From Chryseobacterium taklimakanense (GTDB lineage: Bacteria > Bacteroidota > Bacteroidia > Flavobacteriales > Weeksellaceae), in assembly GCF_900187185.1 (NCBI RefSeq), contig NZ_LT906465.1, positions 558,001 to 622,000 of the forward strand: a DNA stretch of 64,000 nucleotides, read 5' to 3'. Shown here in pieces: positions 1 through 64,000 of the stretch (position 1 is its first letter; each line of letters begins with the position of its first letter). Made by a program: the position numbers and the translations under genes. The notes below the pieces were generated by a model that worked only from the letters and a program-made list of their open reading frames with translations, did no database searches and was not told the origin of the DNA.

Positions 1-136
1 CCAGAAGTTTCCTGTCCGGAGTTTTGATTTGGGTAGAGCTCATCAGTTTATACAATTTTAAAAAATAATTACATAAGGTTAACGGTATGGCTGTTACCCG
101 AATGTGTGTTTGTAATTTTAACAAAAACAGTTCCAA
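1..136. other. left edge, no gene seen
   Basis: AT-rich intergenic DNA before the first gene. It holds an imperfect inverted repeat, GGTTAAC...GTTACCC, at about 78-101, possibly an operator or the end of an upstream transcript. No coding region can be supported. Confidence 0.4.
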
Positions 137-1642
137 ATGAACCGCGACGGAAACCATAAAAGTTTTTGGCAAGATGCCCAAAAAGAACACCACAACGCCA
201 AACCTACCGTAAATGATTTTGAAACCATCATTGTTGGCGCAGGAATTACGGGAATATCACTGGCCATCGAACTGCAGAGGCGCGGCCAGAAATGCCTTGT
301 ACTGGAGAAAAATACCATTGGTTTCGGCACCACCGGCGGCACGACAGCCTTTATCAATAATTTTTTTGATGAATCGTACGACAGCCTCATCAGTAAATTC
401 GGTGAAGACAAAGCGCAGACGGTTGCCGACCATGCGCTCAAAACCGTATCAATTATCAAAAACAATATTGAAAGGTACGGCATAGACTGTGATTTTGAGG
501 AAAGCAGTTTTTACCTTTTCAGTGCCGAAAAAAAGCAGGACAAACCACTTGAAAAGATCCTCGAAGCCCATGATAAACTGAACGTCGAAACTTCTTCGAC
601 AGAAGAATTCCCTTTTGACCTCATTCCGCGAAAAGTGATTGAGATCAAAGGCCAGGCGCAGTTTCATCCCCTGAAATACATCACTGCACTTTCCGACCGG
701 TTCGAGGCTAACGGCGGCCTTCTGCTCACCGGTACTTTTGTAAAAGGCTACGAACGGATGAATGACACCCTGAAAATTGAAACCGATGACGGTGAAATAT
801 TTACTGCAAAGCACCTGGTTTGGGCGACCCATATCCCGCCCGGGAACAACCGCTTCAACCTGCTATTAGCGCCTTACCGCAGTTATGCCCTGGCAGCGAA
901 GATCAGTTACAAGCCGGAAGGTTTCCCACAGGCAGCCGATATTTACGATGCGTACCACTATTTCCGCTACGATAAAAAGGATGGCGAATACTTCCTCATC
1001 GTCGGTGGTTTTGATCATAAAACTGGTCATGAAGCTGATTCTGAGCAGCCTTTCGCTGACCTCGTACAGTATACCAAAAACCATTTTAACATCAACGAAA
1101 TCAGTGAACAGTGGTCTTCTCAATATTACGTTCCCGCGGACGGACTGCCCTATATCGGGAAAATGCCGGGCGAAGAACACGTATACATTGCCACCGGCTA
1201 TAACGGCAACGGCATCACGTGGGGTACGCTCGCTTCTCATGTCCTGGCGGATTTAATTCAGAATAAAGACAATGAACTGGCTGATATTGTTTCGCCGTCT
1301 CGAATTGAAATCAAAGCGAGCGCCGCCAGTGCTTTGAAGGAAAACTCGGACGCGGTTTTCCAACTGGTGAAAGACCAGCTTCTTGCCGGAAAATCAGCAG
1401 AACTGAATGAAATTGCCAACGGCGAAGGGAAAGTGATTGAATTTAAAGGCAAAAAAGTAGCCGCTTACAGGAACGATGAAGGAAATATTTCTTTCCTCTC
1501 GGCGGTTTGCCCGCATATGGGCTGTACCGTCAAATTCAACACCGCGGAGAAGTCATGGGACTGCCCGTGCCACGGCTCCCGTTTCGACCTGGAGGGAAAT
1601 GTGCTCAACATTCCCGCAACCACCGGACTGGATAAAATTTAA
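137..1642 (+). CDS. FAD-dependent oxidoreductase with C-terminal Rieske domain
   Basis: 501 aa. Seen: an N-terminal dinucleotide-binding signature (GAGITG near residues 34-39) of the DAO/DadA amine-oxidase fold, and a C-terminal Rieske [2Fe-2S] domain with C458-x-H460 and C476-x-x-H479 ligands. Known: such fusions (YhfW-like) are cytoplasmic flavoproteins in which the Rieske cluster probably relays electrons; the substrate is not established. It heads a same-strand run with a small protein, a Gfo/Idh/MocA dehydrogenase and an aldo/keto reductase, suggesting a joint role in sugar or polyol redox chemistry (inference). The ATG at 137 gives a normal family length. Confidence 0.88.
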   Translation: MNRDGNHKSFWQDAQKEHHNAKPTVNDFETIIVGAGITGISLAIELQRRGQKCLVLEKNTIGFGTTGGTTAFINNFFDESYDSLISKFGEDKAQTVADHALKTVSIIKNNIERYGIDCDFEESSFYLFSAEKKQDKPLEKILEAHDKLNVETSSTEEFPFDLIPRKVIEIKGQAQFHPLKYITALSDRFEANGGLLLTGTFVKGYERMNDTLKIETDDGEIFTAKHLVWATHIPPGNNRFNLLLAPYRSYALAAKISYKPEGFPQAADIYDAYHYFRYDKKDGEYFLIVGGFDHKTGHEADSEQPFADLVQYTKNHFNINEISEQWSSQYYVPADGLPYIGKMPGEEHVYIATGYNGNGITWGTLASHVLADLIQNKDNELADIVSPSRIEIKASAASALKENSDAVFQLVKDQLLAGKSAELNEIANGEGKVIEFKGKKVAAYRNDEGNISFLSAVCPHMGCTVKFNTAEKSWDCPCHGSRFDLEGNVLNIPATTGLDKI

Positions 1643-1657
1643 ATCATAAACAATATT

Positions 1658-1888
1658 ATGGAAAATTCAGAAATCAAAAGCCCGCGCGGCATGGCCACCA
1701 CCATTCCGGGCGAAACCACCACGATTACCCACAACCTGGACACCACGGATATTATCGTAGCACTTTATAACGTCGCTACCGGCAATGAGCTGAACAGCGG
1801 GATAACGGTTGTGGATGAAAATACGGTAACCATTTCCACTGCCAGCGGCGCACCGGAAAAAATCCGTGTCGTCATCATGGGCTTCTAA
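1658..1888 (+). CDS. hypothetical 76-aa protein
   Basis: Not recognised. Short, Thr/Val-rich, with alternating patterns that suggest a small beta-sandwich; no signal peptide, Cys or membrane segment. It starts 15 bp after the Rieske flavoprotein and ends 11 bp before the Gfo/Idh/MocA gene, so it is almost certainly translated from the same mRNA. Its position between two oxidoreductases suggests an accessory role, but nothing in the sequence shows which. Confidence 0.65.
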   Translation: MENSEIKSPRGMATTIPGETTTITHNLDTTDIIVALYNVATGNELNSGITVVDENTVTISTASGAPEKIRVVIMGF

Positions 1889-1899
1889 AATTTATTATA

Positions 1900-3087
1900 A
1901 TGAAAGAATATAAAATGCAGGGCACGCCACCAGCTCACATTCCAGTAAAAACTGATTCACCCATATTACTGGAAGGCATCCACAGCAAAGAGCCAGAACC
2001 CATGCCCATTAACTACCCTGAGGACCAGCAGATCGGCTATGCCGTGATAGGTTTGGGGCATCTCACTTTAGGTGAAATCTTGCCCGCTTTAAAGGAATGT
2101 AAAAAATCAAAGATCGCCGCTCTAGTGAGTGGCCATCCCGAAAAACTGAAGAAAACCGGGCTGATGTACAACGTTCCGGAAAGTTCACAGTATTCGTATG
2201 AAGATTTTGATGAAATCGCCAATAACGATGATGTAGATGCCGTTTTCATCGTTCTTCCGAACAGCATGCACAAGGAATTCACCATCCGGAGTGCCAAAGC
2301 CGGGAAGCACGTCCTTTGTGAGAAACCAATGGCCATAAGTTCGGACGAGTGCCGCGAAATGATTGAAGCCTGTAAAGCCGCCAGCGTAAAGCTGATGATC
2401 GCCTACCGGATCCAGTACGAACCTTTTAATACTTATGTCAAAAATCAGATCAGGGAAAAAGCCATCGGCACAGTAAAATTTGTGGAAGCGCAGAACGGGC
2501 AGTCCAGTGGAAACCCCGATCACTGGCGTTACAAAAAAGCACTTTCCGGTGGCGGCGCTTTGCCGGACATTGGAATTTATTGCCTCAATACCACGCGGTT
2601 TATCCTGGATGCAGAACCGGAAGAAGTTTTTGCCTACCAGTACAGCAATCCGAAAGATCCTCATTTTAAGGAGATCGATGAGATGGTGAACTGGCAGATG
2701 AAATTCCCGGGCGGCGTTGTGGCGCAGTGCTCCACCAGTTACCAAATCCACACTTCGAAAAGATACCGGGTTGTGGGGGATGAAGGCTGGCTGAACCTTG
2801 ACAATGCTTACGGCTACGTTGGGCAGAAGCTTTTGCACGGCAAGCCGGAAGAACATACACCGGTACAGGAAATCAGCATCAAGCATGTGAACCAGTTCGC
2901 ACAGGAAATGGATTATTTCTCCGACTGTATCCTAAATGACACACAGCCCTATACCTCCGGCGAAGTCGGCCTTCAGGACCAGATCATCATTGAAGCCATT
3001 TATGAGTCCGCCAAAACCGGAAACGCCGTTTCACTGAAAGGAAAACTGCAGAAAAACCTTAACCGTGGCAAAGAACCCAGCATCTAA
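1900..3087 (+). CDS. Gfo/Idh/MocA family oxidoreductase
   Basis: 395 aa. Seen: a Rossmann motif (VIGLGHLTLG, about residues 49-58) after a roughly 45-residue N-terminal leader, and the family's EKP motif (CEKPMAI) holding the catalytic Lys. The C-terminal half is typical of the GFO_IDH_MocA fold. Known: NAD(P)-dependent sugar or inositol dehydrogenases, often in glucose-fructose oxidoreductase style. The N-terminal leader is hydrophilic, not a Tat signal (no twin Arg), so a cytoplasmic place is likely. Followed closely by the aldo/keto reductase. Substrate unknown. Confidence 0.88.
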   Translation: MKEYKMQGTPPAHIPVKTDSPILLEGIHSKEPEPMPINYPEDQQIGYAVIGLGHLTLGEILPALKECKKSKIAALVSGHPEKLKKTGLMYNVPESSQYSYEDFDEIANNDDVDAVFIVLPNSMHKEFTIRSAKAGKHVLCEKPMAISSDECREMIEACKAASVKLMIAYRIQYEPFNTYVKNQIREKAIGTVKFVEAQNGQSSGNPDHWRYKKALSGGGALPDIGIYCLNTTRFILDAEPEEVFAYQYSNPKDPHFKEIDEMVNWQMKFPGGVVAQCSTSYQIHTSKRYRVVGDEGWLNLDNAYGYVGQKLLHGKPEEHTPVQEISIKHVNQFAQEMDYFSDCILNDTQPYTSGEVGLQDQIIIEAIYESAKTGNAVSLKGKLQKNLNRGKEPSI

Positions 3088-3100
3088 ATCCAGACTCAAG

Positions 3101-4090
3101 ATGAAAAACAGAATCTTAAAAATAGAGCACGAAGTCGGTCTTGGCGGTGTAGCCATAGGAACCGCATTTGAAAATATCACCGACAAACAGGCGGAAGACA
3201 TACTTACCGGCGCATGGGCTGCAGGAGTGAGGCATTATGACACCTCACCATGGTATGGCCTTACCAAAAGCGAAAGACGTTTCGGAGAATTCCTAAAAAC
3301 CAAGAACCGCGGGGAATTTATATTTTCTACGAAAGTCGGCCGACTCTTCGAACCCGTTTCCGAATCTGAAGTGCCGCCGGTGATGTGGAAAAACCCGCTC
3401 AACTATAATTTCAGGCACGATTATACTTGTGATGCTGTGATGCGGTCGATCGAGGATAGCCTGGAACGTACCGGCTTGGATTACATCGACATCATTTATG
3501 TTCACGACCTTTCGGAAGATCAGGTTGGCGACCGTTACAAATTTTTTATGGAACAGGCCAAGAACGGTGCCTTCAAAACACTCTCCAAGCTTCGGGACGA
3601 AGGCGTGATAAAAGCCTGGGGAATGGGCGTGAACAAAATAGAGCCCATTTTGGAATGTATCAAAGATGCGGATCCCGACATTTGTTTATCGGCCACACAA
3701 TACTCAATTCTGGAACATGATGATGAGGTGGAATACCTTTTACCTGCTGTGAAAAAAGCGGGCGTTTCCCTGGTTTCAGGAGCGGGCTACAATTCAGGTT
3801 ATATTGCAGGCAGAAAACGCTACAACTACAAGGAACAAATCCCGGTGAAAATAGAGGAGAAAAAGAAAAAGATGGATACCGTGGCAAAAAAGCATCATGT
3901 GGATTTGGTGCATGCTGCGTTACAGTTCGTCCTGGCAGCCGATGCATTTGCGGCAATTATACCCGGAGCGAGCACTCCGCAGCAGGTCACAGACAATGTG
4001 AAAGCCCGGACAACGGAAATTCCAAAAGTATTCTGGGACGACCTTCGCGCAGAAGAACTGATCCACAAAAATGCGGAAACTCCCACTTAA
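3101..4090 (+). CDS. aldo/keto reductase
   Basis: About 329 aa from the ATG at 3101; an in-frame GTG at 3065 lies inside the previous gene and is less likely. Seen: the AKR tetrad as Asp and Tyr in HYDTSPWYG, Lys in FSTKVG and His in YVHDL, plus the (GASTPQQV) cofactor loop near the end. Known: NADPH-dependent reduction of aldehydes/ketones; this subgroup resembles L-fucose/D-threo-aldose dehydrogenases. Last gene of the four-gene run, 13 bp after the previous stop. Substrate not determined. Confidence 0.87.
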   Translation: MKNRILKIEHEVGLGGVAIGTAFENITDKQAEDILTGAWAAGVRHYDTSPWYGLTKSERRFGEFLKTKNRGEFIFSTKVGRLFEPVSESEVPPVMWKNPLNYNFRHDYTCDAVMRSIEDSLERTGLDYIDIIYVHDLSEDQVGDRYKFFMEQAKNGAFKTLSKLRDEGVIKAWGMGVNKIEPILECIKDADPDICLSATQYSILEHDDEVEYLLPAVKKAGVSLVSGAGYNSGYIAGRKRYNYKEQIPVKIEEKKKKMDTVAKKHHVDLVHAALQFVLAADAFAAIIPGASTPQQVTDNVKARTTEIPKVFWDDLRAEELIHKNAETPT

Positions 4091-4093
4091 CCA

Positions 4094-4600
4094 CTACCCT
4101 TTTTCTTCATATTTAATAAATGAAATATTGCCTTCGCTTTCCACGAAGGCTTTTTTCACGTCGGAAACGTCTTCAATACCGTTCTCCCGGAGATTCGCCA
4201 TCAGTTCGTCTTTCGTGATGAGCTCTCTGCGCATGTTTCTGTAAATAAGCCTTCCGTCTTTGATAATTTGCACAGGCCTGTGTTCAAACAGTTTCCGGAA
4301 AAACCCATGATGATAGGTAAGGTAATTCACGACATAATTGCATATCACAAAAACCACCAGCATGATCATGCCGTCGCCAAGCGTGGTAAAATCACCGAGC
4401 GCATGGGAAGCCGCCTCCGTCAGCAACAGAATGAAAACCAAATCCATCGCACCCAGTTCGCCCGCACTCCGGCGCGGGAGAACTCTGAGGATGAACAGGA
4501 TCAAAAAATAGAGAATAATTCCTCTTAAAAGTATTTCAATAAGCGGCATTTCGGGAATGAAGATGTCTGCAGGATTTTCGGGAATGAATTTCATTATCAA
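4094..4600 (-). CDS. DUF421 (YetF-like) membrane protein
   Basis: 168 aa. Seen: an N-terminal hydrophobic half with about three transmembrane segments (FLILFILRVLPRR, ILLLTEAASHAL, IMLVVFVICNYVV) and a soluble C-terminal domain with the family's PVQIIKDG strand and a (M)RRELITKDELMANLRENGI segment. Known: YetF/DUF421 proteins are widespread inner-membrane proteins of unclear role. Convergent with the upstream operon: only 3 bp separate the two stop codons, and no terminator is evident between them. Confidence 0.85.
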   Translation of the reverse strand: MIMKFIPENPADIFIPEMPLIEILLRGIILYFLILFILRVLPRRSAGELGAMDLVFILLLTEAASHALGDFTTLGDGMIMLVVFVICNYVVNYLTYHHGFFRKLFEHRPVQIIKDGRLIYRNMRRELITKDELMANLRENGIEDVSDVKKAFVESEGNISFIKYEEKG

Positions 4601-4709
4601 AATTTAAAGTATTCAAACATAAACCATTTCAAACCGTTTGGGTTACACAATTAGCTGCCGGAATTTACACATCAGAATCATTTACGAACCATTACCCTAT
4701 CTTTTGCTT

Positions 4710-4740
4710 TTTGAACATCCGTTAAAATGCCGTATTTTTG
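4710..4740 (+). promoter_or_regulatory. Bacteroidetes-type promoter of pruA
   Basis: TTG at 4711-4713, 19 nt, then TATTTTTG at 4733-4740, matching the -33/-7 consensus (TTTG/TAnnTTTG) of the Bacteroidetes housekeeping sigma factor. It lies 40 bp upstream of the pruA ATG. Prediction from motif only. Confidence 0.6.
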
Positions 4741-4780
4741 TCATTGAACAGTATTTAAAAAATCTTTTAAAAATTAAAAT

Positions 4781-6406
4781 ATGTCTAAAGCTATTTCACA
4801 GGTTCCTTACGCGGTAAACGAGCCTGTAAGAAGTTACGAGCCCGGTTCACCGGAGGTAAAATCCCTGATCGCCACTTATAAGCAAATGTGGAAAGAGAAA
4901 GTGGAAATCCCGATGTACATCGGCAATAAAGAGGTGAAGACGGACAAAAAAGTGCGCATAGAATCTCCACAGGACCATCAGCACGACCTTGGCTTCTTCT
5001 ACGAAGGTGACATGAGCCACGTAGACATGGCAATTGAAGCTGCTTTGGCTGCCAAAAAAGACTGGAATGCCCTGGGCTGGGAACAGCGTGCCTCCATCTT
5101 CCTGAAAGCTGCAGAACTCGTTGCCGGCCCATACCGGGACAGGCTGAACGCGGCTACGATGATCGGACAGGGGAAAAACGTAATGCAGGCTGAGATCGAT
5201 TCAGCGTGTGAGTTCATCGACTTCCTGAGATTCAATGTAGAATTCATGACGGAAATGTACGCCGAGCAGCCCGTATCCAGCGAAGGCATCTGGAACCGTT
5301 CAGAATACAGGCCTCTGGAAGGGTTCTGCTTTGCGGTGACGCCTTTCAACTTTACGGCGATTGCCGGAAACCTACCTTCATGTATGGCGATGATGGGCAA
5401 CGTGGTGGTTTGGAAACCGTCCATGTCACAGGTATATTCGGCACAGGTGATCATGGAAATTTTCAAAGAAGCCGGACTTCCGGACGGCGTGATCAACCTG
5501 ATCTACACCGACGGTGCACAGACGGCAGAGAAAGTACTCTCCCACCCTGATTTTGCAGGGCTTCACTTTACAGGTTCTACATCAGTTTTCCAGGGTATGT
5601 GGAAAATGATCGGCGACAACATCCACAAATACAAAACATACCCAAGAATCGTGGGGGAAACCGGTGGCAAAGATTTCGTGATGGTACACCCTTCTGCCGA
5701 CGCCGCTGCCGTGGCTACTGCTTTGGTAAGGGGTGCTTTCGAATACCAGGGACAGAAATGTTCAGCAGCATCGCGGGCTTACATGCCCAAATCGCTTTGG
5801 GAGGAAGTAAAAACAATCATGGGTAAACAGCTGGAAACTGTAAAAATGGGATCCCCTGAAGATCCGTCAAACTTTGTAAACGCAGTAATCCACAGAGGTT
5901 CTTTTGAGAAGTGTAAAAAATACATCGATGCTGCCAGAGAAGCTTCAGATTCAAAAATTATTTTTGGCGGAAACTACGATGACAAGACCGGATATTTTGT
6001 GGAACCAACGGTCATCGAGGTTGAAAACCCGAACTATGTTTCTATGTGCGAAGAAATTTTCGGCCCAATCCTTTCCGTTTATGTCTATGAAGACCAAAAC
6101 TGGAAAGAAACTTTGAAACTTGTTGATGAAACTTCGATATATTCTCTAACAGGTTCTATCTTCGCCAAAGACCGTTATGCGATCGACGAAGCTTACCACG
6201 CCCTTGAAAATGCGGCCGGCAACTTCTATATCAACGACAAACCGACCGGTGCGGTTGTAGGCCAGCAGCCATTCGGCGGCGCGAGAGCTTCCGGTACGAA
6301 TGACAAAGCGGGATCCAAGATGAACCTGATGCGTTGGGTGTCCGTAAGAAGCGTGAAAGAAACCTTTGTTTCTCCCAAAGATTATAAATATCCATTCTTA
6401 GGGTAA
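4781..6406 (+). CDS. pruA: L-glutamate gamma-semialdehyde dehydrogenase
   Basis: 541 aa, full length for the stand-alone P5C dehydrogenase. Catalyses NAD-dependent oxidation of glutamate semialdehyde to glutamate, the second step of proline breakdown, in the cytoplasm. Seen: the ALDH catalytic Glu in VGETGGKD (general base) and the nucleophilic Cys in YQGQKCSAASRAY, with the C-terminal GQQPFGGARASGTNDK loop. Monocistronic: its own promoter upstream and a strong terminator 54 bp downstream. The proline dehydrogenase gene is not in the window. Confidence 0.95.
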   Translation: MSKAISQVPYAVNEPVRSYEPGSPEVKSLIATYKQMWKEKVEIPMYIGNKEVKTDKKVRIESPQDHQHDLGFFYEGDMSHVDMAIEAALAAKKDWNALGWEQRASIFLKAAELVAGPYRDRLNAATMIGQGKNVMQAEIDSACEFIDFLRFNVEFMTEMYAEQPVSSEGIWNRSEYRPLEGFCFAVTPFNFTAIAGNLPSCMAMMGNVVVWKPSMSQVYSAQVIMEIFKEAGLPDGVINLIYTDGAQTAEKVLSHPDFAGLHFTGSTSVFQGMWKMIGDNIHKYKTYPRIVGETGGKDFVMVHPSADAAAVATALVRGAFEYQGQKCSAASRAYMPKSLWEEVKTIMGKQLETVKMGSPEDPSNFVNAVIHRGSFEKCKKYIDAAREASDSKIIFGGNYDDKTGYFVEPTVIEVENPNYVSMCEEIFGPILSVYVYEDQNWKETLKLVDETSIYSLTGSIFAKDRYAIDEAYHALENAAGNFYINDKPTGAVVGQQPFGGARASGTNDKAGSKMNLMRWVSVRSVKETFVSPKDYKYPFLG

Positions 6407-6459
6407 AACCTTAGTTCATTAGGGTTTTTACAATTAAAGAATTAAAATGATTAACCCAT

Positions 6460-6491
6460 GCCGCAGAATCTCTCTGCGGCTTCTTTTTTTG
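6460..6491 (+). terminator. rho-independent terminator after pruA
   Basis: Stem GCCGCAGA/TCTGCGGC with a short loop, followed by TTCTTTTTTT. Confidence 0.85.
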
Positions 6492-6594
6492 ACAAAAAAG
6501 GAAATACTGATATTCTCTAACCAGAAAGAAAATCCGTTGTCTTTGTACAATATTTGATGTTTTATGGATTGATATTAACCTCAAAAATTTATTT

Positions 6595-7065
6595 ATGAAA
6601 AAGATGATCATGCCGGTTCTGGTGATGAGCCTGGCTTTAATGTCGTGCAAGAAAAATGATAATACGGAAACTGCCGTTTCAACCACCGACTCTACAGCCA
6701 CAGCAGTGGTAACCAACGATACGGCTACCGCTGCAACCGGTGATACCACCGCTATTTCTGTGGACTGGGCCGGAGCTTACGCGGGAACCCTGCCGTGTGC
6801 AAGCTGCCCAGGTATTGAAACTCAACTCACTTTAAACGACGACAAAACCTATACGCTGGAAAGCAATTACCTTGAAGAAAAAGACGGGAAATTCACCGAT
6901 CAAGGAACATTCACTTTCTCGGATGACGGTTCATTCATCACCCTGAAGGATGCAAAGAAAGCCGATGAAAACCGAGTATTTTTCGTAGGTGAAGGCAAAG
7001 TATGGATGGCTGAAAAAGTGGGTGACAGATCCATGAAAAAAGATTATCAACTTGTAAAGCAGTAG
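6595..7065 (+). CDS. NlpE-like lipoprotein
   Basis: 156 aa. Seen: a lipoprotein signal (hydrophobic stretch then LMSC, Cys about residue 18), a Thr/Ala-rich low-complexity linker, then an NlpE-N domain with CASCPGI (a CxxC pair) and the repeated beta-strand pattern TLNDDKTYTL / GTFTFSDDGSFITL. Known: NlpE-like proteins are outer-membrane lipoproteins tied to copper resistance and surface sensing in enterobacteria; in flavobacteria the role is unproven. Followed 46 bp later by another small lipoprotein, probably co-transcribed. Confidence 0.85.
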   Translation: MKKMIMPVLVMSLALMSCKKNDNTETAVSTTDSTATAVVTNDTATAATGDTTAISVDWAGAYAGTLPCASCPGIETQLTLNDDKTYTLESNYLEEKDGKFTDQGTFTFSDDGSFITLKDAKKADENRVFFVGEGKVWMAEKVGDRSMKKDYQLVKQ

Positions 7066-7111
7066 GTTTACAGAATTATTGTTAATTTTATCCTGACCAA
7101 AAAATAATCTT

Positions 7112-7312
7112 ATGAAAAAATTTATTTTGCCCGCCGCAATTGCAGCCATCACGTTTGTAAGCTGCGCCCAGAAAGAGGAAAAGCGCGAGGAGTACAAGGA
7201 AGACCATTACAAGAATGAAATGGTGAACAATCTTGGCGATTCGGCCGTAGCAGCCGCCGACAGTGTAAGCACGGCACCGACACCAGCAGCGAAGTCAGAC
7301 ACGCTAAAGTAA
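7112..7312 (+). CDS. small lipoprotein, function unknown
   Basis: 66 aa. Seen: signal peptide with lipobox ending FVSC (Cys about residue 18), then a charged (KEEKREEYKEDHYK) segment and an Ala/Ser/Thr-rich tail. No known domain. Lies directly after the NlpE-like gene and is closed by a strong terminator, so the two likely form a transcription unit. Confidence 0.75.
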   Translation: MKKFILPAAIAAITFVSCAQKEEKREEYKEDHYKNEMVNNLGDSAVAAADSVSTAPTPAAKSDTLK

Positions 7313-7320
7313 CAGACAGA

Positions 7321-7350
7321 AAACTTCCGGCACAGACCGGAAGTTTTTTT
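7321..7350 (+). terminator. terminator after the lipoprotein pair
   Basis: Perfect AAACTTCCGG/CCGGAAGTTT stem followed by a T tract. Confidence 0.88.
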
Positions 7351-7420
7351 TGGCTTTTTTGGAGGCTTGCTGTTTCAGATTATTCTTTTTTGTGCGATAA
7401 AGTTTTAACCGATTCCGTGC

Positions 7421-7463
7421 AAAAAAAAATATCCACTACGGAAAAAATTCACGTGGCGGATAT
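7421..7463 (-). terminator. terminator of fabH
   Basis: On the - strand ATATCCGCCAC...GTGGATAT forms a stem followed by nine T residues, 25 bp past the fabH stop. Confidence 0.7.
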
Positions 7464-7488
7464 TAATGATTTTATTTAAGAATTTTAA

Positions 7489-8511
7489 TCAGTATTCGAA
7501 AAGGACACTTCCCCAGGTGAAGCCACTTCCGAAGGCGGACAGCAATACCAGATCCCCTCTTTTTATTTTACCTGAATGAATGGCCTCGCTCAATGCCAAA
7601 GGAATGGAAGCTGCGGTGGTATTACCGTATTTCTGGATGTTGTTGAACACTTTCTCATCAGGCAGTCCAAACTGCTGCTGCACGTACTGGGCAATTCTTA
7701 AATTCGCCTGATGCGGGATAAACATATCGAGGTCTTTCACTGTTTTACCGGCTTTTTGCAGTGCTTCATTCATAGTTTCAGGAAATCTGCTCACCGCGTG
7801 CTTGAAGACAAAATTCCCGTTCATAACCGGATAGATCTCTGCATCGGTCACATTCTCCGGCTCCAGGCGCATACGGTCGCTCCAGCCGTATTTGGATCCC
7901 GGAAACTTGGTACAAAGTTCATCGGCATATTTCCCTTCGGAATGCATATTGAAAGAAAGGATGTCGCCCGCTTTTTCATCTTCGCCTGCAGAAAGAACAA
8001 CAGCACCCGCTCCGTCGCCAAAGATCACAGAAACACCTCTCCCGGCATCAGAAAAATCAAGTCCGAAAGAGTGTACTTCAGCACCCACTACCATGATATT
8101 TTTATAGGTTCCTGATTTTATGAAAGCATTTGCCACACTCATCGCGTACACAAAGCCTGAACACTGGTTTCTTACATCCAGAGCACCGATGGTATCGCAA
8201 CCCAGCATTTCCTGCAGCAAAACACCGCAGCCCGGAAAAAAATAGTCCGGTGAAAGCGTTGCAAACACAATATAATCAATATCTTTAGCAGTAAGGCCGG
8301 CATTTTTAATCGCCATTTCAGAAGCCCTGAAGCCTAAATAGGCGGTAGTTTCGCGGGAATCGTTGCGGTTTTTGCGGTGGCGGCGCTGCCTGATGCCCGT
8401 ACGCTCAGTAATCCATGCATCGCTGGTGTTCATCAGGCTGGCGAGGTCATCATTGGTTACCACGTTTTCCGGCACGTAATGACCAATCCCTTTTATGGTA
8501 CTTTTAATCAT
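7489..8511 (-). CDS. fabH: beta-ketoacyl-ACP synthase III
   Basis: 340 aa. Condenses an acyl-CoA starter with malonyl-ACP to begin fatty acid synthesis (type II, cytoplasm). Seen: the Cys-His-Asn triad as RNQCSGFVYAM, FIPHQANLRI and YGNTTAASIP, and the N-terminal GIGHYVPENVVTN typical of KAS III. Flavobacteria use FabH homologues with branched-chain starters; some carry several paralogues, so this could be a specialised copy. It is monocistronic and divergent from corA. Confidence 0.92.
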   Translation of the reverse strand: MIKSTIKGIGHYVPENVVTNDDLASLMNTSDAWITERTGIRQRRHRKNRNDSRETTAYLGFRASEMAIKNAGLTAKDIDYIVFATLSPDYFFPGCGVLLQEMLGCDTIGALDVRNQCSGFVYAMSVANAFIKSGTYKNIMVVGAEVHSFGLDFSDAGRGVSVIFGDGAGAVVLSAGEDEKAGDILSFNMHSEGKYADELCTKFPGSKYGWSDRMRLEPENVTDAEIYPVMNGNFVFKHAVSRFPETMNEALQKAGKTVKDLDMFIPHQANLRIAQYVQQQFGLPDEKVFNNIQKYGNTTAASIPLALSEAIHSGKIKRGDLVLLSAFGSGFTWGSVLFEY

Positions 8512-8533
8512 AACTTTTTAGTAATTTGCTGCG

Positions 8534-8541
8534 CAAAAGTA
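8534..8541 (-). promoter_or_regulatory. -7 element of the fabH promoter
   Basis: TACTTTTG on the - strand fits TAnnTTTG and lies 23 bp upstream of the fabH ATG; TTTG or TTG candidates for the -33 box occur 14-23 nt further upstream. Confidence 0.4.
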
Positions 8542-8585
8542 AGATTTATTTTTTCAATTAAATTCAAATCAAGTCTTCTGAATAT

Positions 8586-9485
8586 ATGCCGATCGAGATT
8601 TTACTGAAAACCGACAGCTGCGAGTGGATTGATGTGGAAGGTGCCACCGAACAGGACCTCCAATTCCTGCACCAGCGCTATGACATCAACGAACTGTTGC
8701 TGGAAGATACCATCGATCCGAACCACCTGCCAAAATATGAAGAAGACGGCAGCCTGAAGTTTTTCCTCACCAGGGAAAATACCGAACTGGAACGCACCAA
8801 CCTGAACAGCATCAGCGATGTAAGTACGAAACTTGGGATTTTCATCATAGATCAACTCATCATTACCGTACACCGGATGAAAAACCGCAGCGTTATGGAG
8901 CTGAAAAAAGAAGTTTTGCTGCATCCTGAGGGACAAACGGCCGACAAAATTGCTCTGAATCTGGCCCTGAAAGTGATGAAATCCTACGACGAGGAAGCGG
9001 AAAACATCCTGGAAATCCTCGACAATCTGGAGAATGAAATTTTCCTGAAGAACTCCAACCATTCCAGCCAACTGAGAAGGCTCTACAAACTGAAAAGAAA
9101 ATCCGGCCTTAATACAAGAATCCTGAATATTTCCGCGGACTGGATTGAGAAATTCCGGAAACTGAACCTCACTGACTCTGAAACAACCGACCTGAAGGAC
9201 AAATACAAGGATGTGGTTGCTGATTTCGACCATCTCAACGCGCAGATTACCAACCTGATTTCGATGTTTCTGGCCTTATCGGATCAAAAAGCGAATCAGG
9301 TGATGAAAATCCTGGCGATCTATTCGATGTATTTCCTTCCCATCACCTTTATTGCGGGGGTTTACGGTATGAACTTTGAAATAATGCCAGAACTGAAGCA
9401 GCCGCTGGGCTACTATGCGGTTTTAGGATTCATGGCGCTGATCGTCATCATCACCTTCATCTACGTGAGAAGGAAGCGCTGGTAG
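8586..9485 (+). CDS. corA: CorA-family magnesium/divalent cation transporter
   Basis: 299 aa. Seen: a long acidic/helical cytoplasmic N-terminal domain, then two C-terminal transmembrane helices with the family's YGMNFE signature between them (about residues 257-263) and a basic C-terminal tail (RRKRW). Known: pentameric inner-membrane Mg2+ (or Co2+, Ni2+, Zn2+) channel. The signature is GMNFE rather than GMNFxxMPE but MPE follows directly (IMPE), so the pore mouth appears complete. Convergent with the SDR gene. Confidence 0.9.
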   Translation: MPIEILLKTDSCEWIDVEGATEQDLQFLHQRYDINELLLEDTIDPNHLPKYEEDGSLKFFLTRENTELERTNLNSISDVSTKLGIFIIDQLIITVHRMKNRSVMELKKEVLLHPEGQTADKIALNLALKVMKSYDEEAENILEILDNLENEIFLKNSNHSSQLRRLYKLKRKSGLNTRILNISADWIEKFRKLNLTDSETTDLKDKYKDVVADFDHLNAQITNLISMFLALSDQKANQVMKILAIYSMYFLPITFIAGVYGMNFEIMPELKQPLGYYAVLGFMALIVIITFIYVRRKRW

Positions 9486-9498
9486 ATTAGAACAAACC

Positions 9499-10305
9499 TT
9501 ATTCTCTGCCTTTGAAATCCTTCATCGTATCATAAATTCCGAAGACATTCCGCATCACCCAGTCGAATGCGGGCAGCGGTAAAATTCCCTGGGAAAATCT
9601 GATAAACCAATACGGCAGTGGCATCGCGAGCATTTTGGTATCGTTTTCTATGGCTTTAATGATTCTTTCTGATGTTTTTTCGGGTTCCAGGATTGGGAGG
9701 AGTTTAGATTTTACACCGTCGAACATTCCGGTACTGATGTAGAACGGCATAATCGTAGTCACCGAAATATTCTTTTTCAGCTGCTCCATTTCCAGGCGGA
9801 GGCTGTCGCTCCAGCCTACAGCGGCCCATTTCGAGGCGGCATAAACGGACATTTTCGGGTTCGAAATCAGGCCGGCAGATGAGGCAATATTGCAAACAGC
9901 ACCCAAGTTGCGCGCCATCATTCCCCGTAAAAATTCTGCGGTAATATGCATCAGTGCGCTGCTGTTGACGAGCATACTTTTGCTGATCTGTTCGTGGGTA
10001 TGTTCGTGAAAATATTTCCCGACCACAATTCCGGCATTATTAATCAGAATATCTATTCCTCCGGTTTGAGTGTTTACTTTTTCAGCGGCAGATTTTATCT
10101 GTTCCAGATCCGAAATATCTACCTGAAACAGACTGATTTTGCCGTCCAAAGTCTGAAATTCGGCCTGGGTCTGCAGCAATCCTTCCTGATTGATATCCCA
10201 AATGACCAAGTGGCTGCAGCCGCGTTCCAGCGCTTTTCTTCCCATAATTTTCCCGATGCCGGAAGCGCCGCCGGTGATGAGGACTCTTTTGCCTTTAAAA
10301 TTCAT
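9499..10305 (-). CDS. short-chain dehydrogenase/reductase (SDR)
   Basis: 268 aa. Seen: cofactor motif TGGASGIG (about residues 11-18), NNAG, and the catalytic Ser/Tyr/Lys (SSAGLIS... YAASKWA). Known: NAD(P)-dependent oxidoreductase; the C-terminal part with several hydrophobic stretches resembles the acyl-lipid/steroid type SDRs of the DHRS7B/SDR-c group. Divergent from the aldehyde dehydrogenase gene 135 bp away, suggesting a related lipid aldehyde/alcohol role (inference). Confidence 0.88.
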   Translation of the reverse strand: MNFKGKRVLITGGASGIGKIMGRKALERGCSHLVIWDINQEGLLQTQAEFQTLDGKISLFQVDISDLEQIKSAAEKVNTQTGGIDILINNAGIVVGKYFHEHTHEQISKSMLVNSSALMHITAEFLRGMMARNLGAVCNIASSAGLISNPKMSVYAASKWAAVGWSDSLRLEMEQLKKNISVTTIMPFYISTGMFDGVKSKLLPILEPEKTSERIIKAIENDTKMLAMPLPYWFIRFSQGILPLPAFDWVMRNVFGIYDTMKDFKGRE

Positions 10306-10397
10306 GTCCGAAGATTTTTACGAATTTAATGCAGAAAGTTTAGATTTTTTTAACTTTTTTAGAATTTCTTTAATGCGCCGCTTACCGATAATTAAAG

Positions 10398-10405
10398 TAA
10401 ATTTG
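10398..10405 (+). promoter_or_regulatory. -7 element upstream of aldehyde dehydrogenase
   Basis: TAAATTTG matches TAnnTTTG 36 bp before the start codon. A clear -33 TTTG is not visible, so confidence is modest. Confidence 0.35.
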
Positions 10406-10440
10406 TTTTTATCAGGCAGAAGCCTTTAAACCGATAAAAA

Positions 10441-11802
10441 ATGAACTACAACGAAATACTGGAACGCCAAAGGGAATTTTTTGCGACTCATAAAACAAAA
10501 AATTTAAAATACAGAAAGGAACAGCTCGAAAAATTGAAACGCATCATCCAGAACAATGAAAACCTGCTTAATGAGGCTATTTACAAAGATTTTGGCAAGT
10601 CAAAAGCAGACACGTTCACCACAGAAATCTCTTTTGTGCTGAATGACATTGATTATTACCTGAAAAACCTGAACTCACTCGCAAAACCAAAACGTGTAAA
10701 AACCAATCTGCTGAATCAGCCCGGAACCAGCAAAATTTACCCGGAACCATTGGGGAATACTTTAATCATCGGGGCGTGGAACTATCCGTATCAGCTGACT
10801 TTATCCCCGGCAGTTGCAGCGATAGCCGCCGGAAATACCGTGATTGCAAAACCCAGCGAAATTGCAGCAAACACGATGCAGGTGATGGCCAGGATCATCA
10901 ATGAAAATTTCAATCCCGATGTTTTTTACTGCATGGAAGGCGGCATCGAAGAAACCACCGAAATTCTGAAAGAAAAATTCGACAAAATATTCTTCACCGG
11001 AAGCACCCGGGTTGGCAAAATCATTTATGAGGCCGCTGCCAAACATTTAACGCCGGTAACGCTGGAGCTTGGCGGCAAATCCCCGGCCATCGTCACTAAA
11101 AACTCTGATTACAAAATTGCCGCAAAACGTATTGTATGGGGAAAATTCCTGAATGCGGGGCAAACCTGTGTAGCTCCGGATTACGTTCTGGTGGATCAAT
11201 CGATCGAAGAAAAATTTCTGGAATACCTGAAAGAATATATTGTCGAATTCAATTACCGTGAAGGCAGCGAACACTACACGAGAATTATCAATCAACGGAA
11301 TTTCAGCCGACTGACGAATTTAATCCATAAAGAAAAAATCTATCTGGGCGGAAATTACAGCGAACAAAACCTGCATATCGAACCCACAGTTTTGCGCGGG
11401 GTGGACTGGGATGATGCGGTGATGAAGGAAGAAATCTTCGGGCCGGTGCTGCCTGTTTTAACTTACAATGTGCTGAATGAAGCCCTGAACGAAATTACAG
11501 CACACGAAAAGCCTTTAGCGGCTTATATCTTTACGAATGACCATGGAGAAAAGAAACTTTTTACTGACAAAATCTCCTTCGGTGGCGGCTGCATCAATGA
11601 TGTGGTGATGCACCTTTCCAACGGATCGCTTCCATTTGGGGGCGTAGGAAATTCAGGGATCGGCAGTTACCATGGAAAATATGGCTTTGAAACTTTCTCC
11701 CATCAAAAAGCAGTTCTGGAGCGCGCCACCTGGGGCGAACCGAATTTAAAGTATCCGCCTTACACAGAAAACAAACTGAAATGGATCAAGCGCGTGCTCT
11801 GA
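10441..11802 (+). CDS. aldehyde dehydrogenase (class 3-like)
   Basis: 453 aa. Seen: catalytic Glu in LELGGKSPAIV, nucleophile Cys in NAGQTCVAPDYV, and a C-terminal PFGGVGNSGIGSYHGKYGFE loop characteristic of the ALDH3 / fatty-aldehyde dehydrogenase branch (no N-terminal extension). Known: NAD(P)-dependent oxidation of medium- or long-chain aldehydes. Monocistronic with a strong terminator. Divergent with the SDR. Confidence 0.9.
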   Translation: MNYNEILERQREFFATHKTKNLKYRKEQLEKLKRIIQNNENLLNEAIYKDFGKSKADTFTTEISFVLNDIDYYLKNLNSLAKPKRVKTNLLNQPGTSKIYPEPLGNTLIIGAWNYPYQLTLSPAVAAIAAGNTVIAKPSEIAANTMQVMARIINENFNPDVFYCMEGGIEETTEILKEKFDKIFFTGSTRVGKIIYEAAAKHLTPVTLELGGKSPAIVTKNSDYKIAAKRIVWGKFLNAGQTCVAPDYVLVDQSIEEKFLEYLKEYIVEFNYREGSEHYTRIINQRNFSRLTNLIHKEKIYLGGNYSEQNLHIEPTVLRGVDWDDAVMKEEIFGPVLPVLTYNVLNEALNEITAHEKPLAAYIFTNDHGEKKLFTDKISFGGGCINDVVMHLSNGSLPFGGVGNSGIGSYHGKYGFETFSHQKAVLERATWGEPNLKYPPYTENKLKWIKRVL

Positions 11803-11885
11803 TATCATTTATAAAAAGAAAAATCTCAAACCAAATGATGCAGGCTGAGAATCATCCAAATCGTCCGGAGGTCCGGAAAAAGTGC

Positions 11886-11930
11886 AAAAAAAAGCCGTTT
11901 TCACCTTTTGTGAGACGGCTTCTTTATTTT
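11886..11930. terminator. bidirectional terminator
   Basis: AAGCCGT...ACGGCTT stem with an inner TCAC/GTGA extension, flanked by A-rich and T-rich tracts. It serves both the aldehyde dehydrogenase (+) and the thioredoxin-like gene (-). Confidence 0.8.
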
Positions 11931-11946
11931 AATAAATTTTAAACTG

Positions 11947-12510
11947 CTAGCCTTTCGGTTTCCAGGCTTCGAAGAAGGCTTTCACTTTTTCCAGGCTGTA
12001 GCCTTTCCCTTCCTCAAGAACTCCGCTTTCCTGGGTGTGGATTTGCCTGCCGTCCTTATCCAAAACAATGAAAACCGGATAGCCAAATTTCTTTCCAGGA
12101 TCGCCGTATTTGGCAAATATTTTTTCGTTTTTGTTGTCAGGGGAATAGTTCAGGTGGTAATAGATGTAATTATCATCCACAATTTTCTTCAGCTCCGGTG
12201 TCGTTTGCACATAATTATTGAACCTCAGGCACCAGATGCACCAGTTTCCGCCGGCCTGCAGCATGATATTCTTGTTTTCTGCCTGTGCCTGTTTTACCAG
12301 TTCGGCAATTTTCAGTTCTGCGTTTTCCTTCGGATCATAAGGTTTTGGCAGGGCCGCTTTCTCTTGATCCTGGGCTTTTTTCTTTTCAGCAGCTACGGTG
12401 GCACTGTCTTTTTCCAGAGTGGGGGCAGTGGTTTCAGTCTTTTGTGAACATGCGAAGGAAACGGTCATCAATGCACCGCACAAGCCTATTTTAAACAGTC
12501 TATTTTTCAT
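11947..12510 (-). CDS. thioredoxin-fold lipoprotein
   Basis: 187 aa. Seen: lipobox ending SFAC (Cys about residue 21), a Lys/Glu/Ala-rich linker, then a thioredoxin-like domain with the redox centre WCIWC (so C-x-x-C) at about residues 91-95 and a late cis-Pro segment (GYPVFIVLD). Known: DsbD-C/YyaL-type envelope thioredoxins that reduce or sense periplasmic disulfides. Expected to sit in the periplasm, anchored by lipid. Confidence 0.87.
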   Translation of the reverse strand: MKNRLFKIGLCGALMTVSFACSQKTETTAPTLEKDSATVAAEKKKAQDQEKAALPKPYDPKENAELKIAELVKQAQAENKNIMLQAGGNWCIWCLRFNNYVQTTPELKKIVDDNYIYYHLNYSPDNKNEKIFAKYGDPGKKFGYPVFIVLDKDGRQIHTQESGVLEEGKGYSLEKVKAFFEAWKPKG

Positions 12511-12579
12511 TTATAAATAATTTAGCAGATCAAAAATAGCGTTTTTATATTTAAAAAAATCTTCTCGCGGTATTTTATG

Positions 12580-12587
12580 TAAATTTG
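12580..12587 (+). promoter_or_regulatory. -7 element of acyltransferase/glycosyltransferase operon
   Basis: TAAATTTG fits TAnnTTTG; it ends only 7 bp before the ATG at 12595, implying a very short or absent leader if used. Confidence 0.4.
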
Positions 12588-12594
12588 CAGGCGT

Positions 12595-13479
12595 ATGAAG
12601 ACCGTGTTCGCGCTTGTCATCCTCCTGTCGAAACTTCCCCTGAAAATACTCTATATTTTTTCGGATATTCTTTATTTTCTGATGTATCACGTGATTGGCT
12701 ACCGCAAGAATGTTGTTTACGAAAACCTGAAAAACTCCTTCCCTGAAAAAAACAGGGAAGAACTGAAAGAGATTGAACAGAAGTTTTACAGCAATTTTTC
12801 GGATTATATTGTGGAAACTCTGAAGGCTTTCACCATTACTTCTGAAGAACTCCGGGTTCGCGTGCAGCACATCAATCAGGATGTCTTTCATCAGGCCAAA
12901 GATGAAGGCAAAAACATCATCCTTCTGTCGGGGCATATATTCAACTGGGAATGGTTCAATGCTTTGGCCACGATTATTCCTCAGGAAAAAAGTTTTCCGG
13001 TTTATAAGAAAATGAACAGTGATTTCTGGGAAGAAAAGATCAAAAATATCCGCAACAAATACGGCAACCATGCTCTGGAAGCCGGTGAAGTTACCCGCCA
13101 TCTTATCAAAAATAAAAACGACGGCAATTCGATTTATATGTTTGTGGCCGACCAGTCTCCCTATGCCTTGGATATCAGTTACGGACTGAAATTCCTAAAC
13201 CAGCTGACGCCTGCATTCACCGGTTACGACCGCCTCGCCACAAAAATGGACCTTATTTTTGTGTATTGCGAAATGAAAAAAGTGAAGCGCGGATTCTATC
13301 AGGTCAATTATTACAGAATTTATCCTGACAGTGAAAAATTTGAACCGTTCGAAGTGGTAAAAAAATTCCATAAACTCCTGGAAAACACCATACAAAAAAG
13401 GCCTGACAACTGGCTTTGGTCCCACAAAAGATGGAAATACAAATCTGTTTTGCTGGAAAAAGGTTATAAAGAACAATGA
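12595..13479 (+). CDS. LpxL/HtrB-family lysophospholipid acyltransferase
   Basis: 294 aa. Seen: an N-terminal hydrophobic anchor and the acyltransferase motif H-x4-E in SGHIFNWEWF (about residues 112-121), as in lipid A late acyltransferases. Known: transfers an acyl chain to lipid A precursors or to aminolipids at the inner membrane's cytoplasmic face. Its stop overlaps the ATG of the following glycosyltransferase by 4 bp, implying translational coupling and an envelope-glycolipid role. Confidence 0.88.
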   Translation: MKTVFALVILLSKLPLKILYIFSDILYFLMYHVIGYRKNVVYENLKNSFPEKNREELKEIEQKFYSNFSDYIVETLKAFTITSEELRVRVQHINQDVFHQAKDEGKNIILLSGHIFNWEWFNALATIIPQEKSFPVYKKMNSDFWEEKIKNIRNKYGNHALEAGEVTRHLIKNKNDGNSIYMFVADQSPYALDISYGLKFLNQLTPAFTGYDRLATKMDLIFVYCEMKKVKRGFYQVNYYRIYPDSEKFEPFEVVKKFHKLLENTIQKRPDNWLWSHKRWKYKSVLLEKGYKEQ

Positions 13480-14438
13480 AACTCGCCATCGCCATACTGA
13501 ACTGGAACGGGAAACACTGGCTGGAAAAATTCCTGCCGGGCGTCATTCAGCATTCACAGGATGCAGAAATTTATGTGATTGATAATGCCTCTACAGACCA
13601 TTCCGCTGACTTTCTAAAGCAGAACTTTCCTTCGGTTAAAATTATCGTTAATGATAAAAACAACGGTTTTGCCGGCGGGTACAGTGATGGTTTAAGGAAA
13701 ATTGACGCAGATATTTACTGCCTTCTGAATTCAGATATTGAAGTCACTGAAAACTGGACCAAACCCATACTCGAACTTTTTGAAAAGGATGTAAACATTG
13801 CGGCCATACAGCCCAAAATCCTCTCATTCAAAAATGATAAATTCTTTGAATTTGCAGGCGCTGCAGGAGGCCTCATCGATAATTTGGGATACCCTTACTG
13901 TCGCGGACGTGTTTTTGATGAATGCGAAGAAGATAAAGGCCAGTACGACGACGAAACTGAGATCTTCTGGGCTTCGGGATGCGCATTATTCATCAGGAGT
14001 AAAGATTTTTGGGAGCAAAACGGTTTTGATGAACGTTTTTTTGCACACCAGGAAGAAATTGATCTGTGCTGGCGACTGCGAAATTATGGCCGGAAGATTT
14101 TTTACACCTATAAATCAAAAGTTTATCATGTAGGCGGCGGAACGCTGAGCAAACAGAACCCACAGAAAACGTTCCTTAATTTCCGCAACAATCTCTCGAT
14201 GATGCTGAAAAACCTACCCTTCCCAAAACTTCTTTGGCTGATTTTCTTCCGGCTTTGCCTGGACGGAATTGCCGGAATCCGTTTCGGTTTAAAGGACGGC
14301 TTTCCTCATCTTTGGGCTGTGGTCCGGGCTCATTTCGGATTTTATGCACAGGCTGCCGAGACCTGGAAACGCAGGGGAAAACAGCAAATGAAAAATTATT
14401 ATCAAACAAAGTGGCTGATCTTCAAGCACTTTTTGTAG
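13476..14438 (+). CDS. family 2 glycosyltransferase
   Basis: 320 aa. Seen: GT-A start (AILNWNGKHWLEKFLPG), nucleotide-binding/DXD-like LLNSDIEV, an acceptor loop ASGCALFIR and the ED-type FAHQEEIDLCWR helix. Resembles rhamnosyl/dTDP-sugar transferases used for O-antigen or exopolysaccharide. Cytoplasmic face of the inner membrane. Coupled to the LpxL-like gene; its 3' end overlaps the 3' end of the convergent GT32-like gene by 17 bp. Confidence 0.88.
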   Translation: MKLAIAILNWNGKHWLEKFLPGVIQHSQDAEIYVIDNASTDHSADFLKQNFPSVKIIVNDKNNGFAGGYSDGLRKIDADIYCLLNSDIEVTENWTKPILELFEKDVNIAAIQPKILSFKNDKFFEFAGAAGGLIDNLGYPYCRGRVFDECEEDKGQYDDETEIFWASGCALFIRSKDFWEQNGFDERFFAHQEEIDLCWRLRNYGRKIFYTYKSKVYHVGGGTLSKQNPQKTFLNFRNNLSMMLKNLPFPKLLWLIFFRLCLDGIAGIRFGLKDGFPHLWAVVRAHFGFYAQAAETWKRRGKQQMKNYYQTKWLIFKHFL

Positions 14439-15204
14439 AATCCAGATAGTGCTCTATTTTATCCCTTGGAATTAAATCCAGAATCTTCTTAACATCAATG
14501 ATCCGGTGTTCATTTAAGATACTTTCAACCGCTTTTTCTGCATCTGAATAGTTCACCAAACGTTCCAAAAGACCGTAAACATTGACCATTTTTTTGTGCG
14601 TATTTTCGGCATCTCCGCCAAACCAAGATCCGTTGAAGTGGTGGCTTACATAATTTTTCGGCAGATCCTGAGAAAAATAAACTGACGGATAGAGTGTCAC
14701 ACCGTGTTTCAGCCTTTGAACCGTATCACTGTAGCGGTCGGCACCATATTCTTTCTCCAGCATTTCCGAGAAAATATCCGTGTTGATTCTTTCGACAAAA
14801 TGTTCCTGCTGATTATAATATTCCATGAAATCCTTCGAAAGCTGATGTTTCGGCTCTGCCATCCAGAAAGCGGAATACGGAACGCCTTTCACCTCGAAAC
14901 CGCAAACGGCTTTTTCATTTAAAAATTCGTCCAGCGGAAGTTTCAGTTCCATATCGGTATCCATATAAATTCCGCCGTGCTCATACATCACTTTGCTGCG
15001 GACATAATCGGATACAAACGCCCATTTCCCCTGCGCAAAAGCCTCGCGAACATAATTATTATCGTCGAGCGGTGAATTGCTTTCATTCCATTCCACGATT
15101 TCAAAACCGGGATGAATTTTTTTCCAGGATGCGATGCAGTGTTCCGCGAGTTCATGTTTTGGGTGGCCGCCAAACCAGCAATAATGTATTTTTTTTGGAA
15201 TCAT
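14422..15204 (-). CDS. GT32-type glycosyltransferase
   Basis: 260 aa. Seen: the family's opening MIPKKIHYCWFGG, and a DXD metal/nucleotide motif in IYMDTDMEL (about residues 79-87). Known: OCH1/capsule-type sugar transferases that modify surface polysaccharide or mycoplasma-like glycolipids. Convergent with, and 17 bp overlapping, the GT2 gene; the two may act in the same surface glycan pathway (inference). Confidence 0.87.
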   Translation of the reverse strand: MIPKKIHYCWFGGHPKHELAEHCIASWKKIHPGFEIVEWNESNSPLDDNNYVREAFAQGKWAFVSDYVRSKVMYEHGGIYMDTDMELKLPLDEFLNEKAVCGFEVKGVPYSAFWMAEPKHQLSKDFMEYYNQQEHFVERINTDIFSEMLEKEYGADRYSDTVQRLKHGVTLYPSVYFSQDLPKNYVSHHFNGSWFGGDAENTHKKMVNVYGLLERLVNYSDAEKAVESILNEHRIIDVKKILDLIPRDKIEHYLDSTKSA

Positions 15205-15368
15205 ATTAAGTCTTTAACGTTAAAAATAAATGAAGTCTTGGAATTGTGCTTCAAACGGTTTGTTTTGTGTCAATTTAAAAAAGTTCGCCAAACAGCATTT
15301 TTCAAAAATACTGGCAGTAAGACATTAATTCATTATTTTTATCTCTCTAAAAATTTCAAAATTTCAAG

Positions 15369-16745
15369 ATGATGAAACGCTACATTTGGGCATATTTCCT
15401 CCTTTTTTCATTTTCATTAAATATTATGGCACAGCAAACAGACCACAGGTACCAACCAAAAAAATATGTAGAAATTCAAAATCCGGAATGGGTAAAAAAC
15501 GCCACGATCTATGAACTGAACATCCGCCAGTTTTCATCGGAAGGCACTTTCAAAGCTGTGGAAAAACAACTGCCGCGACTGAAAAAAATGGGTATTGATA
15601 TCATCTGGCTGATGCCCGTGCAGCCGATCGGCGTAAAAAACCGAAAAGGGACTCTGGGAAGTTATTACTCCGTGAAAGATTATCTGGATGTAAATCCTGA
15701 ATTTGGATCTAAAAAAGATTTTCAGGATTTAGTCAATGCCATCCACAAGGAAGGAATGTACGTGATTCTCGACTGGGTGGCCAACCACAGCAGCTGGGAC
15801 AACGATCTGGTAAAAAAGCATCCCGACTGGTATATCAAATCGCGCGAAGGAAAATTTCAGTCGACACCGTGGCGAGATTACGACGATATTATTGATTTTG
15901 ATTACAGCAAGCCGGGTTTAAGAAAATATATGACCGATGCGCTGAAGTTCTGGGTAAAAGAATACGGAATTGACGGCTACCGCTGCGATGTGGCCAGTTT
16001 CATACCGTTGGAATTCTGGGAAAATGCCCGAAAAGAACTTGATGAAATAAAACCCATTTTCATGCTTGCGGAAGCCGAAGACAAGGAACTGCACCGAAAG
16101 GCGTTTGATGCGACCTACAACTGGACTTTGTGGAATTACCTGCACGACATTGCGATGGGGAAAAAAAATGCGGAGCAACTGGCGGGCGGCTACATTGCAG
16201 AGCATGTTTCCATATTTCCGAAGGAAGGCATACGGATGAATTTTATTGACAATCATGACAAAAACTCCTGGGAAGGCAACCAGTACAGCAATTTCGGCAG
16301 CGCGCTGAAAGCCGCAATCGTTTTTTCGGCAATGATGGACGGGATGCCGCTGGTATACAGCGGACAGGAAGCGGGACTGGACCGGTCCTTACAGTTTTTT
16401 GAACGCGATCCGATTGTCTGGAAAAAACATGAAAACGAGCAACTTTACACCTCGCTTTTTACGCTGAAGCATAAAAATCAGGCACTTTGGAACGGAAAAT
16501 GGGGCGGCGAAATGGTCCGTATTACCAATGACCAAATGAAAAACGCCATCTCATTTGTGCGCGAGAAAAACGGCGACAAGGTTTTGACTTTTATAAATTT
16601 AAGTAAGGAAAAAATTACCGTCACTTTCGATACAGAATACGACAAGGGGCATTACACCATTCTTTTTACCGGAAAACAGATGCAGTTACCAGGAAAACTG
16701 GTTCTGACGATGGAGCCGTGGGAATATTTGGTGCTGCACAATTAG
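15369..16745 (+). CDS. secreted alpha-amylase family (GH13) glycosidase
   Basis: 458 aa. Seen: Sec signal peptide ending MAQQ (cleavage about residue 22), then GH13 regions DWVANHSS (I), GYRCDVASF (II, nucleophile Asp), MLAEAED (III, acid Glu) and FIDNHDKN (IV, Asp). The C-terminal all-beta domain is short. Known: periplasmic or surface maltodextrin/starch hydrolase. No sus genes nearby, but it complements the glycogen operon further right only loosely. Confidence 0.9.
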   Translation: MMKRYIWAYFLLFSFSLNIMAQQTDHRYQPKKYVEIQNPEWVKNATIYELNIRQFSSEGTFKAVEKQLPRLKKMGIDIIWLMPVQPIGVKNRKGTLGSYYSVKDYLDVNPEFGSKKDFQDLVNAIHKEGMYVILDWVANHSSWDNDLVKKHPDWYIKSREGKFQSTPWRDYDDIIDFDYSKPGLRKYMTDALKFWVKEYGIDGYRCDVASFIPLEFWENARKELDEIKPIFMLAEAEDKELHRKAFDATYNWTLWNYLHDIAMGKKNAEQLAGGYIAEHVSIFPKEGIRMNFIDNHDKNSWEGNQYSNFGSALKAAIVFSAMMDGMPLVYSGQEAGLDRSLQFFERDPIVWKKHENEQLYTSLFTLKHKNQALWNGKWGGEMVRITNDQMKNAISFVREKNGDKVLTFINLSKEKITVTFDTEYDKGHYTILFTGKQMQLPGKLVLTMEPWEYLVLHN

Positions 16746-16905
16746 TTCTCACATATTACACAGATTTGCACAGAACAGTTGAATTCATTGATCAAGACAT
16801 GTTCAGATATTCTTTTATTTAACTTAATAAATTTCACTCTAAGCAATAAAACTTTGTATATCATTGCGTTTATAACCGGATAAATTCCCTACATTTATTT
16901 TTGAA
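16746..16905. other. intergenic spacer with short dispersed repeat
   Basis: Contains ATTACACAGATTT (16756-16768) which recurs at 18576-18588 after the second hydrolase. A TATTTTTG box ends 2 bp before the ATG at 16906. Confidence 0.4.
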
Positions 16906-17772
16906 ATGAAAATCGACCTCTATAATATCCTGGCAGTTGTGCTCATCATCATTTTGGGTTTGGGGCTGATTATCTATTTTTTCCAGCAGAAATTTTTCTT
17001 CCATCCCGAAAAACTTCCTGAAGATTTCAAATTTGCCTATGATAACCTGAACGCTGAAGAACTGACGGTGGAAACGGAACCGGGCGTGAAAATCAATTAC
17101 CTGCACTTTAAAACCGAGCACCCGAAAGGCATTGTCTTTTATCTGAAAGGCAACACCAAAAGCATCAAAGGCTGGGGAAAATTTGCGATTGACTTTACGC
17201 GGCTGAGCTACGATGTGATCATGCTCGACTACCGCGGATTCGGGAAAAGCACCGGCAAAAGGACTTCCGACGGAATGAAACATGACATCCAGTTTATCTA
17301 TAATCTGGTTAAAAAGCAGGTTCCCGAGGAACGGCTCATCGTTTACGGCAGAAGTTTGGGAACACCGTTTGCCGCCATGCTCGCGGCAAGAAACCATCCG
17401 AGGCTCCTGATCCTTAACTCCCCTATTTACAGCATCGAAAGATCGGTGATGCGCTATCTTCCGTTTCTGCCGGCAAAATATTTTGTAAATTTTAATTTTC
17501 CGACTTACAAATATCTGCAAAGTGTGCGCTGCCCCATCAAAATCATTCACGGCAGCGATGATCAGCTGGTTCCCGTAAAAACCGCGATCGAACTTTCCGA
17601 AATCCAGCCTGAAAACACGCGGCTGTACATCATCCTGAAAGCCGGGCATCTGGATGTGCATAAATTCAAGGAATATCACCGGATCCTGAATGAAATTTTT
17701 GAGGACATCGATGAGCCTGGAGAAGAAATTAATTTCTCGCAAACGAGCCTCAATATGAGTCACAGGGAATAA
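16906..17772 (+). CDS. membrane-anchored alpha/beta hydrolase
   Basis: 288 aa. Seen: one N-terminal transmembrane helix (about residues 8-28), nucleophile elbow GRSLG within VYGRSLGTPF, a likely acid in HGSDDQLVP and the late His of AGHLDVHK. Resembles the Bem46/ABHD13 serine hydrolases. Its neighbour 23 bp downstream is a clear paralogue without the anchor, so a tandem duplication with changed location is likely. Substrate unknown. Confidence 0.88.
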   Translation: MKIDLYNILAVVLIIILGLGLIIYFFQQKFFFHPEKLPEDFKFAYDNLNAEELTVETEPGVKINYLHFKTEHPKGIVFYLKGNTKSIKGWGKFAIDFTRLSYDVIMLDYRGFGKSTGKRTSDGMKHDIQFIYNLVKKQVPEERLIVYGRSLGTPFAAMLAARNHPRLLILNSPIYSIERSVMRYLPFLPAKYFVNFNFPTYKYLQSVRCPIKIIHGSDDQLVPVKTAIELSEIQPENTRLYIILKAGHLDVHKFKEYHRILNEIFEDIDEPGEEINFSQTSLNMSHRE

Positions 17773-17795
17773 AATCGTAATTTTGAAGCGAAAAT

Positions 17796-18560
17796 ATGTC
17801 AAAAATCTTCCAGTACTTGCAGGAAAAAGTCGTATTCCTTCCGGTAAAACTTCCGGAGGATTTCGAGTACAGTTTTGACTGTGCTTTCGAAGAGTATTTT
17901 TTCGATACGCCAAATGAAGGTAAGATCAATGCCGTTCATTTCAAAATTCAAAAACCGAAAGGCGTCATCCTCTATTTTCACGGCAATTCGGACAATCTTG
18001 TGCGGTGGGGAAAAATTGCTTCTGACCTGACTGGATTTGGTTATGATGTTTTTGTACCGGATTACCGCCATTACGGCAAAAGCACCGGCCCACGAAATGA
18101 AGAATACCTTTTTTCGGACGCGCAGTTCTGTTACGATTTTTTAAAGAAACAGTACGGCGAAGAAAACATTATTGTTTACGGAAGAAGCCTCGGCGGAGCC
18201 TTCGCAGTAAAAATGGCTGCCGATAACGAACCTAAAAAACTTATCCTGGAAGCCACATTTTTCAACCTTCAGGACATTGTCAACCGCTGGCTGCCCAATT
18301 CGGCAACCGAAAAAATTTCGCCAAAAATGACCTATCACTTTCATTCCAATAAAAATATTCTCGAAGTGAACTGTCCGTTATATCATTTTCACGGTGACAA
18401 AGATTTTGTAGTGCCAATCAATTCCGGAAAAAAACTTTTTGAAACGCTTCACACCGAAAAACCTGAACTCGAAAAGAAATTCATCGAAATTAAAGGCGGC
18501 AGCCACGACGATTTATCGAAATTTGAGGAGTTCCAGACCGAACTGAACAGAATTTTGTAG
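17796..18560 (+). CDS. alpha/beta hydrolase, paralogue of the upstream gene
   Basis: 254 aa. Shares with its upstream neighbour the order of motifs: HGNSDNLVRWGK (oxyanion region), YGRSLGGAF (nucleophile Ser), HGDKDFVVP (acid) and GGSHDDLSKF (His). It lacks the N-terminal membrane helix, so it should be cytoplasmic. 23 bp gap implies an operon. Confidence 0.88.
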   Translation: MSKIFQYLQEKVVFLPVKLPEDFEYSFDCAFEEYFFDTPNEGKINAVHFKIQKPKGVILYFHGNSDNLVRWGKIASDLTGFGYDVFVPDYRHYGKSTGPRNEEYLFSDAQFCYDFLKKQYGEENIIVYGRSLGGAFAVKMAADNEPKKLILEATFFNLQDIVNRWLPNSATEKISPKMTYHFHSNKNILEVNCPLYHFHGDKDFVVPINSGKKLFETLHTEKPELEKKFIEIKGGSHDDLSKFEEFQTELNRIL

Positions 18561-18643
18561 ATATTTTCCCGCAGATTACACAGATTTTTAGTAACGCCAC
18601 CACCATTTCAGACAACATTAAACTTAATCTAACCATAAACTTC

Positions 18644-19201
18644 ATGCTCGATTTTTGCGCTATTGATTTTGAAACCGCCACCCACGAAAGAAATTCAGCG
18701 TGTGAAATGGGCATTTGCCTCGTGGAAAACGGAGAAATCGTCGAGACAAAGACCTGGCTCATCAAACCGCCGAGTTTCCCTTACTTTAACCGCCATAATG
18801 TTGCGGTGCACGGTATTACAGCGGAAGATGTTCTTTACGCTCCAACTTTTGATGAAATTTGGTACGAAGCTGAAGAAATGCTGTACGGAAATCTGATGAT
18901 TGCGCACAATGCGGGTTTCGATGCCGGAGTGTTGCGCGGCTGCCTGGATTATTACGGACTTTTCAAACCAAAAATAAAATACCTTTGCTCCATTCAGTTG
19001 GCCAAAAAATCGTGGAAAGGGTTACACAGTTACGGTTTAAAAAATCTCGCCAATCAGCATCAGATTGAGTTCAACCATCACAGAGCCGGTGATGACGCAG
19101 AAGTCTGTGCAAAATTATCTATGCTTGCCTTCGACCAACTGATGCTCACCAGAAATGAAGAAGTGGCTGATGTGATGAAAAATTCTTTAAAACTGCTTTA
19201 A
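18644..19201 (+). CDS. 3'-5' exonuclease (DnaQ/epsilon-like, DEDDh)
   Basis: 185 aa. Seen: Exo I AIDFETA, Exo II AHNAGFDAGVL and Exo III HHRAGDDAE, giving the four acidic residues plus His of a DEDDh exonuclease. Stand-alone, no polymerase or BRCT domain. Known: proofreading-like or RNase T-like trimming of single-stranded ends. Confidence 0.88.
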   Translation: MLDFCAIDFETATHERNSACEMGICLVENGEIVETKTWLIKPPSFPYFNRHNVAVHGITAEDVLYAPTFDEIWYEAEEMLYGNLMIAHNAGFDAGVLRGCLDYYGLFKPKIKYLCSIQLAKKSWKGLHSYGLKNLANQHQIEFNHHRAGDDAEVCAKLSMLAFDQLMLTRNEEVADVMKNSLKLL

Positions 19202-19222
19202 GCAGAAGTTATTTTGTGTCAA

Positions 19223-19609
19223 TCAGTTACTCAAAACCTGCGAATGAAGCGCGAATTTGGGAATTTCAACATCAAAAATTTCCTTTGAAATTAAATTTCT
19301 AAAAGTATAAGTGCCGGTCATATTACCAAATCCCGAACGAAGGATTACATTGGAAAAATAACTGAAATCGCCGTCAGGAATAATTTCAGGAGTCAGGCCG
19401 ATTACACCGTCCCCGGCAACTTCCGTAAACCCGTAACCGACATCGTAAATCAGCCATTTCCGGCGAAGAAGCTGTACCGGAATATTACCGAGATTTTCAA
19501 TATAGATGTTATACCGGAAAACAAAGCGGTTTTCAGAAGGATAACTGTTTTTATAATCGTAAACCGGCTGTACCGATACCCGAATATTAGAAGTGGTCCT
19601 GGACTCCAT
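19223..19609 (-). CDS. apaG: ApaG-like protein
   Basis: 128 aa from the ATG at 19609 (an upstream in-frame ATG at 19636 would add nine residues not usual for the family). Seen: the fibronectin-III-like ApaG fold pattern, with RYNIYIENLGNIPVQLLRRKWLI broken here by position: YRYNIYIEN near residue 30, QLLRRKW near 45, and GVIGLTPEI... and GTYTFRNL near the end. Named from E. coli apaG (linked to Co/Mg resistance); molecular role unclear. Confidence 0.88.
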   Translation of the reverse strand: MESRTTSNIRVSVQPVYDYKNSYPSENRFVFRYNIYIENLGNIPVQLLRRKWLIYDVGYGFTEVAGDGVIGLTPEIIPDGDFSYFSNVILRSGFGNMTGTYTFRNLISKEIFDVEIPKFALHSQVLSN

Positions 19610-19704
19610 AATCTGCGATTTGCAAAATACATACAAAAAGGTTGCCTAACTTTTTTCAGCATTAAAACTTTAACGTTGAAATACACTACACCCAGTTCAA
19701 AATA

Positions 19705-19736
19705 AAAAATCCTGCCGTTCTTCACAGCAGGATTTT
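19705..19736 (-). terminator. terminator of odhB
   Basis: ATCCTGC/GCAGGAT stem followed on the - strand by TTTTTTATTTT, 21 bp after the odhB stop. Confidence 0.8.
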
Positions 19737-19756
19737 CATCATGTTTCAGTTAATTC

Positions 19757-21013
19757 TTAAAGTTCAAGTGCTTTACGTTCATCGCCACCCATCAGGAATT
19801 CTACCGGATTGTCAATTGCTTCTTTGATCGCTACCAGGAAGCCAACAGATTCCCTGCCGTCGATGATTCTGTGGTCGTAAGATACGGCAAGATACATCAT
19901 TGGCCTGATTTCCACCTGTCCGTTCACTGCAACAGGTCGCTGGATGATGTTGTGCATACCCAGGATCGCGGACTGCGGTGGATTGATGATCGGTGTAGAA
20001 AGCATGGAGCCGAACACACCACCGTTGGTAATGGTAAACGTACCACCGGTCATTTCATCAACGCTGATGCTTCCGTCCCTTACTTTGTCCGCAAGCGCCT
20101 TGATGTTGGCTTCAACACCTCTGAAAGTCATATTTTCTGCATTTCTCAGAACCGGAACCATTAATCCTTTAGGCCCTGAAACTGCAATAGAAATATCGCA
20201 GAAATCGTAATTTACCTTGAAATCACCGTCGATAGACGCGTTCACATCCGGATACATCTGCAAGGCTCTGGTAACCGCTTTGGTAAAGAATGACATAAAT
20301 CCTAAACCTACGCCGTGTTTCGCTGCAAATTCATCCTTATACTGTTTTCTGATTCTGAAGATCTCAGACATATCAACCTCGTTGAAAGTTGTAAGCATGG
20401 CCGTCTCGTTCTTCACAGAAACCAATCTCGCGGCCAGCTTTCTTCTGAGCATTGAAAGTTTTGTAGTTGTCATTGCTCTGGAACCCGATGTAGAAGCTGC
20501 AGTTCCGAAAGAAGGGGCAGCTTTCACAGCATCTTCCTTGGTTATCCTTCCGTCTCTGCCAGTTCCCTGTACCTGTGAAGCCTCCATTCCCTTTTCATCC
20601 AGAACTTTTTTAGCAGCCGGTGACGGTGTTCCGGTCGCGTAAGTTGCTGCAGGTTTTGGTTCTTCTTTTTTAGGTTCTTCTTTTTTAGGTTCTTCTTTTG
20701 GAGCTTCCGCGGGTTTTTCTTCAGCTTTTGGAGCTTCAGCAGCCGGTGCAGCAGCTGCGCCTTCAGGTTTCGCAGCATCCATATCGATCAGGCAAACCAC
20801 CTGGCCTACCTGCACCACTTCGCCTTCTTCGGCTTTCAGGGTAATTACACCGCTCTGCTCAGCCGGAAGCTCAAGAGTCGCTTTATCAGAATCCACTTCT
20901 GCAATTGGCTGGTCTTTTTCTACGTAATCACCGTCTTTTACTAACCACGTTGCGATTTCAACTTCTGTGATCGATTCGCCCGGTGAAGGAACTTTCATTT
21001 CTAGAACTGACAT
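19757..21013 (-). CDS. odhB: dihydrolipoyllysine succinyltransferase, E2 of 2-oxoglutarate dehydrogenase
   Basis: 418 aa. Seen in order: one lipoyl domain ([12 protein letters not shown], modified Lys about residue 43), an Ala/Pro/Glu/Lys-rich flexible linker with [10 protein letters not shown] repeats, the peripheral-subunit-binding domain ([12 protein letters not shown]...[11 protein letters not shown]), and the catalytic acyltransferase core ending [15 protein letters not shown] (His/Asp active site). Transfers succinyl from lipoamide to CoA in the TCA cycle. 41 bp downstream of odhA. Confidence 0.95.
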
Positions 21014-21054
21014 ATCTTAAGTTTTTTATTTCTTTAAATTTAAATTATCGTTAA

Positions 21055-23862
21055 TTATGCTGTTACAGGCCTACTGTTAGGGGCGTCGTTGGTACCGAAA
21101 ACACTGTTGATCACAGCCGTCTGGTTTCTTTCAAACATTTTGTGGCTGCCCGGCGCAGGTGCTCCGCTCGGAACCGGTGCAATAACCTGAATTCCGGTAT
21201 CCCGGAAGTTTCTCAGTATATAAGACCATGCGCCCATATTCTCAGGTTCTTCCTGTGCCCAGATCAATTCTTTTCTGTTAGCATATTTAGCAAAAATCTC
21301 AGCGATTTTATCTTCCTGAATCGGATAAAGCTGCTCTAATCTTACCAGCGCTACGTCATCCCTGCCCAGTTCTTCTTTCTTAGCAAGAAGTTCATAGTAC
21401 AGTTTCCCTGAGCATAGCACCAGTTTTTCAACTTTTGCAGCATCAGCGGCAGCGTCATCAATGATGGGCTGGAACTGCCCGTTTGCCAAATCTTCAAATG
21501 TTGAAATTACTCTTGGATGTCTTAACAGCGATTTGGGCGACATGATCACCAATGGTTTTCTAAAGCCGAATTTAAGCTGTCTTCTCAGTGCGTGGAACAG
21601 GTTGGCAGGCGTCGTGAAATTACCTACGATCATATTTTCGTTGGCGCAAAGCGTAAGGAATCTTTCAAGCCTTGCTGAAGAGTGTTCCGCGCCCTGACCT
21701 TCAGAACCGTGTGGTAAAAGCATCACCAGACCGTCCTGGATTTTCCATTTTTCCTCGGCAGCAACCAGATACTGGTCAACAATGATCTGTGCACCGTTTA
21801 CGAAATCACCAAACTGCGCTTCCCAAACCGTAAGCGTATTTGGCGAAGCCATCGCATAACCATAATCGAAACCAAGCACGCCATATTCAGAAAGGTGCGA
21901 GTTGTAAACATCAAACTGTGAGTCTGAGATGTGTCTCAAAGGGATGTATTCTTCTTCACTGTCCTCGGTTTTCACTACAGCGTGGCGGTGAGAGAAAGTT
22001 CCTCTTTCAACGTCTTCACCCGATATTCTCACGCCCTTTCCTTCGCTGAGCAAAGTTGCGTAAGCCAACCACTCACCAAGTGCCCAGTCCAGCGTGTTCG
22101 CATCAATCTGTTTCAGTCTTGTCTCGAACAGACGGGTAATCTTGTTGATGAATTTTTTATCTTTTGGCAAAGTTGACATCTGAACGGCCAACTCTTTCAG
22201 CTTACTGATGTCGAATGATGTATCAACAGGAGACTGAAGCGCTCCTCTTTTGCAAAGCGGGAACTCCTTCCAGTCGTCTTCCATGAAGATATCCATTGTA
22301 TTTTTCTGGATTTCTTTGGATGCGTCGAAGTTTTCATCAAGCAAAGCCTTGAATTCGGTTTCCATTTTCTTCAGAACCTCATCAGAAACTACATTCTCGC
22401 TGAAAAGCTGTTCTTTGTAAATCTCACGCGGATTTTTGTGTTTTGAAATCTGTTTATAAAGGTTTGGCTGCGTAAAACGCGGTTCATCACCTTCGTTGTG
22501 GCCGTATTTTCTGTAGCCCAGCAAATCGATATAAACATCTTTGCCAAACTTCGCACGGTACTCGGCAGCGAATCTGATGGCGTGTACCACCGCTTCCACA
22601 TCGTCCGCATTCACGTGCATTACCGGTGAATTGGTAACCTTGGCAATATCGGTACAGTAAATTGATGAACGGGCATCAAGATAATTGGTGGTAAATGAAA
22701 CCTGGTTGTTTACGACAATATGAACAGAACCGCCGGTTTTATAACCTTCAAGCGTCATCATCTGCGCCACTTCATAAACGATTCCCTGGCCGGCGATGGC
22801 ACCGTCACCGTGAATCACAATTGGAAGCACTTTACCGTAATCGCCTTTATATTTGTGGTCTACCTTTGCGCGGCAGATCCCCATTACCAAAGAAGCCACC
22901 GTTTCCAGATGCGACGGGTTTGGCGTTAAGTTGATGGCGACTTCTTCCCCGTTCGCCGTGGTTATTTTTTTGGATGAACCCAGGTGATATTTCACGTCGC
23001 CCGAGAACACATCCTCTTCAAACTCTTTACCTTCAAATTCTGAGAAAATCTGTTTGTAGGATTTTCCGAAAATATTGGTTAAAACATTCAGCCTTCCTCT
23101 GTGCGCCATCCCAAGAACCACTTCGTCCACACCAAGCTGCGAGGAACGGGTAATCAACTGGTCCAGTGCCGGGATCAAAGATTCGCCACCCTCCAGGGAG
23201 AAACGTTTCTGTCCGACAAATTTTGTGTGCAGGTAGTTTTCAAATGCTACAGCCTGGTTAAGTTTGTGCAGGATTTCTGTTTTCTCATCGGCAGAAAGTG
23301 TTGGGTGGTTTTCATTCACCTGAAGCCATTTGCGAATCCAGTCTTTCTCTTCCACGCTTTCCATATGCATATATTCCACACCGATGGAATCGCAGTAGAT
23401 CTTTTCAAGGTTGGTGATGATTTCCTGCAGCGTGGCCGCCTGCGGCATGCCTATTTCTGTCGCACTGTTGAACTTTTTGTTGAGATCTGCCTGTGAAAGC
23501 CCAAAATTTTCAATTGCCAGCGTAGGCTCGTAATGCCGTCTTTCACGTACCGGATTGGTTTTTGTGAAAAGGTGGCCCCTTTGTCTGTATGCGTTGATAA
23601 GGTCGAGAACCTTAAATTCTTTCTTGATATCTTCCGGGATTTCACCATTCTGCGAGAATGAATTCACTGCAGCTGCATTAAGTGCCTGCGAAGGTGCCGC
23701 ACTGTAATTGTCATCCTCTCCGTAGTTTTCAAGAGCAAAGTCGAAGCCTTGAAAAAAGGCCTTCCATGAAGGCTCTAGAGAATCGGGATATTTCAGATAT
23801 TGTTGGTATAAATCCTCAATAAATTGAGAATGGGCTGCGTTTAGGAATGAAAATCGGTCCAT
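21055..23862 (-). CDS. odhA: 2-oxoglutarate dehydrogenase E1 component
   Basis: 935 aa, full length. Seen: N-terminal E1 segment (SFLNAAHSQFIEDLYQQYL), active-site GMAHRGRLNVL, thiamine diphosphate-binding HGDGAIAGQGIVYE...NNQVSFTT, and the C-terminal transketolase-like domain (MLLPHGSEGQGAEHSSARLERFL). Decarboxylates 2-oxoglutarate and hands succinyl to OdhB. Operon odhA-odhB; E3 is not here. Confidence 0.95.
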   Translation of the reverse strand: MDRFSFLNAAHSQFIEDLYQQYLKYPDSLEPSWKAFFQGFDFALENYGEDDNYSAAPSQALNAAAVNSFSQNGEIPEDIKKEFKVLDLINAYRQRGHLFTKTNPVRERRHYEPTLAIENFGLSQADLNKKFNSATEIGMPQAATLQEIITNLEKIYCDSIGVEYMHMESVEEKDWIRKWLQVNENHPTLSADEKTEILHKLNQAVAFENYLHTKFVGQKRFSLEGGESLIPALDQLITRSSQLGVDEVVLGMAHRGRLNVLTNIFGKSYKQIFSEFEGKEFEEDVFSGDVKYHLGSSKKITTANGEEVAINLTPNPSHLETVASLVMGICRAKVDHKYKGDYGKVLPIVIHGDGAIAGQGIVYEVAQMMTLEGYKTGGSVHIVVNNQVSFTTNYLDARSSIYCTDIAKVTNSPVMHVNADDVEAVVHAIRFAAEYRAKFGKDVYIDLLGYRKYGHNEGDEPRFTQPNLYKQISKHKNPREIYKEQLFSENVVSDEVLKKMETEFKALLDENFDASKEIQKNTMDIFMEDDWKEFPLCKRGALQSPVDTSFDISKLKELAVQMSTLPKDKKFINKITRLFETRLKQIDANTLDWALGEWLAYATLLSEGKGVRISGEDVERGTFSHRHAVVKTEDSEEEYIPLRHISDSQFDVYNSHLSEYGVLGFDYGYAMASPNTLTVWEAQFGDFVNGAQIIVDQYLVAAEEKWKIQDGLVMLLPHGSEGQGAEHSSARLERFLTLCANENMIVGNFTTPANLFHALRRQLKFGFRKPLVIMSPKSLLRHPRVISTFEDLANGQFQPIIDDAAADAAKVEKLVLCSGKLYYELLAKKEELGRDDVALVRLEQLYPIQEDKIAEIFAKYANRKELIWAQEEPENMGAWSYILRNFRDTGIQVIAPVPSGAPAPGSHKMFERNQTAVINSVFGTNDAPNSRPVTA

Positions 23863-23898
23863 TATTTACAGTTTCTGTTCAGATAAAATGTTAAACCA

Positions 23899-23906
23899 CA
23901 AAATTA
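23899..23906 (-). promoter_or_regulatory. -7 element of the odhAB promoter
   Basis: TAATTTTG on the - strand (TAnnTTTG) 36 bp upstream of odhA's ATG. Confidence 0.4.
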
Positions 23907-23941
23907 TAAAATATAAATGAGGAAAAGTAATTATTTGACCT

Positions 23942-23968
23942 AAAAAATCTATGAAACCGATAGATTTT
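23942..23968 (-). terminator. probable terminator of the SRPBCC gene
   Basis: AAATCTAT/ATAGATTT stem followed by T residues on the - strand, about 100 bp past the SRPBCC stop; A/T-rich stem so only moderately strong. Confidence 0.5.
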
Positions 23969-24071
23969 GTGTAGCCGATCTCACTTTGTGAAACAAGGTC
24001 CGGAACTATGTGTTATTTAATGAAAAAGCCACAGGATTTCTCGCCCCATTTTTTTAAAAAATAAATACGGA

Positions 24072-25109
24072 CTACCTGTAGACGGGCAGCGAAAGTTTGA
24101 CATTCACATCGCCCCCTTGGTGAGGTGGCTCTATGAACATCTGCTGGAGTTCACCATAGCGCATCGAATCTTTTTTTGCCCTTTGCAAAAGCTCCTGAAT
24201 GGCGCGCAATCGGTTTTTATAGTTTCCCTGAAAATAGATGACATACTGTTTGGAGGGATTCACCGTGAGGAAACTGAAATTATTGTCTGAAACACCGATC
24301 CTCTTTGAAAGCGGAATGCCGTAGAAATAGGCAATTTCCTTATCCCTGTAGTTATTGGCATCCGTAAGCAGTACCGGAAACCCGAATTCATCTTCACGCT
24401 TATCCAAATCATTCGTCACGAAATTGAAAACCTTGTTATGGTTCAGGACGATATTTTTGATCAGCTGGTCGCCTTTGTTCGGGGTGCTTACATTCACGCC
24501 TAAAAGGAGGTTACCTTCCGCTTCTTCCACCATGAGGCTGTCGTACTTTATCGAGGTTAAAAGCTGGTCTTTATCTACTTTATTGCTGAGAATATTGGAA
24601 AGGCTGACCATACTTTTATCCAGATTCTCCACGAAATCGCTTTCACTCCAAAGGTTCACAGAGCGTTTCATCCAAGGCTGTTTCGGCGTATGCACAAACC
24701 AGGTCATTTTAGTCCTGGTTGGCGACACCATTTTAAATTTAACATTGATGAGATAGGGGTTGCTTTCCTTACCTTCGAAGAGCTGATATTTTAAAGTGCT
24801 GAAAGGGTTTTCGTAGCGGATGAACATATCGCCCCGCTTACCGGCTTTTTCATCATTGAATGACAAGGCTGCGCCCTGCCCTTCGTAGGGTGAAAAGTAA
24901 TCGATGGTCATGTTCCTGGAATCGCTGAAGTAGTGGTTCCAGCGGGTGAAATTCTGTAAATTGTTGAACTGCGGATAAACTTTTTCGATGGGATAACTGA
25001 TTTCCTTTTCCACAGTAAACGTTTTGCTTTCCTCTACAAAATACATAGAAGCCGCATAAATTCCCAACAACAGAAGCACTGCCAAAACTCCAAATTTAAA
25101 CCAACGCAT
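24072..25109 (-). CDS. membrane-anchored SRPBCC (polyketide cyclase-like) protein
   Basis: 345 aa. Seen: an N-terminal transmembrane helix (about residues 5-25), an SRPBCC/START-like domain (IEKVYPQFNNLQNFTRWNHYF through FVHTPKQPWMKR), and a C-terminal half reminiscent of the GyrI-like/AraC effector-binding fold. Known: these domains bind hydrophobic ligands; the fusion is common in Bacteroidetes, function unknown. Directly after glgC with a terminator between. Confidence 0.75.
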   Translation of the reverse strand: MRWFKFGVLAVLLLLGIYAASMYFVEESKTFTVEKEISYPIEKVYPQFNNLQNFTRWNHYFSDSRNMTIDYFSPYEGQGAALSFNDEKAGKRGDMFIRYENPFSTLKYQLFEGKESNPYLINVKFKMVSPTRTKMTWFVHTPKQPWMKRSVNLWSESDFVENLDKSMVSLSNILSNKVDKDQLLTSIKYDSLMVEEAEGNLLLGVNVSTPNKGDQLIKNIVLNHNKVFNFVTNDLDKREDEFGFPVLLTDANNYRDKEIAYFYGIPLSKRIGVSDNNFSFLTVNPSKQYVIYFQGNYKNRLRAIQELLQRAKKDSMRYGELQQMFIEPPHQGGDVNVKLSLPVYR

Positions 25110-25126
25110 GGCGCAAAAATAAAAAT

Positions 25127-25163
25127 AAAAAAAAGAGTGACCAATCGTTTGCGGCCACTCTTT
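25127..25163 (-). terminator. terminator of the glg operon
   Basis: AAAGAGTGGCC/GGTCACTCTTT stem then an unbroken T tract on the - strand, just past glgC. Confidence 0.85.
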
Positions 25164-25178
25164 CTATAGGTTTTAAAA

Positions 25179-26450
25179 TTAAGCGATGTGCGTTCCGTCG
25201 TAGATGGTAGCACCTTTCTTCACGACGACGATGCCGTCTTTAATGGAGTGGGTGTCATAATCGCCGTCCGGCAAATGGCGGCCGCCGATGATCCTTACAT
25301 TATTCCCGATTCTGGCATTTTTATCAATGATGGCGCGCTCGATATAGCAGTATTTACCAATGCCAATATTAGGCTTGCCGGAGTTTTCATTTTCCATGAT
25401 CTCTTCGGTTGGCTGATATAAATCGGCACCCATAACGTAAGAACTGACTACGGTACTTCCCTTGTCGATCCGGGTTCTGTTGCCGATGATGGAATTTTCA
25501 ATTTTGTCGGCCATCACGATGCAGCCGTCCCCAAAAACGGCACGCTGCACATAGCTGCCCATAATTTTAGACGGCGGGAGCATTCTTGCCCTGGTATAGA
25601 TTGGGCTGGTGCTGAAAAGGTTGAATTTCGGCAGATCCTGTGCCAGATCGAGGTTGGCCTGGTAAAAAGATTCAATCGTACCGATGTCAGTCCAGTAACC
25701 GTCGTACTGAAAGCTCATCGTCTTGTAACCGTTGTTCATTGCGTTTGGTATCAGGTCTTTCCCGAAATCATCTCCCGGATCCTCACCGAAAATTTTCTTC
25801 AGAACCTTTTTATTGAAAATATAGATTCCCATGGAGGCCAGATATTCCTTGCCTTCACTTCTGCTTTTTTCTGAGGTTTCAGAACGCCATTCGTGGAGGA
25901 TGTCCTCTGCCGGTTTTTCTATGAACGATTCAATGTTTCCCGCCTCACTGGCCTTTAAAATACCAAAACCCGTCGCATCTTTAGCATTAACCGGAATGGT
26001 AGCAATGGTAATATCCGCTTCATTTGCGCAATGGAAATCCACCATCTCCCGGAAATCCATCTGGTACAGCTGGTCTCCGGAGAGGATAAGAACAAGGTCG
26101 TATTCATACTTATCCATATGTTTCATGCTCTGGCGTACGGCATCTGCCGTTCCCTGGTACCACTGATCGTTTTCCACGTTCTGCTCTGCTGCGAGAATAT
26201 CGACAAACCCTCTGCTGAAAATATCAAAATTGTAAGAGTTTTTGATGTGTGAATTGAGTGAAGCGGAGTTGAACTGCGTCAGCACAAGTATTTTGTTGTA
26301 ACCCGAATTCAGACAGTTGGAAATTGGGATGTCTACCAATCTGTATTTGCCTGCAATGGGCACTGCCGGTTTGGAGCGGGAATAAGTGAGCGGAAAAAGC
26401 CTGGTGCCTCTGCCACCGCCTAAAACAATTGAAAGAACGTTGGGATTCAT
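25179..26450 (-). CDS. glgC: glucose-1-phosphate adenylyltransferase
   Basis: 423 aa. Makes ADP-glucose from glucose-1-phosphate and ATP, the committed step of glycogen synthesis. Seen: nucleotidyltransferase start GGGRGTRLFPLT followed by SRSKPAVPI, substrate motif (FIEKP), and a C-terminal left-handed beta-helix of hexapeptide repeats (IGKYCYIERAIIDKNARIGN). Normally allosterically controlled by glycolytic intermediates. Last gene of the glgB-glgA-glgC series, 40 bp after glgA. Confidence 0.95.
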   Translation of the reverse strand: MNPNVLSIVLGGGRGTRLFPLTYSRSKPAVPIAGKYRLVDIPISNCLNSGYNKILVLTQFNSASLNSHIKNSYNFDIFSRGFVDILAAEQNVENDQWYQGTADAVRQSMKHMDKYEYDLVLILSGDQLYQMDFREMVDFHCANEADITIATIPVNAKDATGFGILKASEAGNIESFIEKPAEDILHEWRSETSEKSRSEGKEYLASMGIYIFNKKVLKKIFGEDPGDDFGKDLIPNAMNNGYKTMSFQYDGYWTDIGTIESFYQANLDLAQDLPKFNLFSTSPIYTRARMLPPSKIMGSYVQRAVFGDGCIVMADKIENSIIGNRTRIDKGSTVVSSYVMGADLYQPTEEIMENENSGKPNIGIGKYCYIERAIIDKNARIGNNVRIIGGRHLPDGDYDTHSIKDGIVVVKKGATIYDGTHIA

Positions 26451-26490
26451 ATTTTTATTTAATGATTTTAATCGCGTATAATTTTACTGA

Positions 26491-27900
26491 TTATTTCCTG
26501 TATAAATTTACATAATTTTCAGCAGATTTTTCCCATGAAAAATTGAAATTCATATTGGCGGCAATGAGATTTGTCATCAGTTTTTTATCCGCGTAAATAT
26601 TCAGCGCCCGGTGTAAAGCATTCACCGCGTCGTCAGCACTTGGGTATGCAAAATTGAGTCCCGCACCACCTGTGGTAATGTCCTGCACCGTATCCTTGAG
26701 GCCGCCGGTATAGCGAACGACCGGTATGGTGCCGTAGCGCATGGCGTACATCTGGTTAAGCCCGCACGGCTCTACCCTGGAAGGCATCAGCAGGAAATCT
26801 GCCGAAGCATAAATCCTGTGCGACAGGGCTTCTTTATAACCCAGATCCAGAGCAAAATTGCTGAAGTGATCATCCAGGTCTTTCAAACGGTTTTCAGTAT
26901 CTTTATCACCGGAGCCAAGAACGATGATGTTTAATTTTCCGTGAGTTTGCCGGATGCTTTTCCACACGATTTCCGGCAGCAAATCAGCCCCCTTTTCACC
27001 GGCGAACCTACCGATGAATCCGATGAGCGGTAAATCGGGATTTAAGCCGTACTCTTCACAAATTTCGATTTTATTCCTGCGTTTGCCCTGTTCTGCGTCC
27101 TCTTTTCCATAATTGAAATCAAGCATATCATCGGTTTCCGGATTCCAGACTTCAGTGTCAATCCCGTTAATGATGCCGTAAGCTTTCGCGTGTTCCTGCT
27201 GCACAAGCGTTTCAAGGCCCCGCAGACTGTGATAGAGTTCTTCCATATAACCGCCTGACACCGCATTGAAAGCGTGGCAGCATTTCAGCATCGCAGCGAG
27301 CGGATTGATCATTCCGGCCCAGTCCAGCAGCCCAAGATTGGTTTCACCATTTATCCACGGGAAATAATTCAGCATCTCCCATTTCATCTGCCCCTGATAT
27401 TCACCGTTATGAATGGTACCGATGGTTTTTACCCCTTTCAGGAAACGGAATTCCGGACAGTGCTCCACCATAAACGGAACCAGGCCGGTATGGTAATCGT
27501 GGCAGTGCAAAACGTCCGGGCGGATCTTCATCGCGCTCAGCCAGTGCAAAACGCCGTGCTGAAAGGCCAGAAACTGCTGGCTCTCATCCCAGTACCCGTA
27601 CGGATTGTCGCGATCCAGAAGCCCGGGGATTTTAACCAGATAAAGTTCAAAACCGAGAGTATTTCCTCGCTCCTTCATTACCTGCACCTGAAACATATGG
27701 TGCGACTGATGGATAAAACCGTCGAAAACAGTCTCGAAATCGTGATCGTGCACGAACTGGCGGTTGTACCAGGGCATCACCACTTTAGCATCGATTCCTT
27801 CAATCTTATTCTGATACTTCGGCAAAGCGCCTACCACATCACCGAGCCCGCCGACTTTGGCGACCGGATAGCACTCCATGGAAAGGTGAAAAATTTTCAT
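26491..27900 (-). CDS. glgA: glycogen synthase
   Basis: 469 aa, GT5. Adds glucose from ADP-glucose to the growing alpha-1,4 chain. Seen: KVGGLGDVVGALP (ADP-glucose binding, usually KTGGLGDV), HNGEYQG near the middle, FIGRFAGEKGADLL, and the C-terminal retaining-GT Glu in SRVEPCGLNQMYAMRYG. Between glgB (52 bp) and glgC (40 bp). Confidence 0.95.
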   Translation of the reverse strand: MKIFHLSMECYPVAKVGGLGDVVGALPKYQNKIEGIDAKVVMPWYNRQFVHDHDFETVFDGFIHQSHHMFQVQVMKERGNTLGFELYLVKIPGLLDRDNPYGYWDESQQFLAFQHGVLHWLSAMKIRPDVLHCHDYHTGLVPFMVEHCPEFRFLKGVKTIGTIHNGEYQGQMKWEMLNYFPWINGETNLGLLDWAGMINPLAAMLKCCHAFNAVSGGYMEELYHSLRGLETLVQQEHAKAYGIINGIDTEVWNPETDDMLDFNYGKEDAEQGKRRNKIEICEEYGLNPDLPLIGFIGRFAGEKGADLLPEIVWKSIRQTHGKLNIIVLGSGDKDTENRLKDLDDHFSNFALDLGYKEALSHRIYASADFLLMPSRVEPCGLNQMYAMRYGTIPVVRYTGGLKDTVQDITTGGAGLNFAYPSADDAVNALHRALNIYADKKLMTNLIAANMNFNFSWEKSAENYVNLYRK

Positions 27901-27952
27901 AACATCTGGTGTTCAGGATTCAAAGTTCAGGTTCAGTTTGGTAGTGCGTGGT

Positions 27953-30052
27953 TTATACTGTCTTTTTCGGTTTAATTTCTTTTGCAGCTTCACCGGCTGC
28001 TTTTTTCAGCTTTGAAACTTTTTGCCGGGTTTCTTCAGGCACTGCAGCCTTTTTCGCAGTGGTTTTAGCAGGTTTTTTTCCTGCCGCCGGTTTCTTTCCG
28101 TCTTTGATTTCTGAAGTTTCTGCGGCTGCTTTTTTCCTTCCTTCAGGCGTTTTCTTTTGTTTTAGAACCACACCTGCCAATGGCGGAAGTTTCAGTATAA
28201 TGGCATTCGGGCGGTACATCCACTCATCATCTTCTTCGTCAATGATCTCTGCCTTCACACCGCTGCCGCCGTATTTTTCATCATCGGAATTCAGGATCAC
28301 TTCCCAGTTTGTGCCTTCGTTCACACCGATTTTATAATCAAAAACCCGTGGCGTCAGGTTGAGCACGGTCATCGTCACCTCGTCCTCCTCTTTCCCTTTT
28401 CTTAAGTAAATATAAATGGAGTTGTTGCCGTCGTTAGCCTCCACCCATTCAAAACCACAGGGACTGAACTGGTTTTCGAAGAGCGATTTTTCGTCCCGGT
28501 AGAGGTGGTTAAGGTCTTTCACGAATTCCTGTAAACCCTTGTGCACCTTATGTTCCAGCAAATGCCAGTCGAGCGATTCTGCAAAACGCCATTCGCTGGT
28601 CTGTCCGAATTCATTACCCATAAATAGCAGTTTGGCAGGCGGCTGCGTGTACATATAGGTGTAGAGCGCCCGCAGGTTGGCAAATTTCTGCCACTCGTCG
28701 CCGGGCATTTTATAGATCATGCTCGCCTTGCCGTGCACCACCTCATCGTGGGAAAGCGGCATCATATAATTTTCATTATACATATACATTGACGGGAAGG
28801 TGAGCTTGTTGTGGTGGTATTTCCGGTTTATGGGATCTTCCTTAAAGTATTTCAGCGTATCGTGCATCCAGCCCATCATCCATTTCATTCCGAACCCGAT
28901 TCCGCCGTGGTGTACGGGTTTTGTAAGCATCGGGAAATCTGAACTTTCCTCGGCAATTGTAATCACATCCGGAAAATCCTTATAAACTGCGGTATTTAAA
29001 TCCTGCAAAAAATCTTTGGCCTCCAGGTTCACATTTCCGCCAAACATATTCGGAATCCATTCGCCTTCTTTCCTGGCATAATCAAGGTAAAGCATCGAGG
29101 TTACGGCATCTACCCGCAGACCGTCTGCATGGTAACGGTCGAGCCAGAACATCGCATTGGAGATTAAAAACGACTTCACTTCCGGCCGGCCATAATTGAA
29201 GATATGGGAATTCCACTGCGGATGGAAGCCTCTCCTTGGGTCTTCGTGTTCGTAAAGATGGGTGCCGTCGAAATAATGCAGACCATTGGCATCGCCCGGG
29301 AAATGCGAGGGAACCCAGTCCAAAATGACGCCGATTCCGTTTCTGTGAAGTTCATTGATTAAAAACATGAGATCCTGGGGTGAACCAAAACGCGAATTGG
29401 CTGCGAAGAACCCCGTGATCTGGTAGCCCCAACTGGGTTCGTACGGGTGTTCCATCACCGGCATGAATTCTACGTGCGTGAAACCCATCTCTTTGATGTA
29501 TGGCACCAAACTTTCGGCAATCTGGCGGTAACTCAGAAAACGCTCCGGATTGTCCGGACTGCGCATCCACGAGCCCAAGTGCAGCTCATATACGGAAAGC
29601 GGTGCTTCAAGGCTGTTTCTCTTCCAGCGGTCTGCCATCCAGCTGTCATCATTCCATTCGAACCACGTTGTTGAAATGAGTGATGCGGCCTGTAAATTCT
29701 GTTCCCAGCTCAGGGCGTAGGGATCGCTTTTCTCTAAAAGTTCGCCTTTGCCGGTGCGGATCGCATATTTGTAAACCGTGCCCCAGGATAAGCCGGGAAT
29801 AAAGCCTTCCCAAATTCCTGAACTGTCCCAGCGCGGATACAGCTTATGCACCCCGGAATGCCAGCCATTGAAGTTTCCAATGACGGAAACCTCCTTTGCG
29901 TTGGGTGCCCAAACTGCAAAATAAGTACCATCCTGATCTTCAACAGTTGCAGCGTGTGAACCGAATTTATCATAAAGGCGGTAGTGCTTACCTTCCCTGA
30001 AAAGATAAACATCCTGTTCGGAAAAAAGCGTGTGTGGCAGAACGTTTTGCAT
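27953..30052 (-). CDS. glgB: 1,4-alpha-glucan branching enzyme with Lys/Ala-rich tail
   Basis: 699 aa. Introduces alpha-1,6 branches into glycogen. Seen: N-terminal CBM48 (FAVWAPNAKEVSVIGNFNGW), GH13 catalytic barrel with region I DWVPSHFP, II DGLRVDAVTSM, III AEESSDFP and IV SHDEVVHGK, then the C-terminal beta domain ending about residue 630. Odd: the last roughly 65 residues are a Lys/Ala/Pro-rich, histone H1-like tail (KKPAAGKKPAKTTAKK), not part of the enzyme fold. First gene of the glg operon. Confidence 0.94.
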   Translation of the reverse strand: MQNVLPHTLFSEQDVYLFREGKHYRLYDKFGSHAATVEDQDGTYFAVWAPNAKEVSVIGNFNGWHSGVHKLYPRWDSSGIWEGFIPGLSWGTVYKYAIRTGKGELLEKSDPYALSWEQNLQAASLISTTWFEWNDDSWMADRWKRNSLEAPLSVYELHLGSWMRSPDNPERFLSYRQIAESLVPYIKEMGFTHVEFMPVMEHPYEPSWGYQITGFFAANSRFGSPQDLMFLINELHRNGIGVILDWVPSHFPGDANGLHYFDGTHLYEHEDPRRGFHPQWNSHIFNYGRPEVKSFLISNAMFWLDRYHADGLRVDAVTSMLYLDYARKEGEWIPNMFGGNVNLEAKDFLQDLNTAVYKDFPDVITIAEESSDFPMLTKPVHHGGIGFGMKWMMGWMHDTLKYFKEDPINRKYHHNKLTFPSMYMYNENYMMPLSHDEVVHGKASMIYKMPGDEWQKFANLRALYTYMYTQPPAKLLFMGNEFGQTSEWRFAESLDWHLLEHKVHKGLQEFVKDLNHLYRDEKSLFENQFSPCGFEWVEANDGNNSIYIYLRKGKEEDEVTMTVLNLTPRVFDYKIGVNEGTNWEVILNSDDEKYGGSGVKAEIIDEEDDEWMYRPNAIILKLPPLAGVVLKQKKTPEGRKKAAAETSEIKDGKKPAAGKKPAKTTAKKAAVPEETRQKVSKLKKAAGEAAKEIKPKKTV

Positions 30053-30695
30053 AGACCTGAAGTTTTGTTTGAAGGTTACAACCTACTAATTTACGAAGAT
30101 AAGGCTTTAAAGACCAATTAAATTATAAGAAAATGCTAATTTTTGGTTAAGAAAAACTTCACATAGTTCCCCCCGAAGATCGGACAGTGGGTTTAATTGG
30201 AAAAAACCTATTAAATTTACAATACGTCACATAGAGAAACTGCGAAGCACATCATGAACTCCATTAACAAAATAAAACCTTCGTGAATAAAATTCAATTC
30301 GCAGTTTAAGTTGAAGTTTGTCGCCTGCTACCCAAAACATACAAAATCAAACTTAACTTTTATGATTTGCTGTCCAAAATTTGGGGGAAACTATAATTAA
30401 ACCAATAAAAAGCTCCAAGGACTGCACTTTGCTAAATTTGAAATTATTCTGAGCGGGATATCTGCTTATCGCAGACTCGCCATTAAAAACTAACGCCGTC
30501 TGAAGTATTACTACCAAAGACTTTTGTGCAATCTTACCTGAATTGCAGACGGGTTTTTAAACACCATTGCTTAAACCGGTCTTTTCAAGGAGCGATTACT
30601 AAGATAAGAACAAAGAATTTAAGATAGTAATATGAAGTACAGACTTTATCTCGTTAGCGGCTAAAAACAACTTCGTTTTCGAGTAGGGGAATTGC
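30053..30695. other. gene-free stretch between glgB and the cassette array
   Basis: No credible ORF. Holds the glgB upstream region, a perfect 10-bp inverted repeat AAACTGCGAA/TTCGCAGTTT (30237-30246 and 30298-30307), and a second one, AAAAAC-x5-CCGTCTG/CAGACGGGTTTTT (30485-30502 and 30546-30558). The second contains TAACG in its bulge and could be a decayed cassette site. The array's tail arm (GGAATTGCAGGTAAC) ends at 30702 and has no partner here. Confidence 0.5.
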
Positions 30696-30892
30696 AGGTA
30701 ACGGGAAAGGGCTTGGCGAAGGCGGGGCTAAGAATGACAAAACTTCCAACTAAACCCGAACTTAGCAAAAACCATTTTCGTTTTTTCAAAATTACAAAAA
30801 ATAAAAAAACGTAATGGTTTTTTGCGGCTAAAAGTGCTGAAATCTTCTAAGTGATAACACTCCGCCCCGCTTTTGCCAAACCCATGTTATCC
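30696..30892. repeat. attC-like hairpin S1 (array tail, long form)
   Basis: 197 bp. Left core AGGTAAC, right core GTTATCC. Outer arms ACGGGAAAGGGCTTGGCG / CCAAACCCAT; inner hairpin AACCATTTTCGTTTTTT / AAAAAAACGTAATGGTT. Subfamily A (with S5, S10, S13). Its right arm pairs with the left arm of S2 (14 of 16), bounding C1; its left arm is orphaned, marking the array's end. Confidence 0.88.
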
Positions 30893-30901
30893 GTAGTGCT
30901 T

Positions 30902-31351
30902 TTAGTCTGCTGGTTTTGTATAAGTTACAATGTCAATTCCAATTCCATTTGGGTCTTTAATTGCAAAATGTCTGTCGCCCCAAAGTTCGTCTCGGATTTC
31001 AAACTCCATTGAGACACCTTTTTCTTTCAGCCTTTTATAAATTTCGTCCACATTTTCAACTTCTATAGTCAAATAAACACCTTTTCCGTTAAATGCTGAT
31101 TGGAAAATAGGTTTTTGACTTGGATGGTTCGGTTGCAAAAAACTGATTTCTGACGAATTGTTTGGTGTGTGCAAAAGAATATAAAATTCATTTTCAAAAC
31201 TCACTCCAAAGTCCAACACTTCTTTGTAGAATTTTTTGGTTTCACTTAATTTTTCTGTAATAATTCCTGCGTTAAGTTTCATTTTGTTTGTAGTTTGTGC
31301 ATTTGAAATTCCAAAAAGCAAAACAAATGCGGTTAATAATATCGTTTTCAT
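30902..31351 (-). CDS. secreted VOC (glyoxalase/bleomycin-resistance fold) protein
   Basis: 149 aa. Seen: signal peptide ending SNAQ (cleavage about residue 19), then one VOC domain with paired beta-alpha-beta-beta-beta modules, ending HFAIKDPNGIGIDIVTY, the usual metal-site strand. Known: VOC proteins are small metal-dependent lyases, dioxygenases or drug binders; a periplasmic form is unusual but common in Bacteroidetes. Second gene of cassette C1, 66 bp after the AraC-type regulator, which may control it. Confidence 0.85.
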   Translation of the reverse strand: MKTILLTAFVLLFGISNAQTTNKMKLNAGIITEKLSETKKFYKEVLDFGVSFENEFYILLHTPNNSSEISFLQPNHPSQKPIFQSAFNGKGVYLTIEVENVDEIYKRLKEKGVSMEFEIRDELWGDRHFAIKDPNGIGIDIVTYTKPAD

Positions 31352-31417
31352 TATAATCGATTTTGTTTTACAAATTTAGTTTGAGATTAACAGCTGGAAT
31401 TGTAAAAATCGGACAAA

Positions 31418-32221
31418 CTAACGGAACGCTTCGGAAGGAGTTATTCCATAGAATGTTTTGAAGTTTTTAATAAAGTGTGCTTGGTCAAAAAAACCAACGT
31501 CAAAATAAAGTTTATTATTTTTCAAACTTTGTTGGGAAGGTTTTGCATTTAAAATGTATTGAAAGCGAATAACGTTACTAAAAGATTTTGCTGTTGTTCC
31601 AATATAGTAATCAAAAATTCTTCGTAATTGTCGAGCACTTAAACCTGTATCCAAATCTTTTTCTGTATCTAAGAAACCTTTTTTTTGAAAAATTAGAATT
31701 AGTGAGTTCAAAAAACGCTGGTCTAATTCTATGTTTTGATTATGAATAACCTCTAGAAATTTTTTGTTCAATTTTTTTGAAATATCTTCAAATGAAGTTC
31801 TTGGTTTTATTTCGGAACATATCCAATTATAAATTTCGGGATTTATATTTTTCAGTTCCTGTGAGTGATTACTCAATTTTTTAGCGTTTATTCCGAATAA
31901 TATTGGAAAAGCAGTTGGCAAAAAACGAATGCCGATATAATTAAACTCTTTTCCTATGTTGAATTCAGTAAATTTTCTACAAAATCCCATAACAAAACTC
32001 TCCTCAGGTTGTTTATTGTCAAAAAAAATATCAATACAACCATCAGAAACAACACAATAATTGAAATCTTCTGATAATTTTCTTTTGGTTTTCAGTTGCC
32101 AAAAACAGTAAACAAAATTTTGGATTTCGTTTTTTGGATGAATTTCTTGATAAGTTATTTCTCCGTCATTTTTAGAAACTGTCGGTTGAATTGGTTTGTA
32201 GTATTTTCTTATTGTTTCCAT
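31418..32221 (-). CDS. AraC-family transcriptional regulator (DUF6597 type)
   Basis: 267 aa. Seen: an N-terminal sensor domain starting IHPKNEIQNFVYCFWQLK (the DUF6597/cupin-like module) and a C-terminal AraC DNA-binding domain (LSARQLRRIFDYYIGTT, then DVGFFDQAHFIKNFKTFYGITPSE). First gene of C1 in the array's reading direction; likely local regulator of the VOC gene (inference). No core site lies between the two, so C1 is a true two-gene cassette. Confidence 0.87.
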   Translation of the reverse strand: METIRKYYKPIQPTVSKNDGEITYQEIHPKNEIQNFVYCFWQLKTKRKLSEDFNYCVVSDGCIDIFFDNKQPEESFVMGFCRKFTEFNIGKEFNYIGIRFLPTAFPILFGINAKKLSNHSQELKNINPEIYNWICSEIKPRTSFEDISKKLNKKFLEVIHNQNIELDQRFLNSLILIFQKKGFLDTEKDLDTGLSARQLRRIFDYYIGTTAKSFSNVIRFQYILNAKPSQQSLKNNKLYFDVGFFDQAHFIKNFKTFYGITPSEAFR

Positions 32222-32248
32222 TTTCTACGGGAGTTTTGATAGCATTAC

Positions 32249-32442
32249 GCATAACGGGAAAGGGGCTTTGCGAGGTGCGGGCTACTGCAAACCGAAAGTC
32301 GGGAGGAGAACCAATCTCTAGCAAAAACCATTTTCATTTTTTTCAAATTTACAAAAAAAAATGAAATGGTTTTTTGCGGTTACTGCTTACAAATTTTCTG
32401 AGATTTCCTTCAACCCCGCATCTTGCAAAACCCATGTTATGC
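32249..32442. repeat. attC-like hairpin S2 (long form)
   Basis: 194 bp, cores GCATAAC / GTTATGC. Arms GGGGCTTTGCGAGGTGCGGG / CCCGCATCTTGCAAAACCC, subfamily B (with S6, S9, S15). Inner hairpin AAAACCATTTTCATTTTTT. Right arm GTTATGCGATGTTTT pairs with the S3 left arm at 14 of 15, the mismatch at position 11. Confidence 0.88.
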
Positions 32443-32451
32443 GATGTTTTT

Positions 32452-33351
32452 TTAATATTCATAAGAGTAATATTCATCCTTTTTACCCTTTGTTTTTAAT
32501 ATGATATATTCTTTCATCAATTGTATTTTGTCGTATTTAGGTTCTTTAATTATTTTGTTGTCGGTATTTATTAAGCCTTTTTTACCATTCTGTTCAATTA
32601 TAAAATATCTCCAATTTTGTGATGAAATTAAATTGTCAAATTTTACAGGAATAATAATTTCATTCATAGAATTAATTAAACCATATTTATTATTTTGTTT
32701 TATGATTTGATAATATTTTTCGTCAACTGAAAAGTGTCTTGCTGTATTTACAAATGAAATATTCTCATCTAAAACAATTGTATTTGTGGGATTTAAAAGG
32801 TCTAAAATTAATGGTTTATTATTTTTTGTTGCAAATATTTTATAATTATCTTCTGTATAAAAAATGTATTCTTCAGGAAAAATCATATTACCGTTGATAT
32901 CGAAAACTCCACAATAACCATTTTTATTTTCTGTTAAATAAAAATCATCATTTTTATTTGATGAAACTCTTTTATATTTTACTGGAAGTATAATTTTTCC
33001 ACTAGTATCAGTTAAGCCGAATTCTGAATTTTTAGTCCAAAGTATAAAACGATTATTATCTCTGGGAAGAATGTATTTAAATTGTAATGGAATAATTTCT
33101 TTATTCTCAATATTTACAATTCCATTGTTGTCGCCTTTTCTGACGATAAAAACTGAATTTTTATATTCGATAAAATCATAATTGAAAGGAATTATTGTTT
33201 TATTTAAACTGTCTACAATTCCATAAAGATTGTTTTTCCTTTCTAAATATATATTTTCGTCAATTTTAGATTTAAAATTCTGTCCAAACAACATATTTAT
33301 GGTTGCAAATAGAATTAAAATCAGAAATGTTCTATTAATAACGGTTTTCAT
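32452..33351 (-). CDS. WG-repeat protein with signal peptide (cassette C2)
   Basis: 299 aa from the ATG at 33351; longer in-frame starts run into the core of S3 and would disappear on cassette movement. Seen: signal peptide ending LFGQ, then about seven WG/KWG repeats (pattern NxYGIVDSxNKxIIPxxYD, here NNLYGIVDSLNKTIIPF, GDNNGIVNIENKEIIPL, GKKGLINTDNKIIKEP). Known: WG repeats form solenoids, probably for ligand or surface binding; exported. Function unknown. Confidence 0.85.
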   Translation of the reverse strand: MKTVINRTFLILILFATINMLFGQNFKSKIDENIYLERKNNLYGIVDSLNKTIIPFNYDFIEYKNSVFIVRKGDNNGIVNIENKEIIPLQFKYILPRDNNRFILWTKNSEFGLTDTSGKIILPVKYKRVSSNKNDDFYLTENKNGYCGVFDINGNMIFPEEYIFYTEDNYKIFATKNNKPLILDLLNPTNTIVLDENISFVNTARHFSVDEKYYQIIKQNNKYGLINSMNEIIIPVKFDNLISSQNWRYFIIEQNGKKGLINTDNKIIKEPKYDKIQLMKEYIILKTKGKKDEYYSYEY

Positions 33352-33359
33352 AAAATATC

Positions 33360-33491
33360 GCATAACGTTTTCGGGCTTTGCGTTCGGGCGGGTTTCGGAG
33401 CACAAAACTGTCAACCAGCACTGAACTTAAATAGAAGCACAAAGCTCTAAGATTGCACGTCACCCCGCCTGACGCAAAACCCGTGTTAGCA
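33360..33491. repeat. attC-like hairpin S3 (short form)
   Basis: 132 bp, cores GCATAAC / GTTAGCA. Arms CGGGCTTTGCG...GGCGGG / CCCGCCTGACGCAAAACCCG; no inner A/T hairpin. Right arm GTTAGCACCAGTTTT pairs with the S4 left arm 14 of 15, mismatch at position 11. Confidence 0.85.
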
Positions 33492-33500
33492 CCAGTTTTT

Positions 33501-34409
33501 CTATTCATTTTGCATTATATTTTGTCTTAGTTGTTCAAGGTCACTAGGGTCGTCAAGTCTATGTATCATACTGTGACAATTACTGCACAAAACCGCAAAA
33601 TCTGTTTGAATATTAATTTGAAATTGTCCAATTCCTAAATTGGCAATCGGTGTTAAATGATGAGCCGCTATGAACTGACGGCCAAGTTCACCATACTTGT
33701 CAACAAAGTTGAAGTCACAAGCCTCACAAATATATCCTTTAAAATCTTTTACTTTTTTTGAAACACCTGAATTACGTTCTATTCTAAAATGAAGTCGATA
33801 TTGTTTTTTTTCAATTGCAGTTAAGTCTTTCTTTTCGTCAATTTGAGTGTCATTAAATGTTAGTTCTTCATATAAATGCAAAAAGCGAAGAACGTCTGCA
33901 GTTAATTCAGCGACATTTGGCAAATTGTCTGCGGAGTAATATTTAGCAATGATATTACCTGCCTTATAAAGTTTAGCGTTTGAACTATTAGAATTTAAGT
34001 CTATTTCTAACAGGTCATTTTCGTCAATATCAATTTTAGCTCTAAAGTCTTCGGCTCTTAATTTTAAAACATTCTTAGCGTCCCTTCTGTAATATTCTCT
34101 AACCTCAGTTACACCTTGGTTTAAAGATAAATATACACCAGACATATCCGATTTAAATAGAAAAACAGGATAGTAACCAGATTGAGGTGTGTCTGTAATT
34201 AATGTGTCTAAAATAGCTATCCAAGGATTATCTGTCCAGTTACCTTTACCTGGTGAGCCTGCCACTTTATAGCGTGACTGGTCAGGTAAAATTTGAGCTA
34301 AAAGATTTGGGAATTCATTTCGCAGTCTGTCTGCAAGTTGATTACCTGCAAAAGTTAGTTGCTTTTGCGTCAAATAATTTTCAATTGGTTCTCTTAATAT
34401 TCTGTCCAT
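33501..34409 (-). CDS. HNH endonuclease with MrcB-type N-terminal domain (cassette C3)
   Basis: 302 aa. Seen: an N-terminal MrcB_N-like domain (KGNWTDNPWIAILD, then GYYPVFLFKSDMSGVYLSLNQG) and a C-terminal HNH nuclease (CEACDF, AAHHLTPIANLG, VLCSNCHSMIH) with paired Cys for zinc. Known: MrcB_N modules read modified DNA in type IV restriction systems, so this looks like a modification-dependent restriction enzyme. It ends the + strand side 9 bp after S3 and starts 9 bp before S4, filling its cassette tightly. Confidence 0.87.
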   Translation of the reverse strand: MDRILREPIENYLTQKQLTFAGNQLADRLRNEFPNLLAQILPDQSRYKVAGSPGKGNWTDNPWIAILDTLITDTPQSGYYPVFLFKSDMSGVYLSLNQGVTEVREYYRRDAKNVLKLRAEDFRAKIDIDENDLLEIDLNSNSSNAKLYKAGNIIAKYYSADNLPNVAELTADVLRFLHLYEELTFNDTQIDEKKDLTAIEKKQYRLHFRIERNSGVSKKVKDFKGYICEACDFNFVDKYGELGRQFIAAHHLTPIANLGIGQFQINIQTDFAVLCSNCHSMIHRLDDPSDLEQLRQNIMQNE

Positions 34410-34417
34410 AAAATTGG

Positions 34418-34548
34418 TGCTAACGTTCTCGGCTTGGCGATGTGGCGGATTTTTAGTACGAAAGTTCTATAGAAATACTGCTGTTGAACCTTGCACAAAT
34501 GTTTCATAGAAGCACTTCAGGCGCCATATTGCCAAACCGATGTTGTGG
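34418..34548. repeat. attC-like hairpin S4 (short form)
   Basis: 131 bp, cores TGCTAAC / GTTGTGG. Arms CGGCTTGGCGATGTGGCGG / GCGCCATATTGCCAAACCG, no inner A/T hairpin. Right arm GTTGTGGGCTGGGCT pairs with S5's left arm 13 of 15, mismatches at 10 and 11. Confidence 0.85.
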
Positions 34549-34561
34549 GCTGGGCTTCTTG

Positions 34562-36316
34562 TTACTGTCGTTTCAGTTCGTCTATCAGCCATATTAGTTT
34601 TTGTCTCGCTACTCCAATAATATCAATATACGTTCTGAATTGAACATCTTCTCTTTCGTTATGAGAGCTTATGTTCTCTTTTACCCGTCCACCTAGTAAA
34701 ATGATTTCTATCTTTTGATTGTGATAGTAAGTGTTTAAGTCGTCTCGATACTCAATTGCTTGTTTCTCTGTGTCTCTTGTTAGAGTGAAACTAGGTCTTT
34801 TAAATTCAATTAAGCAGAGTTGTCGGCTTAGATTACGACCGAACAATAAATCTGGTCTTTTATCAGGGTTGTCACCTTTATATTTTTTGTGCAACATTTT
34901 TTCAATAGCTTGTTTCATTCCAGTATCTGAAAAAATCACAGAATAGTCGTCACCAAGTAACCAAGTATTATTTTCAAAAGCTTTATGGATGGTCTTTTCA
35001 AGAGTTTTTGGATTATCAACTAAAATATTTAGTTCATCTAAAAACCTAAGTCGGTTTAATGCCTGACTTGTAACTATGCTCATTTCTAATAGTCCAAATT
35101 CAGAAAGAGCATCAGCAAATTTTTCTATGTCTCCGTCTCGTGTGTCTTGGATATTTTGAATTATGTCCCAGTAGTGGTCTTTTTCCATTGCAGAAACAGT
35201 TACAGAAATAACTGTGTTTATCCTGTCTTCTGTTTCACCATAGAATTTTTCTAGAACTTTGTATAAAGCCTTTTTAGCAAATGGTTGTTTATATTCAGGT
35301 AGTTTTTCGAGTTCTTTATTGATTTTACGCTGATACCTGGCTCTCGCCATTTTCATATCGGTAACAAAGACTTCATCAACTGAACTTTTCAACTTTTCCG
35401 TTGCCTCGGTTGTAACTTTCTGATATAATTTGCTGTTGTCAATTACAGCTCCAAAGTCGGCTGTCAAGTCTTCTTCTAAGTCATCACAAATCAATTCACC
35501 GTAAACTCTATTTTGTAATTTTTTCGGAATTATTTCGTCTTCTACCAAAAAATTTTGAGGTCTCCCAATGATTTTATTATTTACTCTTACTACAATGCCA
35601 GCTTGTTTTACAGGTTTTTCAGTAATTGTATAATTTAAAGTAGCCATCTTTCCATCGGGTAACTCTATTCTTTCAGAGTATGATTTTCCTTGCAAGTCAA
35701 GAACTCCAATGTTTTCGCCATTAATAGTTATGCTAAAATCTGTCTCACGACCGTAATCTCTAATTAATAATTCTTTTAGTCTGTCGGGGTTGGGATAGTT
35801 TAGATTTTGATTTAGCCCTTCAAGTGTGATTGTTGTTCCGTGTAAGTTCTCGTCACAGTCTTCAACTGAAATTGGTAGCGGAACTTTCTCTAAATCGTAA
35901 CCTGCTTTTGCTAATTCGTCCTTATTAATTACGATAATTGTCTTTTTACCTGCCGCAAATGTTTCAACCTTCATTTGAGTTGCAACCATTAGTCCTGCAA
36001 ACTTTCCAATTCCTTTGCGTCCTTTAACTTTTCTTTTTTTAAGGTAGGATATACTTCCCTTTCTTGAAGTTCGACTATTTGCAATGTTCAGATACTCGTT
36101 TCTAACTTCTTTTTCTTTCATACCTGAACCATTGTCTTTGATGGTTATTGTAGGATTAACTGTTAAGTCGTCAGGCAAAATAATATCTACATTTTCAGAG
36201 TCAGCATCATAAGAGTTGTCAATAAGTTCCTTACTCGCTTCTTCGATAGAGCGATATGTCTCACCGAGCAATTCGGCTAGTTTCGGGTCAATTTTAAAAT
36301 GTGCTGATTTATTCAT
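34562..36316 (-). CDS. GHKL ATPase fused to a PD-(D/E)XK-like nuclease (cassette C4)
   Basis: 584 aa. Seen: N-terminal GHKL/Hsp90-MORC ATPase with N-box EASKELIDNSYDAD (about residues 21-34), G1 DNGSGM, G2 KGRKGIGKFAG; a long helical middle; and a C-terminal DLLFGRN...CLIEFKRPSF (about residues 490-515) that reads as the D...ExK core of a PD-(D/E)XK nuclease. Known: MORC/GHKL ATPases clamp DNA, and nuclease fusions occur in phage defence. A defence role here is inference; lies beside the HNH cassette. Confidence 0.82.
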   Translation of the reverse strand: MNKSAHFKIDPKLAELLGETYRSIEEASKELIDNSYDADSENVDIILPDDLTVNPTITIKDNGSGMKEKEVRNEYLNIANSRTSRKGSISYLKKRKVKGRKGIGKFAGLMVATQMKVETFAAGKKTIIVINKDELAKAGYDLEKVPLPISVEDCDENLHGTTITLEGLNQNLNYPNPDRLKELLIRDYGRETDFSITINGENIGVLDLQGKSYSERIELPDGKMATLNYTITEKPVKQAGIVVRVNNKIIGRPQNFLVEDEIIPKKLQNRVYGELICDDLEEDLTADFGAVIDNSKLYQKVTTEATEKLKSSVDEVFVTDMKMARARYQRKINKELEKLPEYKQPFAKKALYKVLEKFYGETEDRINTVISVTVSAMEKDHYWDIIQNIQDTRDGDIEKFADALSEFGLLEMSIVTSQALNRLRFLDELNILVDNPKTLEKTIHKAFENNTWLLGDDYSVIFSDTGMKQAIEKMLHKKYKGDNPDKRPDLLFGRNLSRQLCLIEFKRPSFTLTRDTEKQAIEYRDDLNTYYHNQKIEIILLGGRVKENISSHNEREDVQFRTYIDIIGVARQKLIWLIDELKRQ

Positions 36317-36350
36317 ATTTTTCTTTTTCGGTGTCGTCTGTTAGCCTTGC

Positions 36351-36547
36351 CCACAACGGAAAAGGGCTTGGCGAAGGCGGAGATAAGAAGGACAAATTTT
36401 TCTACTAAACCCGAACTGAGCAAAAACCATTTTCGTTTTTTCAAAATTATTAAAAAATAAAAAACGAAATGGTTTTTTGCGGCTAAAAGTGCAAAAATCT
36501 TCAATGCAAGAGCCTTCACCCCCGCTTTTGCCAAACCCATGTTAGCC
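36351..36547. repeat. attC-like hairpin S5 (long form)
   Basis: 197 bp, cores CCACAAC / GTTAGCC, subfamily A, inner hairpin AACCATTTTCGTTTTTT / AAAAAACGAAATGGTT. Right arm GTTAGCCGCAGTAAT pairs with S6's left arm 14 of 15, mismatch at position 11. Confidence 0.88.
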
Positions 36548-36555
36548 GCAGTAAT

Positions 36556-37095
36556 TTAATTTTTGTCGTCCTTATTCAAACTTTTAGGGGATTCATATTC
36601 TCTAAAATTATAATTGGGGTTACCTCTGAAATTATAAGCATTTGTTGCGGACACTATTTTCCACTTATTTTTTAACTTTTTCAAGACTACTGTCAAATAT
36701 CCGGATTGTGTCGGTCCTGGCTTTCCATCCTTATTTTTAAATACTAAACCGCCCCAAATGCTGTATACAACCGCGGTTGTAGAATCAAAATAGCCAAAAA
36801 CAGGTTTTTCAATTAAAGTTTTACTTGTTGGGTCAATTAAAAATTTGCCCATTGCATGGAGTTCAACTATTTTTTTTCTACCCGTTGCTTTTAATCCTTC
36901 AACGGTAATAAAGGTTGCATTGTCCGCCCAAAGTTCGTCAAATAAATCCATTTTTTGTTCATAAAAATAAATTGTAACGCCATTGGCAATTCTTGTAATT
37001 TCTTCAGAATCTTTTTTCGATTGTCCAAATGAAAAATTGGAAATTAACATTACTATTAGAACGCAAATTGTGTTTCGCAGATTTAGTTTTTCCAT
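36556..37095 (-). CDS. secreted NTF2-like (DUF4440/SnoaL-type) protein (cassette C5)
   Basis: 179 aa. Seen: signal peptide ending FSFGQ (about residue 24), then an NTF2-like domain with LWADNATFITVEG, KATGRKKIVE and the final KKLKNKWKIVSATNAYN strand. Known: cone-shaped NTF2-like proteins bind small molecules or act as isomerases; exported forms are of unknown role. Single-gene cassette. Confidence 0.82.
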   Translation of the reverse strand: MEKLNLRNTICVLIVMLISNFSFGQSKKDSEEITRIANGVTIYFYEQKMDLFDELWADNATFITVEGLKATGRKKIVELHAMGKFLIDPTSKTLIEKPVFGYFDSTTAVVYSIWGGLVFKNKDGKPGPTQSGYLTVVLKKLKNKWKIVSATNAYNFRGNPNYNFREYESPKSLNKDDKN

Positions 37096-37132
37096 GATTT
37101 CTAATTTTTAAACGGTTTTTTGGCATTATTGC

Positions 37133-37327
37133 GGCTAACGGAAAGGGGCTTTGCGAGGTGCGGGCTACTGCAACTGAAATTTCAAGAAGTGAACCCATCT
37201 CTAGCAAAAACTTTTTCCATTTTTAAAATTACGAAAAAACTAAAAAATGGAAAAGTTTTTGCGGGTATTTTCTAGAATTTTTCTGAGATTTCCTTCAACC
37301 CCGCATCTTGCAAAACCCATGTTATCT
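37133..37327. repeat. attC-like hairpin S6 (long form)
   Basis: 195 bp, cores GGCTAAC / GTTATCT, subfamily B; inner hairpin AACTTTTTCCATTTTT / AAAAAATGGAAAAGTT, different in sequence from S1 or S5 but again self-complementary. Right arm GTTATCTGCAGGCGT pairs with S7's left arm 14 of 15, mismatch at position 11. Confidence 0.88.
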
Positions 37328-37879
37328 GCAGGCGTTTTTCTCAATGTTTTGAATTTGTTTAAAATGTCTAAAAGTGTGATTGTTAAGAAATAAAAAAGTA
37401 TCTCCCAATCTTAGTTTTATTAGATTTGTGATAGAAATTTTTGTTTTTTCTTTATTCAAGTCAACGTTTTTTGCTCGCTCAAGCAAGTTGTTAAACTCTT
37501 TTTGTTGGGCAATGAAGTTTTCAATGACATTTTTGTCAAGTTTGCTATTCAGAGGGTTTTTGTCTTTTGCCGTTTTCATTTTGTTAAGTTTTTCTTTCGG
37601 TAACATACTTTTCGCAAAATAATTTCCCCAAAATCCACTTTTAAATTCTTCTTGCCGTTTTGATTTTGTCTTTTGGATTGCATTTTCAATTTCGGGAAGA
37701 TAAAATTTTGCGTAAAGATTTAGGTGTTCTAAACATTCCAAAATGCTCCAAGTTTCAGAATTTTGTTTCCAATTTAATTCTTCTTCAGTTTTAGATTTTA
37801 GTTTTTCGGCAGAAGAAATATATTCGTTGGTTGAGTTTTGAATTTCACTTATTAATTTCTCTGATTTCATAGATTTCAC
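37322..37879 (-). CDS. DinB-superfamily protein (cassette C6)
   Basis: 185 aa. Seen: four-helix-bundle pattern with WSILECLEHLNLY near residue 48 (first His) and LNNHTFRHFKQIQNI near the end (the other two metal His), as in DinB/DfsB-like putative metalloenzymes, thiol S-transferase type. Known: many are bacillithiol transferases or metal hydrolases; substrate unknown. The stop codon lies inside the right core of S6, so the gene fills the cassette to its last base. Confidence 0.8.
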   Translation of the reverse strand: MKSMKSEKLISEIQNSTNEYISSAEKLKSKTEEELNWKQNSETWSILECLEHLNLYAKFYLPEIENAIQKTKSKRQEEFKSGFWGNYFAKSMLPKEKLNKMKTAKDKNPLNSKLDKNVIENFIAQQKEFNNLLERAKNVDLNKEKTKISITNLIKLRLGDTFLFLNNHTFRHFKQIQNIEKNACR

Positions 37880-37911
37880 GAATTTTTATGCGCTATTTTG
37901 GTTACGCTTGC

Positions 37912-38104
37912 AGATAACGGAAAAAGTATTGGCGAAGAACGGGCTACTTTGCAGACAATTTCAAAGGATAACCGAACCTTAGCAAAAATTTTTTCCTTTT
38001 GCTAATATACGAAAAAAAGTAAAAGGAAAAATTTTTTGCGGATACTGCTAAATGGGTTCTCAAAGACAGTATTCACCCCGTTTTTTGCCAATACAATGTT
38101 AGCA
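37912..38104. repeat. attC-like hairpin S7 (long form)
   Basis: 193 bp, cores AGATAAC / GTTAGCA, subfamily C (with S8, S16, S17): arms AAAAAGTATTGGCGAAG / TTTTTTGCCAATACAAT. Inner hairpin AAATTTTTTCCTTTTGC / AAAAGGAAAAATTTTT. Nearly identical to S8. Right arm GTTAGCAGAAGTTTT pairs with S8's left arm 14 of 15, mismatch at position 11. Confidence 0.88.
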
Positions 38105-38110
38105 GAAGTT

Positions 38111-39052
38111 TTAATTTTCACTCAATTTGGAACTCTCATATGAAAGATAAATCTCTACAATTTCATCTTTTACTTTTTCGGTGGAACTTAAATCTAACAC
38201 TGTTCTTGTCTGTCCGTCAAATTCTTCATCATCAAATTCAAAAACGTTTGGTATTCCATAGATCATAACAGTCTCATTAAAAAGGTGCTTGTCAAGTTCG
38301 CACATTGGAATATGAATTTGAAAATTGAAATTACTATAAGAAAGAAAAAACATCATATATGGCACCTTATTTTTGTTGTTTTTTCTTCTCTTTAACAAAA
38401 AGCAAACTGTATGAGTGCTTTTCCTAGATGTAATAAATGTAAAAATGGCTTTAAGATTGCCAATTTGGTAACTACTTTTTGAATGATCTGCTTCATTAAT
38501 CCAATTTATAGTATTTTGAAAATTTACTATTTCATCTTCATCCATTATACTTAATGCCATTTTTGTTAAACATTTATAAACAGCAATTGGAATATAAGTT
38601 GCTCTTTTTCCTTGTATTTTTATGGTTTTATTTTCTTCGTCTTGTTCAATAATGTTAAAATTATCTTCTTCATACTGCATAATACTTAATCCCTCATTAT
38701 TCCAATCTAGTCTAGATTTATTATTGCCAATTTTGTAAGACGGAATTCCACGTTTTCCTTTAACCTGAGATAATGAATGGTGCAAATTCATAAAATTAGA
38801 CATATGATTTTCTAAATTCTTAGAAAAATTTTCATTACAAGTATCACATTCATAAAAACTAAAAAGTTTGTAATTTTCAACAAATTCAGGAATTGCGTGT
38901 GCAGTTTTTTTAAATGTAGTTTCGTTGGAATTTTTTCCACAAAATCGACAAAGTCTTTCTTCTTTGTTACCTAAAAATATTTTATTGGGTTCATCTAAAT
39001 GATAGAGGTTTTTAACAATGTAATTCTCATCAATTTCTTTTAATCTATCCAC
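38111..39052 (-). CDS. HNH-type endonuclease-like protein (cassette C7)
   Basis: 313 aa. Seen: N-terminal treble-clef HNH motif CRFCGK...FKKTAHAIPEF...YECDTCNENF (zinc Cys pairs about residues 35-38 and 73-76, with the catalytic His in TAHAIPE), then a long uncharacterised C-terminal domain. Known: HNH_5-like nucleases with such arrangement occur in mobile and defence loci. Single-gene cassette. Substrate unknown. Confidence 0.78.
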   Translation of the reverse strand: MDRLKEIDENYIVKNLYHLDEPNKIFLGNKEERLCRFCGKNSNETTFKKTAHAIPEFVENYKLFSFYECDTCNENFSKNLENHMSNFMNLHHSLSQVKGKRGIPSYKIGNNKSRLDWNNEGLSIMQYEEDNFNIIEQDEENKTIKIQGKRATYIPIAVYKCLTKMALSIMDEDEIVNFQNTINWINEADHSKSSYQIGNLKAIFTFITSRKSTHTVCFLLKRRKNNKNKVPYMMFFLSYSNFNFQIHIPMCELDKHLFNETVMIYGIPNVFEFDDEEFDGQTRTVLDLSSTEKVKDEIVEIYLSYESSKLSEN

Positions 39053-39071
39053 AATATTGGTATAAAATTTC

Positions 39072-39265
39072 TGCTAACGGAAAAAGTATTGGCGAAGAAC
39101 GGGCTACTTTGCAGACAATTTCAAAGGAAAACCGAGCTTGAGCAAAAATTTTTTCCGCTGACTAAATTACTAAAAAAATGGAAGCGGAAAAATTTTTTGC
39201 GAATACTGTTAAATGAGTTCTCAAAGACAGTATTCACCCCGTTTTTCGCCAATACAATGTTATCT
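39072..39265. repeat. attC-like hairpin S8 (long form)
   Basis: 194 bp, cores TGCTAAC / GTTATCT, subfamily C. Right arm GTTATCTGCAGGCGT pairs with S9's left arm 14 of 15, mismatch at position 11. Confidence 0.88.
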
Positions 39266-39280
39266 GCAGGCGTTTTTTAG

Positions 39281-40828
39281 TTATTTCAAATAGAAATCAA
39301 TTTCTCTTACAGGATTTTGAAAATACAGTTTTTTATCATCGTGAAAATCATAAACAAATTTGAATATTTTATTTGCTCGTTCAATGTCTTCTATTCTTGG
39401 AGAAATAAAATAAGAATTTGCTTTTCGTTTCCATTGATCAACTAGTTGTACACTCATATTTCGAATTATTTCATTTTCATTTATTGTGCCAATCATTAAA
39501 TCTCCAATTGTCGTAAATCTTCCAATTTTCGCAAATAGTCTTAACATCGAAATTTTTAAACCAAAATCTCCGTTTTCAAATATTTCTCTTGCTTTTCCTA
39601 AAACATTAGAATTACTTCTGTTTGAAAGAAAATTGATAATTAAATTTCTTAATCCAATATTTTTAGTGTCTAAATTATCATAAGCAAATTCATACGCTTT
39701 TTCTTCATCTAGTTTTGTGAGAGCTAAAAAAGAAAACTTTTGAAATTTTAAAGAATTATTCCCTAAATATTTTTCAATGAGATATGTATATTCTTTAGAA
39801 CTTAATTCCGCCAATCCACAAAGTGAACCAATAACATTTTGATTTTCTTCTAAATTAGTTTTATAAATATTTGCAAAATCTAAATTTTCATTTTTTAATG
39901 AAAACCTTGCAAAATCTCTAATTGAAGCAGATTTGTCCGCAATATACTTTTTAATTATACTATTAAAATCAACATTATTTCTTAGTTTATATAAGGTTTC
40001 AAAACGTATTTTTGATGATTTATCGTTTAATAGTAAGTTGATTTGTTCTTGTGGTAAAACATCAAATCTTTCAAGTATCATACTGCGAACAATGAAATGT
40101 TTGTCAGTAACTAGTATTTCTATATCTTGATTATCTAATTCTCCAGATTTTGATAATTCTTTTGCCAAGATAATTCTAGAATTATCTGTAAAGGTTTTAA
40201 AATTAGTTATTACAAAATTTTTATTTTGATGAATAATGAAATTAATAATTTCGGCATAAACCAAATTTAGGTTGACTCTTTGAACAGATTGTAGCCATTC
40301 AAAAGTTTCAATATTTTCGATTATATTTTGTAAAAACTTTGGTTTCTTAAATTTTTCTATTGCATTAGCAGCAACTTCACGAACAGTTTTAACCCAATCA
40401 GCAAGACGATAAATTATGAATTGAATTGCAAAAGGATTCTGGAGCTCAATCATTTCTTTTAATGCTTTCTCACGAATAAAACCATTATAATTTAAAGATG
40501 CAATTGCTAAAAGAACAACATAATGATTATCATTAAAATTCTTTTTATAGAAAGAAAAATCATAATCTTTTATATCTGCATATTTTAAAGTTTCATAAAA
40601 ACTTTTTTTTGAAGAAATTTTTTCGAAAAGGTTTAAAATTACAAATAATGTTAGATTTCTAATTTCTGGGTTTTCATTTTTTAAAAACGGAAATAAATAT
40701 GAAATTGCACTTGGCAATCCTATTTTATCAATATTATTTAAAGCTTCAATTTTTTCTACTAAATTCTCTTTTCCAAAAATCCAAGATTTGTTTTTTTGTA
40801 AAATTTCTAATTCTTTCCAAAGTTCCAT
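39281..40828 (-). CDS. HEAT-repeat-like helical protein (cassette C8)
   Basis: 515 aa. Not recognised by family. Seen: almost wholly alpha-helical, with repeated HEAT/ARM-like units (NPEIRNLTLFVILNLF, SIRDFARFSLKNE, GLRNLIINFLSNRS). No signal peptide or catalytic motif. Known: HEAT solenoids act as protein or nucleic-acid scaffolds. Largest plain cassette; role unknown. Confidence 0.72.
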   Translation of the reverse strand: MELWKELEILQKNKSWIFGKENLVEKIEALNNIDKIGLPSAISYLFPFLKNENPEIRNLTLFVILNLFEKISSKKSFYETLKYADIKDYDFSFYKKNFNDNHYVVLLAIASLNYNGFIREKALKEMIELQNPFAIQFIIYRLADWVKTVREVAANAIEKFKKPKFLQNIIENIETFEWLQSVQRVNLNLVYAEIINFIIHQNKNFVITNFKTFTDNSRIILAKELSKSGELDNQDIEILVTDKHFIVRSMILERFDVLPQEQINLLLNDKSSKIRFETLYKLRNNVDFNSIIKKYIADKSASIRDFARFSLKNENLDFANIYKTNLEENQNVIGSLCGLAELSSKEYTYLIEKYLGNNSLKFQKFSFLALTKLDEEKAYEFAYDNLDTKNIGLRNLIINFLSNRSNSNVLGKAREIFENGDFGLKISMLRLFAKIGRFTTIGDLMIGTINENEIIRNMSVQLVDQWKRKANSYFISPRIEDIERANKIFKFVYDFHDDKKLYFQNPVREIDFYLK

Positions 40829-40855
40829 TTGTGATCAGAGTTTTGATACGCTTGC

Positions 40856-40987
40856 AGATAACGGGAAAGGGCTTCGCGAGGTGCGGGACAACTAACGATG
40901 AACTTCGGGCGTGGAAAAAATCTTCAACCTGCGAAAATCTTCCGGGCGCGGCTTTCAACCCCGCATCTTGCGAAACCCATGTTGTGC
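40856..40987. repeat. attC-like hairpin S9 (short form)
   Basis: 132 bp, cores AGATAAC / GTTGTGC. Arms GGGCTTCGCGAGGTGCGGG / CCCGCATCTTGCGAAACCC show compensating changes against S2/S6 (TTCGCG opposite TGCGAA instead of TTTGCG opposite TGCAAA). No inner hairpin. Right arm pairs with S10's left arm 13 of 15, mismatches at 6 and 11. Confidence 0.87.
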
Positions 40988-41402
40988 GACGTGCTTTCTT
41001 TTCCTATAATTTTTCGTTTTTTGTTTCGATAAAGTTAATAATTTTTTCCTTTCGCATGGAAAATCTCCGACTAAAATCCTAAAAAATTTTCCGAAAATTT
41101 TTGCGCAATTTTTTTGCAAACTTCATGGACACTTTTGAAATATTCACGCACTTTAACGTGATTTTGTCGAGATGTGGATTTTACGGCGTTTTTCCAAAGA
41201 CGGTTTTTCGGCGCAATTTTTAACGCAACGTTTTTCACGCGGTTTTTCCAAAGTATCTAAAATTTTGCGGCTTGAAATATTCACGCAGTTTTTCCAAAGA
41301 TTTTCCCCCAATTTTTAGGAACGTTGAAGTTTGGCTTGTTCAAAAATTTCAGATAAATTTTTCGATTTTCACACACTTTATGCGCAATTTTGGCAGCATG
41401 TC
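40988..41402. other. cassette C9, no gene
   Basis: About 415 bp between S9 and S10 with no credible ORF. Contains GTTTTTCCAAAG three times (41188, 41242, 41288) and GAAATATTCACGCA twice (41137 and 41273). Bounded by a matching terminal arm pair, so it is a normal cassette in structure. Could be a dead gene, a spacer, or a non-coding RNA or promoter cassette. Confidence 0.7.
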
Positions 41403-41550
41403 GTACAACGGGAAACGGCTTTGCGAAGGCGGGGCTAAGAAAAACTGAATTTTCTATAAACACCGAACTGAGCAAAAACCACTTTCGTTTTTTCAAACTT
41501 ACAAAAAATAAAAAAACGAAATGGTTTTTTGCGGATAAAAATTACAAAAC

Positions 41551-42766
41551 TGGTGGATTCAAACATCTAACGCAACGGTTAGATTGGGTAAAATTATGAT
41601 AAAGTTTTGATATCTTAAATAAAATATGGATAACTTTTTCAGCCTTTTTGGGCAAAAAGTTCCCCACATTTTATTTTCTTCGACAACAGCGTTGTTTTTC
41701 ATTTTAATTGATTTAGGATGAACTGGTTAAAGACATCTTTTGGGGTTTGGTAGTCCAAAACTTTTCTGGGTCTCTCATTGAGTTCGTTTTGGACCTGTTT
41801 AATTTTTTTGTTGGTTATTTTATTGAAGTCCGTTCCTTTGGGGAAGTAGTCCCGCACTAAGCCGTTTGAGTTTTCATTGGTAGGTCTTTCCCAGGGCGAG
41901 TAGGGATGGGTAAAATAGACCTGTATCTTGGTGTTTTTGGTGAAGAGTTTATGTTCGCTCATTTCTGTCCCATTGTCGTAGGTAAGTGTTTTACGCATGG
42001 TTTTGGGAATTTTCAGGAGTTCCTTTTCGAAAGCTTTTCTCACCGTGGCTGCGTTCTTGTTTTTTAGGGGAACGATAATGATGGTTCTCGTGGATCTTTC
42101 GACGAGTGTCCCGATGCATGACTTGTGGTCTTTCCCGATGATAAGGTCGCCTTCCCAATGTCCGGGGATTTCCCTTCCAAGGACTTCTTCGGGTCTTTCG
42201 TCGATGGAGACACGGTCCTTAATTTTGGGTTCCAGGACGGCCCTTGTTTTAAAGTTTCCTCTGGATTTTCTTTCCTGCCGGAGCTGGGCAATAAGTTCCT
42301 TTTTAAGTTCACTTTTACAGTGTACATAGATGTAGAGATAAATGGCTTCGTGGGAGATATTCATGGCTTTGTCATTGGGGTAAAGTCTTTTCAAAGTAAC
42401 GGATATTTGGTCTGGCGACCAGCGCAGGGCGAGCTTTTGGTGGATGAATTCCTTAAGTTTTGGATTGGAGGATATTTTTGTTTTTCCGTCCTTTCTGTAC
42501 ATCGACCTGCAGAATGCTTTTCTGTTGGCGTGGTCTGCCTTGTAGGAACAGTGTGCATAGCGGTTGGTTTTGAGTTCTCTTGCGATGGTGGATTTGGCTC
42601 TGTTTAATTTTTTGGCAATTTGCGAGACGGAGTATTTAAGATTCCTGAATTCTTCAATTTTCACCCTCTCGGCAAAGGTTAATCTTCTGTAATTTTTCAT
42701 AGCGACAAACGTAAAATAAATAAGTTAATTTCTTTAACATTTGTTGCGTTAGATTATTGAACCGGC
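41551..42766 (-). mobile_element. IS30-family insertion sequence
   Basis: About 1.2 kb. Terminal inverted repeats share TTCAAnnATCTAACGCAAC (about 41557 and, inverted, about 42762). Precise ends and the 2-3 bp target duplication cannot be fixed by eye because the IR decays outward. One transposase gene. Inserted in the right arm of S10. Confidence 0.8.
41699..42700 (-). CDS. IS30-family transposase
   Basis: 333 aa, full length. Seen: N-terminal HTH (YSVSQIAKKLNRAKSTIAREL), a second HTH-like region (WSPDQISVTLKR), and the DDE catalytic core GHWEGDLI (D), LTYDNGTE (D), SPWERPTNENSNG (E), the last being the IS30 hallmark. Appears intact, so the element may still move. Confidence 0.93.
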   Translation of the reverse strand: MKNYRRLTFAERVKIEEFRNLKYSVSQIAKKLNRAKSTIARELKTNRYAHCSYKADHANRKAFCRSMYRKDGKTKISSNPKLKEFIHQKLALRWSPDQISVTLKRLYPNDKAMNISHEAIYLYIYVHCKSELKKELIAQLRQERKSRGNFKTRAVLEPKIKDRVSIDERPEEVLGREIPGHWEGDLIIGKDHKSCIGTLVERSTRTIIIVPLKNKNAATVRKAFEKELLKIPKTMRKTLTYDNGTEMSEHKLFTKNTKIQVYFTHPYSPWERPTNENSNGLVRDYFPKGTDFNKITNKKIKQVQNELNERPRKVLDYQTPKDVFNQFILNQLK

Positions 42767-42833
42767 GACTTTCACCGCAAGGGAACTTCACCCCCGCTTT
42801 TGCAAAACCGATGTTAGCCGACGTATCTTTTAT

Positions 42834-43142
42834 TTAAAGGTTAATTCCAAGTTGTAGTTTTCCTCCAAGTCCAATTTCTACAATTTTTTGAAGGGTAGAA
42901 AGTCTTACATCTTTGATATTGTTTTCAACCTTAGAAATATATCCTTTATTTGTTCCGCATTTTTCGGCAAGTTGTTCCTGTGTAAGACCTTTTTCAAGTC
43001 TTGCCCGTTGAATCAGGATTCCGAGTTTAAATTCCTCAAAACCTTTTTCAAAATCATCGCGTTTTTTTGTTCCTTTCTTTCCGTACTCTTTGTCTAGGAT
43101 GTCACTCAAAGAAGTAAGGTTTTTATTTTTCGTTTTACTCAT
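42834..43142 (-). CDS. HigA-like antitoxin (XRE), cassette C10
   Basis: 102 aa from the ATG at 43142; an in-frame start at 43187 lies inside the toxin gene. Seen: central HTH_3 domain, RARLEKGLTQEQLAEK then GTNKGYISKVENNIKD. Gene order toxin then antitoxin, overlapping the toxin's reading frame margin (toxin stop at 43150), is the HigBA arrangement. Should bind and silence its own promoter and neutralise the toxin. Confidence 0.87.
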   Translation of the reverse strand: MSKTKNKNLTSLSDILDKEYGKKGTKKRDDFEKGFEEFKLGILIQRARLEKGLTQEQLAEKCGTNKGYISKVENNIKDVRLSTLQKIVEIGLGGKLQLGINL

Positions 43143-43149
43143 TTTATTT

Positions 43150-43515
43150 TTATTTTTTATTGGTATTCGTGATCCTTTCGGATTCATATTCTTCTTTTAT
43201 TTTAATTGCTTTTTCAATTTCTTTTTTTGGCGTCTTCTGTGTTTTCTTTTGAAATCCATTCGTTAAAACAACGAGTTTTCCGTCGTCAAAGAAGCAAAAA
43301 ATTCTGAAAATATCGCTTCCAAACTGAACTCTTATTTCGTAAAGTCCGTCTGTTCCTTCCATATGCTTGAAATATTCAGCAGGAATTTTCTCAACAGTCT
43401 CAATTACCATAAAAGTCCACAATATTTTCTCTTTTACTTTTGGCTTCTGTTTTTGAAAGAAGTCAAGGAAGTAATTTTTATAGACGAAAATATTTCTAAA
43501 TTTTTTGTCTTCCAT
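43150..43515 (-). CDS. HigB/RelE-type toxin, cassette C10
   Basis: About 121 aa from ATG 43515 (43527 is a less likely start four codons upstream). Seen: phage-derived Gp49-like/RelE fold: KILWTFMVIETVEKIP, YEIRVQFGSDIFRIFCFFDDGKLVVLTNGFQKKTQKTP, the last being the HigB signature with basic catalytic residues. Known: ribosome-dependent mRNA interferase. Toxin-antitoxin pairs are a recognised stabiliser of large integron arrays. Confidence 0.88.
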   Translation of the reverse strand: MEDKKFRNIFVYKNYFLDFFQKQKPKVKEKILWTFMVIETVEKIPAEYFKHMEGTDGLYEIRVQFGSDIFRIFCFFDDGKLVVLTNGFQKKTQKTPKKEIEKAIKIKEEYESERITNTNKK

Positions 43516-43588
43516 AATCGAGTACAAATATACAAAAAGTTGTCCAAAAGAACAACTTTAAATTTTATGCAGAATTTTATGATATGTC

Positions 43589-43719
43589 GGCTAACGGTTT
43601 GCAGCTTGGCGAAGTGGCGGAAATCGAAGCTCAAATGTTCAGTTTTGCACAAAAGTTCAATCGAAGAACTACCGTTGATTTAGCACTAAACCCGCCATTT
43701 TGCCAAACTGCTGTTGTGC
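43589..43719. repeat. attC-like hairpin S11 (short form)
   Basis: 131 bp, cores GGCTAAC / GTTGTGC. Arms GCAGCTTGGCGAAGTGGCGG / CCGCCATTTTGCCAAACTGC (compensated at several bases). Right arm GTTGTGCGTTCGCCC pairs with S12's left arm with one extra base, after which the G/A mismatch recurs. Confidence 0.85.
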
Positions 43720-43749
43720 GTTCGCCCTTCTTTTCTGTCGTGTTTATTG

Positions 43750-44880
43750 TCATATAAGTGTTAATAAATAACCGATTAACGAACCGCCTAAAACTACAAA
43801 TGCACTGTTTAATTTCTTGTATCCAAATGCGATGGCAATACTTAAAACAGCAATCAAAATTGTCCGCCAATCGGTAATAGTGTCTTTGCCCATATCAAAA
43901 CATACTGCTACAATTATAGCGACAGATGCCACATTTACAGCGTCTAAAAATGCAGAAAATAGTTTTGAATTTCGCATCTTTTTTACGATTGGGTTCAGCA
44001 ATGCGACAAAAACAAACGAAGGCAAAAATATAGCGATTGTCGAAACGATTGCACCTGTCAATCCGTTGATTTGATAACCAATAAAAGTAACTGAAGAAAA
44101 AACGGGTCCGGGTGTGAATTGTCCAACTGCAATGGCATCAATTAATTTTTGTCTTGTTAAAAGTCCTGTTGAAACCAATTCCGTATCGAGAAATGCAAAC
44201 AAAACATAACCGCTTCCGTAAAGTATTGCACCGATTTTTAGGAAAATCCAAAATAGGTTGGCGTTGGTTGCAGAAAGGATTGTAGTGTTTGTTATTTGTA
44301 ATAACGTTAATGGCAGAAAACTCTTGATATTGTTTTGATTATTTTTTCGCACATAAGCCAACATTAAAGCCATAAATCCTGCTCCAAACATCAAATAAAT
44401 TTCGTTGATGTTGAATAATGAACCAATCAAAACCAATATTCCGATAATGATGAGTTCAGTCGATTTTAACGATTTTTTTGCCAATGGAAAAATTGCACCC
44501 AAAATAATGGCGATTATGGCTGGTTTTATTCCGTAAATAAAGGGCTGAACTTCTGGAACTTGTTCGTATTGTTTGTAGAGATAAGCAAAAATGCCAGTTA
44601 TAAAAACGGCTGGTAAAATGAAACAAAGACCTGCAATTATTAAGCCTTTCCAACCGCCTTTTTCGTGTCCTATATGAATTGCCATTTCGGTGCTGTTGGG
44701 TCCAGGTATTAAGTTGGTTGCACCAATCAAGTCAAGAAAATGTTGTTCTGTTAACCACTTTCTTTTTGTAACCACTTCGTCTTGCATCATAGCAATGTGT
44801 GCAGCTGGTCCACCAAAACCAATAATGCCCAGTTTTAGAAAAAGTTTGGCAATATCTTTTAAGCTCGCTTTATGCTCCAT
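43750..44880 (-). CDS. chrA: chromate transporter (CHR family), cassette C11
   Basis: 376 aa, two homologous halves (bidomain CHR). Seen: FGGPAAHIAMMQDEVV and LIGATNLIPGPNSTEMAIHIG in the first half, AVGQFTPGPVFSSVTFIGYQ in the second; about ten transmembrane segments. Known: proton-driven chromate efflux or sulfate-like anion export. Overlaps the upstream DoxX gene by 11 bp, so translation is coupled. Confidence 0.9.
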   Translation of the reverse strand: MEHKASLKDIAKLFLKLGIIGFGGPAAHIAMMQDEVVTKRKWLTEQHFLDLIGATNLIPGPNSTEMAIHIGHEKGGWKGLIIAGLCFILPAVFITGIFAYLYKQYEQVPEVQPFIYGIKPAIIAIILGAIFPLAKKSLKSTELIIIGILVLIGSLFNINEIYLMFGAGFMALMLAYVRKNNQNNIKSFLPLTLLQITNTTILSATNANLFWIFLKIGAILYGSGYVLFAFLDTELVSTGLLTRQKLIDAIAVGQFTPGPVFSSVTFIGYQINGLTGAIVSTIAIFLPSFVFVALLNPIVKKMRNSKLFSAFLDAVNVASVAIIVAVCFDMGKDTITDWRTILIAVLSIAIAFGYKKLNSAFVVLGGSLIGYLLTLI

Positions 44881-45301
44881 TTTTTGTTAAAATTTTGTCA
44901 GCCGACCAAAAGCCACCGCCTTTAATTAACAAAAACAAACTTCCCAAAAGCATTGCCCAATCGGTTCTGCTTCCGTGCATCATTTCCCAAAAACCTTTTT
45001 CGGCTAAAACTTCAGATTTGGTTGTTGCAATGGCTACCAACATTATTATAATCAATGGAATACTTGCCAGTCTTGTAAAAAGTCCGACAAGAATAAGTAG
45101 TCCACAAACAATTTCAAAACCGCCAACAAAACTGCCTAGAAATTCAGGCGAAGGCAAGCCAATTTTTTCAAATCGTCCTGCTCCAAGTGTGTCAGCAAAT
45201 AAAAATTTCTGAATTCCTTCGGAAAGAAATACCGCACCAACCATTAGTCGAATGAGGATTATCGTTTTAGAATTGTCAGTATTTAATATTCGGTTTTTCA
45301 T
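44870..45301 (-). CDS. DoxX-family membrane protein, cassette C11
   Basis: 143 aa from the ATG at 45301; upstream in-frame codons run toward the core of S12 and add an atypical leader. Seen: four transmembrane helices and DoxX pattern (IRLMVGAVFLSEGIQKF, FVGGFEIVCGLLILVGLFTR). Known: membrane redox or transport accessory protein. Coupled with the chromate transporter, suggesting a metal or oxyanion resistance cassette. Confidence 0.88.
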   Translation of the reverse strand: MKNRILNTDNSKTIILIRLMVGAVFLSEGIQKFLFADTLGAGRFEKIGLPSPEFLGSFVGGFEIVCGLLILVGLFTRLASIPLIIIMLVAIATTKSEVLAEKGFWEMMHGSRTDWAMLLGSLFLLIKGGGFWSADKILTKNGA

Positions 45302-45348
45302 TTTTTGTTTGTCGGTTAGTTGTTGCACACGGTTGGTCATAGGGTGAC

Positions 45349-45477
45349 GCACAACGGAAAAGCATTTGCGAGGCGTGGCTTGATTGCTCGCAAGTGCTAC
45401 TAAAACAAAACTAAATTAAAATAACAAATCTGACTACTGATAACATTCCACCACGTCTTGCAAATGCCGTGTTATCT
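45349..45477. repeat. attC-like hairpin S12 (short form)
   Basis: 129 bp, cores GCACAAC / GTTATCT; arms AAAGCATTTGCGAGGCGTGG / CCACGTCTTGCAAATGCCG. Right arm GTTATCTGTAGCCGAA pairs with S13's left arm 15 of 16, mismatch at position 11. Confidence 0.85.
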
Positions 45478-45497
45478 GTAGCCGAATTTACAGAATT

Positions 45498-45893
45498 ATG
45501 ACAAAACAGGAAGTAATAAAAAAAGCATACGGAAAGTACTATGACTTATGTAAACCTTATTTACGAGGTCACTTAATAGATAGGGTGCTTTTTGAGGATG
45601 AAACTGAAAAAAAATTATCTGACCTTAACGATATTGAATTTCTATCAGATGGAATTGTATTCTCTTTTCCAATGGAATTAAAAGGATTTGAAGACAACAA
45701 TGGATGGATTAAAATTGAAAGCGAAAAAGATTTGCCCGATTATCAAGGAACTTTGATAGCAATAAAAAAATCTGATACTGAAGTTTATGAAGTGCATTTC
45801 TTCAATTATCTGAAAGAAGGTGAAAAGAAAGAATGGGCAAAAATATTTTCTCACTATCGTTTAATACCGAATTTCGATGCACCAATTTATTAA
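45498..45893 (+). CDS. hypothetical protein, reverse-oriented in cassette C12
   Basis: 131 aa. Not recognised. Mixed alpha/beta, acidic, with several aromatic residues (YYDLCKPYLRGH, NGWIKIESEKDLPDY); no signal peptide or metal motif. One of two cassettes whose gene runs against the array direction, so it must carry its own promoter. Confidence 0.72.
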   Translation: MTKQEVIKKAYGKYYDLCKPYLRGHLIDRVLFEDETEKKLSDLNDIEFLSDGIVFSFPMELKGFEDNNGWIKIESEKDLPDYQGTLIAIKKSDTEVYEVHFFNYLKEGEKKEWAKIFSHYRLIPNFDAPIY

Positions 45894-45915
45894 CACAAAG
45901 TTGGTTTTCGGTTAC

Positions 45916-46112
45916 AGATAACGGGAAAGGGCTTGGCGAAGGCGGGGATAAGAAGGACGGAAATTCCAACTAAACCCGAACCGAGCAAAAACCATTTTCG
46001 TTTTTTCAAAATTACAAAAAATAAAAAAACGAAATGGTTTTTTGCGGCTAAAAGTGCTGAAATCTTCTAAATGATAACTCTCAACCCCGCTTTTGCCAAA
46101 CCCATGTTGTGC
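45916..46112. repeat. attC-like hairpin S13 (long form)
   Basis: 197 bp, cores AGATAAC / GTTGTGC, subfamily A, almost identical to S1. Right arm GTTGTGCGCAGTATT pairs with S14's left arm 14 of 15, mismatch at position 11. Confidence 0.88.
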
Positions 46113-46470
46113 GCAGTATTTTTAGTTCGGCGACTTGGATTTAACTCGTTAAATTCAGGTCAGAGAATTAAAAATCAAGCACGACAATTTTTTTCACGCA
46201 CGAAATCGCAAAGATTTTCAGAATTTTATTCACGGATTTTGGAAAATTATTCACGCAGAATTTATTCACGCCGTTAAGCTCAAAATTTGTAAAAGTCAAG
46301 CACAATTTTTATACTCAAATCCGTAAGTTTTTTGTAAATTTTTTTTCTGGATTTAGGAAGATCAGCGCAAAGAATTTCAGATTTTAGTCAGTTTTAGAAG
46401 TTTAAATTCAGGTCAAAATTTTGATTTTTCAGACCGAAATTTCTTTTTGATACCGCGCTTCTAATATTGC
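46113..46470. other. cassette C13, no gene
   Basis: About 358 bp with no credible ORF on either strand. Very A/T-rich, with repeated TTCACG motifs (near 46194, 46229, 46252, 46267) resembling those in C9. Ends are a matching arm pair, so it is structurally a cassette. Confidence 0.68.
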
Positions 46471-46602
46471 GCACAACGAAAAAGTGTTTCTGAAGAACGG
46501 GCTACGGAAACTGAAATAACTAAGTATAAACCAAATTAACAACTAAAACCGCAATAACAAGAGGTGCTTTCAACCCCGTTTTTTAGAAACACAGTGTTAT
46601 AG
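46471..46602. repeat. attC-like hairpin S14 (short form)
   Basis: 132 bp, cores GCACAAC / GTTATAG; arms AAAGTGTTTCTGAAGAACGGG / CCCCGTTTTTTAGAAACACAGT. Right arm GTTATAGCCAGTGCT pairs with S15's left arm 14 of 15, mismatch at position 11. Confidence 0.85.
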
Positions 46603-46630
46603 CCAGTGCTTCTTCTTGAATCAATAAATT

Positions 46631-46819
46631 ATGTGTGTAACTCAATTTAGGCGATTATGCCAAGCCTCTGAATTTCGTAGTAAAGGAAGAGAAGAAGATT
46701 TGAAAGACCCAAATCTTGAAGTCAGAAAAGAAACTTACTTCTACAACGGGAGAAGTTATCACTATGTGACTGACAAGCGAAAATTAAAAGGATTAGAAAA
46801 CTATTTAAAACAAAGGTAA
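46631..46819 (+). CDS. small hypothetical protein (cassette C14)
   Basis: 62 aa, basic, not recognised. Stops 1 bp before the DUF2528 gene's ATG, so it is the first gene of a two-gene unit. Ends with a K/R-rich stretch (VTDKRKLKGLENYLKQR). Reverse-oriented relative to the array. Confidence 0.6.
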   Translation: MCVTQFRRLCQASEFRSKGREEDLKDPNLEVRKETYFYNGRSYHYVTDKRKLKGLENYLKQR

Positions 46820-46820
46820 A

Positions 46821-47162
46821 ATGGCAATTAAAACATTCAATTTTAACTATGACTGTCACGAAGCGGAAGCAGTCTTTACAGTAGATACTGATGTATTTAC
46901 AAACGACCACGCAAAAGCAACTTTGGAATTTTTCACTTGGGATTATGATAAAGATAATGACCCAATAACAGAAGTTTTGAAAAAGTATGCAATGGAAGCA
47001 ATTCGGGTTGCTACAAGATATTCATTCAATGTTCGGGGTGTTATTTCAGACTTTAAAGACAAAGAAGGTTTTGCGAGTGTCGATGGTAGTTTAGGTTTAA
47101 CACTTGTGTCAGTAGATGGATATGAATTTGACGATGATAAACTTGATTATACTGTCTCTTAG
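46821..47162 (+). CDS. DUF2528 family protein (cassette C14)
   Basis: 113 aa. Seen: KTFNFNYDCHEAEAVFTVD start and ...FFTWDYDKDNDPITEVLKKYA, matching my memory of DUF2528, a small family known mostly from phages and mobile DNA. Function unknown. Immediately follows the 62-aa gene and stops 6 bp before the left core of S15. Confidence 0.78.
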   Translation: MAIKTFNFNYDCHEAEAVFTVDTDVFTNDHAKATLEFFTWDYDKDNDPITEVLKKYAMEAIRVATRYSFNVRGVISDFKDKEGFASVDGSLGLTLVSVDGYEFDDDKLDYTVS

Positions 47163-47168
47163 CATTGG

Positions 47169-47364
47169 CTATAACGGAAAGGGGCTTTGCGAGGTGCGGG
47201 CTACTGCAACCGAAATTTCAAGAGGTGACCGAACGCTAGCAAAAAGTTTTTCCATTTTTTAAAATTACGAAAAAACTAAAAAATGGAAAAGTTTTTTGCG
47301 GGTACTTTATAGAATTTCACTGAGATTTCCTTCAATCCCGCATCTTGCAAAACCCATGTTGAAC
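47169..47364. repeat. attC-like hairpin S15, cut at its core by an IS91-like element
   Basis: 196 bp, left core CTATAAC, subfamily B. It ends CCCATGTT and is then followed by GAACTAAACC instead of a cassette arm. The missing arm (TTAGCAGAAGTAAT) reappears at 49779. Rejoined, GTTAGCAGAAGTAAT pairs with S16's left arm 14 of 15 with the mismatch at position 11. Confidence 0.85.
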
Positions 47365-47520
47365 TAAACCTTCGGTAGCTTTCTCAGCGCTATATTTAGT
47401 TACTTTGTAAAACTAATTAAAAATCAGTAAAATGGCAACAAAAAAAAGAGTGTAGAAGAGCTTAGAGAAAACAAGATCATCAATCAGGCAAAGCGCGAAG
47501 TTCCGGGATTTGCGGAGCTT

Positions 47521-48381
47521 TTGCATAGGTTTGAACGTACGGTTTCTGTATTGGGAAGAAGCCAAAGTACCTTTCAAAATTACTCCAGACACGTCGCTGC
47601 GGTGTCGCTACATTTCGGAAAAATTCCTACAGAATTGGATCCCGAGCAAATTCACGATTACCTTTTTTACCTTCAGAAAAAATCAAAATCACCTTCACAG
47701 TCGTATTTTAAACACACCGTTTACGGACTTCGATTTCTGCTTAAATCGGAAGGTTTGAGCTATGATTATTTGAGTCTTCCGGAAATTAAAAGAGAGAAAA
47801 AACTGCCTGTAGTGCTTAGTAAACAGGAGGTTTGGCAGATGTTGTCCGGCTGTAAACTTTTAAAACATAAAATTTTGATCGGCATTCTTTACGGCTGCGG
47901 ATTGCGCTGTATGGAAGTTCGAAATCTCCGTTTGTGCGACTTAGATTTTGGTCGAAAACAACTCAAAGTGGTTCAGGGAAAAGGCAAAAAAGACCGCTAT
48001 TTACCACTTTCCGAACATCTGATTCGTGGGCTCAAAAAGTATATCGAAGCGGAAAAACCGGAAGATTATCTCTTTGGAGAACCTCGTGGAGGGCGTGCTG
48101 GTGGCGATTTCGATTCCCGTTACTCCCAGCGCGGCGTTCAGTGGGCGGTAAAGCAGGCATCAAAAACGGCAAATATCCTGAAAGAAGTGAGTGTCCATAC
48201 GCTTCGGCACAGTTTTGCGACGCATCTTCTGGAAGATGGGATGGATATTTTGAGCATCAAAAATCTTCTCGGTCACGAAAGTATCGATACCACGCTGGTT
48301 TATCTTCAAATTGCCCAGCTTTCAACCCAAAAACTCTTTTCACCGCTCGATACCCTTTTTTCAGAATTTGGGAAAAAATGA
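47521..48381 (+). CDS. tyrosine recombinase of the IS91-like element
   Basis: 286 aa from the first in-frame ATG. Seen: SAM-like N-terminal core-binding domain and a full catalytic set: Arg (GCGLRCMEV), Lys (GKGKKDRYLP), HxxR (HTLRHSFATH), His (LLGHESIDTT), Tyr (LVYLQ). It lacks the extra helix between patches II and III that marks integron integrases, so it is Xer-like. Odd: the frame is open back to 47434, and an ATG at 47432 lies one base out of phase across an A8 run, so the true N-terminus probably needs a -1 shift or has a 1-bp deletion. Confidence 0.88.
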   Translation: MHRFERTVSVLGRSQSTFQNYSRHVAAVSLHFGKIPTELDPEQIHDYLFYLQKKSKSPSQSYFKHTVYGLRFLLKSEGLSYDYLSLPEIKREKKLPVVLSKQEVWQMLSGCKLLKHKILIGILYGCGLRCMEVRNLRLCDLDFGRKQLKVVQGKGKKDRYLPLSEHLIRGLKKYIEAEKPEDYLFGEPRGGRAGGDFDSRYSQRGVQWAVKQASKTANILKEVSVHTLRHSFATHLLEDGMDILSIKNLLGHESIDTTLVYLQIAQLSTQKLFSPLDTLFSEFGKK

Positions 48382-49544
48382 GCGGTTTAAAAACCTCAAA
48401 AAAACAGTCAGTTCAACCTCAATCTCAACCTCAATACGAAGTCGCCGATGTTTTAAACAAATTAGGTTCAAAATTGGAAGATTTAGGACTTAATTCTTGG
48501 CAATTACGAACACTTTCAGCGTTGAAAAAATGCCGTACCTCTGCTTTGGGTGGTCATATTGACGCTTGTGATGAATGTGGAAATGTAAGCATCAGTTACA
48601 ACTCCTGCCGAAACCGTCATTGCCCAAAATGTCAGAGCAAAAACCGAGAGCAATGGATTGAAAATCGGGAAACCGAACTGCTTCCGGTACCTTATTTCCA
48701 CGTGGTTTTTACGCTTCCTGATGTATTGAACAAAACCGCGCTTCACGAGCCCAAAATGTTGTACGATTTTTTATTTGAATCTGCCTGGGAAACGCTTCAA
48801 ACGTTTGGTGAAAATCGAGGTTTAAAAATGGGAATGATTGCTGTTTTGCACACTTGGGGGCAGAATCTGAGCCTTCATCCGCATTTGCACTGCATTGTTC
48901 CGGGCGGTGGAGTGGATGAAAGCGGAGCTTGGAAAAATCTACGTTCAGACGGCAAATTTTTGTTTCCGGTAAAGGCTTTGAGTAAAGTTTTCAGGGCTAA
49001 ATTTTGTGAGAAATTAAAAGATAAAAACTTTGAAGAGTATACCAAAATCAGGCAAAATCTGTGGGAAAAGTCTTGGGTTGTTTACGCCAAAAAGCCTTTT
49101 GGAAGCCCAAAATCTGTGGTAGAATATTTGGGCAGATACACGCATAAAATCGCCATCAGCAACCAGAGAATCAGGAAAATTGACGCGGAAACGGTAACTT
49201 TTTCTTACAAAGATTACCGCCAAAAAGGCATCAAAAAGCAGATGGTTTTGAGCCATGAAGAGTTTATCCGCCGTTTTGTGATGCATATTTTACCGAAAAG
49301 ATTTGTAAAAATCCGTCATTATGGTTTTTTGAGCAGCACCTGGAAGCGTATCAAACTTAAAAATCTACAACAAAATTTAGGCATCCAGCCCAAAGAAAAG
49401 CTTCCGCCAAAAGCTTTTCAGCCGAAATGTACGTGTTGTAAAGATGGAAATCTTGTGACGATTGCCACGTTCGATCTACGAGGTCCGCCAAGTTGGTTTT
49501 TGGAGATGAGCCGAAATTTACCTGCTCCTAAATCTGCATTTTAG
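48378..49544 (+). CDS. IS91-family HUH transposase
   Basis: 388 aa from the ATG at 48378, which overlaps the recombinase stop (ATGA). Seen: N-terminal zinc finger (CDECGN ... CRNRHCPKCQ), the HUH motif HPHLHC (about residues 171-176) and the catalytic Tyr segment YLGRYTHKIAISNQR. Longer in-frame starts lie inside the recombinase gene in another frame. Known: rolling-circle transposition through single-stranded DNA. Confidence 0.92.
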   Translation: MSGLKTSKKQSVQPQSQPQYEVADVLNKLGSKLEDLGLNSWQLRTLSALKKCRTSALGGHIDACDECGNVSISYNSCRNRHCPKCQSKNREQWIENRETELLPVPYFHVVFTLPDVLNKTALHEPKMLYDFLFESAWETLQTFGENRGLKMGMIAVLHTWGQNLSLHPHLHCIVPGGGVDESGAWKNLRSDGKFLFPVKALSKVFRAKFCEKLKDKNFEEYTKIRQNLWEKSWVVYAKKPFGSPKSVVEYLGRYTHKIAISNQRIRKIDAETVTFSYKDYRQKGIKKQMVLSHEEFIRRFVMHILPKRFVKIRHYGFLSSTWKRIKLKNLQQNLGIQPKEKLPPKAFQPKCTCCKDGNLVTIATFDLRGPPSWFLEMSRNLPAPKSAF

Positions 49545-49778
49545 CGGATTTGGGTAAGGGAAATGTTAACCTAACGTGAAGGAAAGCACGATAAAACCAA
49601 GAAAAACTCGCCAAAATCACCCACAAAAAAAGAGACTCTTCTCAAAGTCTCTTGTATCTCTAAAAATCTTTTGTCGATAAACCCATAGTGTGGGAAAATA
49701 CCCAACCAAAAGCTGCCGAAGGTTCCGTTCAACAGGGTTTTCATTGTTCGTGCTGCGCACGCAACGAAAACTTAGCTA
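49545..49778. other. right end of the IS91-like element
   Basis: No ORF. Contains a terminator-like stem AGAGACT/AGTCTCT (about 49630-49653), a TGGG-AAAATA-CCCA palindrome (49691-49704), the inner terminal repeat (49712-49733) and the end hairpin (49737-49771). Confidence 0.6.
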
Positions 49779-49796
49779 TTAGCAGAAGTAATTCTT

Positions 49797-50492
49797 TTAC
49801 AGGTCGTTTAAACTTTTCTTTTTCTCGTTATTGATTTTTTCAGAAAATGATTTTCGCGCTTCATCAGATTCTTTTTCTGCTATAACACTTTTGTTTTTAT
49901 CGTAAAGTGAAATTGATGTAATTATTCTTTCGTCACAATCAGAATTATAACCACTCATTAAAAGATACAGCATAGAAAAATTTTTCGCAGAATTATTCCA
50001 AGTTTTTGAGTAAGTTACAGAAGGTAATTCAAAAGAACGACCGCCAATTCTACATCTATCTGTACTTTCTCTTTTATCTAATGTACCTTTTCCATACTTC
50101 AATTCAATGTCATCAGTCAATTTGTTGTCAGGACTTGAAATGCTTATTTTATACAATGTTTCTTTGTAAAACGAAAGAACCATTCCTCTGTTGCTATACT
50201 TATCATTAAGTTTAAAGCCATTTAATTGATAGACTTTTACATTTTCGGAATATGAGCTATAAGACGGACTTTTATAAGTTTCTAATTTGCTTGGAAGTAG
50301 CTTGACAAATGCTGATGAAGAAGAACAAGAATAATCGTCGCACTCCTTTAAAATAAATTTTTTAGAAACTGCTAAAGAGTCAAGTTGAGAAGTTGTGAAT
50401 TTTCCAAGTTTAAATATTCCTAAACCTTCAAAATCTTGTGAAAATGATAATACTGAATAAAATAATGCTAAAAAAATAAATTTTTTTTTCAT
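49797..50492 (-). CDS. secreted hypothetical protein (cassette C15)
   Basis: 231 aa. Not recognised. Seen: signal peptide ending LSFSQ (about residue 19), a Cys/Ser-rich patch (ECDDYSCSSSSAF), then a beta-rich body and a charged C-terminal tail (SEKINNEKKKSLNDL). Exported. Its own hairpin is S15, now parted from it by the IS91-like element. Confidence 0.72.
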   Translation of the reverse strand: MKKKFIFLALFYSVLSFSQDFEGLGIFKLGKFTTSQLDSLAVSKKFILKECDDYSCSSSSAFVKLLPSKLETYKSPSYSSYSENVKVYQLNGFKLNDKYSNRGMVLSFYKETLYKISISSPDNKLTDDIELKYGKGTLDKRESTDRCRIGGRSFELPSVTYSKTWNNSAKNFSMLYLLMSGYNSDCDERIITSISLYDKNKSVIAEKESDEARKSFSEKINNEKKKSLNDL

Positions 50493-50530
50493 ATAAAATC
50501 TTGTTTTAAGGGTTGTTTTGCTATTATTTC

Positions 50531-50725
50531 TGCTAACGGAAAAAGTATTGGCGAAGGACGGGCTACCTTGCAGACAATTTCAAAGGAAAACCGAACCTGA
50601 GCAAAATGCTTTTTCAGATTTCTAAATTACTGAAAAAAGAAATATGAAAAGCATTTTTGCGAATTTTGTTAACTGAATTCTCAAAGACAATATTCACCCC
50701 GTCTTTTGCCAATACTATGTTATCT
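50531..50725. repeat. attC-like hairpin S16 (long form)
   Basis: 195 bp, cores TGCTAAC / GTTATCT, subfamily C; inner hairpin AATGCTTTTTCAGATTTCT / GAAATATGAAAAGCATT. Right arm GTTATCTGCAGTC pairs with S17's left arm 12 of 13, mismatch at position 11. Confidence 0.88.
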
Positions 50726-50735
50726 GCAGTCTTTT

Positions 50736-51275
50736 TTAGTTATGTTGTATTTTTAGAATTTTTTGAGCAATTTCAATCGCTTTTTCAAGAGTTATTCCAT
50801 TTTGTTGGTCAACTTGAAGCTGATTATTTTCCTCTAGAATTTTTGCATTTGGAATAATTCCAGGTTCGTTTTCTTTAGAAATTGTTTTAAGATTTAATGT
50901 ATTCTTATAAGTTGGGATTTCATTTTGTAACCAACCAAAATATGATTCATTATTTATTCGATTTGCATTTTCCCAATCTTCATTTCTCTTTATGAAATTT
51001 TCTTCACTTATTGAAGTCCAAATGTCAAAATTCAGATTTTCTTTGTAATTGATTATTGGAATTTCAATTCTTACTCTGTGAAAAAAATGTTCATCAATTA
51101 TGCATAAACTTTTTTGATATTCAACTCGTTCAGAAATTTCATTTTCAGGAATAGAGTAGTAATAATTTGGATAATCACTTCCAAAAGTTAATGGAATTTC
51201 ATCATAAATTTTTCCGCAACAAATACACTTAAATTTTTCTTCATTTTTTTTATTTAAAAATTGGAATAACTTCAT
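50736..51275 (-). CDS. DUF2199-like protein (cassette C16)
   Basis: 179 aa from the ATG at 51275; the longer in-frame start would lie inside S17. Seen: N-terminal CxxC zinc knuckle (CICCGK), followed by DUF2199-type strand YPNYYYSIPENE and CIIDEHFFHRVRIEIPI. Known: DUF2199 is widespread, function unknown. Single-gene cassette. Confidence 0.82.
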   Translation of the reverse strand: MKLFQFLNKKNEEKFKCICCGKIYDEIPLTFGSDYPNYYYSIPENEISERVEYQKSLCIIDEHFFHRVRIEIPIINYKENLNFDIWTSISEENFIKRNEDWENANRINNESYFGWLQNEIPTYKNTLNLKTISKENEPGIIPNAKILEENNQLQVDQQNGITLEKAIEIAQKILKIQHN

Positions 51276-51308
51276 TGTCAATTTTATACGCGGTTTTGAG
51301 AAGATTGC

Positions 51309-51501
51309 AGATAACGGAAAAAGTATTTGCGAAGGGCGGGCTAAATTTAACTGCAAGTTCAATTTCGCCTGAACGAAGCAAATTGCTTTTTCAGATTGTT
51401 AAATTACAAAAAAATACAATATGAAAAGCAAGTTGCGACTAAATGTATCGGGTTTTTCTATTATATATTCAACCCCGCCTTTTGCAAATACTATGTTATC
51501 G
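51309..51501. repeat. attC-like hairpin S17 (long form)
   Basis: 193 bp, cores AGATAAC / GTTATCG; arms AAAAAGTATTTGCGAAGGGCGGG / CCCGCCTTTTGCAAATACTAT; inner hairpin TTGCTTTTTCAGATTG / ATATGAAAAGCAA. Right arm GTTATCGGCAGTTTC pairs with the array head (52582-52596) 14 of 15, mismatch at position 11. Confidence 0.88.
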
Positions 51502-51510
51502 GCAGTTTCT

Positions 51511-52566
51511 TTATTTCAATTCATTTAGTAAAACAGGATAAAATTCCTCAAATTTTTTATATTTTTTTCTTTTAGTTTCGTAAGTATTTAGTTTTTTTGA
51601 TACTGTTTCAACTAATTCAAATCCGACACTTTTCTCAAATTCAAGAAGTTTATCCGCTTTTTCGTTTCCAAATTTTGAACGGCTAATATTTATGACGATA
51701 GCACGAAGCAAAATTTCATTAAAAACATATTTCCATTGACTATATCCTTGTTGTTTGCCACTTTTTTCAAGTTTTTTGTCATAGTATTTAGTTCGTAAAT
51801 TTTCAATTTCTTTTTCATATTTTTTAGACAGCGGATTAACGAATGAATGTCCAAATTCGTGCAAAATCATATCTGTTTCTAAATAATCATTGTCAAAATG
51901 CGGATAAAAATCAATTTCTCCATTCGGACCAATGACAGCATAAACTTCTTTTTCTCCTTTCTGATTAGTAATTTCAGCGTTAAAACCTCCCGTATGAACT
52001 AATGGCGCTAGAATAAGATTGTATGAAGAAAGTTTTGTTCCGTAATAATCTTCTAAATAATCAGGCAAATATCTGATTGTTTTAGATTGTAAAATTTTAT
52101 TGATTATTTTTTCATTAATTGGTTTGATGGCTTTTAAATAATTTTGAAATAGACTGTCCTGATTAAATTTGATTAATTCATTTCTAAACTCTTCAAGTAA
52201 ATATTCTTTTCCTTTTGTGATACTTTCATCTTCGGCATCTGATTTGGTTTTAATTTTTTCAAATTTTGGAAAGTCTGAATATTGAAGTGTCCATTCAATA
52301 GGTCTATAATATGAAAAATTATATTTTTTAGAAATTGTATCAAATAATGCGACTGCACGATGATTTTTCAAAGATGCTAACTTTTGGTCAAGAGTATTTT
52401 TATAAATATTTGCGTGTTTGTTGACTAAAAAGTAATTATCAAAATAGGCAACTGAATAAAGTGTCTCTATTCTGTCATCAATTGAGATATTCAGTTTTGC
52501 TTTTTGTCCAAAAATCAAATTTGAATAAAATAAAATAAATGTTAAAATGTAAAATTTTTCTTTCAT
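51511..52566 (-). CDS. secreted DUF4932 zinc metallopeptidase-like protein (first cassette, C17)
   Basis: 351 aa from the ATG at 52566; the upstream in-frame start lies in the promoter/core. Seen: signal peptide ending LIFGQ, then a gluzincin-like active site MILHEFGHSFVNPL (HExxH at about residues 236-240) with downstream acidic residues. Known: DUF4932 proteins are predicted periplasmic metalloproteases. As the cassette nearest the head promoter it should be the most strongly expressed. Confidence 0.83.
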   Translation of the reverse strand: MKEKFYILTFILFYSNLIFGQKAKLNISIDDRIETLYSVAYFDNYFLVNKHANIYKNTLDQKLASLKNHRAVALFDTISKKYNFSYYRPIEWTLQYSDFPKFEKIKTKSDAEDESITKGKEYLLEEFRNELIKFNQDSLFQNYLKAIKPINEKIINKILQSKTIRYLPDYLEDYYGTKLSSYNLILAPLVHTGGFNAEITNQKGEKEVYAVIGPNGEIDFYPHFDNDYLETDMILHEFGHSFVNPLSKKYEKEIENLRTKYYDKKLEKSGKQQGYSQWKYVFNEILLRAIVINISRSKFGNEKADKLLEFEKSVGFELVETVSKKLNTYETKRKKYKKFEEFYPVLLNELK

Positions 52567-52581
52567 TGACGCTGTTTTTCT

Positions 52582-52596
52582 GAAATTGCCGATAAC
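52582..52596. other. array head core site (attI-like)
   Basis: AAATTGCCGATAAC ends cassette C17 on the right. Unlike the 17 other right ends, it is followed by ACTCAAATATACGC rather than a hairpin. This is what the junction between an attI site and the first cassette would look like. Assignment as attI is inference. Confidence 0.65.
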
Positions 52597-52599
52597 ACT

Positions 52600-52631
52600 C
52601 AAATATACGCAATACTACTCAACATACAAAA
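52600..52631 (-). promoter_or_regulatory. candidate cassette promoter (Pc-like)
   Basis: On the - strand TTTTG (52631-52627), 19 nt, TATATTTG (52607-52600): an exact fit to the Bacteroidetes -33/-7 consensus. It ends 4 bp before the head core and points into C17 and the whole array. Confidence 0.65.
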
Positions 52632-52637
52632 CAAATG

Positions 52638-52654
52638 TAAACTACAGTAGTTTA
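52638..52654. promoter_or_regulatory. 17-bp palindrome upstream of the array promoter
   Basis: TAAACTAC-A-GTAGTTTA, a perfect inverted repeat 8 bp upstream of the -33 box. TGTAAAC occurs at 52636 and again at 52669, 33 bp (about three helical turns) apart. Possible repressor or recombinase binding site. Confidence 0.5.
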
Positions 52655-52691
52655 GCATTATATCCGATTGTAAACGCTTATATACGGTATT

Positions 52692-53365
52692 TTATAAAAT
52701 TTTTTTATGTAAAAATATCCATTTTGCGCAATGCGTAAATCCTAAAATAAAGTTGTTTGCATCCAGAACAGGGTCATAATTCGGAAAAGCAAATTCTTCC
52801 AGTGGAATATCATCCAGCCATCTGAATTGGTTTTGTTTATTCAAAAGGATAGGCATTCTATGTTTCGTATTATGAATCTCAGCCATCAACTCATTGGCTT
52901 CCGTGGCGACAATTGTTACAGTGTTTATCTCCTTATTGGTTTCAGGGTTTAGTCCAACGATTATAAAACCCACCAATAGAAAAAAATCGGCTGGTCTTTG
53001 ATATTGATTAAATATTGATGCTTAACTTTTCCCTTATAATCCTGCCACTGCCACTCATGAAAGCCATTGACTAAAATTAGGCATCTATTACTTGTAGAAT
53101 TTTTATGGGTTGGTTTTTCGTCAGCTGTTTCAATACGTGCATTTAAAGTTTTCTTCTGAAAGCTCCTGTCTTTACTCCATGGAGCTAAAAACCCTCATTC
53201 GGCAGGAACGATGTGGGAAGTATCTTCATCCAAAATTATAGGTACTCTTGGAGTTGCAAAGCCATTAATTCGAATTTCTCGGTGGTAAGGCTCGCCCACA
53301 TACTCAGCTCCAAAATATTCTTCGAGCTCCTGGGCTTCAGATAATAGTGAGATATAGTTGCACAT
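52692..53365 (-). pseudogene. SRAP (YedK/HMCES-like) peptidase, broken
   Basis: The reading frame starts MCNYISLLSEAQELEEYFG (catalytic Cys2) at 53365 and continues to the typical end ATEANELMAEIHNTKHRMPILL, but carries a TGA at 53197-53199 where the family has Trp (PAE-W-GF), and a frameshift near 52975. Known: SRAP proteins crosslink to abasic sites in single-stranded DNA and are SOS-associated. Intact homologues are about 220-250 aa. Dead gene. Confidence 0.88.
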
Positions 53366-53371
53366 ATAAAC

Positions 53372-53629
53372 TTAATCTTTTAATACTTCATATTTCCAAG
53401 TATAATGTGTTGACACAAATGGTTTTTTATTTTCGGGATAAATAATTTTCGCCTTTATTCTGAACTTCGTGCCGACAGGAAAATCATTGGACATTGTTTT
53501 AGAGCATTGTACGTACATGTCTGTAGTATACGGTTCCTGATTTGGCAAAGGTCTTATATGTACTAATCCGTGCTTTCCCCTTTCATGCGTTATGAAACTC
53601 TCAACTAGTATGTGGTCATATTCTTCCAT
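53372..53629 (-). CDS. hypothetical 85-aa protein beside SRAP
   Basis: Not recognised. Small, beta-rich (HGLVHIRPL, GTKFRIKAKIIYP), no signal. Ends 6 bp before the SRAP pseudogene's start, so it was its operon partner. Unlike its neighbours it has no lesion, but it may simply be a young pseudogene-to-be. Confidence 0.65.
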   Translation of the reverse strand: MEEYDHILVESFITHERGKHGLVHIRPLPNQEPYTTDMYVQCSKTMSNDFPVGTKFRIKAKIIYPENKKPFVSTHYTWKYEVLKD

Positions 53630-53671
53630 GTAATAAGTTTTTTGAATTTCTATAAAAGTAAGAATATTATT

Positions 53672-53802
53672 TTATTTTATTTTTTGTCTTGGCAACCCAA
53701 TTTCGTGTTCCTGAGGATAAGGTGCTCTCCAATTCATGCTGACATCTTCCTTGATATTCCTTTGTACTTCCAGGGCTTTTTCTTTATCATAGGCATATCT
53801 AA
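53672..53802 (-). pseudogene. unidentified gene remnant
   Basis: About 40 codons open on the - strand, ending PQEHEIGLPRQ then a stop; no start codon. Upstream is closed by a stop at once. It looks like the C-terminal end of a lost gene of the SOS-type cluster. Identity not established. Confidence 0.4.
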
Positions 53803-53811
53803 ATTATAGCA

Positions 53812-54574
53812 ATGTCAATTTTTTCAGATAACATCAGGTATTTGAGAGGTCAACTGGAAGCTTAACAATTGGTAGCCGATAACTTAAAAATCACACGAGG
53901 TCGCTATGCGAATATGAAGACGAAGCCAACGAGCCTGCTTTGGATATATTGGTTAAAATGTCAAAGTTTTATAAAGTCAGTGTGGATTTGTTAATAACTG
54001 TTGATGTAAGGAAATATCCCTTGGATAAAATATTGGCTTTACCCGATAATAGAATTGTGCTTCCAATACAGTGGATTCCAAAGGTGATAATAAGATTGAG
54101 ATTATACTACACAAAGCTTCGATGGGATACTTGACTAGTTACTCAGACCCCGAATACATAGAGAGTCTTCAAACAATTTCGTTGCCGTTCCTGAGAAATG
54201 GAACCCTCAGAGCTTTTCCAGTTGAAGGTGATTCAATGCCGCCTTATACTGATGGAACTTATATAGTCGGTAAATATGTTGAATCTCTTGACGATTTAAA
54301 GATAGGAAAATGCTATTTGTTCATTACCAAGAAAGGGATGACTTATAAGAGTTTTCAGAATAGTTCAGCCAAAATTATTAATGTTATTACTGATAATGAA
54401 TTATACGAGCCATTCACTATCAGCAGGTCAGAGATAATTGAAGTATGGGAGTTAGCTTGCAGCATTAACACGGAGGAACTTACCAATCTGAAAAAAGATG
54501 AGTTTACTGCTAAAGATGTTTATACTTTGCTGAAGAAAGAAATCGAAGAACTTAAAAGTAGTCTAAATAGATAG
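53812..54574 (+). pseudogene. XRE-S24 (LexA/CI-like) repressor, broken
   Basis: N-terminal XRE domain starting MSIFSDNIRYLRGQLEA is stopped by TAA at 53863-53865; the frame then shifts near 53920 (ANYEDEANEPALDILVK) and again near 54072, after which a 160-aa S24 part is intact (FPVEGDSMPPY, with the catalytic Ser, and the later Lys in the GMTYKSF region). Known: such repressors self-cleave on RecA activation and control error-prone polymerase clusters. Three lesions, so no function expected. Confidence 0.87.
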
Positions 54575-54757
54575 AAAGGTAACCTATATAGATTACACTC
54601 CCCTGTCTTTCAACCGAAATTAGACGTACCCCCTGCGTCTTAAATTTTAAGAAGAATGATAGGAAACTAAAGGCACTTTTTACTCCTTAAAATGTTGATA
54701 TTTTTTAGCATGTCCTTAAGTGTGGGGAGGTGGTGGGGAAGAAAACTTCAAGAAAAA
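54575..54757. other. intergenic, nothing recognised
   Basis: Space between the S24 pseudogene and the tRNA terminator. No ORF, no hairpin of the cassette type. Confidence 0.4.
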
Positions 54758-54785
54758 CAAAAAACCACCTGAAACAGATGGTTTT
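54758..54785 (-). terminator. terminator of tRNA-Ala
   Basis: AAAACCATCTG...CAGGTGGTTTT stem with T tract on the - strand, directly after the tRNA. Confidence 0.75.
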
Positions 54786-54799
54786 AGTTGAGGCTTTAG

Positions 54800-54873
54800 T
54801 GGAGAATACGGGATTCGAACCCGTGACCTTTTGACTGCCAGTCAAACGCGCTAGCCAACTGCGCCAATCCCCC
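54800..54873 (-). tRNA. tRNA-Ala(GGC)
   Basis: 74 nt cloverleaf: acceptor GGGGGAT/ATTCTCC, D-arm GCGC/GCGC, anticodon stem TTTGA/TCAAA with loop CTGGCAG (anticodon GGC), T-arm ACGGG-TTCGAAT-CCCGT, discriminator A. It has the G3.U70 wobble that specifies alanine. CCA is not encoded. Confidence 0.95.
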
Positions 54874-54917
54874 TTAACAGTTTGCAATAATACAACATTA
54901 TTGAAAAACTGCAAAAA

Positions 54918-56327
54918 TTATTTCCAGCCGCCGCCCAGCGCTCGGTAAAGTTCCACACCAGCCTGCATCTTGGCAAGCCTCGCATTGGAGATGTTCAGTT
55001 CAGCATTCAGCTGGTTTACAGAGGCATTCAGCACTTCAAGGTAATTTGCCATACCATAATTTACCAGCTGCTGGGAATATTCCACCGACTTTTGATAATT
55101 GTCAAGTTCTTTTTGTTTCAATTCGATAAATCTGTCCTGCGCCGTGTAAACCCTCAAAGCATCAGAAACTTCCTTTCCTGCCGTGAGTACCGTTTTCCTG
55201 AAATTCAAATAAGCGCGTTCCTGAGTGGCCAGGCTAACCTCATACTGTGTTCTGATCTGTCTTTTGTTCAAAATGGGTTGCGTAAGGCTTCCAATAACCG
55301 TCGCAAACAGCGAATTCGCGCTGAACAGTTTATCAATGTCACCGCTTAAAATTCCGCCGCTGCCAGTGATTCTTAAATTTGGGTAAAATGAGGCTTTTGC
55401 AGCGTTGGTCAGTTCAAAGGCATTCATCAGGCTGTATTCTGCCTGCATCACATCAGCACGGTTGGAGAGCAGCTTTGCCGCAAATCCCAAATCGGTATTT
55501 TCCGGGATTCTTTGCTGTGCCAGCGTTGTTCTTTCCACCTTCGCAGAAGGTTTTCCTTTCAGCAGGCTGATGGCATTTTCCAGAAGTTCGAGCTGGGTAT
55601 CGATGTTGATCAGCAGCGATTCCGCATTGTGAACCAGTGCCTCACTTTGCTGCACGGCGACTTCGGTAACAGTTCCGGCCTCTTTCAGCGCTTTGGTCGT
55701 CTCAAGGTTTTTATTCCGGATTTTAATGGTTTCTGAGATGATTCTTTTTTGCTCGTCATAAGTCAGCAACTGATAATAGGCAGAAGCCACCGCGGCCACA
55801 AGATCACTTTTCACGGCTTTATGCGCGGCAGTGGTTCCAAGGTATGAAGCCATCTGCGCGCGTTCCTGGGCTGAAAGTTTCCCCCAGATGTCTGCTTCCC
55901 AGGAAAAATCACCCGACAGTTCAAAACTGTTCAGGTAACGCCTGTCACCAACAATTTGTCCGCTTTGGGTATTCAAAGACGGGGTATTAAATGTGTAAGC
56001 CGGGCCAACAGAAACCGTTGGGAAATACGCCGCTTTACTCTGTTTCAGATAAGCTTCCGCACTGATGATGTTCTGCAGTGCGATCCGGATATCCAGATTA
56101 TTGTTCAAAGCTTCGGAAATATGATTTTGAAGAACGGCATCCGTAAAAATCTCTCTCCAGGATAAGTCGCCCAGACCAGCGCTGTCCTGCTGAATCATAT
56201 CCGTTCTGTAAAGCCTTTCATCCACGATATCGGCAGGGCGTTCATACTTGTGATGCGCCACACAGGAGGAAAGAACCACCGGGAGAACTACCGGAATAAT
56301 GAATTTTATTTTAAAGAGGTTTTTCAT
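54918..56327 (-). CDS. RND efflux outer-membrane factor (TolC/NodT family)
   Basis: 469 aa. Seen: lipobox ending LSSC, the NodT start (YERPADIVDERLYR), two OEP repeats with long coiled coils, and a late YLEVLNASVNQLNAELN repeat segment. Forms the trimeric outer-membrane channel of the tripartite pump. Last gene of the operon, 41 bp after the pump gene. Confidence 0.93.
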   Translation of the reverse strand: MKNLFKIKFIIPVVLPVVLSSCVAHHKYERPADIVDERLYRTDMIQQDSAGLGDLSWREIFTDAVLQNHISEALNNNLDIRIALQNIISAEAYLKQSKAAYFPTVSVGPAYTFNTPSLNTQSGQIVGDRRYLNSFELSGDFSWEADIWGKLSAQERAQMASYLGTTAAHKAVKSDLVAAVASAYYQLLTYDEQKRIISETIKIRNKNLETTKALKEAGTVTEVAVQQSEALVHNAESLLINIDTQLELLENAISLLKGKPSAKVERTTLAQQRIPENTDLGFAAKLLSNRADVMQAEYSLMNAFELTNAAKASFYPNLRITGSGGILSGDIDKLFSANSLFATVIGSLTQPILNKRQIRTQYEVSLATQERAYLNFRKTVLTAGKEVSDALRVYTAQDRFIELKQKELDNYQKSVEYSQQLVNYGMANYLEVLNASVNQLNAELNISNARLAKMQAGVELYRALGGGWK

Positions 56328-56368
56328 TTTAAAATTTTAAGTCTAAGGATTGTTCAGACTGTTTGCAG

Positions 56369-59300
56369 TTATTCATTTAGATTTATTTCCTTTGCCGTTA
56401 CAGGTTTTATTTTCTCCTGAATGCTCTGGAAAATGACGTAAAGTACCGGAATCACGAGCAACCCGAAGAACGTTCCGATCAGCAGGCCTGCAGCAGCGCC
56501 GGTACCTATAGAGCGGTTACCAACCTGTCCTATACCTGAGGAAAATACCAGCGGCAGCATCCCGAAAATAAACGCGAAGGAAGTCATCAGGATCGGCCTC
56601 AACCTTGCTTTAGCGGCATTGATGGCACTCATCGCGATACTTTCCCCGTGAATCCTTCTCTGAATGGCAAATTCCACGATCAGGATGGCATTTTTAGCCA
56701 ATAGCCCGATGAGCATTACAATCGCAATCTGGAAATAGATATTGTTTTCCAGACCAAAAATACTTTGACCGAAATAAGCGCCAATCACACCCAGCGGCAG
56801 AGAAAGCATCACCGAAAGCGGCAATACAAAGCTCTCATACTGCGCCGCCAGAATGAAATACACGAAAATAAAACTCAACAGGAAGATAATACCGGTTTGG
56901 GCACCAGCCTTCATTTCTTCTTTTGAAAGTCCGGTCATTTCTACAGAATAACCTGCAGGGAGGCTGTCGGCAGCAGTTTCCTGCACCGCTTTAATTGCAT
57001 CCCCGGTTGAAAATCCCGGATTTGATGACCCTGAAATATTTACTGCCGTAAAGAGGTTGTATCTTTCAATCGCCTGTGGCCCGAAAGTGCGTTTCATCGT
57101 CACGAACTGGGAAACCGGCGACATCTCCCCCGAAGCCGAACGCACGTAGAATTTAGACAGGCCCTGTACGTTTTTCCGGTCATCCGGCAGCGACTGGATC
57201 ATCACACGGTACTGCTTCCCGTATTTTGTAAAGTCAGAAGAATATATTCCACCAACATACCCCTGCATCGCCGCGAGAATATTGGTTACAGAAACGCCGA
57301 CATCTTTGGCCTTTGCCACATCAATCACCATTTCATACTGCGGATAATTGGTATTAAATGATGCGGATGCAAACTGGATTTCAGGCCTTTTCATCAAAGC
57401 GCCTACAAAATCCTGCGAAACCTTGCTCATCTGGTCGAGCTCGTCTCCCGCCCTGTCCAGAAGTACTGCAGAAAACCCGTCACTTGAACCGAAACCTCTC
57501 ACACTCGGCGGTGCAAAGAATACAATCTTGGCATCCGGAAATTTAGAGGCAATGCCGAACAGTTTTTTTGTGATCGCGGCATCGTCCTGATCTTTTTCAC
57601 CATAACGCTCCTTGAAAGGTTTTAATCTTACGAAGGCCTGCCCCACATTGGAACCGTTGCCCGACATAAAACCACGGCTCGCCGTAAATGTTACGTTTTG
57701 TACGCCGGGCACTTTTCGTGCTTCTTCCTGAAGTTCTTTCAGCACATTATAAGTTCTTTCCATCGATGCACCGGGTGGTAAAAGAACATCTGTAAAGATA
57801 ATTCCCCGGTCTTCTTTCGGGATGAAGCCGGTTTTCATGGTAGAATTGGCCCACCAAAATGTCAGCGTTCCTGCCACAAAAATCAGTAAAGTAATCCATT
57901 TATGTCTCAAAAGATAAGTGAATGACCTGCCGTAGCGCTGTGTTCCCGCTTTGAATGCAGCATTGAATTTATAGAACATCTTGTCCATAAAATTCATCTG
58001 TTCATATTCTTTATTTTGTTTTGAATGTGATTTTAAAAAAATTGAACAGAGCACCGGACTTAAAGTCAAGGCATTCACTGCAGAAATAAGGATCGCAATA
58101 ATGAGCGTGATCCCGAACTGCTGATAGAAAACACCTGCCGGACCGGATAAAAAGGTTACCGGAATGAATACCGCTGCCATCACCAAAGTAATTGAAATAA
58201 TCGCCGTGGTAATCTCATCCATCGCTTCCACGGTTGCTTTTTTGCTGTCATGTACTCCGTTTTCGATTTTGGCGTGAACCGCTTCCACCACCACAATGGC
58301 ATCATCCACCACAATACCGATTGCGAGTACCAAGGCAAAAAGCGTCAAAAGATTAATCGAATATCCCAAAAGGTTAAGGAAAAAGAATGTCCCGATAATG
58401 GAAACCGGTACAGCAATCGCCGGAATCAGCGTAGAGCGGAAATCCTGAAGAAAGATAAACACCACCAAAAACACCAGTACAAAAGCTTCCAAAAGTGTTG
58501 TGATTACCTTTCCAATGGAGGCTTCCAGAAATTCATTGGTATCAAAGTTTATGGTATAACCGATACCTGCCGGCATTGATTTTTGAGCTTCTTCCAGTTT
58601 TATTTTTACTTCCCTGATGATTTCCTGTGCATTGGAACCCGGCGTCTGAAAAATCCCCATACTGATGGAGCGGCGGCCGTTGTTCTCCCCGATTCCGCCG
58701 TATGACTGCGCATCCAGGTCAATTCTCGCAACATCTTTCAGCCGGAGAAACTGTCCGCCACCCAACGAACGGATGATGATATTTTCGTAATCCTGAACTT
58801 CGCTCAGTTTTCCCTTATAATTTATGACGTACTGAAACGACTGTCCGCTGTTTTCACCCAACTGTCCGGCAGCTGCTTCACGAGACTGTTCATTGATGGC
58901 GGCCCCAACTTCCGAAGGTTCCAGGCCGTAGCTTGCCATTTTTGCGGGATCAAGCCATATTCTCATGGAATAGTTTTTCCCGCCAAATGCTGAAGCATCA
59001 CCAACGCCATTGATCCTTCTGATTTCAGGAATGACGTTGATATTTAAGTAATTCTGAAGCCAAACTTCGTTATACTGAGGATTATCGGTATAAAAAGAAA
59101 GGAACATCAGGGCACTGGAATTCTGCTTAGAGGATGTAACACCCGACCTGGTAACCTCAGCCGGGAGCAAAGGCATCGCCCTCTGTACCGCATTCTGTAC
59201 ATTCACCGCTGCCAAATCCGGGTCTACACCCTGTTTGAAAAAGACGGTAACACTCGCCGATCCATTGTTTCCGGCGGAAGAAGAAATATAGTCCATACCT

Positions 59301-59518
59301 TCCACACCGTTGACCTGTTCCTCGATTGGGATCACTACGGAGTTCATCACCGTTTGCGCATTGGCACCGGGATAATTCGCCGAAACCCGAACCGTTGGCG
59401 GTGCAATGTCTGGATATTGGGTAACCGGCAGCGCATAAAGCCCCAGAATCCCCAAAATCACTATAATAATGGAAATTACAGAAGCCAGTACCGGCCGGTC
59501 TATTAATTTTTTGATCAT
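56369..59518 (-). CDS. RND multidrug efflux permease (HAE1, AcrB-like)
   Basis: 1049 aa, full length. Seen: N-terminal FIDRP-like opening (IDRPVLASVISIIIVILG), twelve transmembrane segments, TM4 proton-relay Asp pair in AIGIVVDDAIVVVEAV, FILAAQYESFVLPLSVMLSLPLG and the C-terminal GNRSIGTGAAAGLLIGTFFGL. Proton-driven drug export from the inner membrane. Confidence 0.94.
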   Translation of the reverse strand: MIKKLIDRPVLASVISIIIVILGILGLYALPVTQYPDIAPPTVRVSANYPGANAQTVMNSVVIPIEEQVNGVEGMDYISSSAGNNGSASVTVFFKQGVDPDLAAVNVQNAVQRAMPLLPAEVTRSGVTSSKQNSSALMFLSFYTDNPQYNEVWLQNYLNINVIPEIRRINGVGDASAFGGKNYSMRIWLDPAKMASYGLEPSEVGAAINEQSREAAAGQLGENSGQSFQYVINYKGKLSEVQDYENIIIRSLGGGQFLRLKDVARIDLDAQSYGGIGENNGRRSISMGIFQTPGSNAQEIIREVKIKLEEAQKSMPAGIGYTINFDTNEFLEASIGKVITTLLEAFVLVFLVVFIFLQDFRSTLIPAIAVPVSIIGTFFFLNLLGYSINLLTLFALVLAIGIVVDDAIVVVEAVHAKIENGVHDSKKATVEAMDEITTAIISITLVMAAVFIPVTFLSGPAGVFYQQFGITLIIAILISAVNALTLSPVLCSIFLKSHSKQNKEYEQMNFMDKMFYKFNAAFKAGTQRYGRSFTYLLRHKWITLLIFVAGTLTFWWANSTMKTGFIPKEDRGIIFTDVLLPPGASMERTYNVLKELQEEARKVPGVQNVTFTASRGFMSGNGSNVGQAFVRLKPFKERYGEKDQDDAAITKKLFGIASKFPDAKIVFFAPPSVRGFGSSDGFSAVLLDRAGDELDQMSKVSQDFVGALMKRPEIQFASASFNTNYPQYEMVIDVAKAKDVGVSVTNILAAMQGYVGGIYSSDFTKYGKQYRVMIQSLPDDRKNVQGLSKFYVRSASGEMSPVSQFVTMKRTFGPQAIERYNLFTAVNISGSSNPGFSTGDAIKAVQETAADSLPAGYSVEMTGLSKEEMKAGAQTGIIFLLSFIFVYFILAAQYESFVLPLSVMLSLPLGVIGAYFGQSIFGLENNIYFQIAIVMLIGLLAKNAILIVEFAIQRRIHGESIAMSAINAAKARLRPILMTSFAFIFGMLPLVFSSGIGQVGNRSIGTGAAAGLLIGTFFGLLVIPVLYVIFQSIQEKIKPVTAKEINLNE

Positions 59519-59545
59519 AATCCTATAAATTGATGTTGAAGTTCT

Positions 59546-60781
59546 TTACTCTTCAAAAATTGGTTTGATGGCGCCTACGATTTCGTCGAAGTTTTTTGGT
59601 TCAGCCTTTACAGCAGTTTTATCCTTTAAGGTTCCCACGCCCTGCGCCACGACAGTTTCACCTTTCTTTAAACCATCCTTTACCAGAACCATATTGTTCA
59701 CGCGGTCAATCACCTGGATCACTGTATTTTTTGCCGTATCCTTCTCAACCTTGAAGGCATAAACCAAGCCCTGCTGTTCGTAGGTAGCACTTTCCGGAAT
59801 GACCAAAGTGCTGTCGTACATCTTTGGAACACGTATTTTCCCCGTGTTTCCGTTACTCAGCAATTTTTGCGGATTGGGCAAAGAGACCCTGAACTGTATT
59901 GTTCCTGTGGACGGATCAATCTGTCCGGTCACTGCCTGGATCCTTCCCTTTTCAGGATAAACATCACCATTGGCCATTACCAGTTCTACCATCGGCATAT
60001 TTCTCAGCTTCTCCGGAACGGTAGCGCCGTAAGAGTTTTTAAGGAAGTCCAGATACTCCTTTTCATTCATCGAAAAATAGGCGTAAAGTTCACCCGTATC
60101 GGATACTGTAGTAATCGGGGTGGGATCGCCGGGGCCAACCAAACTTCCGGTTCTAAGGTTTATTTTACCCACAACCCCGGAAATCGGCGCACGGATGACG
60201 GAGTAATTCACATTGGCCTGCACGCCCTGATAATTTGCCTGCGCCTGCGATACTCCCGCAGTTGCCTGCTGTCTGGCTGCAATTGCCTGAGACATCTGTG
60301 CCTGCGCTCTGGAAAGGTTCGCTTCTTCGGTTTGCAGCTGAACGTTGCTGATGATATTCTTTTCAACCAGCGGGCGAAGCTTGTTCACTTCTACCTGAGC
60401 AGCGTTCACTGCAGCCTGTGCTGCCTTTACATTGGCTTCAGCAGCTGAAACACTGGAACGGGCTGCACCAATTCCGGCTCGGGCTGCAGAAGCGCTCTCG
60501 CTGAGGACATTGGTTTCGAGCCTGAAAAGCGGCTGTCCCTTCGAGACATATTGCCCTTCATCCACCAAAACCTGGGTGATATATCCCTGAATTTTTGCAC
60601 GCACCTCATTGTTCACGCGCCCCTCAATACTTGCAGGAAATTCAGTATAGCCCATAACATTGCGGGTTTCCACCTTCACCGTGGCAACCGTTTTGGGGCC
60701 GTCCTGCTTTTTCTCTTCCTTCTTTTTGCAGGCTGCGAGAGATAAGGCGGTGATGCCGATTATTAACAGTTTATTCTTCAT
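59546..60781 (-). CDS. RND membrane-fusion (periplasmic adaptor) protein
   Basis: 411 aa. Seen: lipobox LAAC, a lipoyl-like half (VKVETRNVMGYTEFPA, EGQYVSKGQPLFRLE), long Ala/Gln-rich coiled-coil hairpin (VNAAQVEVNKL), second lipoyl half (YSVIRAPISGVVGKINLRTGSLV). Links the permease to the outer channel. 27 bp upstream of the permease gene. Confidence 0.93.
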   Translation of the reverse strand: MKNKLLIIGITALSLAACKKKEEKKQDGPKTVATVKVETRNVMGYTEFPASIEGRVNNEVRAKIQGYITQVLVDEGQYVSKGQPLFRLETNVLSESASAARAGIGAARSSVSAAEANVKAAQAAVNAAQVEVNKLRPLVEKNIISNVQLQTEEANLSRAQAQMSQAIAARQQATAGVSQAQANYQGVQANVNYSVIRAPISGVVGKINLRTGSLVGPGDPTPITTVSDTGELYAYFSMNEKEYLDFLKNSYGATVPEKLRNMPMVELVMANGDVYPEKGRIQAVTGQIDPSTGTIQFRVSLPNPQKLLSNGNTGKIRVPKMYDSTLVIPESATYEQQGLVYAFKVEKDTAKNTVIQVIDRVNNMVLVKDGLKKGETVVAQGVGTLKDKTAVKAEPKNFDEIVGAIKPIFEE

Positions 60782-61241
60782 TGTATAGTTTTTTTAATGA
60801 ATCCTGTATGTTTTCAATATTTTTAGTTAAAAGCAAGCGGTATATGCTGTATTTTTCGTTCAGGCTTTCGTCGGGGCTGTTCCGGTAACTGTGCAGCCTG
60901 TCGAGAATATCGATTTCTGACTCCATTTTTTCCACGATTTCCTGAAACCTTATTTTAACGTAATCTCCGTTGATGATGAAATGTCTTTTTCTTTCGTTAT
61001 AAGATTCAGAATTTTCAATCAAATTATGTTTCAGGAGAAGATTAATATTTTCTGAAACTGAACTTTTGCTCGCTGAAAATACTTCCACTAAATCCTCAAA
61101 CGTCAGTCCCTTCTTTTCAAAATCAAACTTTAAATAAGCATAAATCTTGGCGGCAAGCGGCGGGAGGTTAAAAATACTTCCGTAAAACCGCTGCAAATCT
61201 CTGAAGATGTTTTCGTCGATATTTATATTATTAGACGCCAT
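60771..61241 (-). CDS. GbsR/MarR-type regulator of the efflux operon
   Basis: 156 aa from the ATG at 61241 (a longer start at 61295 would run into the terminator stem). Seen: winged helix LTFEDLVEVFSASKSSVSENINLLLKHNLIE and a C-terminal dimerisation helix. Its stop overlaps the adaptor gene's ATG by 11 bp, so all four genes form an operon, probably autoregulated. Confidence 0.85.
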   Translation of the reverse strand: MASNNINIDENIFRDLQRFYGSIFNLPPLAAKIYAYLKFDFEKKGLTFEDLVEVFSASKSSVSENINLLLKHNLIENSESYNERKRHFIINGDYVKIRFQEIVEKMESEIDILDRLHSYRNSPDESLNEKYSIYRLLLTKNIENIQDSLKKLYNEE

Positions 61242-61264
61242 GGTAAAACAATTTGTTACAAATA

Positions 61265-61297
61265 TAAAAAAATGGTTCGTAAAAAAACGAACCATTT
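61265..61297 (-). terminator. terminator of the pst operon
   Basis: Perfect 10-bp stem AATGGTTCGT/ACGAACCATT followed by T residues on the - strand, past pstB. It also sits just upstream of the GbsR-type gene and may overlap its promoter. Confidence 0.8.
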
Positions 61298-61330
61298 CAC
61301 TGATAGATAAAACTAATTTTTTCTCTGACC

Positions 61331-62089
61331 TTAACCGAAGGCACCCCTGATATACTTCTGTGTGAGCTCATGCTGAGGATTACTGAAAATCTGCGCTGTG
61401 TCACCAAATTCGATGACTTCCCCCAGGTACATAAAACAGGTTTTATCGGCCACACGCTGCGCCTGCTGCATATTGTGGGTTACGATGACGATGGTATAAT
61501 CTTTTTTAAGTTCGTGGATCAGTTCTTCTACTTTTTTTGTGGAAATAGGATCCAGCGCGGAACACGGCTCATCCATCAGAATGACATCAGGCCTTAAAGC
61601 AACTGTTCTCGCAATACACAGACGCTGCTGCTGCCCACCGGAAAGCCTTGTTGCAGGTTTTTTCAAGTCGTCTTTCACCTCATCCCAGATATAACTTTCC
61701 TTTAAAGATTTTTCGATAATCTTTGCGCGGTCCCGCACCGGAAAATTATTGATTTTAAGGCCGTAATTGATGTTTTCGTAAATGCTTTTCGGGAATGGGT
61801 TTGCTTTCTGGAACACCATTCCGATTTTTTTCCTGATTTGGGTAACAGATGTTCTGCGGTCATAAATATCTTCATTATCCAAACGGAAATCACCTTCCAC
61901 TTTGGCTTCTGTATTCAGGTCATGCATACGGTTGAAGCATCTCAGCAACGTAGATTTTCCACAACCGGAAGGGCCGATCAGGGCTGTAACTCTGTTCTTC
62001 TCGAAATCGATATTACAGTTTTTCAGGACATGTTTTTGGCCAAACCAAAGGTTCACGCTGTGGCCTGAAAGTTTTATATTATTTTCCAT
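61331..62089 (-). CDS. pstB: phosphate ABC transporter ATPase
   Basis: 252 aa. Seen: Walker A GPSGCGKST, signature LSGGQQQR, Walker B VILMDEPCSALDP, and H-loop VIVTHNM. Powers high-affinity phosphate import. 11-bp overlap with pstA. No phoU follows: the next gene belongs to the efflux operon. Confidence 0.96.
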   Translation of the reverse strand: MENNIKLSGHSVNLWFGQKHVLKNCNIDFEKNRVTALIGPSGCGKSTLLRCFNRMHDLNTEAKVEGDFRLDNEDIYDRRTSVTQIRKKIGMVFQKANPFPKSIYENINYGLKINNFPVRDRAKIIEKSLKESYIWDEVKDDLKKPATRLSGGQQQRLCIARTVALRPDVILMDEPCSALDPISTKKVEELIHELKKDYTIVIVTHNMQQAQRVADKTCFMYLGEVIEFGDTAQIFSNPQHELTQKYIRGAFG

Positions 62090-62930
62090 TTTTAGAGTAT
62101 TTATATCTGATATAAAAAGCCGTTAAACTTAAAAGAAAAACGACCATAATCAACACCAATGCCGTTCCGTATGCCAGAGGCCTCACCTGCTCAATTGCCT
62201 GATGCTGGGTGGAAAGCATATATAAATGATACGGCAGCGCCATAAATTCCTGGTTCACATTTCCGGTTTTTCCGGTGATGAAAAATGCAACTCCGGTGAA
62301 AAGAATAGGTGCAGTTTCTCCGGCCGCCCGGGAAAGCGTAAGGACAACGCCCGTTAAAATTCCCGGCAGTGCTGAAGGAAGCACGACATCCTTTATACTT
62401 TCAAACTGTGTTGCACCAACACCCATTGCGGCTTCGCGCGTAGAATTTGGAATCCTTCTCAAAGCCTCTTCCGTGGTAGTGATGATGTAGGGCAAAGAAA
62501 GCAAGCCCAACGTGAGCCCAGCGGAAAGCATCGATGTTCCCAAATTCAGTCCCTGAACAAAAAGCGCGAGTCCGAAAAGCCCGTAAATGATCGACGGAAT
62601 TCCCGACAGATTCCTGATGGATGCGCGGATGGTTTTGGTAAGGTAATTTTCCTTGGCATATTCATTCAGATAAATTGCGCAGGCCACCCCAAACGGAATA
62701 CAAAACAGTGCGGTTAAAAGTGTAAGAATCACCGTGCCGATAATTGCAGGCAGAATTCCGCCTTCAGTCATTGCTTTCTTTGGTGATGTGGAAATAAAAT
62801 CCCAACTGAAAGCGCCCGAACCTTTCACGACAATATCAAAAATAATGATTCCTAAAAACAGAAGGACGATCGCCGTGCAAAGCAGTAAGACGAACCACTC
62901 AAAATATTTGTTCAGCCCCTTCATCATCAC
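62079..62930 (-). CDS. pstA: phosphate ABC transporter permease PstA
   Basis: 283 aa. Seen: six transmembrane helices and the EAA loop EAAMGVGATQFESIKDVVLPSALPGILTG. Inner-membrane half-channel with PstC. Overlaps pstC by 4 bp and pstB by 11 bp. Confidence 0.95.
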   Translation of the reverse strand: MMMKGLNKYFEWFVLLLCTAIVLLFLGIIIFDIVVKGSGAFSWDFISTSPKKAMTEGGILPAIIGTVILTLLTALFCIPFGVACAIYLNEYAKENYLTKTIRASIRNLSGIPSIIYGLFGLALFVQGLNLGTSMLSAGLTLGLLSLPYIITTTEEALRRIPNSTREAAMGVGATQFESIKDVVLPSALPGILTGVVLTLSRAAGETAPILFTGVAFFITGKTGNVNQEFMALPYHLYMLSTQHQAIEQVRPLAYGTALVLIMVVFLLSLTAFYIRYKYSKNGK

Positions 62931-63814
62931 ATCGCCTGGAATTTTCTGAACCTGTTGACAAAAAATTCGCCAAGCAGATTCACAATTAAAGTCATAAAAA
63001 ACAGCACCGCTGCAATCGCATAAAGCGCATAATAATGGGTGGTATTGTAGGGAACCTCACCCATTTCGATAGCGATGGTTGCCGTGATCGTCCTCACACT
63101 GTCGAAGAAACCTTTCGGGAAGGCGGCGGCATTACCTGTGGCCATTAAGACCGTCATCGTTTCCCCAATGGCGCGTCCAACGCCGAGCATTACAGCAGCA
63201 ATAATTCCGGGAGCTGCGGCAGGAATTACGATTTTCCTCACGGTTTCCCATCGGTCGGCACCAATTCCCAGGCTGGCTTCGCGGTAGGTTTGCGGCACGG
63301 CATTGATGGCGTCCTCACTTACAGTAATGATCGTCGGCAAAGCCATAATCGCCAGAAGAATGGCCCCATTAATCGCGTTCAAACCGTTACTTTGGTTGGT
63401 AACATCAGCGATTCCGGGACCCAGCAAAACAATTCCCAAAAACCCGATGGCTACAGAAGGAACCGCGGCCAGCATCTCAATGGCCGGTTTTAAGACCGCT
63501 TTCAGTTTTGGCGGGCAGTATTCAGAAAGAAAAGTTGCAGTACCTAGACCCAAAGGAATGGCGATGAGCATCGCACCGAGGGTAACCAGCGTGGTGGAAA
63601 CGATTAATGGCAAGATTCCGTATTCCCCATAAGAGGGATTCCATTGCGAACCCGAGATAAAATCTAGCGGCGACTGCCGTGTAAAGAAAGCGACTGAATT
63701 ATAAACCAGCATTAAAAAAATACCGCCCAACACGGCAATAACCAGCAATCCCGTAATCCGGAAAAGCCATTTGAAGATGATGTCTTTCTTTTCTCTGTTC
63801 GTTACTGCGTTCAT
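62927..63814 (-). CDS. pstC: phosphate ABC transporter permease PstC
   Basis: 295 aa. Seen: six transmembrane helices, EAA loop EASLGIGADRWETVRKIVIPAAAPGI, and AIGETMTVLMATGNAA. 12 bp after pstS. Confidence 0.95.
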   Translation of the reverse strand: MNAVTNREKKDIIFKWLFRITGLLVIAVLGGIFLMLVYNSVAFFTRQSPLDFISGSQWNPSYGEYGILPLIVSTTLVTLGAMLIAIPLGLGTATFLSEYCPPKLKAVLKPAIEMLAAVPSVAIGFLGIVLLGPGIADVTNQSNGLNAINGAILLAIMALPTIITVSEDAINAVPQTYREASLGIGADRWETVRKIVIPAAAPGIIAAVMLGVGRAIGETMTVLMATGNAAAFPKGFFDSVRTITATIAIEMGEVPYNTTHYYALYAIAAVLFFMTLIVNLLGEFFVNRFRKFQAM

Positions 63815-63826
63815 TTTTTCAAAGCA

Positions 63827-64000
63827 TTAATCCACAACATAGTAACCTGAATTTCTGATGATTTCCTTACCGGTTTCCGTTTTTTCAAAATCGATGAACG
63901 GTTTGGCTGCCTCCCAGGATTTTTCTGGGATGAACTGGTAAAGCGGCCTCTGGAAGAAATATTTTTTCGCTTTTATTGCTTCGTGATCCAGCGGTGAGAT
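63827..64000 (-). CDS. pstS: phosphate-binding protein PstS, C-terminal part
   Basis: Runs off the right edge. The visible 57 codons read AKKYFFQRPLYQFIPEKSWEA...ETGKEIIRNSGYYVVD, a typical end of a periplasmic phosphate-binding protein (the PLY-Y/F strand before the last helix). First gene of pstSCAB. Confidence 0.88.
   Translation of the reverse strand: MSPLDHEAIKAKKYFFQRPLYQFIPEKSWEAAKPFIDFEKTETGKEIIRNSGYYVVD

Follow-up and report, generated by a model that had tools for sequence, protein, structure and literature searches.

A cassette array with an attI end in Chryseobacterium taklimakanense points to an integron-type system native to Bacteroidota

We analyzed a stretch of 64,000 nucleotides of the Chryseobacterium taklimakanense genome (contig NZ_LT906465.1, positions 558,001 to 622,000; hereafter the window) and confirmed 17 of its hairpins as attC-like sites bounding 17 cassettes. 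Together with an attI end, they very probably belong to an integron-type system native to Bacteroidota, with a dedicated tyrosine recombinase. The original prediction had read the locus as an integron-like array; its attC sites and cassettes held, while it had missed the attI, a distinct integrase family other than IntI whose genes lie at other places in the genome, and the extent of the system across the phylum.

All 17 imperfect palindromes running from AAC to GTT are present in the window. As had been proposed, they form two size classes, with AAC-to-GTT spans of 121–124 bp and 185–189 bp (predicted as about 131 and 195 bp), and their cores depart from the classical RYYYAAC/GTTRRRY consensus, the R box instead reading NNNYAAC/GTTRNNN (e.g., AGATAAC and GCATAAC). 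The sites are repeated and share internal sequence, the long ones having a mean identity of 74%. In-silico folding and covariation yielded the features of attC sites, namely an imperfect palindrome with R and L stems parted by unpaired spacers and with unpaired extra bases; conserved A.C mismatches are also present. The bottom strand folds more stably in silico in 122 of 137 sites, and the folded bottom strand would be the recombination substrate. The stems covary, with figures that are inflated because the sites were first chosen by arm complementarity.

A strict palindrome scan recovered only two sites and was replaced by an arm-complementarity scan and then a covariance model. This model was built from the 124-class sites of many genomes, including six short sites of the window and none of its ten long ones. 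Its hits across the 64 kb are exactly the 16 unsplit sites, each on the minus strand with an E value no higher than 3e-10, plus a single further match to the opposite strand of one site (E 0.008). Among known RNA families, nothing but one tRNA was found in the window.

The two outer arms of a hairpin belong to different units, as originally suggested: pairing is found between consecutive sites and mostly not within one. The outer right arm of a site and the outer left arm of the next, which bound a single unit, pair over 6–7 consecutive bp in 14 of 17 cases; the S1/S2 and S9/S10 pairs have one mismatch in seven, and the S15/S16 pair is complementary when read across an inserted IS91-like element. 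Inside one site the run is 0–1 bp, with the exceptions of S2 (5) and S17 (3). The two ends of each cassette in the window (Table 1) are mutually complementary at 6–7 of 7 bases, with a GTT core. That the covariance model from many genomes recovers exactly the unsplit sites argues against chance pairing.

Table 1. Cassettes, attI half-site and inserted elements of the array, in window coordinates.
Feature	Position	Strand	Content	Evidence
attI half-site, proximal array end	52591..52610	(-)	minus-strand reading GCGTATATTTGAGTG/TTATC	matches attI consensus tTtCGTATATTTGAGaGTTA of 28 integrase loci
Cassette 1	51313..52593	(-)	S17 (51313-51497); DUF4932 protein gene (51511-52602)	ends complementary 7/7; Pfam
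Cassette 2	50535..51312	(-)	S16 (50535-50721); DUF2199 protein gene (50736-51362)	arm pairing; Pfam
Cassette 3	47173..50534	(-)	S15 (47173-47360); gene 49797-50492(-); split by IS91-like element	
Cassette 4	46475..47172	(-)	S14 (46475-46598); two + strand ORFs (46631-47162)	arm pairing; Pfam
Cassette 5	45920..46474	(-)	S13 (45920-46108); short unit, no clear gene	
Cassette 6	45353..45919	(-)	S12 (45353-45473); ORF 45498-45893 (+)	arm pairing
Cassette 7	43593..45352	(-)	S11 (43593-43715); chromate-transporter-like and DoxX genes	Pfam
Cassette 8	41407..43592	(-)	S10 (41407-42815, IS30-split); HTH/Gp49-like toxin-antitoxin pair (42834-43527)	
Cassette 9	40860..41406	(-)	S9 (40860-40983); unit without clear gene	
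Cassette 10	39076..40859	(-)	S8 (39076-39261); HEAT-repeat protein gene	
Cassette 11	37916..39075	(-)	S7 (37916-38100); HNH_5 protein gene	
Cassette 12	37137..37915	(-)	S6 (37137-37323); DinB_2 protein gene	
Cassette 13	36355..37136	(-)	S5 (36355-36543); gene for 179-aa secreted-type protein	
Cassette 14	34422..36354	(-)	S4 (34422-34544); HATPase / Shedu-C-like protein gene	
Cassette 15	33364..34421	(-)	S3 (33364-33487); MrcB_N / HNH protein gene	
Cassette 16	32253..33363	(-)	S2 (32253-32438); gene for 320-aa protein	
Cassette 17 (distal)	30700..32252	(-)	S1 (30700-30888); glyoxalase-like and AraC-like genes	
IS91-like element	47365..49779	(+)	inserted at AAC core of S15, cutting off its distal arm	
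IS30-family element inside S10	41531..42806	(-)	transposase 41699-42700, rve domain	

Two insertion sequences interrupt the array. The IS91-like element encodes a tyrosine recombinase (47521-48381) and a Y2 transposase (about 48379-49544), both identified with Pfam, and the distal arm of S15, TAGCAGAAG, is left behind it at about 49780; a second copy, in a complete locus of the same genome (L032), occupies the same position of a different attC. The IS30-family element, of which a 99% copy lies elsewhere in the genome, extends S10 to a total of 1409 bp.

The array reads on the minus strand, starting from the attI half-site and closed by S1 (G/TTACCTGCAATTCC). A plus-strand reading was discarded, as both the attI half and S1, the distal end, suit the minus strand alone; the originally called sites stand, their orientation is corrected, and the attI-like end, with its conserved attI half, had gone unrecognized. 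Joining the two array ends gives a predicted empty attI 20-mer, which has an exact match in another genome (G021), where a tyrosine-recombinase gene lies about 140 bp away. The attI motif TATTTGAKNGTT is found in 28 of 46 integrase loci, 109–198 bp from the start codon, with 30 occurrences across all 493 kb. The attC sites are oriented away from the integrase in 158 cases and towards it in 5. While these loci have an attI beside the integrase gene, as integrons do, the window keeps the attI half only.

The integrases of these loci form a family of tyrosine recombinases of about 345–360 aa, related to XerA and IntI. XerA and other Xer recombinases are the closest solved structures by sequence and fold, but the family is not linked to dif resolution and differs from them in its N-terminal extension of about 80 residues, its attI and its cassette arrays. 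It shares the C-terminal SPLD motif with IntI, falls outside the IntI clade and scores 188.6–194.4 bits against TIGR02249, under the 265-bit cut-off. When aligned with IntI1 and two further IntI proteins, it lacks the IntI-specific insert, with one gap of about 31 residues and one of about 10; that domain is needed for the activity of known integron integrases according to Messier and Roy 2001, as cited in PMC2426708. The position of attI varies: a 345-aa Flavobacterium clade, whose upstream side had looked empty, has its arrays and attI beyond the stop codon of the integrase, and 19 of 21 loci of the second clade have attI in this position.

No integrase gene lies beside the array, nor anywhere else in the window apart from the IS91-borne recombinase. 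With 17 attC sites and no adjacent integrase, the array qualifies as a CALIN, yet it differs from one in keeping a recognizable attI half and in that the same genome encodes two family integrases elsewhere, one in L032 and one in a locus without attC (L033). The locus is best called an attI and cassette array without its integrase, which it presumably lost, and it may be served in trans by these two copies.

Window cassettes recur in other genera, and single cassettes move between genera. The cassette 5 unit is found in L251 at 95% identity (ends at S13+1 and S14+4), that of cassette 7 in L236 at 94.6% (left end S11-1, right end 18 bp into S12), that of cassette 9 in L244 and L247 at 96–97% (starting exactly at 40860), that of cassette 16 in L239 at 96% (from 9 bp before S2 to 18 bp into S3) and that of cassette 17 in L237 and L238 at 97–98% (ends at S2+2 and S2+3). 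Comparison between loci, as the original prediction had proposed, showed that hairpin and gene are gained, lost or moved together as whole units and that the breakpoints lie at the GTT core; neither hairpins moving alone nor random breakpoints were seen. Between L032 and L030, divergence begins at attI; L032 and L038 have 2382 bp in common at 99.9%, flanked by GTT at either end, against 72% identity on the integrase side; and an OXA-like cassette is inserted cleanly. The Bacteroidota-wide integrase family also carried tet(X) as a cassette. tet(X2) and tet(X3), the latter from an Acinetobacter plasmid, stand behind different sites and are identical from exactly G/TTATGTGCC onward. The ends of a cassette meet in one attC and exchange occurs at G/TT, where the cut is placed to within GTT rather than to the exact phosphate, since all partners share GTT.

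Complementary ends, GTT breakpoints, attI and the integrase association support the earlier proposal that units are joined at the hairpin base, as in integrons. We propose that the family integrase would act as the dedicated tyrosine recombinase, joining circular cassettes at attI and exchanging cassettes at attC-like sites, cut in the G/TT core. Each cassette has the structure TTR-gene-YAAC-hairpin-G; once it is inserted, the two arms of one site belong to neighboring cassettes.

The covariance-model search that the original prediction had called for found arrays in 138 of 200 genomes of the family, and 144 of the 297 Bacteroidota genomes sampled contain attC-like sites. Among the 200, attC was present in 104 of 105 integrase-positive and 34 of 95 integrase-negative genomes (Fisher 2e-25); the latter 34 may reflect integrase-free clusters or the action of another enzyme. 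In other genomes, 105 of 136 units have complementary ends, compared with a mean of 8.6 after shuffling; in the second integrase clade 15 of 15 do, compared with 2.2.

That the hairpins are MITE- or REP-like palindromes landed between genes by chance might be suggested by their repetition, palindromy and two size classes with shared internal sequence. This is scarcely credible, as their outer arms belong to neighboring units, the cassette-end rule extends to other genomes and the second clade, their orientation is fixed relative to integrase and attI, and whole units move with GTT breakpoints rather than palindromes alone with target duplication. Homologous recombination between similar palindromes, needing no site-specific enzyme, might explain unit exchange, given the identity of the long sites and the natural competence of Weeksellaceae such as Riemerella anatipestifer (PMC13148043); however, exchanged units start exactly at GTT with flanks lacking homology (L032 vs L113; L032 vs L030), and a cassette-like PCR fragment with no homologous flanks is integrated by R. 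anatipestifer (PMC13148043), making this very improbable.

A classical IntI-type integron or CALIN strayed into Bacteroidota would show the same layout of attI, attC and divergent integrase, and SPLD is common to both; we nevertheless deem it extremely improbable, since no IntI exceeded the curated cut-off in 59 relatives, the family integrase falls outside the IntI clade and is devoid of the IntI insert, and the attC model matched nothing in 305 kb of loci mostly outside Bacteroidia, true-IntI loci included. Cassettes might also be moved by the 316-aa recombinase of the IS91-like element or a chromosomal Xer rather than the 356-aa integrase: the former scores nearly as high against TIGR02249, and both of its genomic copies lie at the AAC of an attC. 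Yet attI and arrays adjoin the 345–360-aa integrases, with which the genome-level association is near-complete, rendering this very improbable.

The preferred reading, a Bacteroidota integron-type system, resembles IntI integrons (class 1 and Vibrio chromosomal) in its dedicated tyrosine recombinase, adjoining attI, imperfect-palindrome cassette sites with a GTT core, putative bottom-strand folding, one main orientation, and resistance and defense cargo. It differs in the integrase lacking the insert and bearing the N-terminal extension, in attC length, R box and A.C mismatches, and in an attI of its own (TTCGTATATTTGAGWG/TTR). In R. anatipestifer, the 140-bp 3' region of aph(3')-IVb has an attC-like fold and co-integrated with the gene without flanking homology (PMC13148043, 2026); in this it resembles the present sites and may belong with them. 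That study treats a single fold and identifies no integrase, attI or site family. The xerD-tet(X) and tetX-catB11-IS91-XerD clusters (PMC7473080, PMC11194056), whose cargo overlaps with L032, have a recombinase beside tet(X) that fits the family integrase, as checked for tet(X3); an integron is not mentioned in these reports, which do not settle what XerD does.

Integrons are considered rare in Bacteroidetes; the single complete case in IntegronFinder 2.0 is Salinibacter ruber, listed alongside Chlorobi and Ignavibacteriae (PMC9024848). In the open-access literature on integrons in Bacteroidetes/Bacteroidota we found no earlier description of the present system, just as the original prediction had noted none of such an array in Weeksellaceae. 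We lean towards the view that Bacteroidota own a phylum-wide integron system that arose or specialized apart from IntI, with an integrase lacking the IntI attC-recognition insert and using a second recognition strategy (perhaps through its N-terminal domain), with attI upstream or downstream, and that it is the source of tet(X) and other resistance cassettes in Acinetobacter plasmids. Searches demanding the IntI patch (PMC2426708) would leave out such integrases. For tet(X), blaOXA, ere, catB and other flavobacterial resistance genes, the system provides a testable path to mobility, and it bears on whether XerD mobilizes tet(X) (PMC7473080); it also raises the questions of how attC is recognized by an integrase that has no IntI insert and whether integrons have more than one origin.

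All 17 attC-like hairpins (S1–S17) of the original prediction proved real, as did its claim that each hairpin is shared between units: the right outer arm of a site pairs with the left outer arm of the next site and not with its own partner. The complementary run is 6–7 in 14 of 17 such pairs, two more pair with one mismatch, and complementarity of the one remaining pair is recovered if the sequence is read through an IS91-like element. The AAC-to-GTT length is 121–124 bp in S3, S4, S9, S11, S12 and S14, and 185–189 bp in the remaining sites. On the minus strand (slashes marking junctions), the array reads chromosome ...GCGTATATTTGAGTG/TTATCGGC, gene, S17, ..., S1 ...G/TTACCTGCAATTCC, chromosome. 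This is the order of an integron, as the first cassette begins at attI without a preceding hairpin and every hairpin comes after its gene. Joining the two ends predicts the empty site TTGCAGGTAACACTCAAATA, and a search of 59 genomes, allowing up to 3 mismatches, matched it exactly in one, G021. There, a tyrosine-recombinase gene starts ~140 bp from the match, and all 8 attC-like sites of the locus lie across attI from the recombinase. The window array may once have had an integrase of its own, since lost, and may still be active, served in trans.

Features of the array, the integrase loci and related elements (G000:C1, contig of the window's genome)
Feature	Location	Description
MrcB_N/HNH and HATPase/Shedu-C-like cassettes	window 33504-36316	possible anti-phage cargo
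Shared stretch	window 40860 onward	recurs in L244 and L247
Toxin–antitoxin-like pair	window 42834-43527	single cassette; Gp49/HigB-like + HTH
Shared stretch	window 45921-46479	recurs in L251; one end 1 bp from S13, the other 4 bp from S14
IS91-like element	window 47365-49779; L032 ~15376-17800	carries its own tyrosine recombinase
SRAP fragment, S24-peptidase-like gene	window 52692-54574	past attI, near tRNA-Ala; perhaps remnants of another mobile element at the expected integrase position
S10		interrupted by IS30-family element
S15		cut by IS91-like element
L032		356 aa integrase, attI, then LinB-like nucleotidyltransferase, TetX-like, OXA-like, Ere-like and CatB-like genes
L033		integrase 97% identical to that of L032; attI present; no attC detected
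attC cluster	G000:C1 117.7-123.9 kb	attI-like end (L034), without adjacent integrase
attC cluster	G000:C1 137.0-141.6 kb	
attC cluster	G000:C1 540.0-553.2 kb	
attC cluster	G000:C1 2484.5-2486.6 kb	
Acinetobacter towneri plasmid pGX7	L113 6034-8100	tet(X3) preceded by a truncated integrase and then an attI-like site, and followed by a truncated attC

The window's genome encodes such a recombinase twice, at L032 and L033. The motif TATTTGAKNGTT is present in 28 of the 46 fetched integrase loci, at most 260 bp upstream of the start codon, and has only 30 occurrences across all 493 kb of loci. Downstream of attI, 158 attC-like sites are oriented away from the integrase versus 5 in the opposite direction. 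The cassette ends in this first architecture are complementary at 6–7 of 7 positions in 105 of 136 units (shuffling 200 times gave 8.6 on average and at most 16), with the failing units probably due in part to undetected sites between neighbours. No upstream attI motif was detected in the integrase relatives L077–L079 and L109–L112, the latter being stretches without the downstream side. In a related clade, which spans Flavobacterium and further Bacteroidota genera (named loci include Algoriphagus and Cyclobacterium), the integrase is directed towards the cassettes. A pattern search found the attI-like TATAnAnnAGTTR in 19 of 21 loci of this second architecture, 55–146 bp past the integrase stop codon, with one match at 229 bp; all 15 testable units conform to the cassette-end rule.

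An alignment of 59 short sites drawn from many genomes revealed a common fold: the R stem is 4 bp long, an asymmetric unpaired spacer of ~3 and 7 bases comes next, and the 16-bp L stem is interrupted by two conserved mismatches, one of which is A.C in 53 sites and A.G in 6. Across these sites, 96.5% of stem cells are paired, both partners vary in 16 of 20 pairs, and covariation scores 0.618 versus 0.153 for shuffled and at most 0.103 for slid alignments, figures biased upward because sites were picked by arm complementarity. The evidence from cassette ends, attI, orientation and breakpoints does not depend on them. Of 137 sites, 122 fold better as the bottom strand of the array (DNA parameters; p 7e-19), because the top-strand A.C becomes G.T on the bottom. 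IntI integrons use the same strand; here the likeness comes from in-silico folding, and single-strand recombination is putative.

Natural breakpoints fall at the GTT core. Through the integrase, L032 matches L030 at 99.9% identity, and the two part at the GTT of attI. L032 and L038 have 2382 bp in common at 99.9%, with GTT at both borders, and integrase genes only ~72% identical. The OXA-like cassette of L032 is missing from L035 with clean edges at GTT. The strain comparison proposed with the original prediction found window cassettes singly in other genera, ending at sites; several right ends extend 18–31 bp into the following site because the site arms are alike. The plasmid-borne tet(X3) of A. 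towneri and the L032 cassette with tet(X2) become identical exactly at G/TTATGTGCC; just before that point L032 has an attC, and the plasmid an attI-like site that follows a truncated integrase. The xerD–tet(X3) unit of pGX7 thus looks like a fragment of this Bacteroidota integron type. Both genomic IS91-like copies are inserted at an attC, at its AAC core (...CTAA/IS...GTTC/AACAT...), as if the element targets these sites. Toxin–antitoxin cassettes are common in chromosomal integrons.

R1, a covariance model of the short sites, detected 43 sites in the window's genome in several clusters, each oriented on a single strand. The suggested search of relatives with such a model recovered attC sites in 138 of 200 family genomes, and in 144 of 297 genomes of the phylum (E 1e-6 or better; per-genome counts are at least the values found). 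Within the family, sites occur in 104 of 105 integrase-positive versus 34 of 95 integrase-negative genomes. R1 had no match in 305 kb of mostly non-Bacteroidia loci, including ten true-IntI loci. True IntI occurs in 84 of the 297 phylum genomes, almost all from other classes.

The system behaves as an integron in every structural test made. It is not one by the usual definition, which requires an integrase with the IntI additional domain: unlike IntI, the Bacteroidota integrases have neither of the two IntI-specific stretches, they score below the IntI cut-off (TIGR02249), and they fall outside the fully supported IntI clade. In this quick tree, computed without bootstrap and with some long branches, they group together with support (99), Flavobacterium members included. 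The predicted structure (mean pLDDT 84, pTM 0.51) is most similar to XerA and VchIntIA and has an extra N-terminal domain. We infer that this integrase catalyses the cassette joints.

IntegronFinder 2.0 reported one complete integron in Bacteroidetes (PMC9024848). Elsewhere, xerD was found divergent from tet(X14), with no integron found and the involvement of XerD posed as a question (PMC7473080), and a tetX-catB11-IS91-XerD arrangement was described (PMC11194056). In Riemerella anatipestifer, aph(3')-IVb with a 140 bp attC-like 3' sequence was reported to integrate independently of homology, with no integrase identified (PMC13148043). The Bacteroidota system offers a common explanation for these observations; for tet(X3) this comes from direct comparison, and for the other xerD, tet(X) and aph(3')-IVb observations we infer it.
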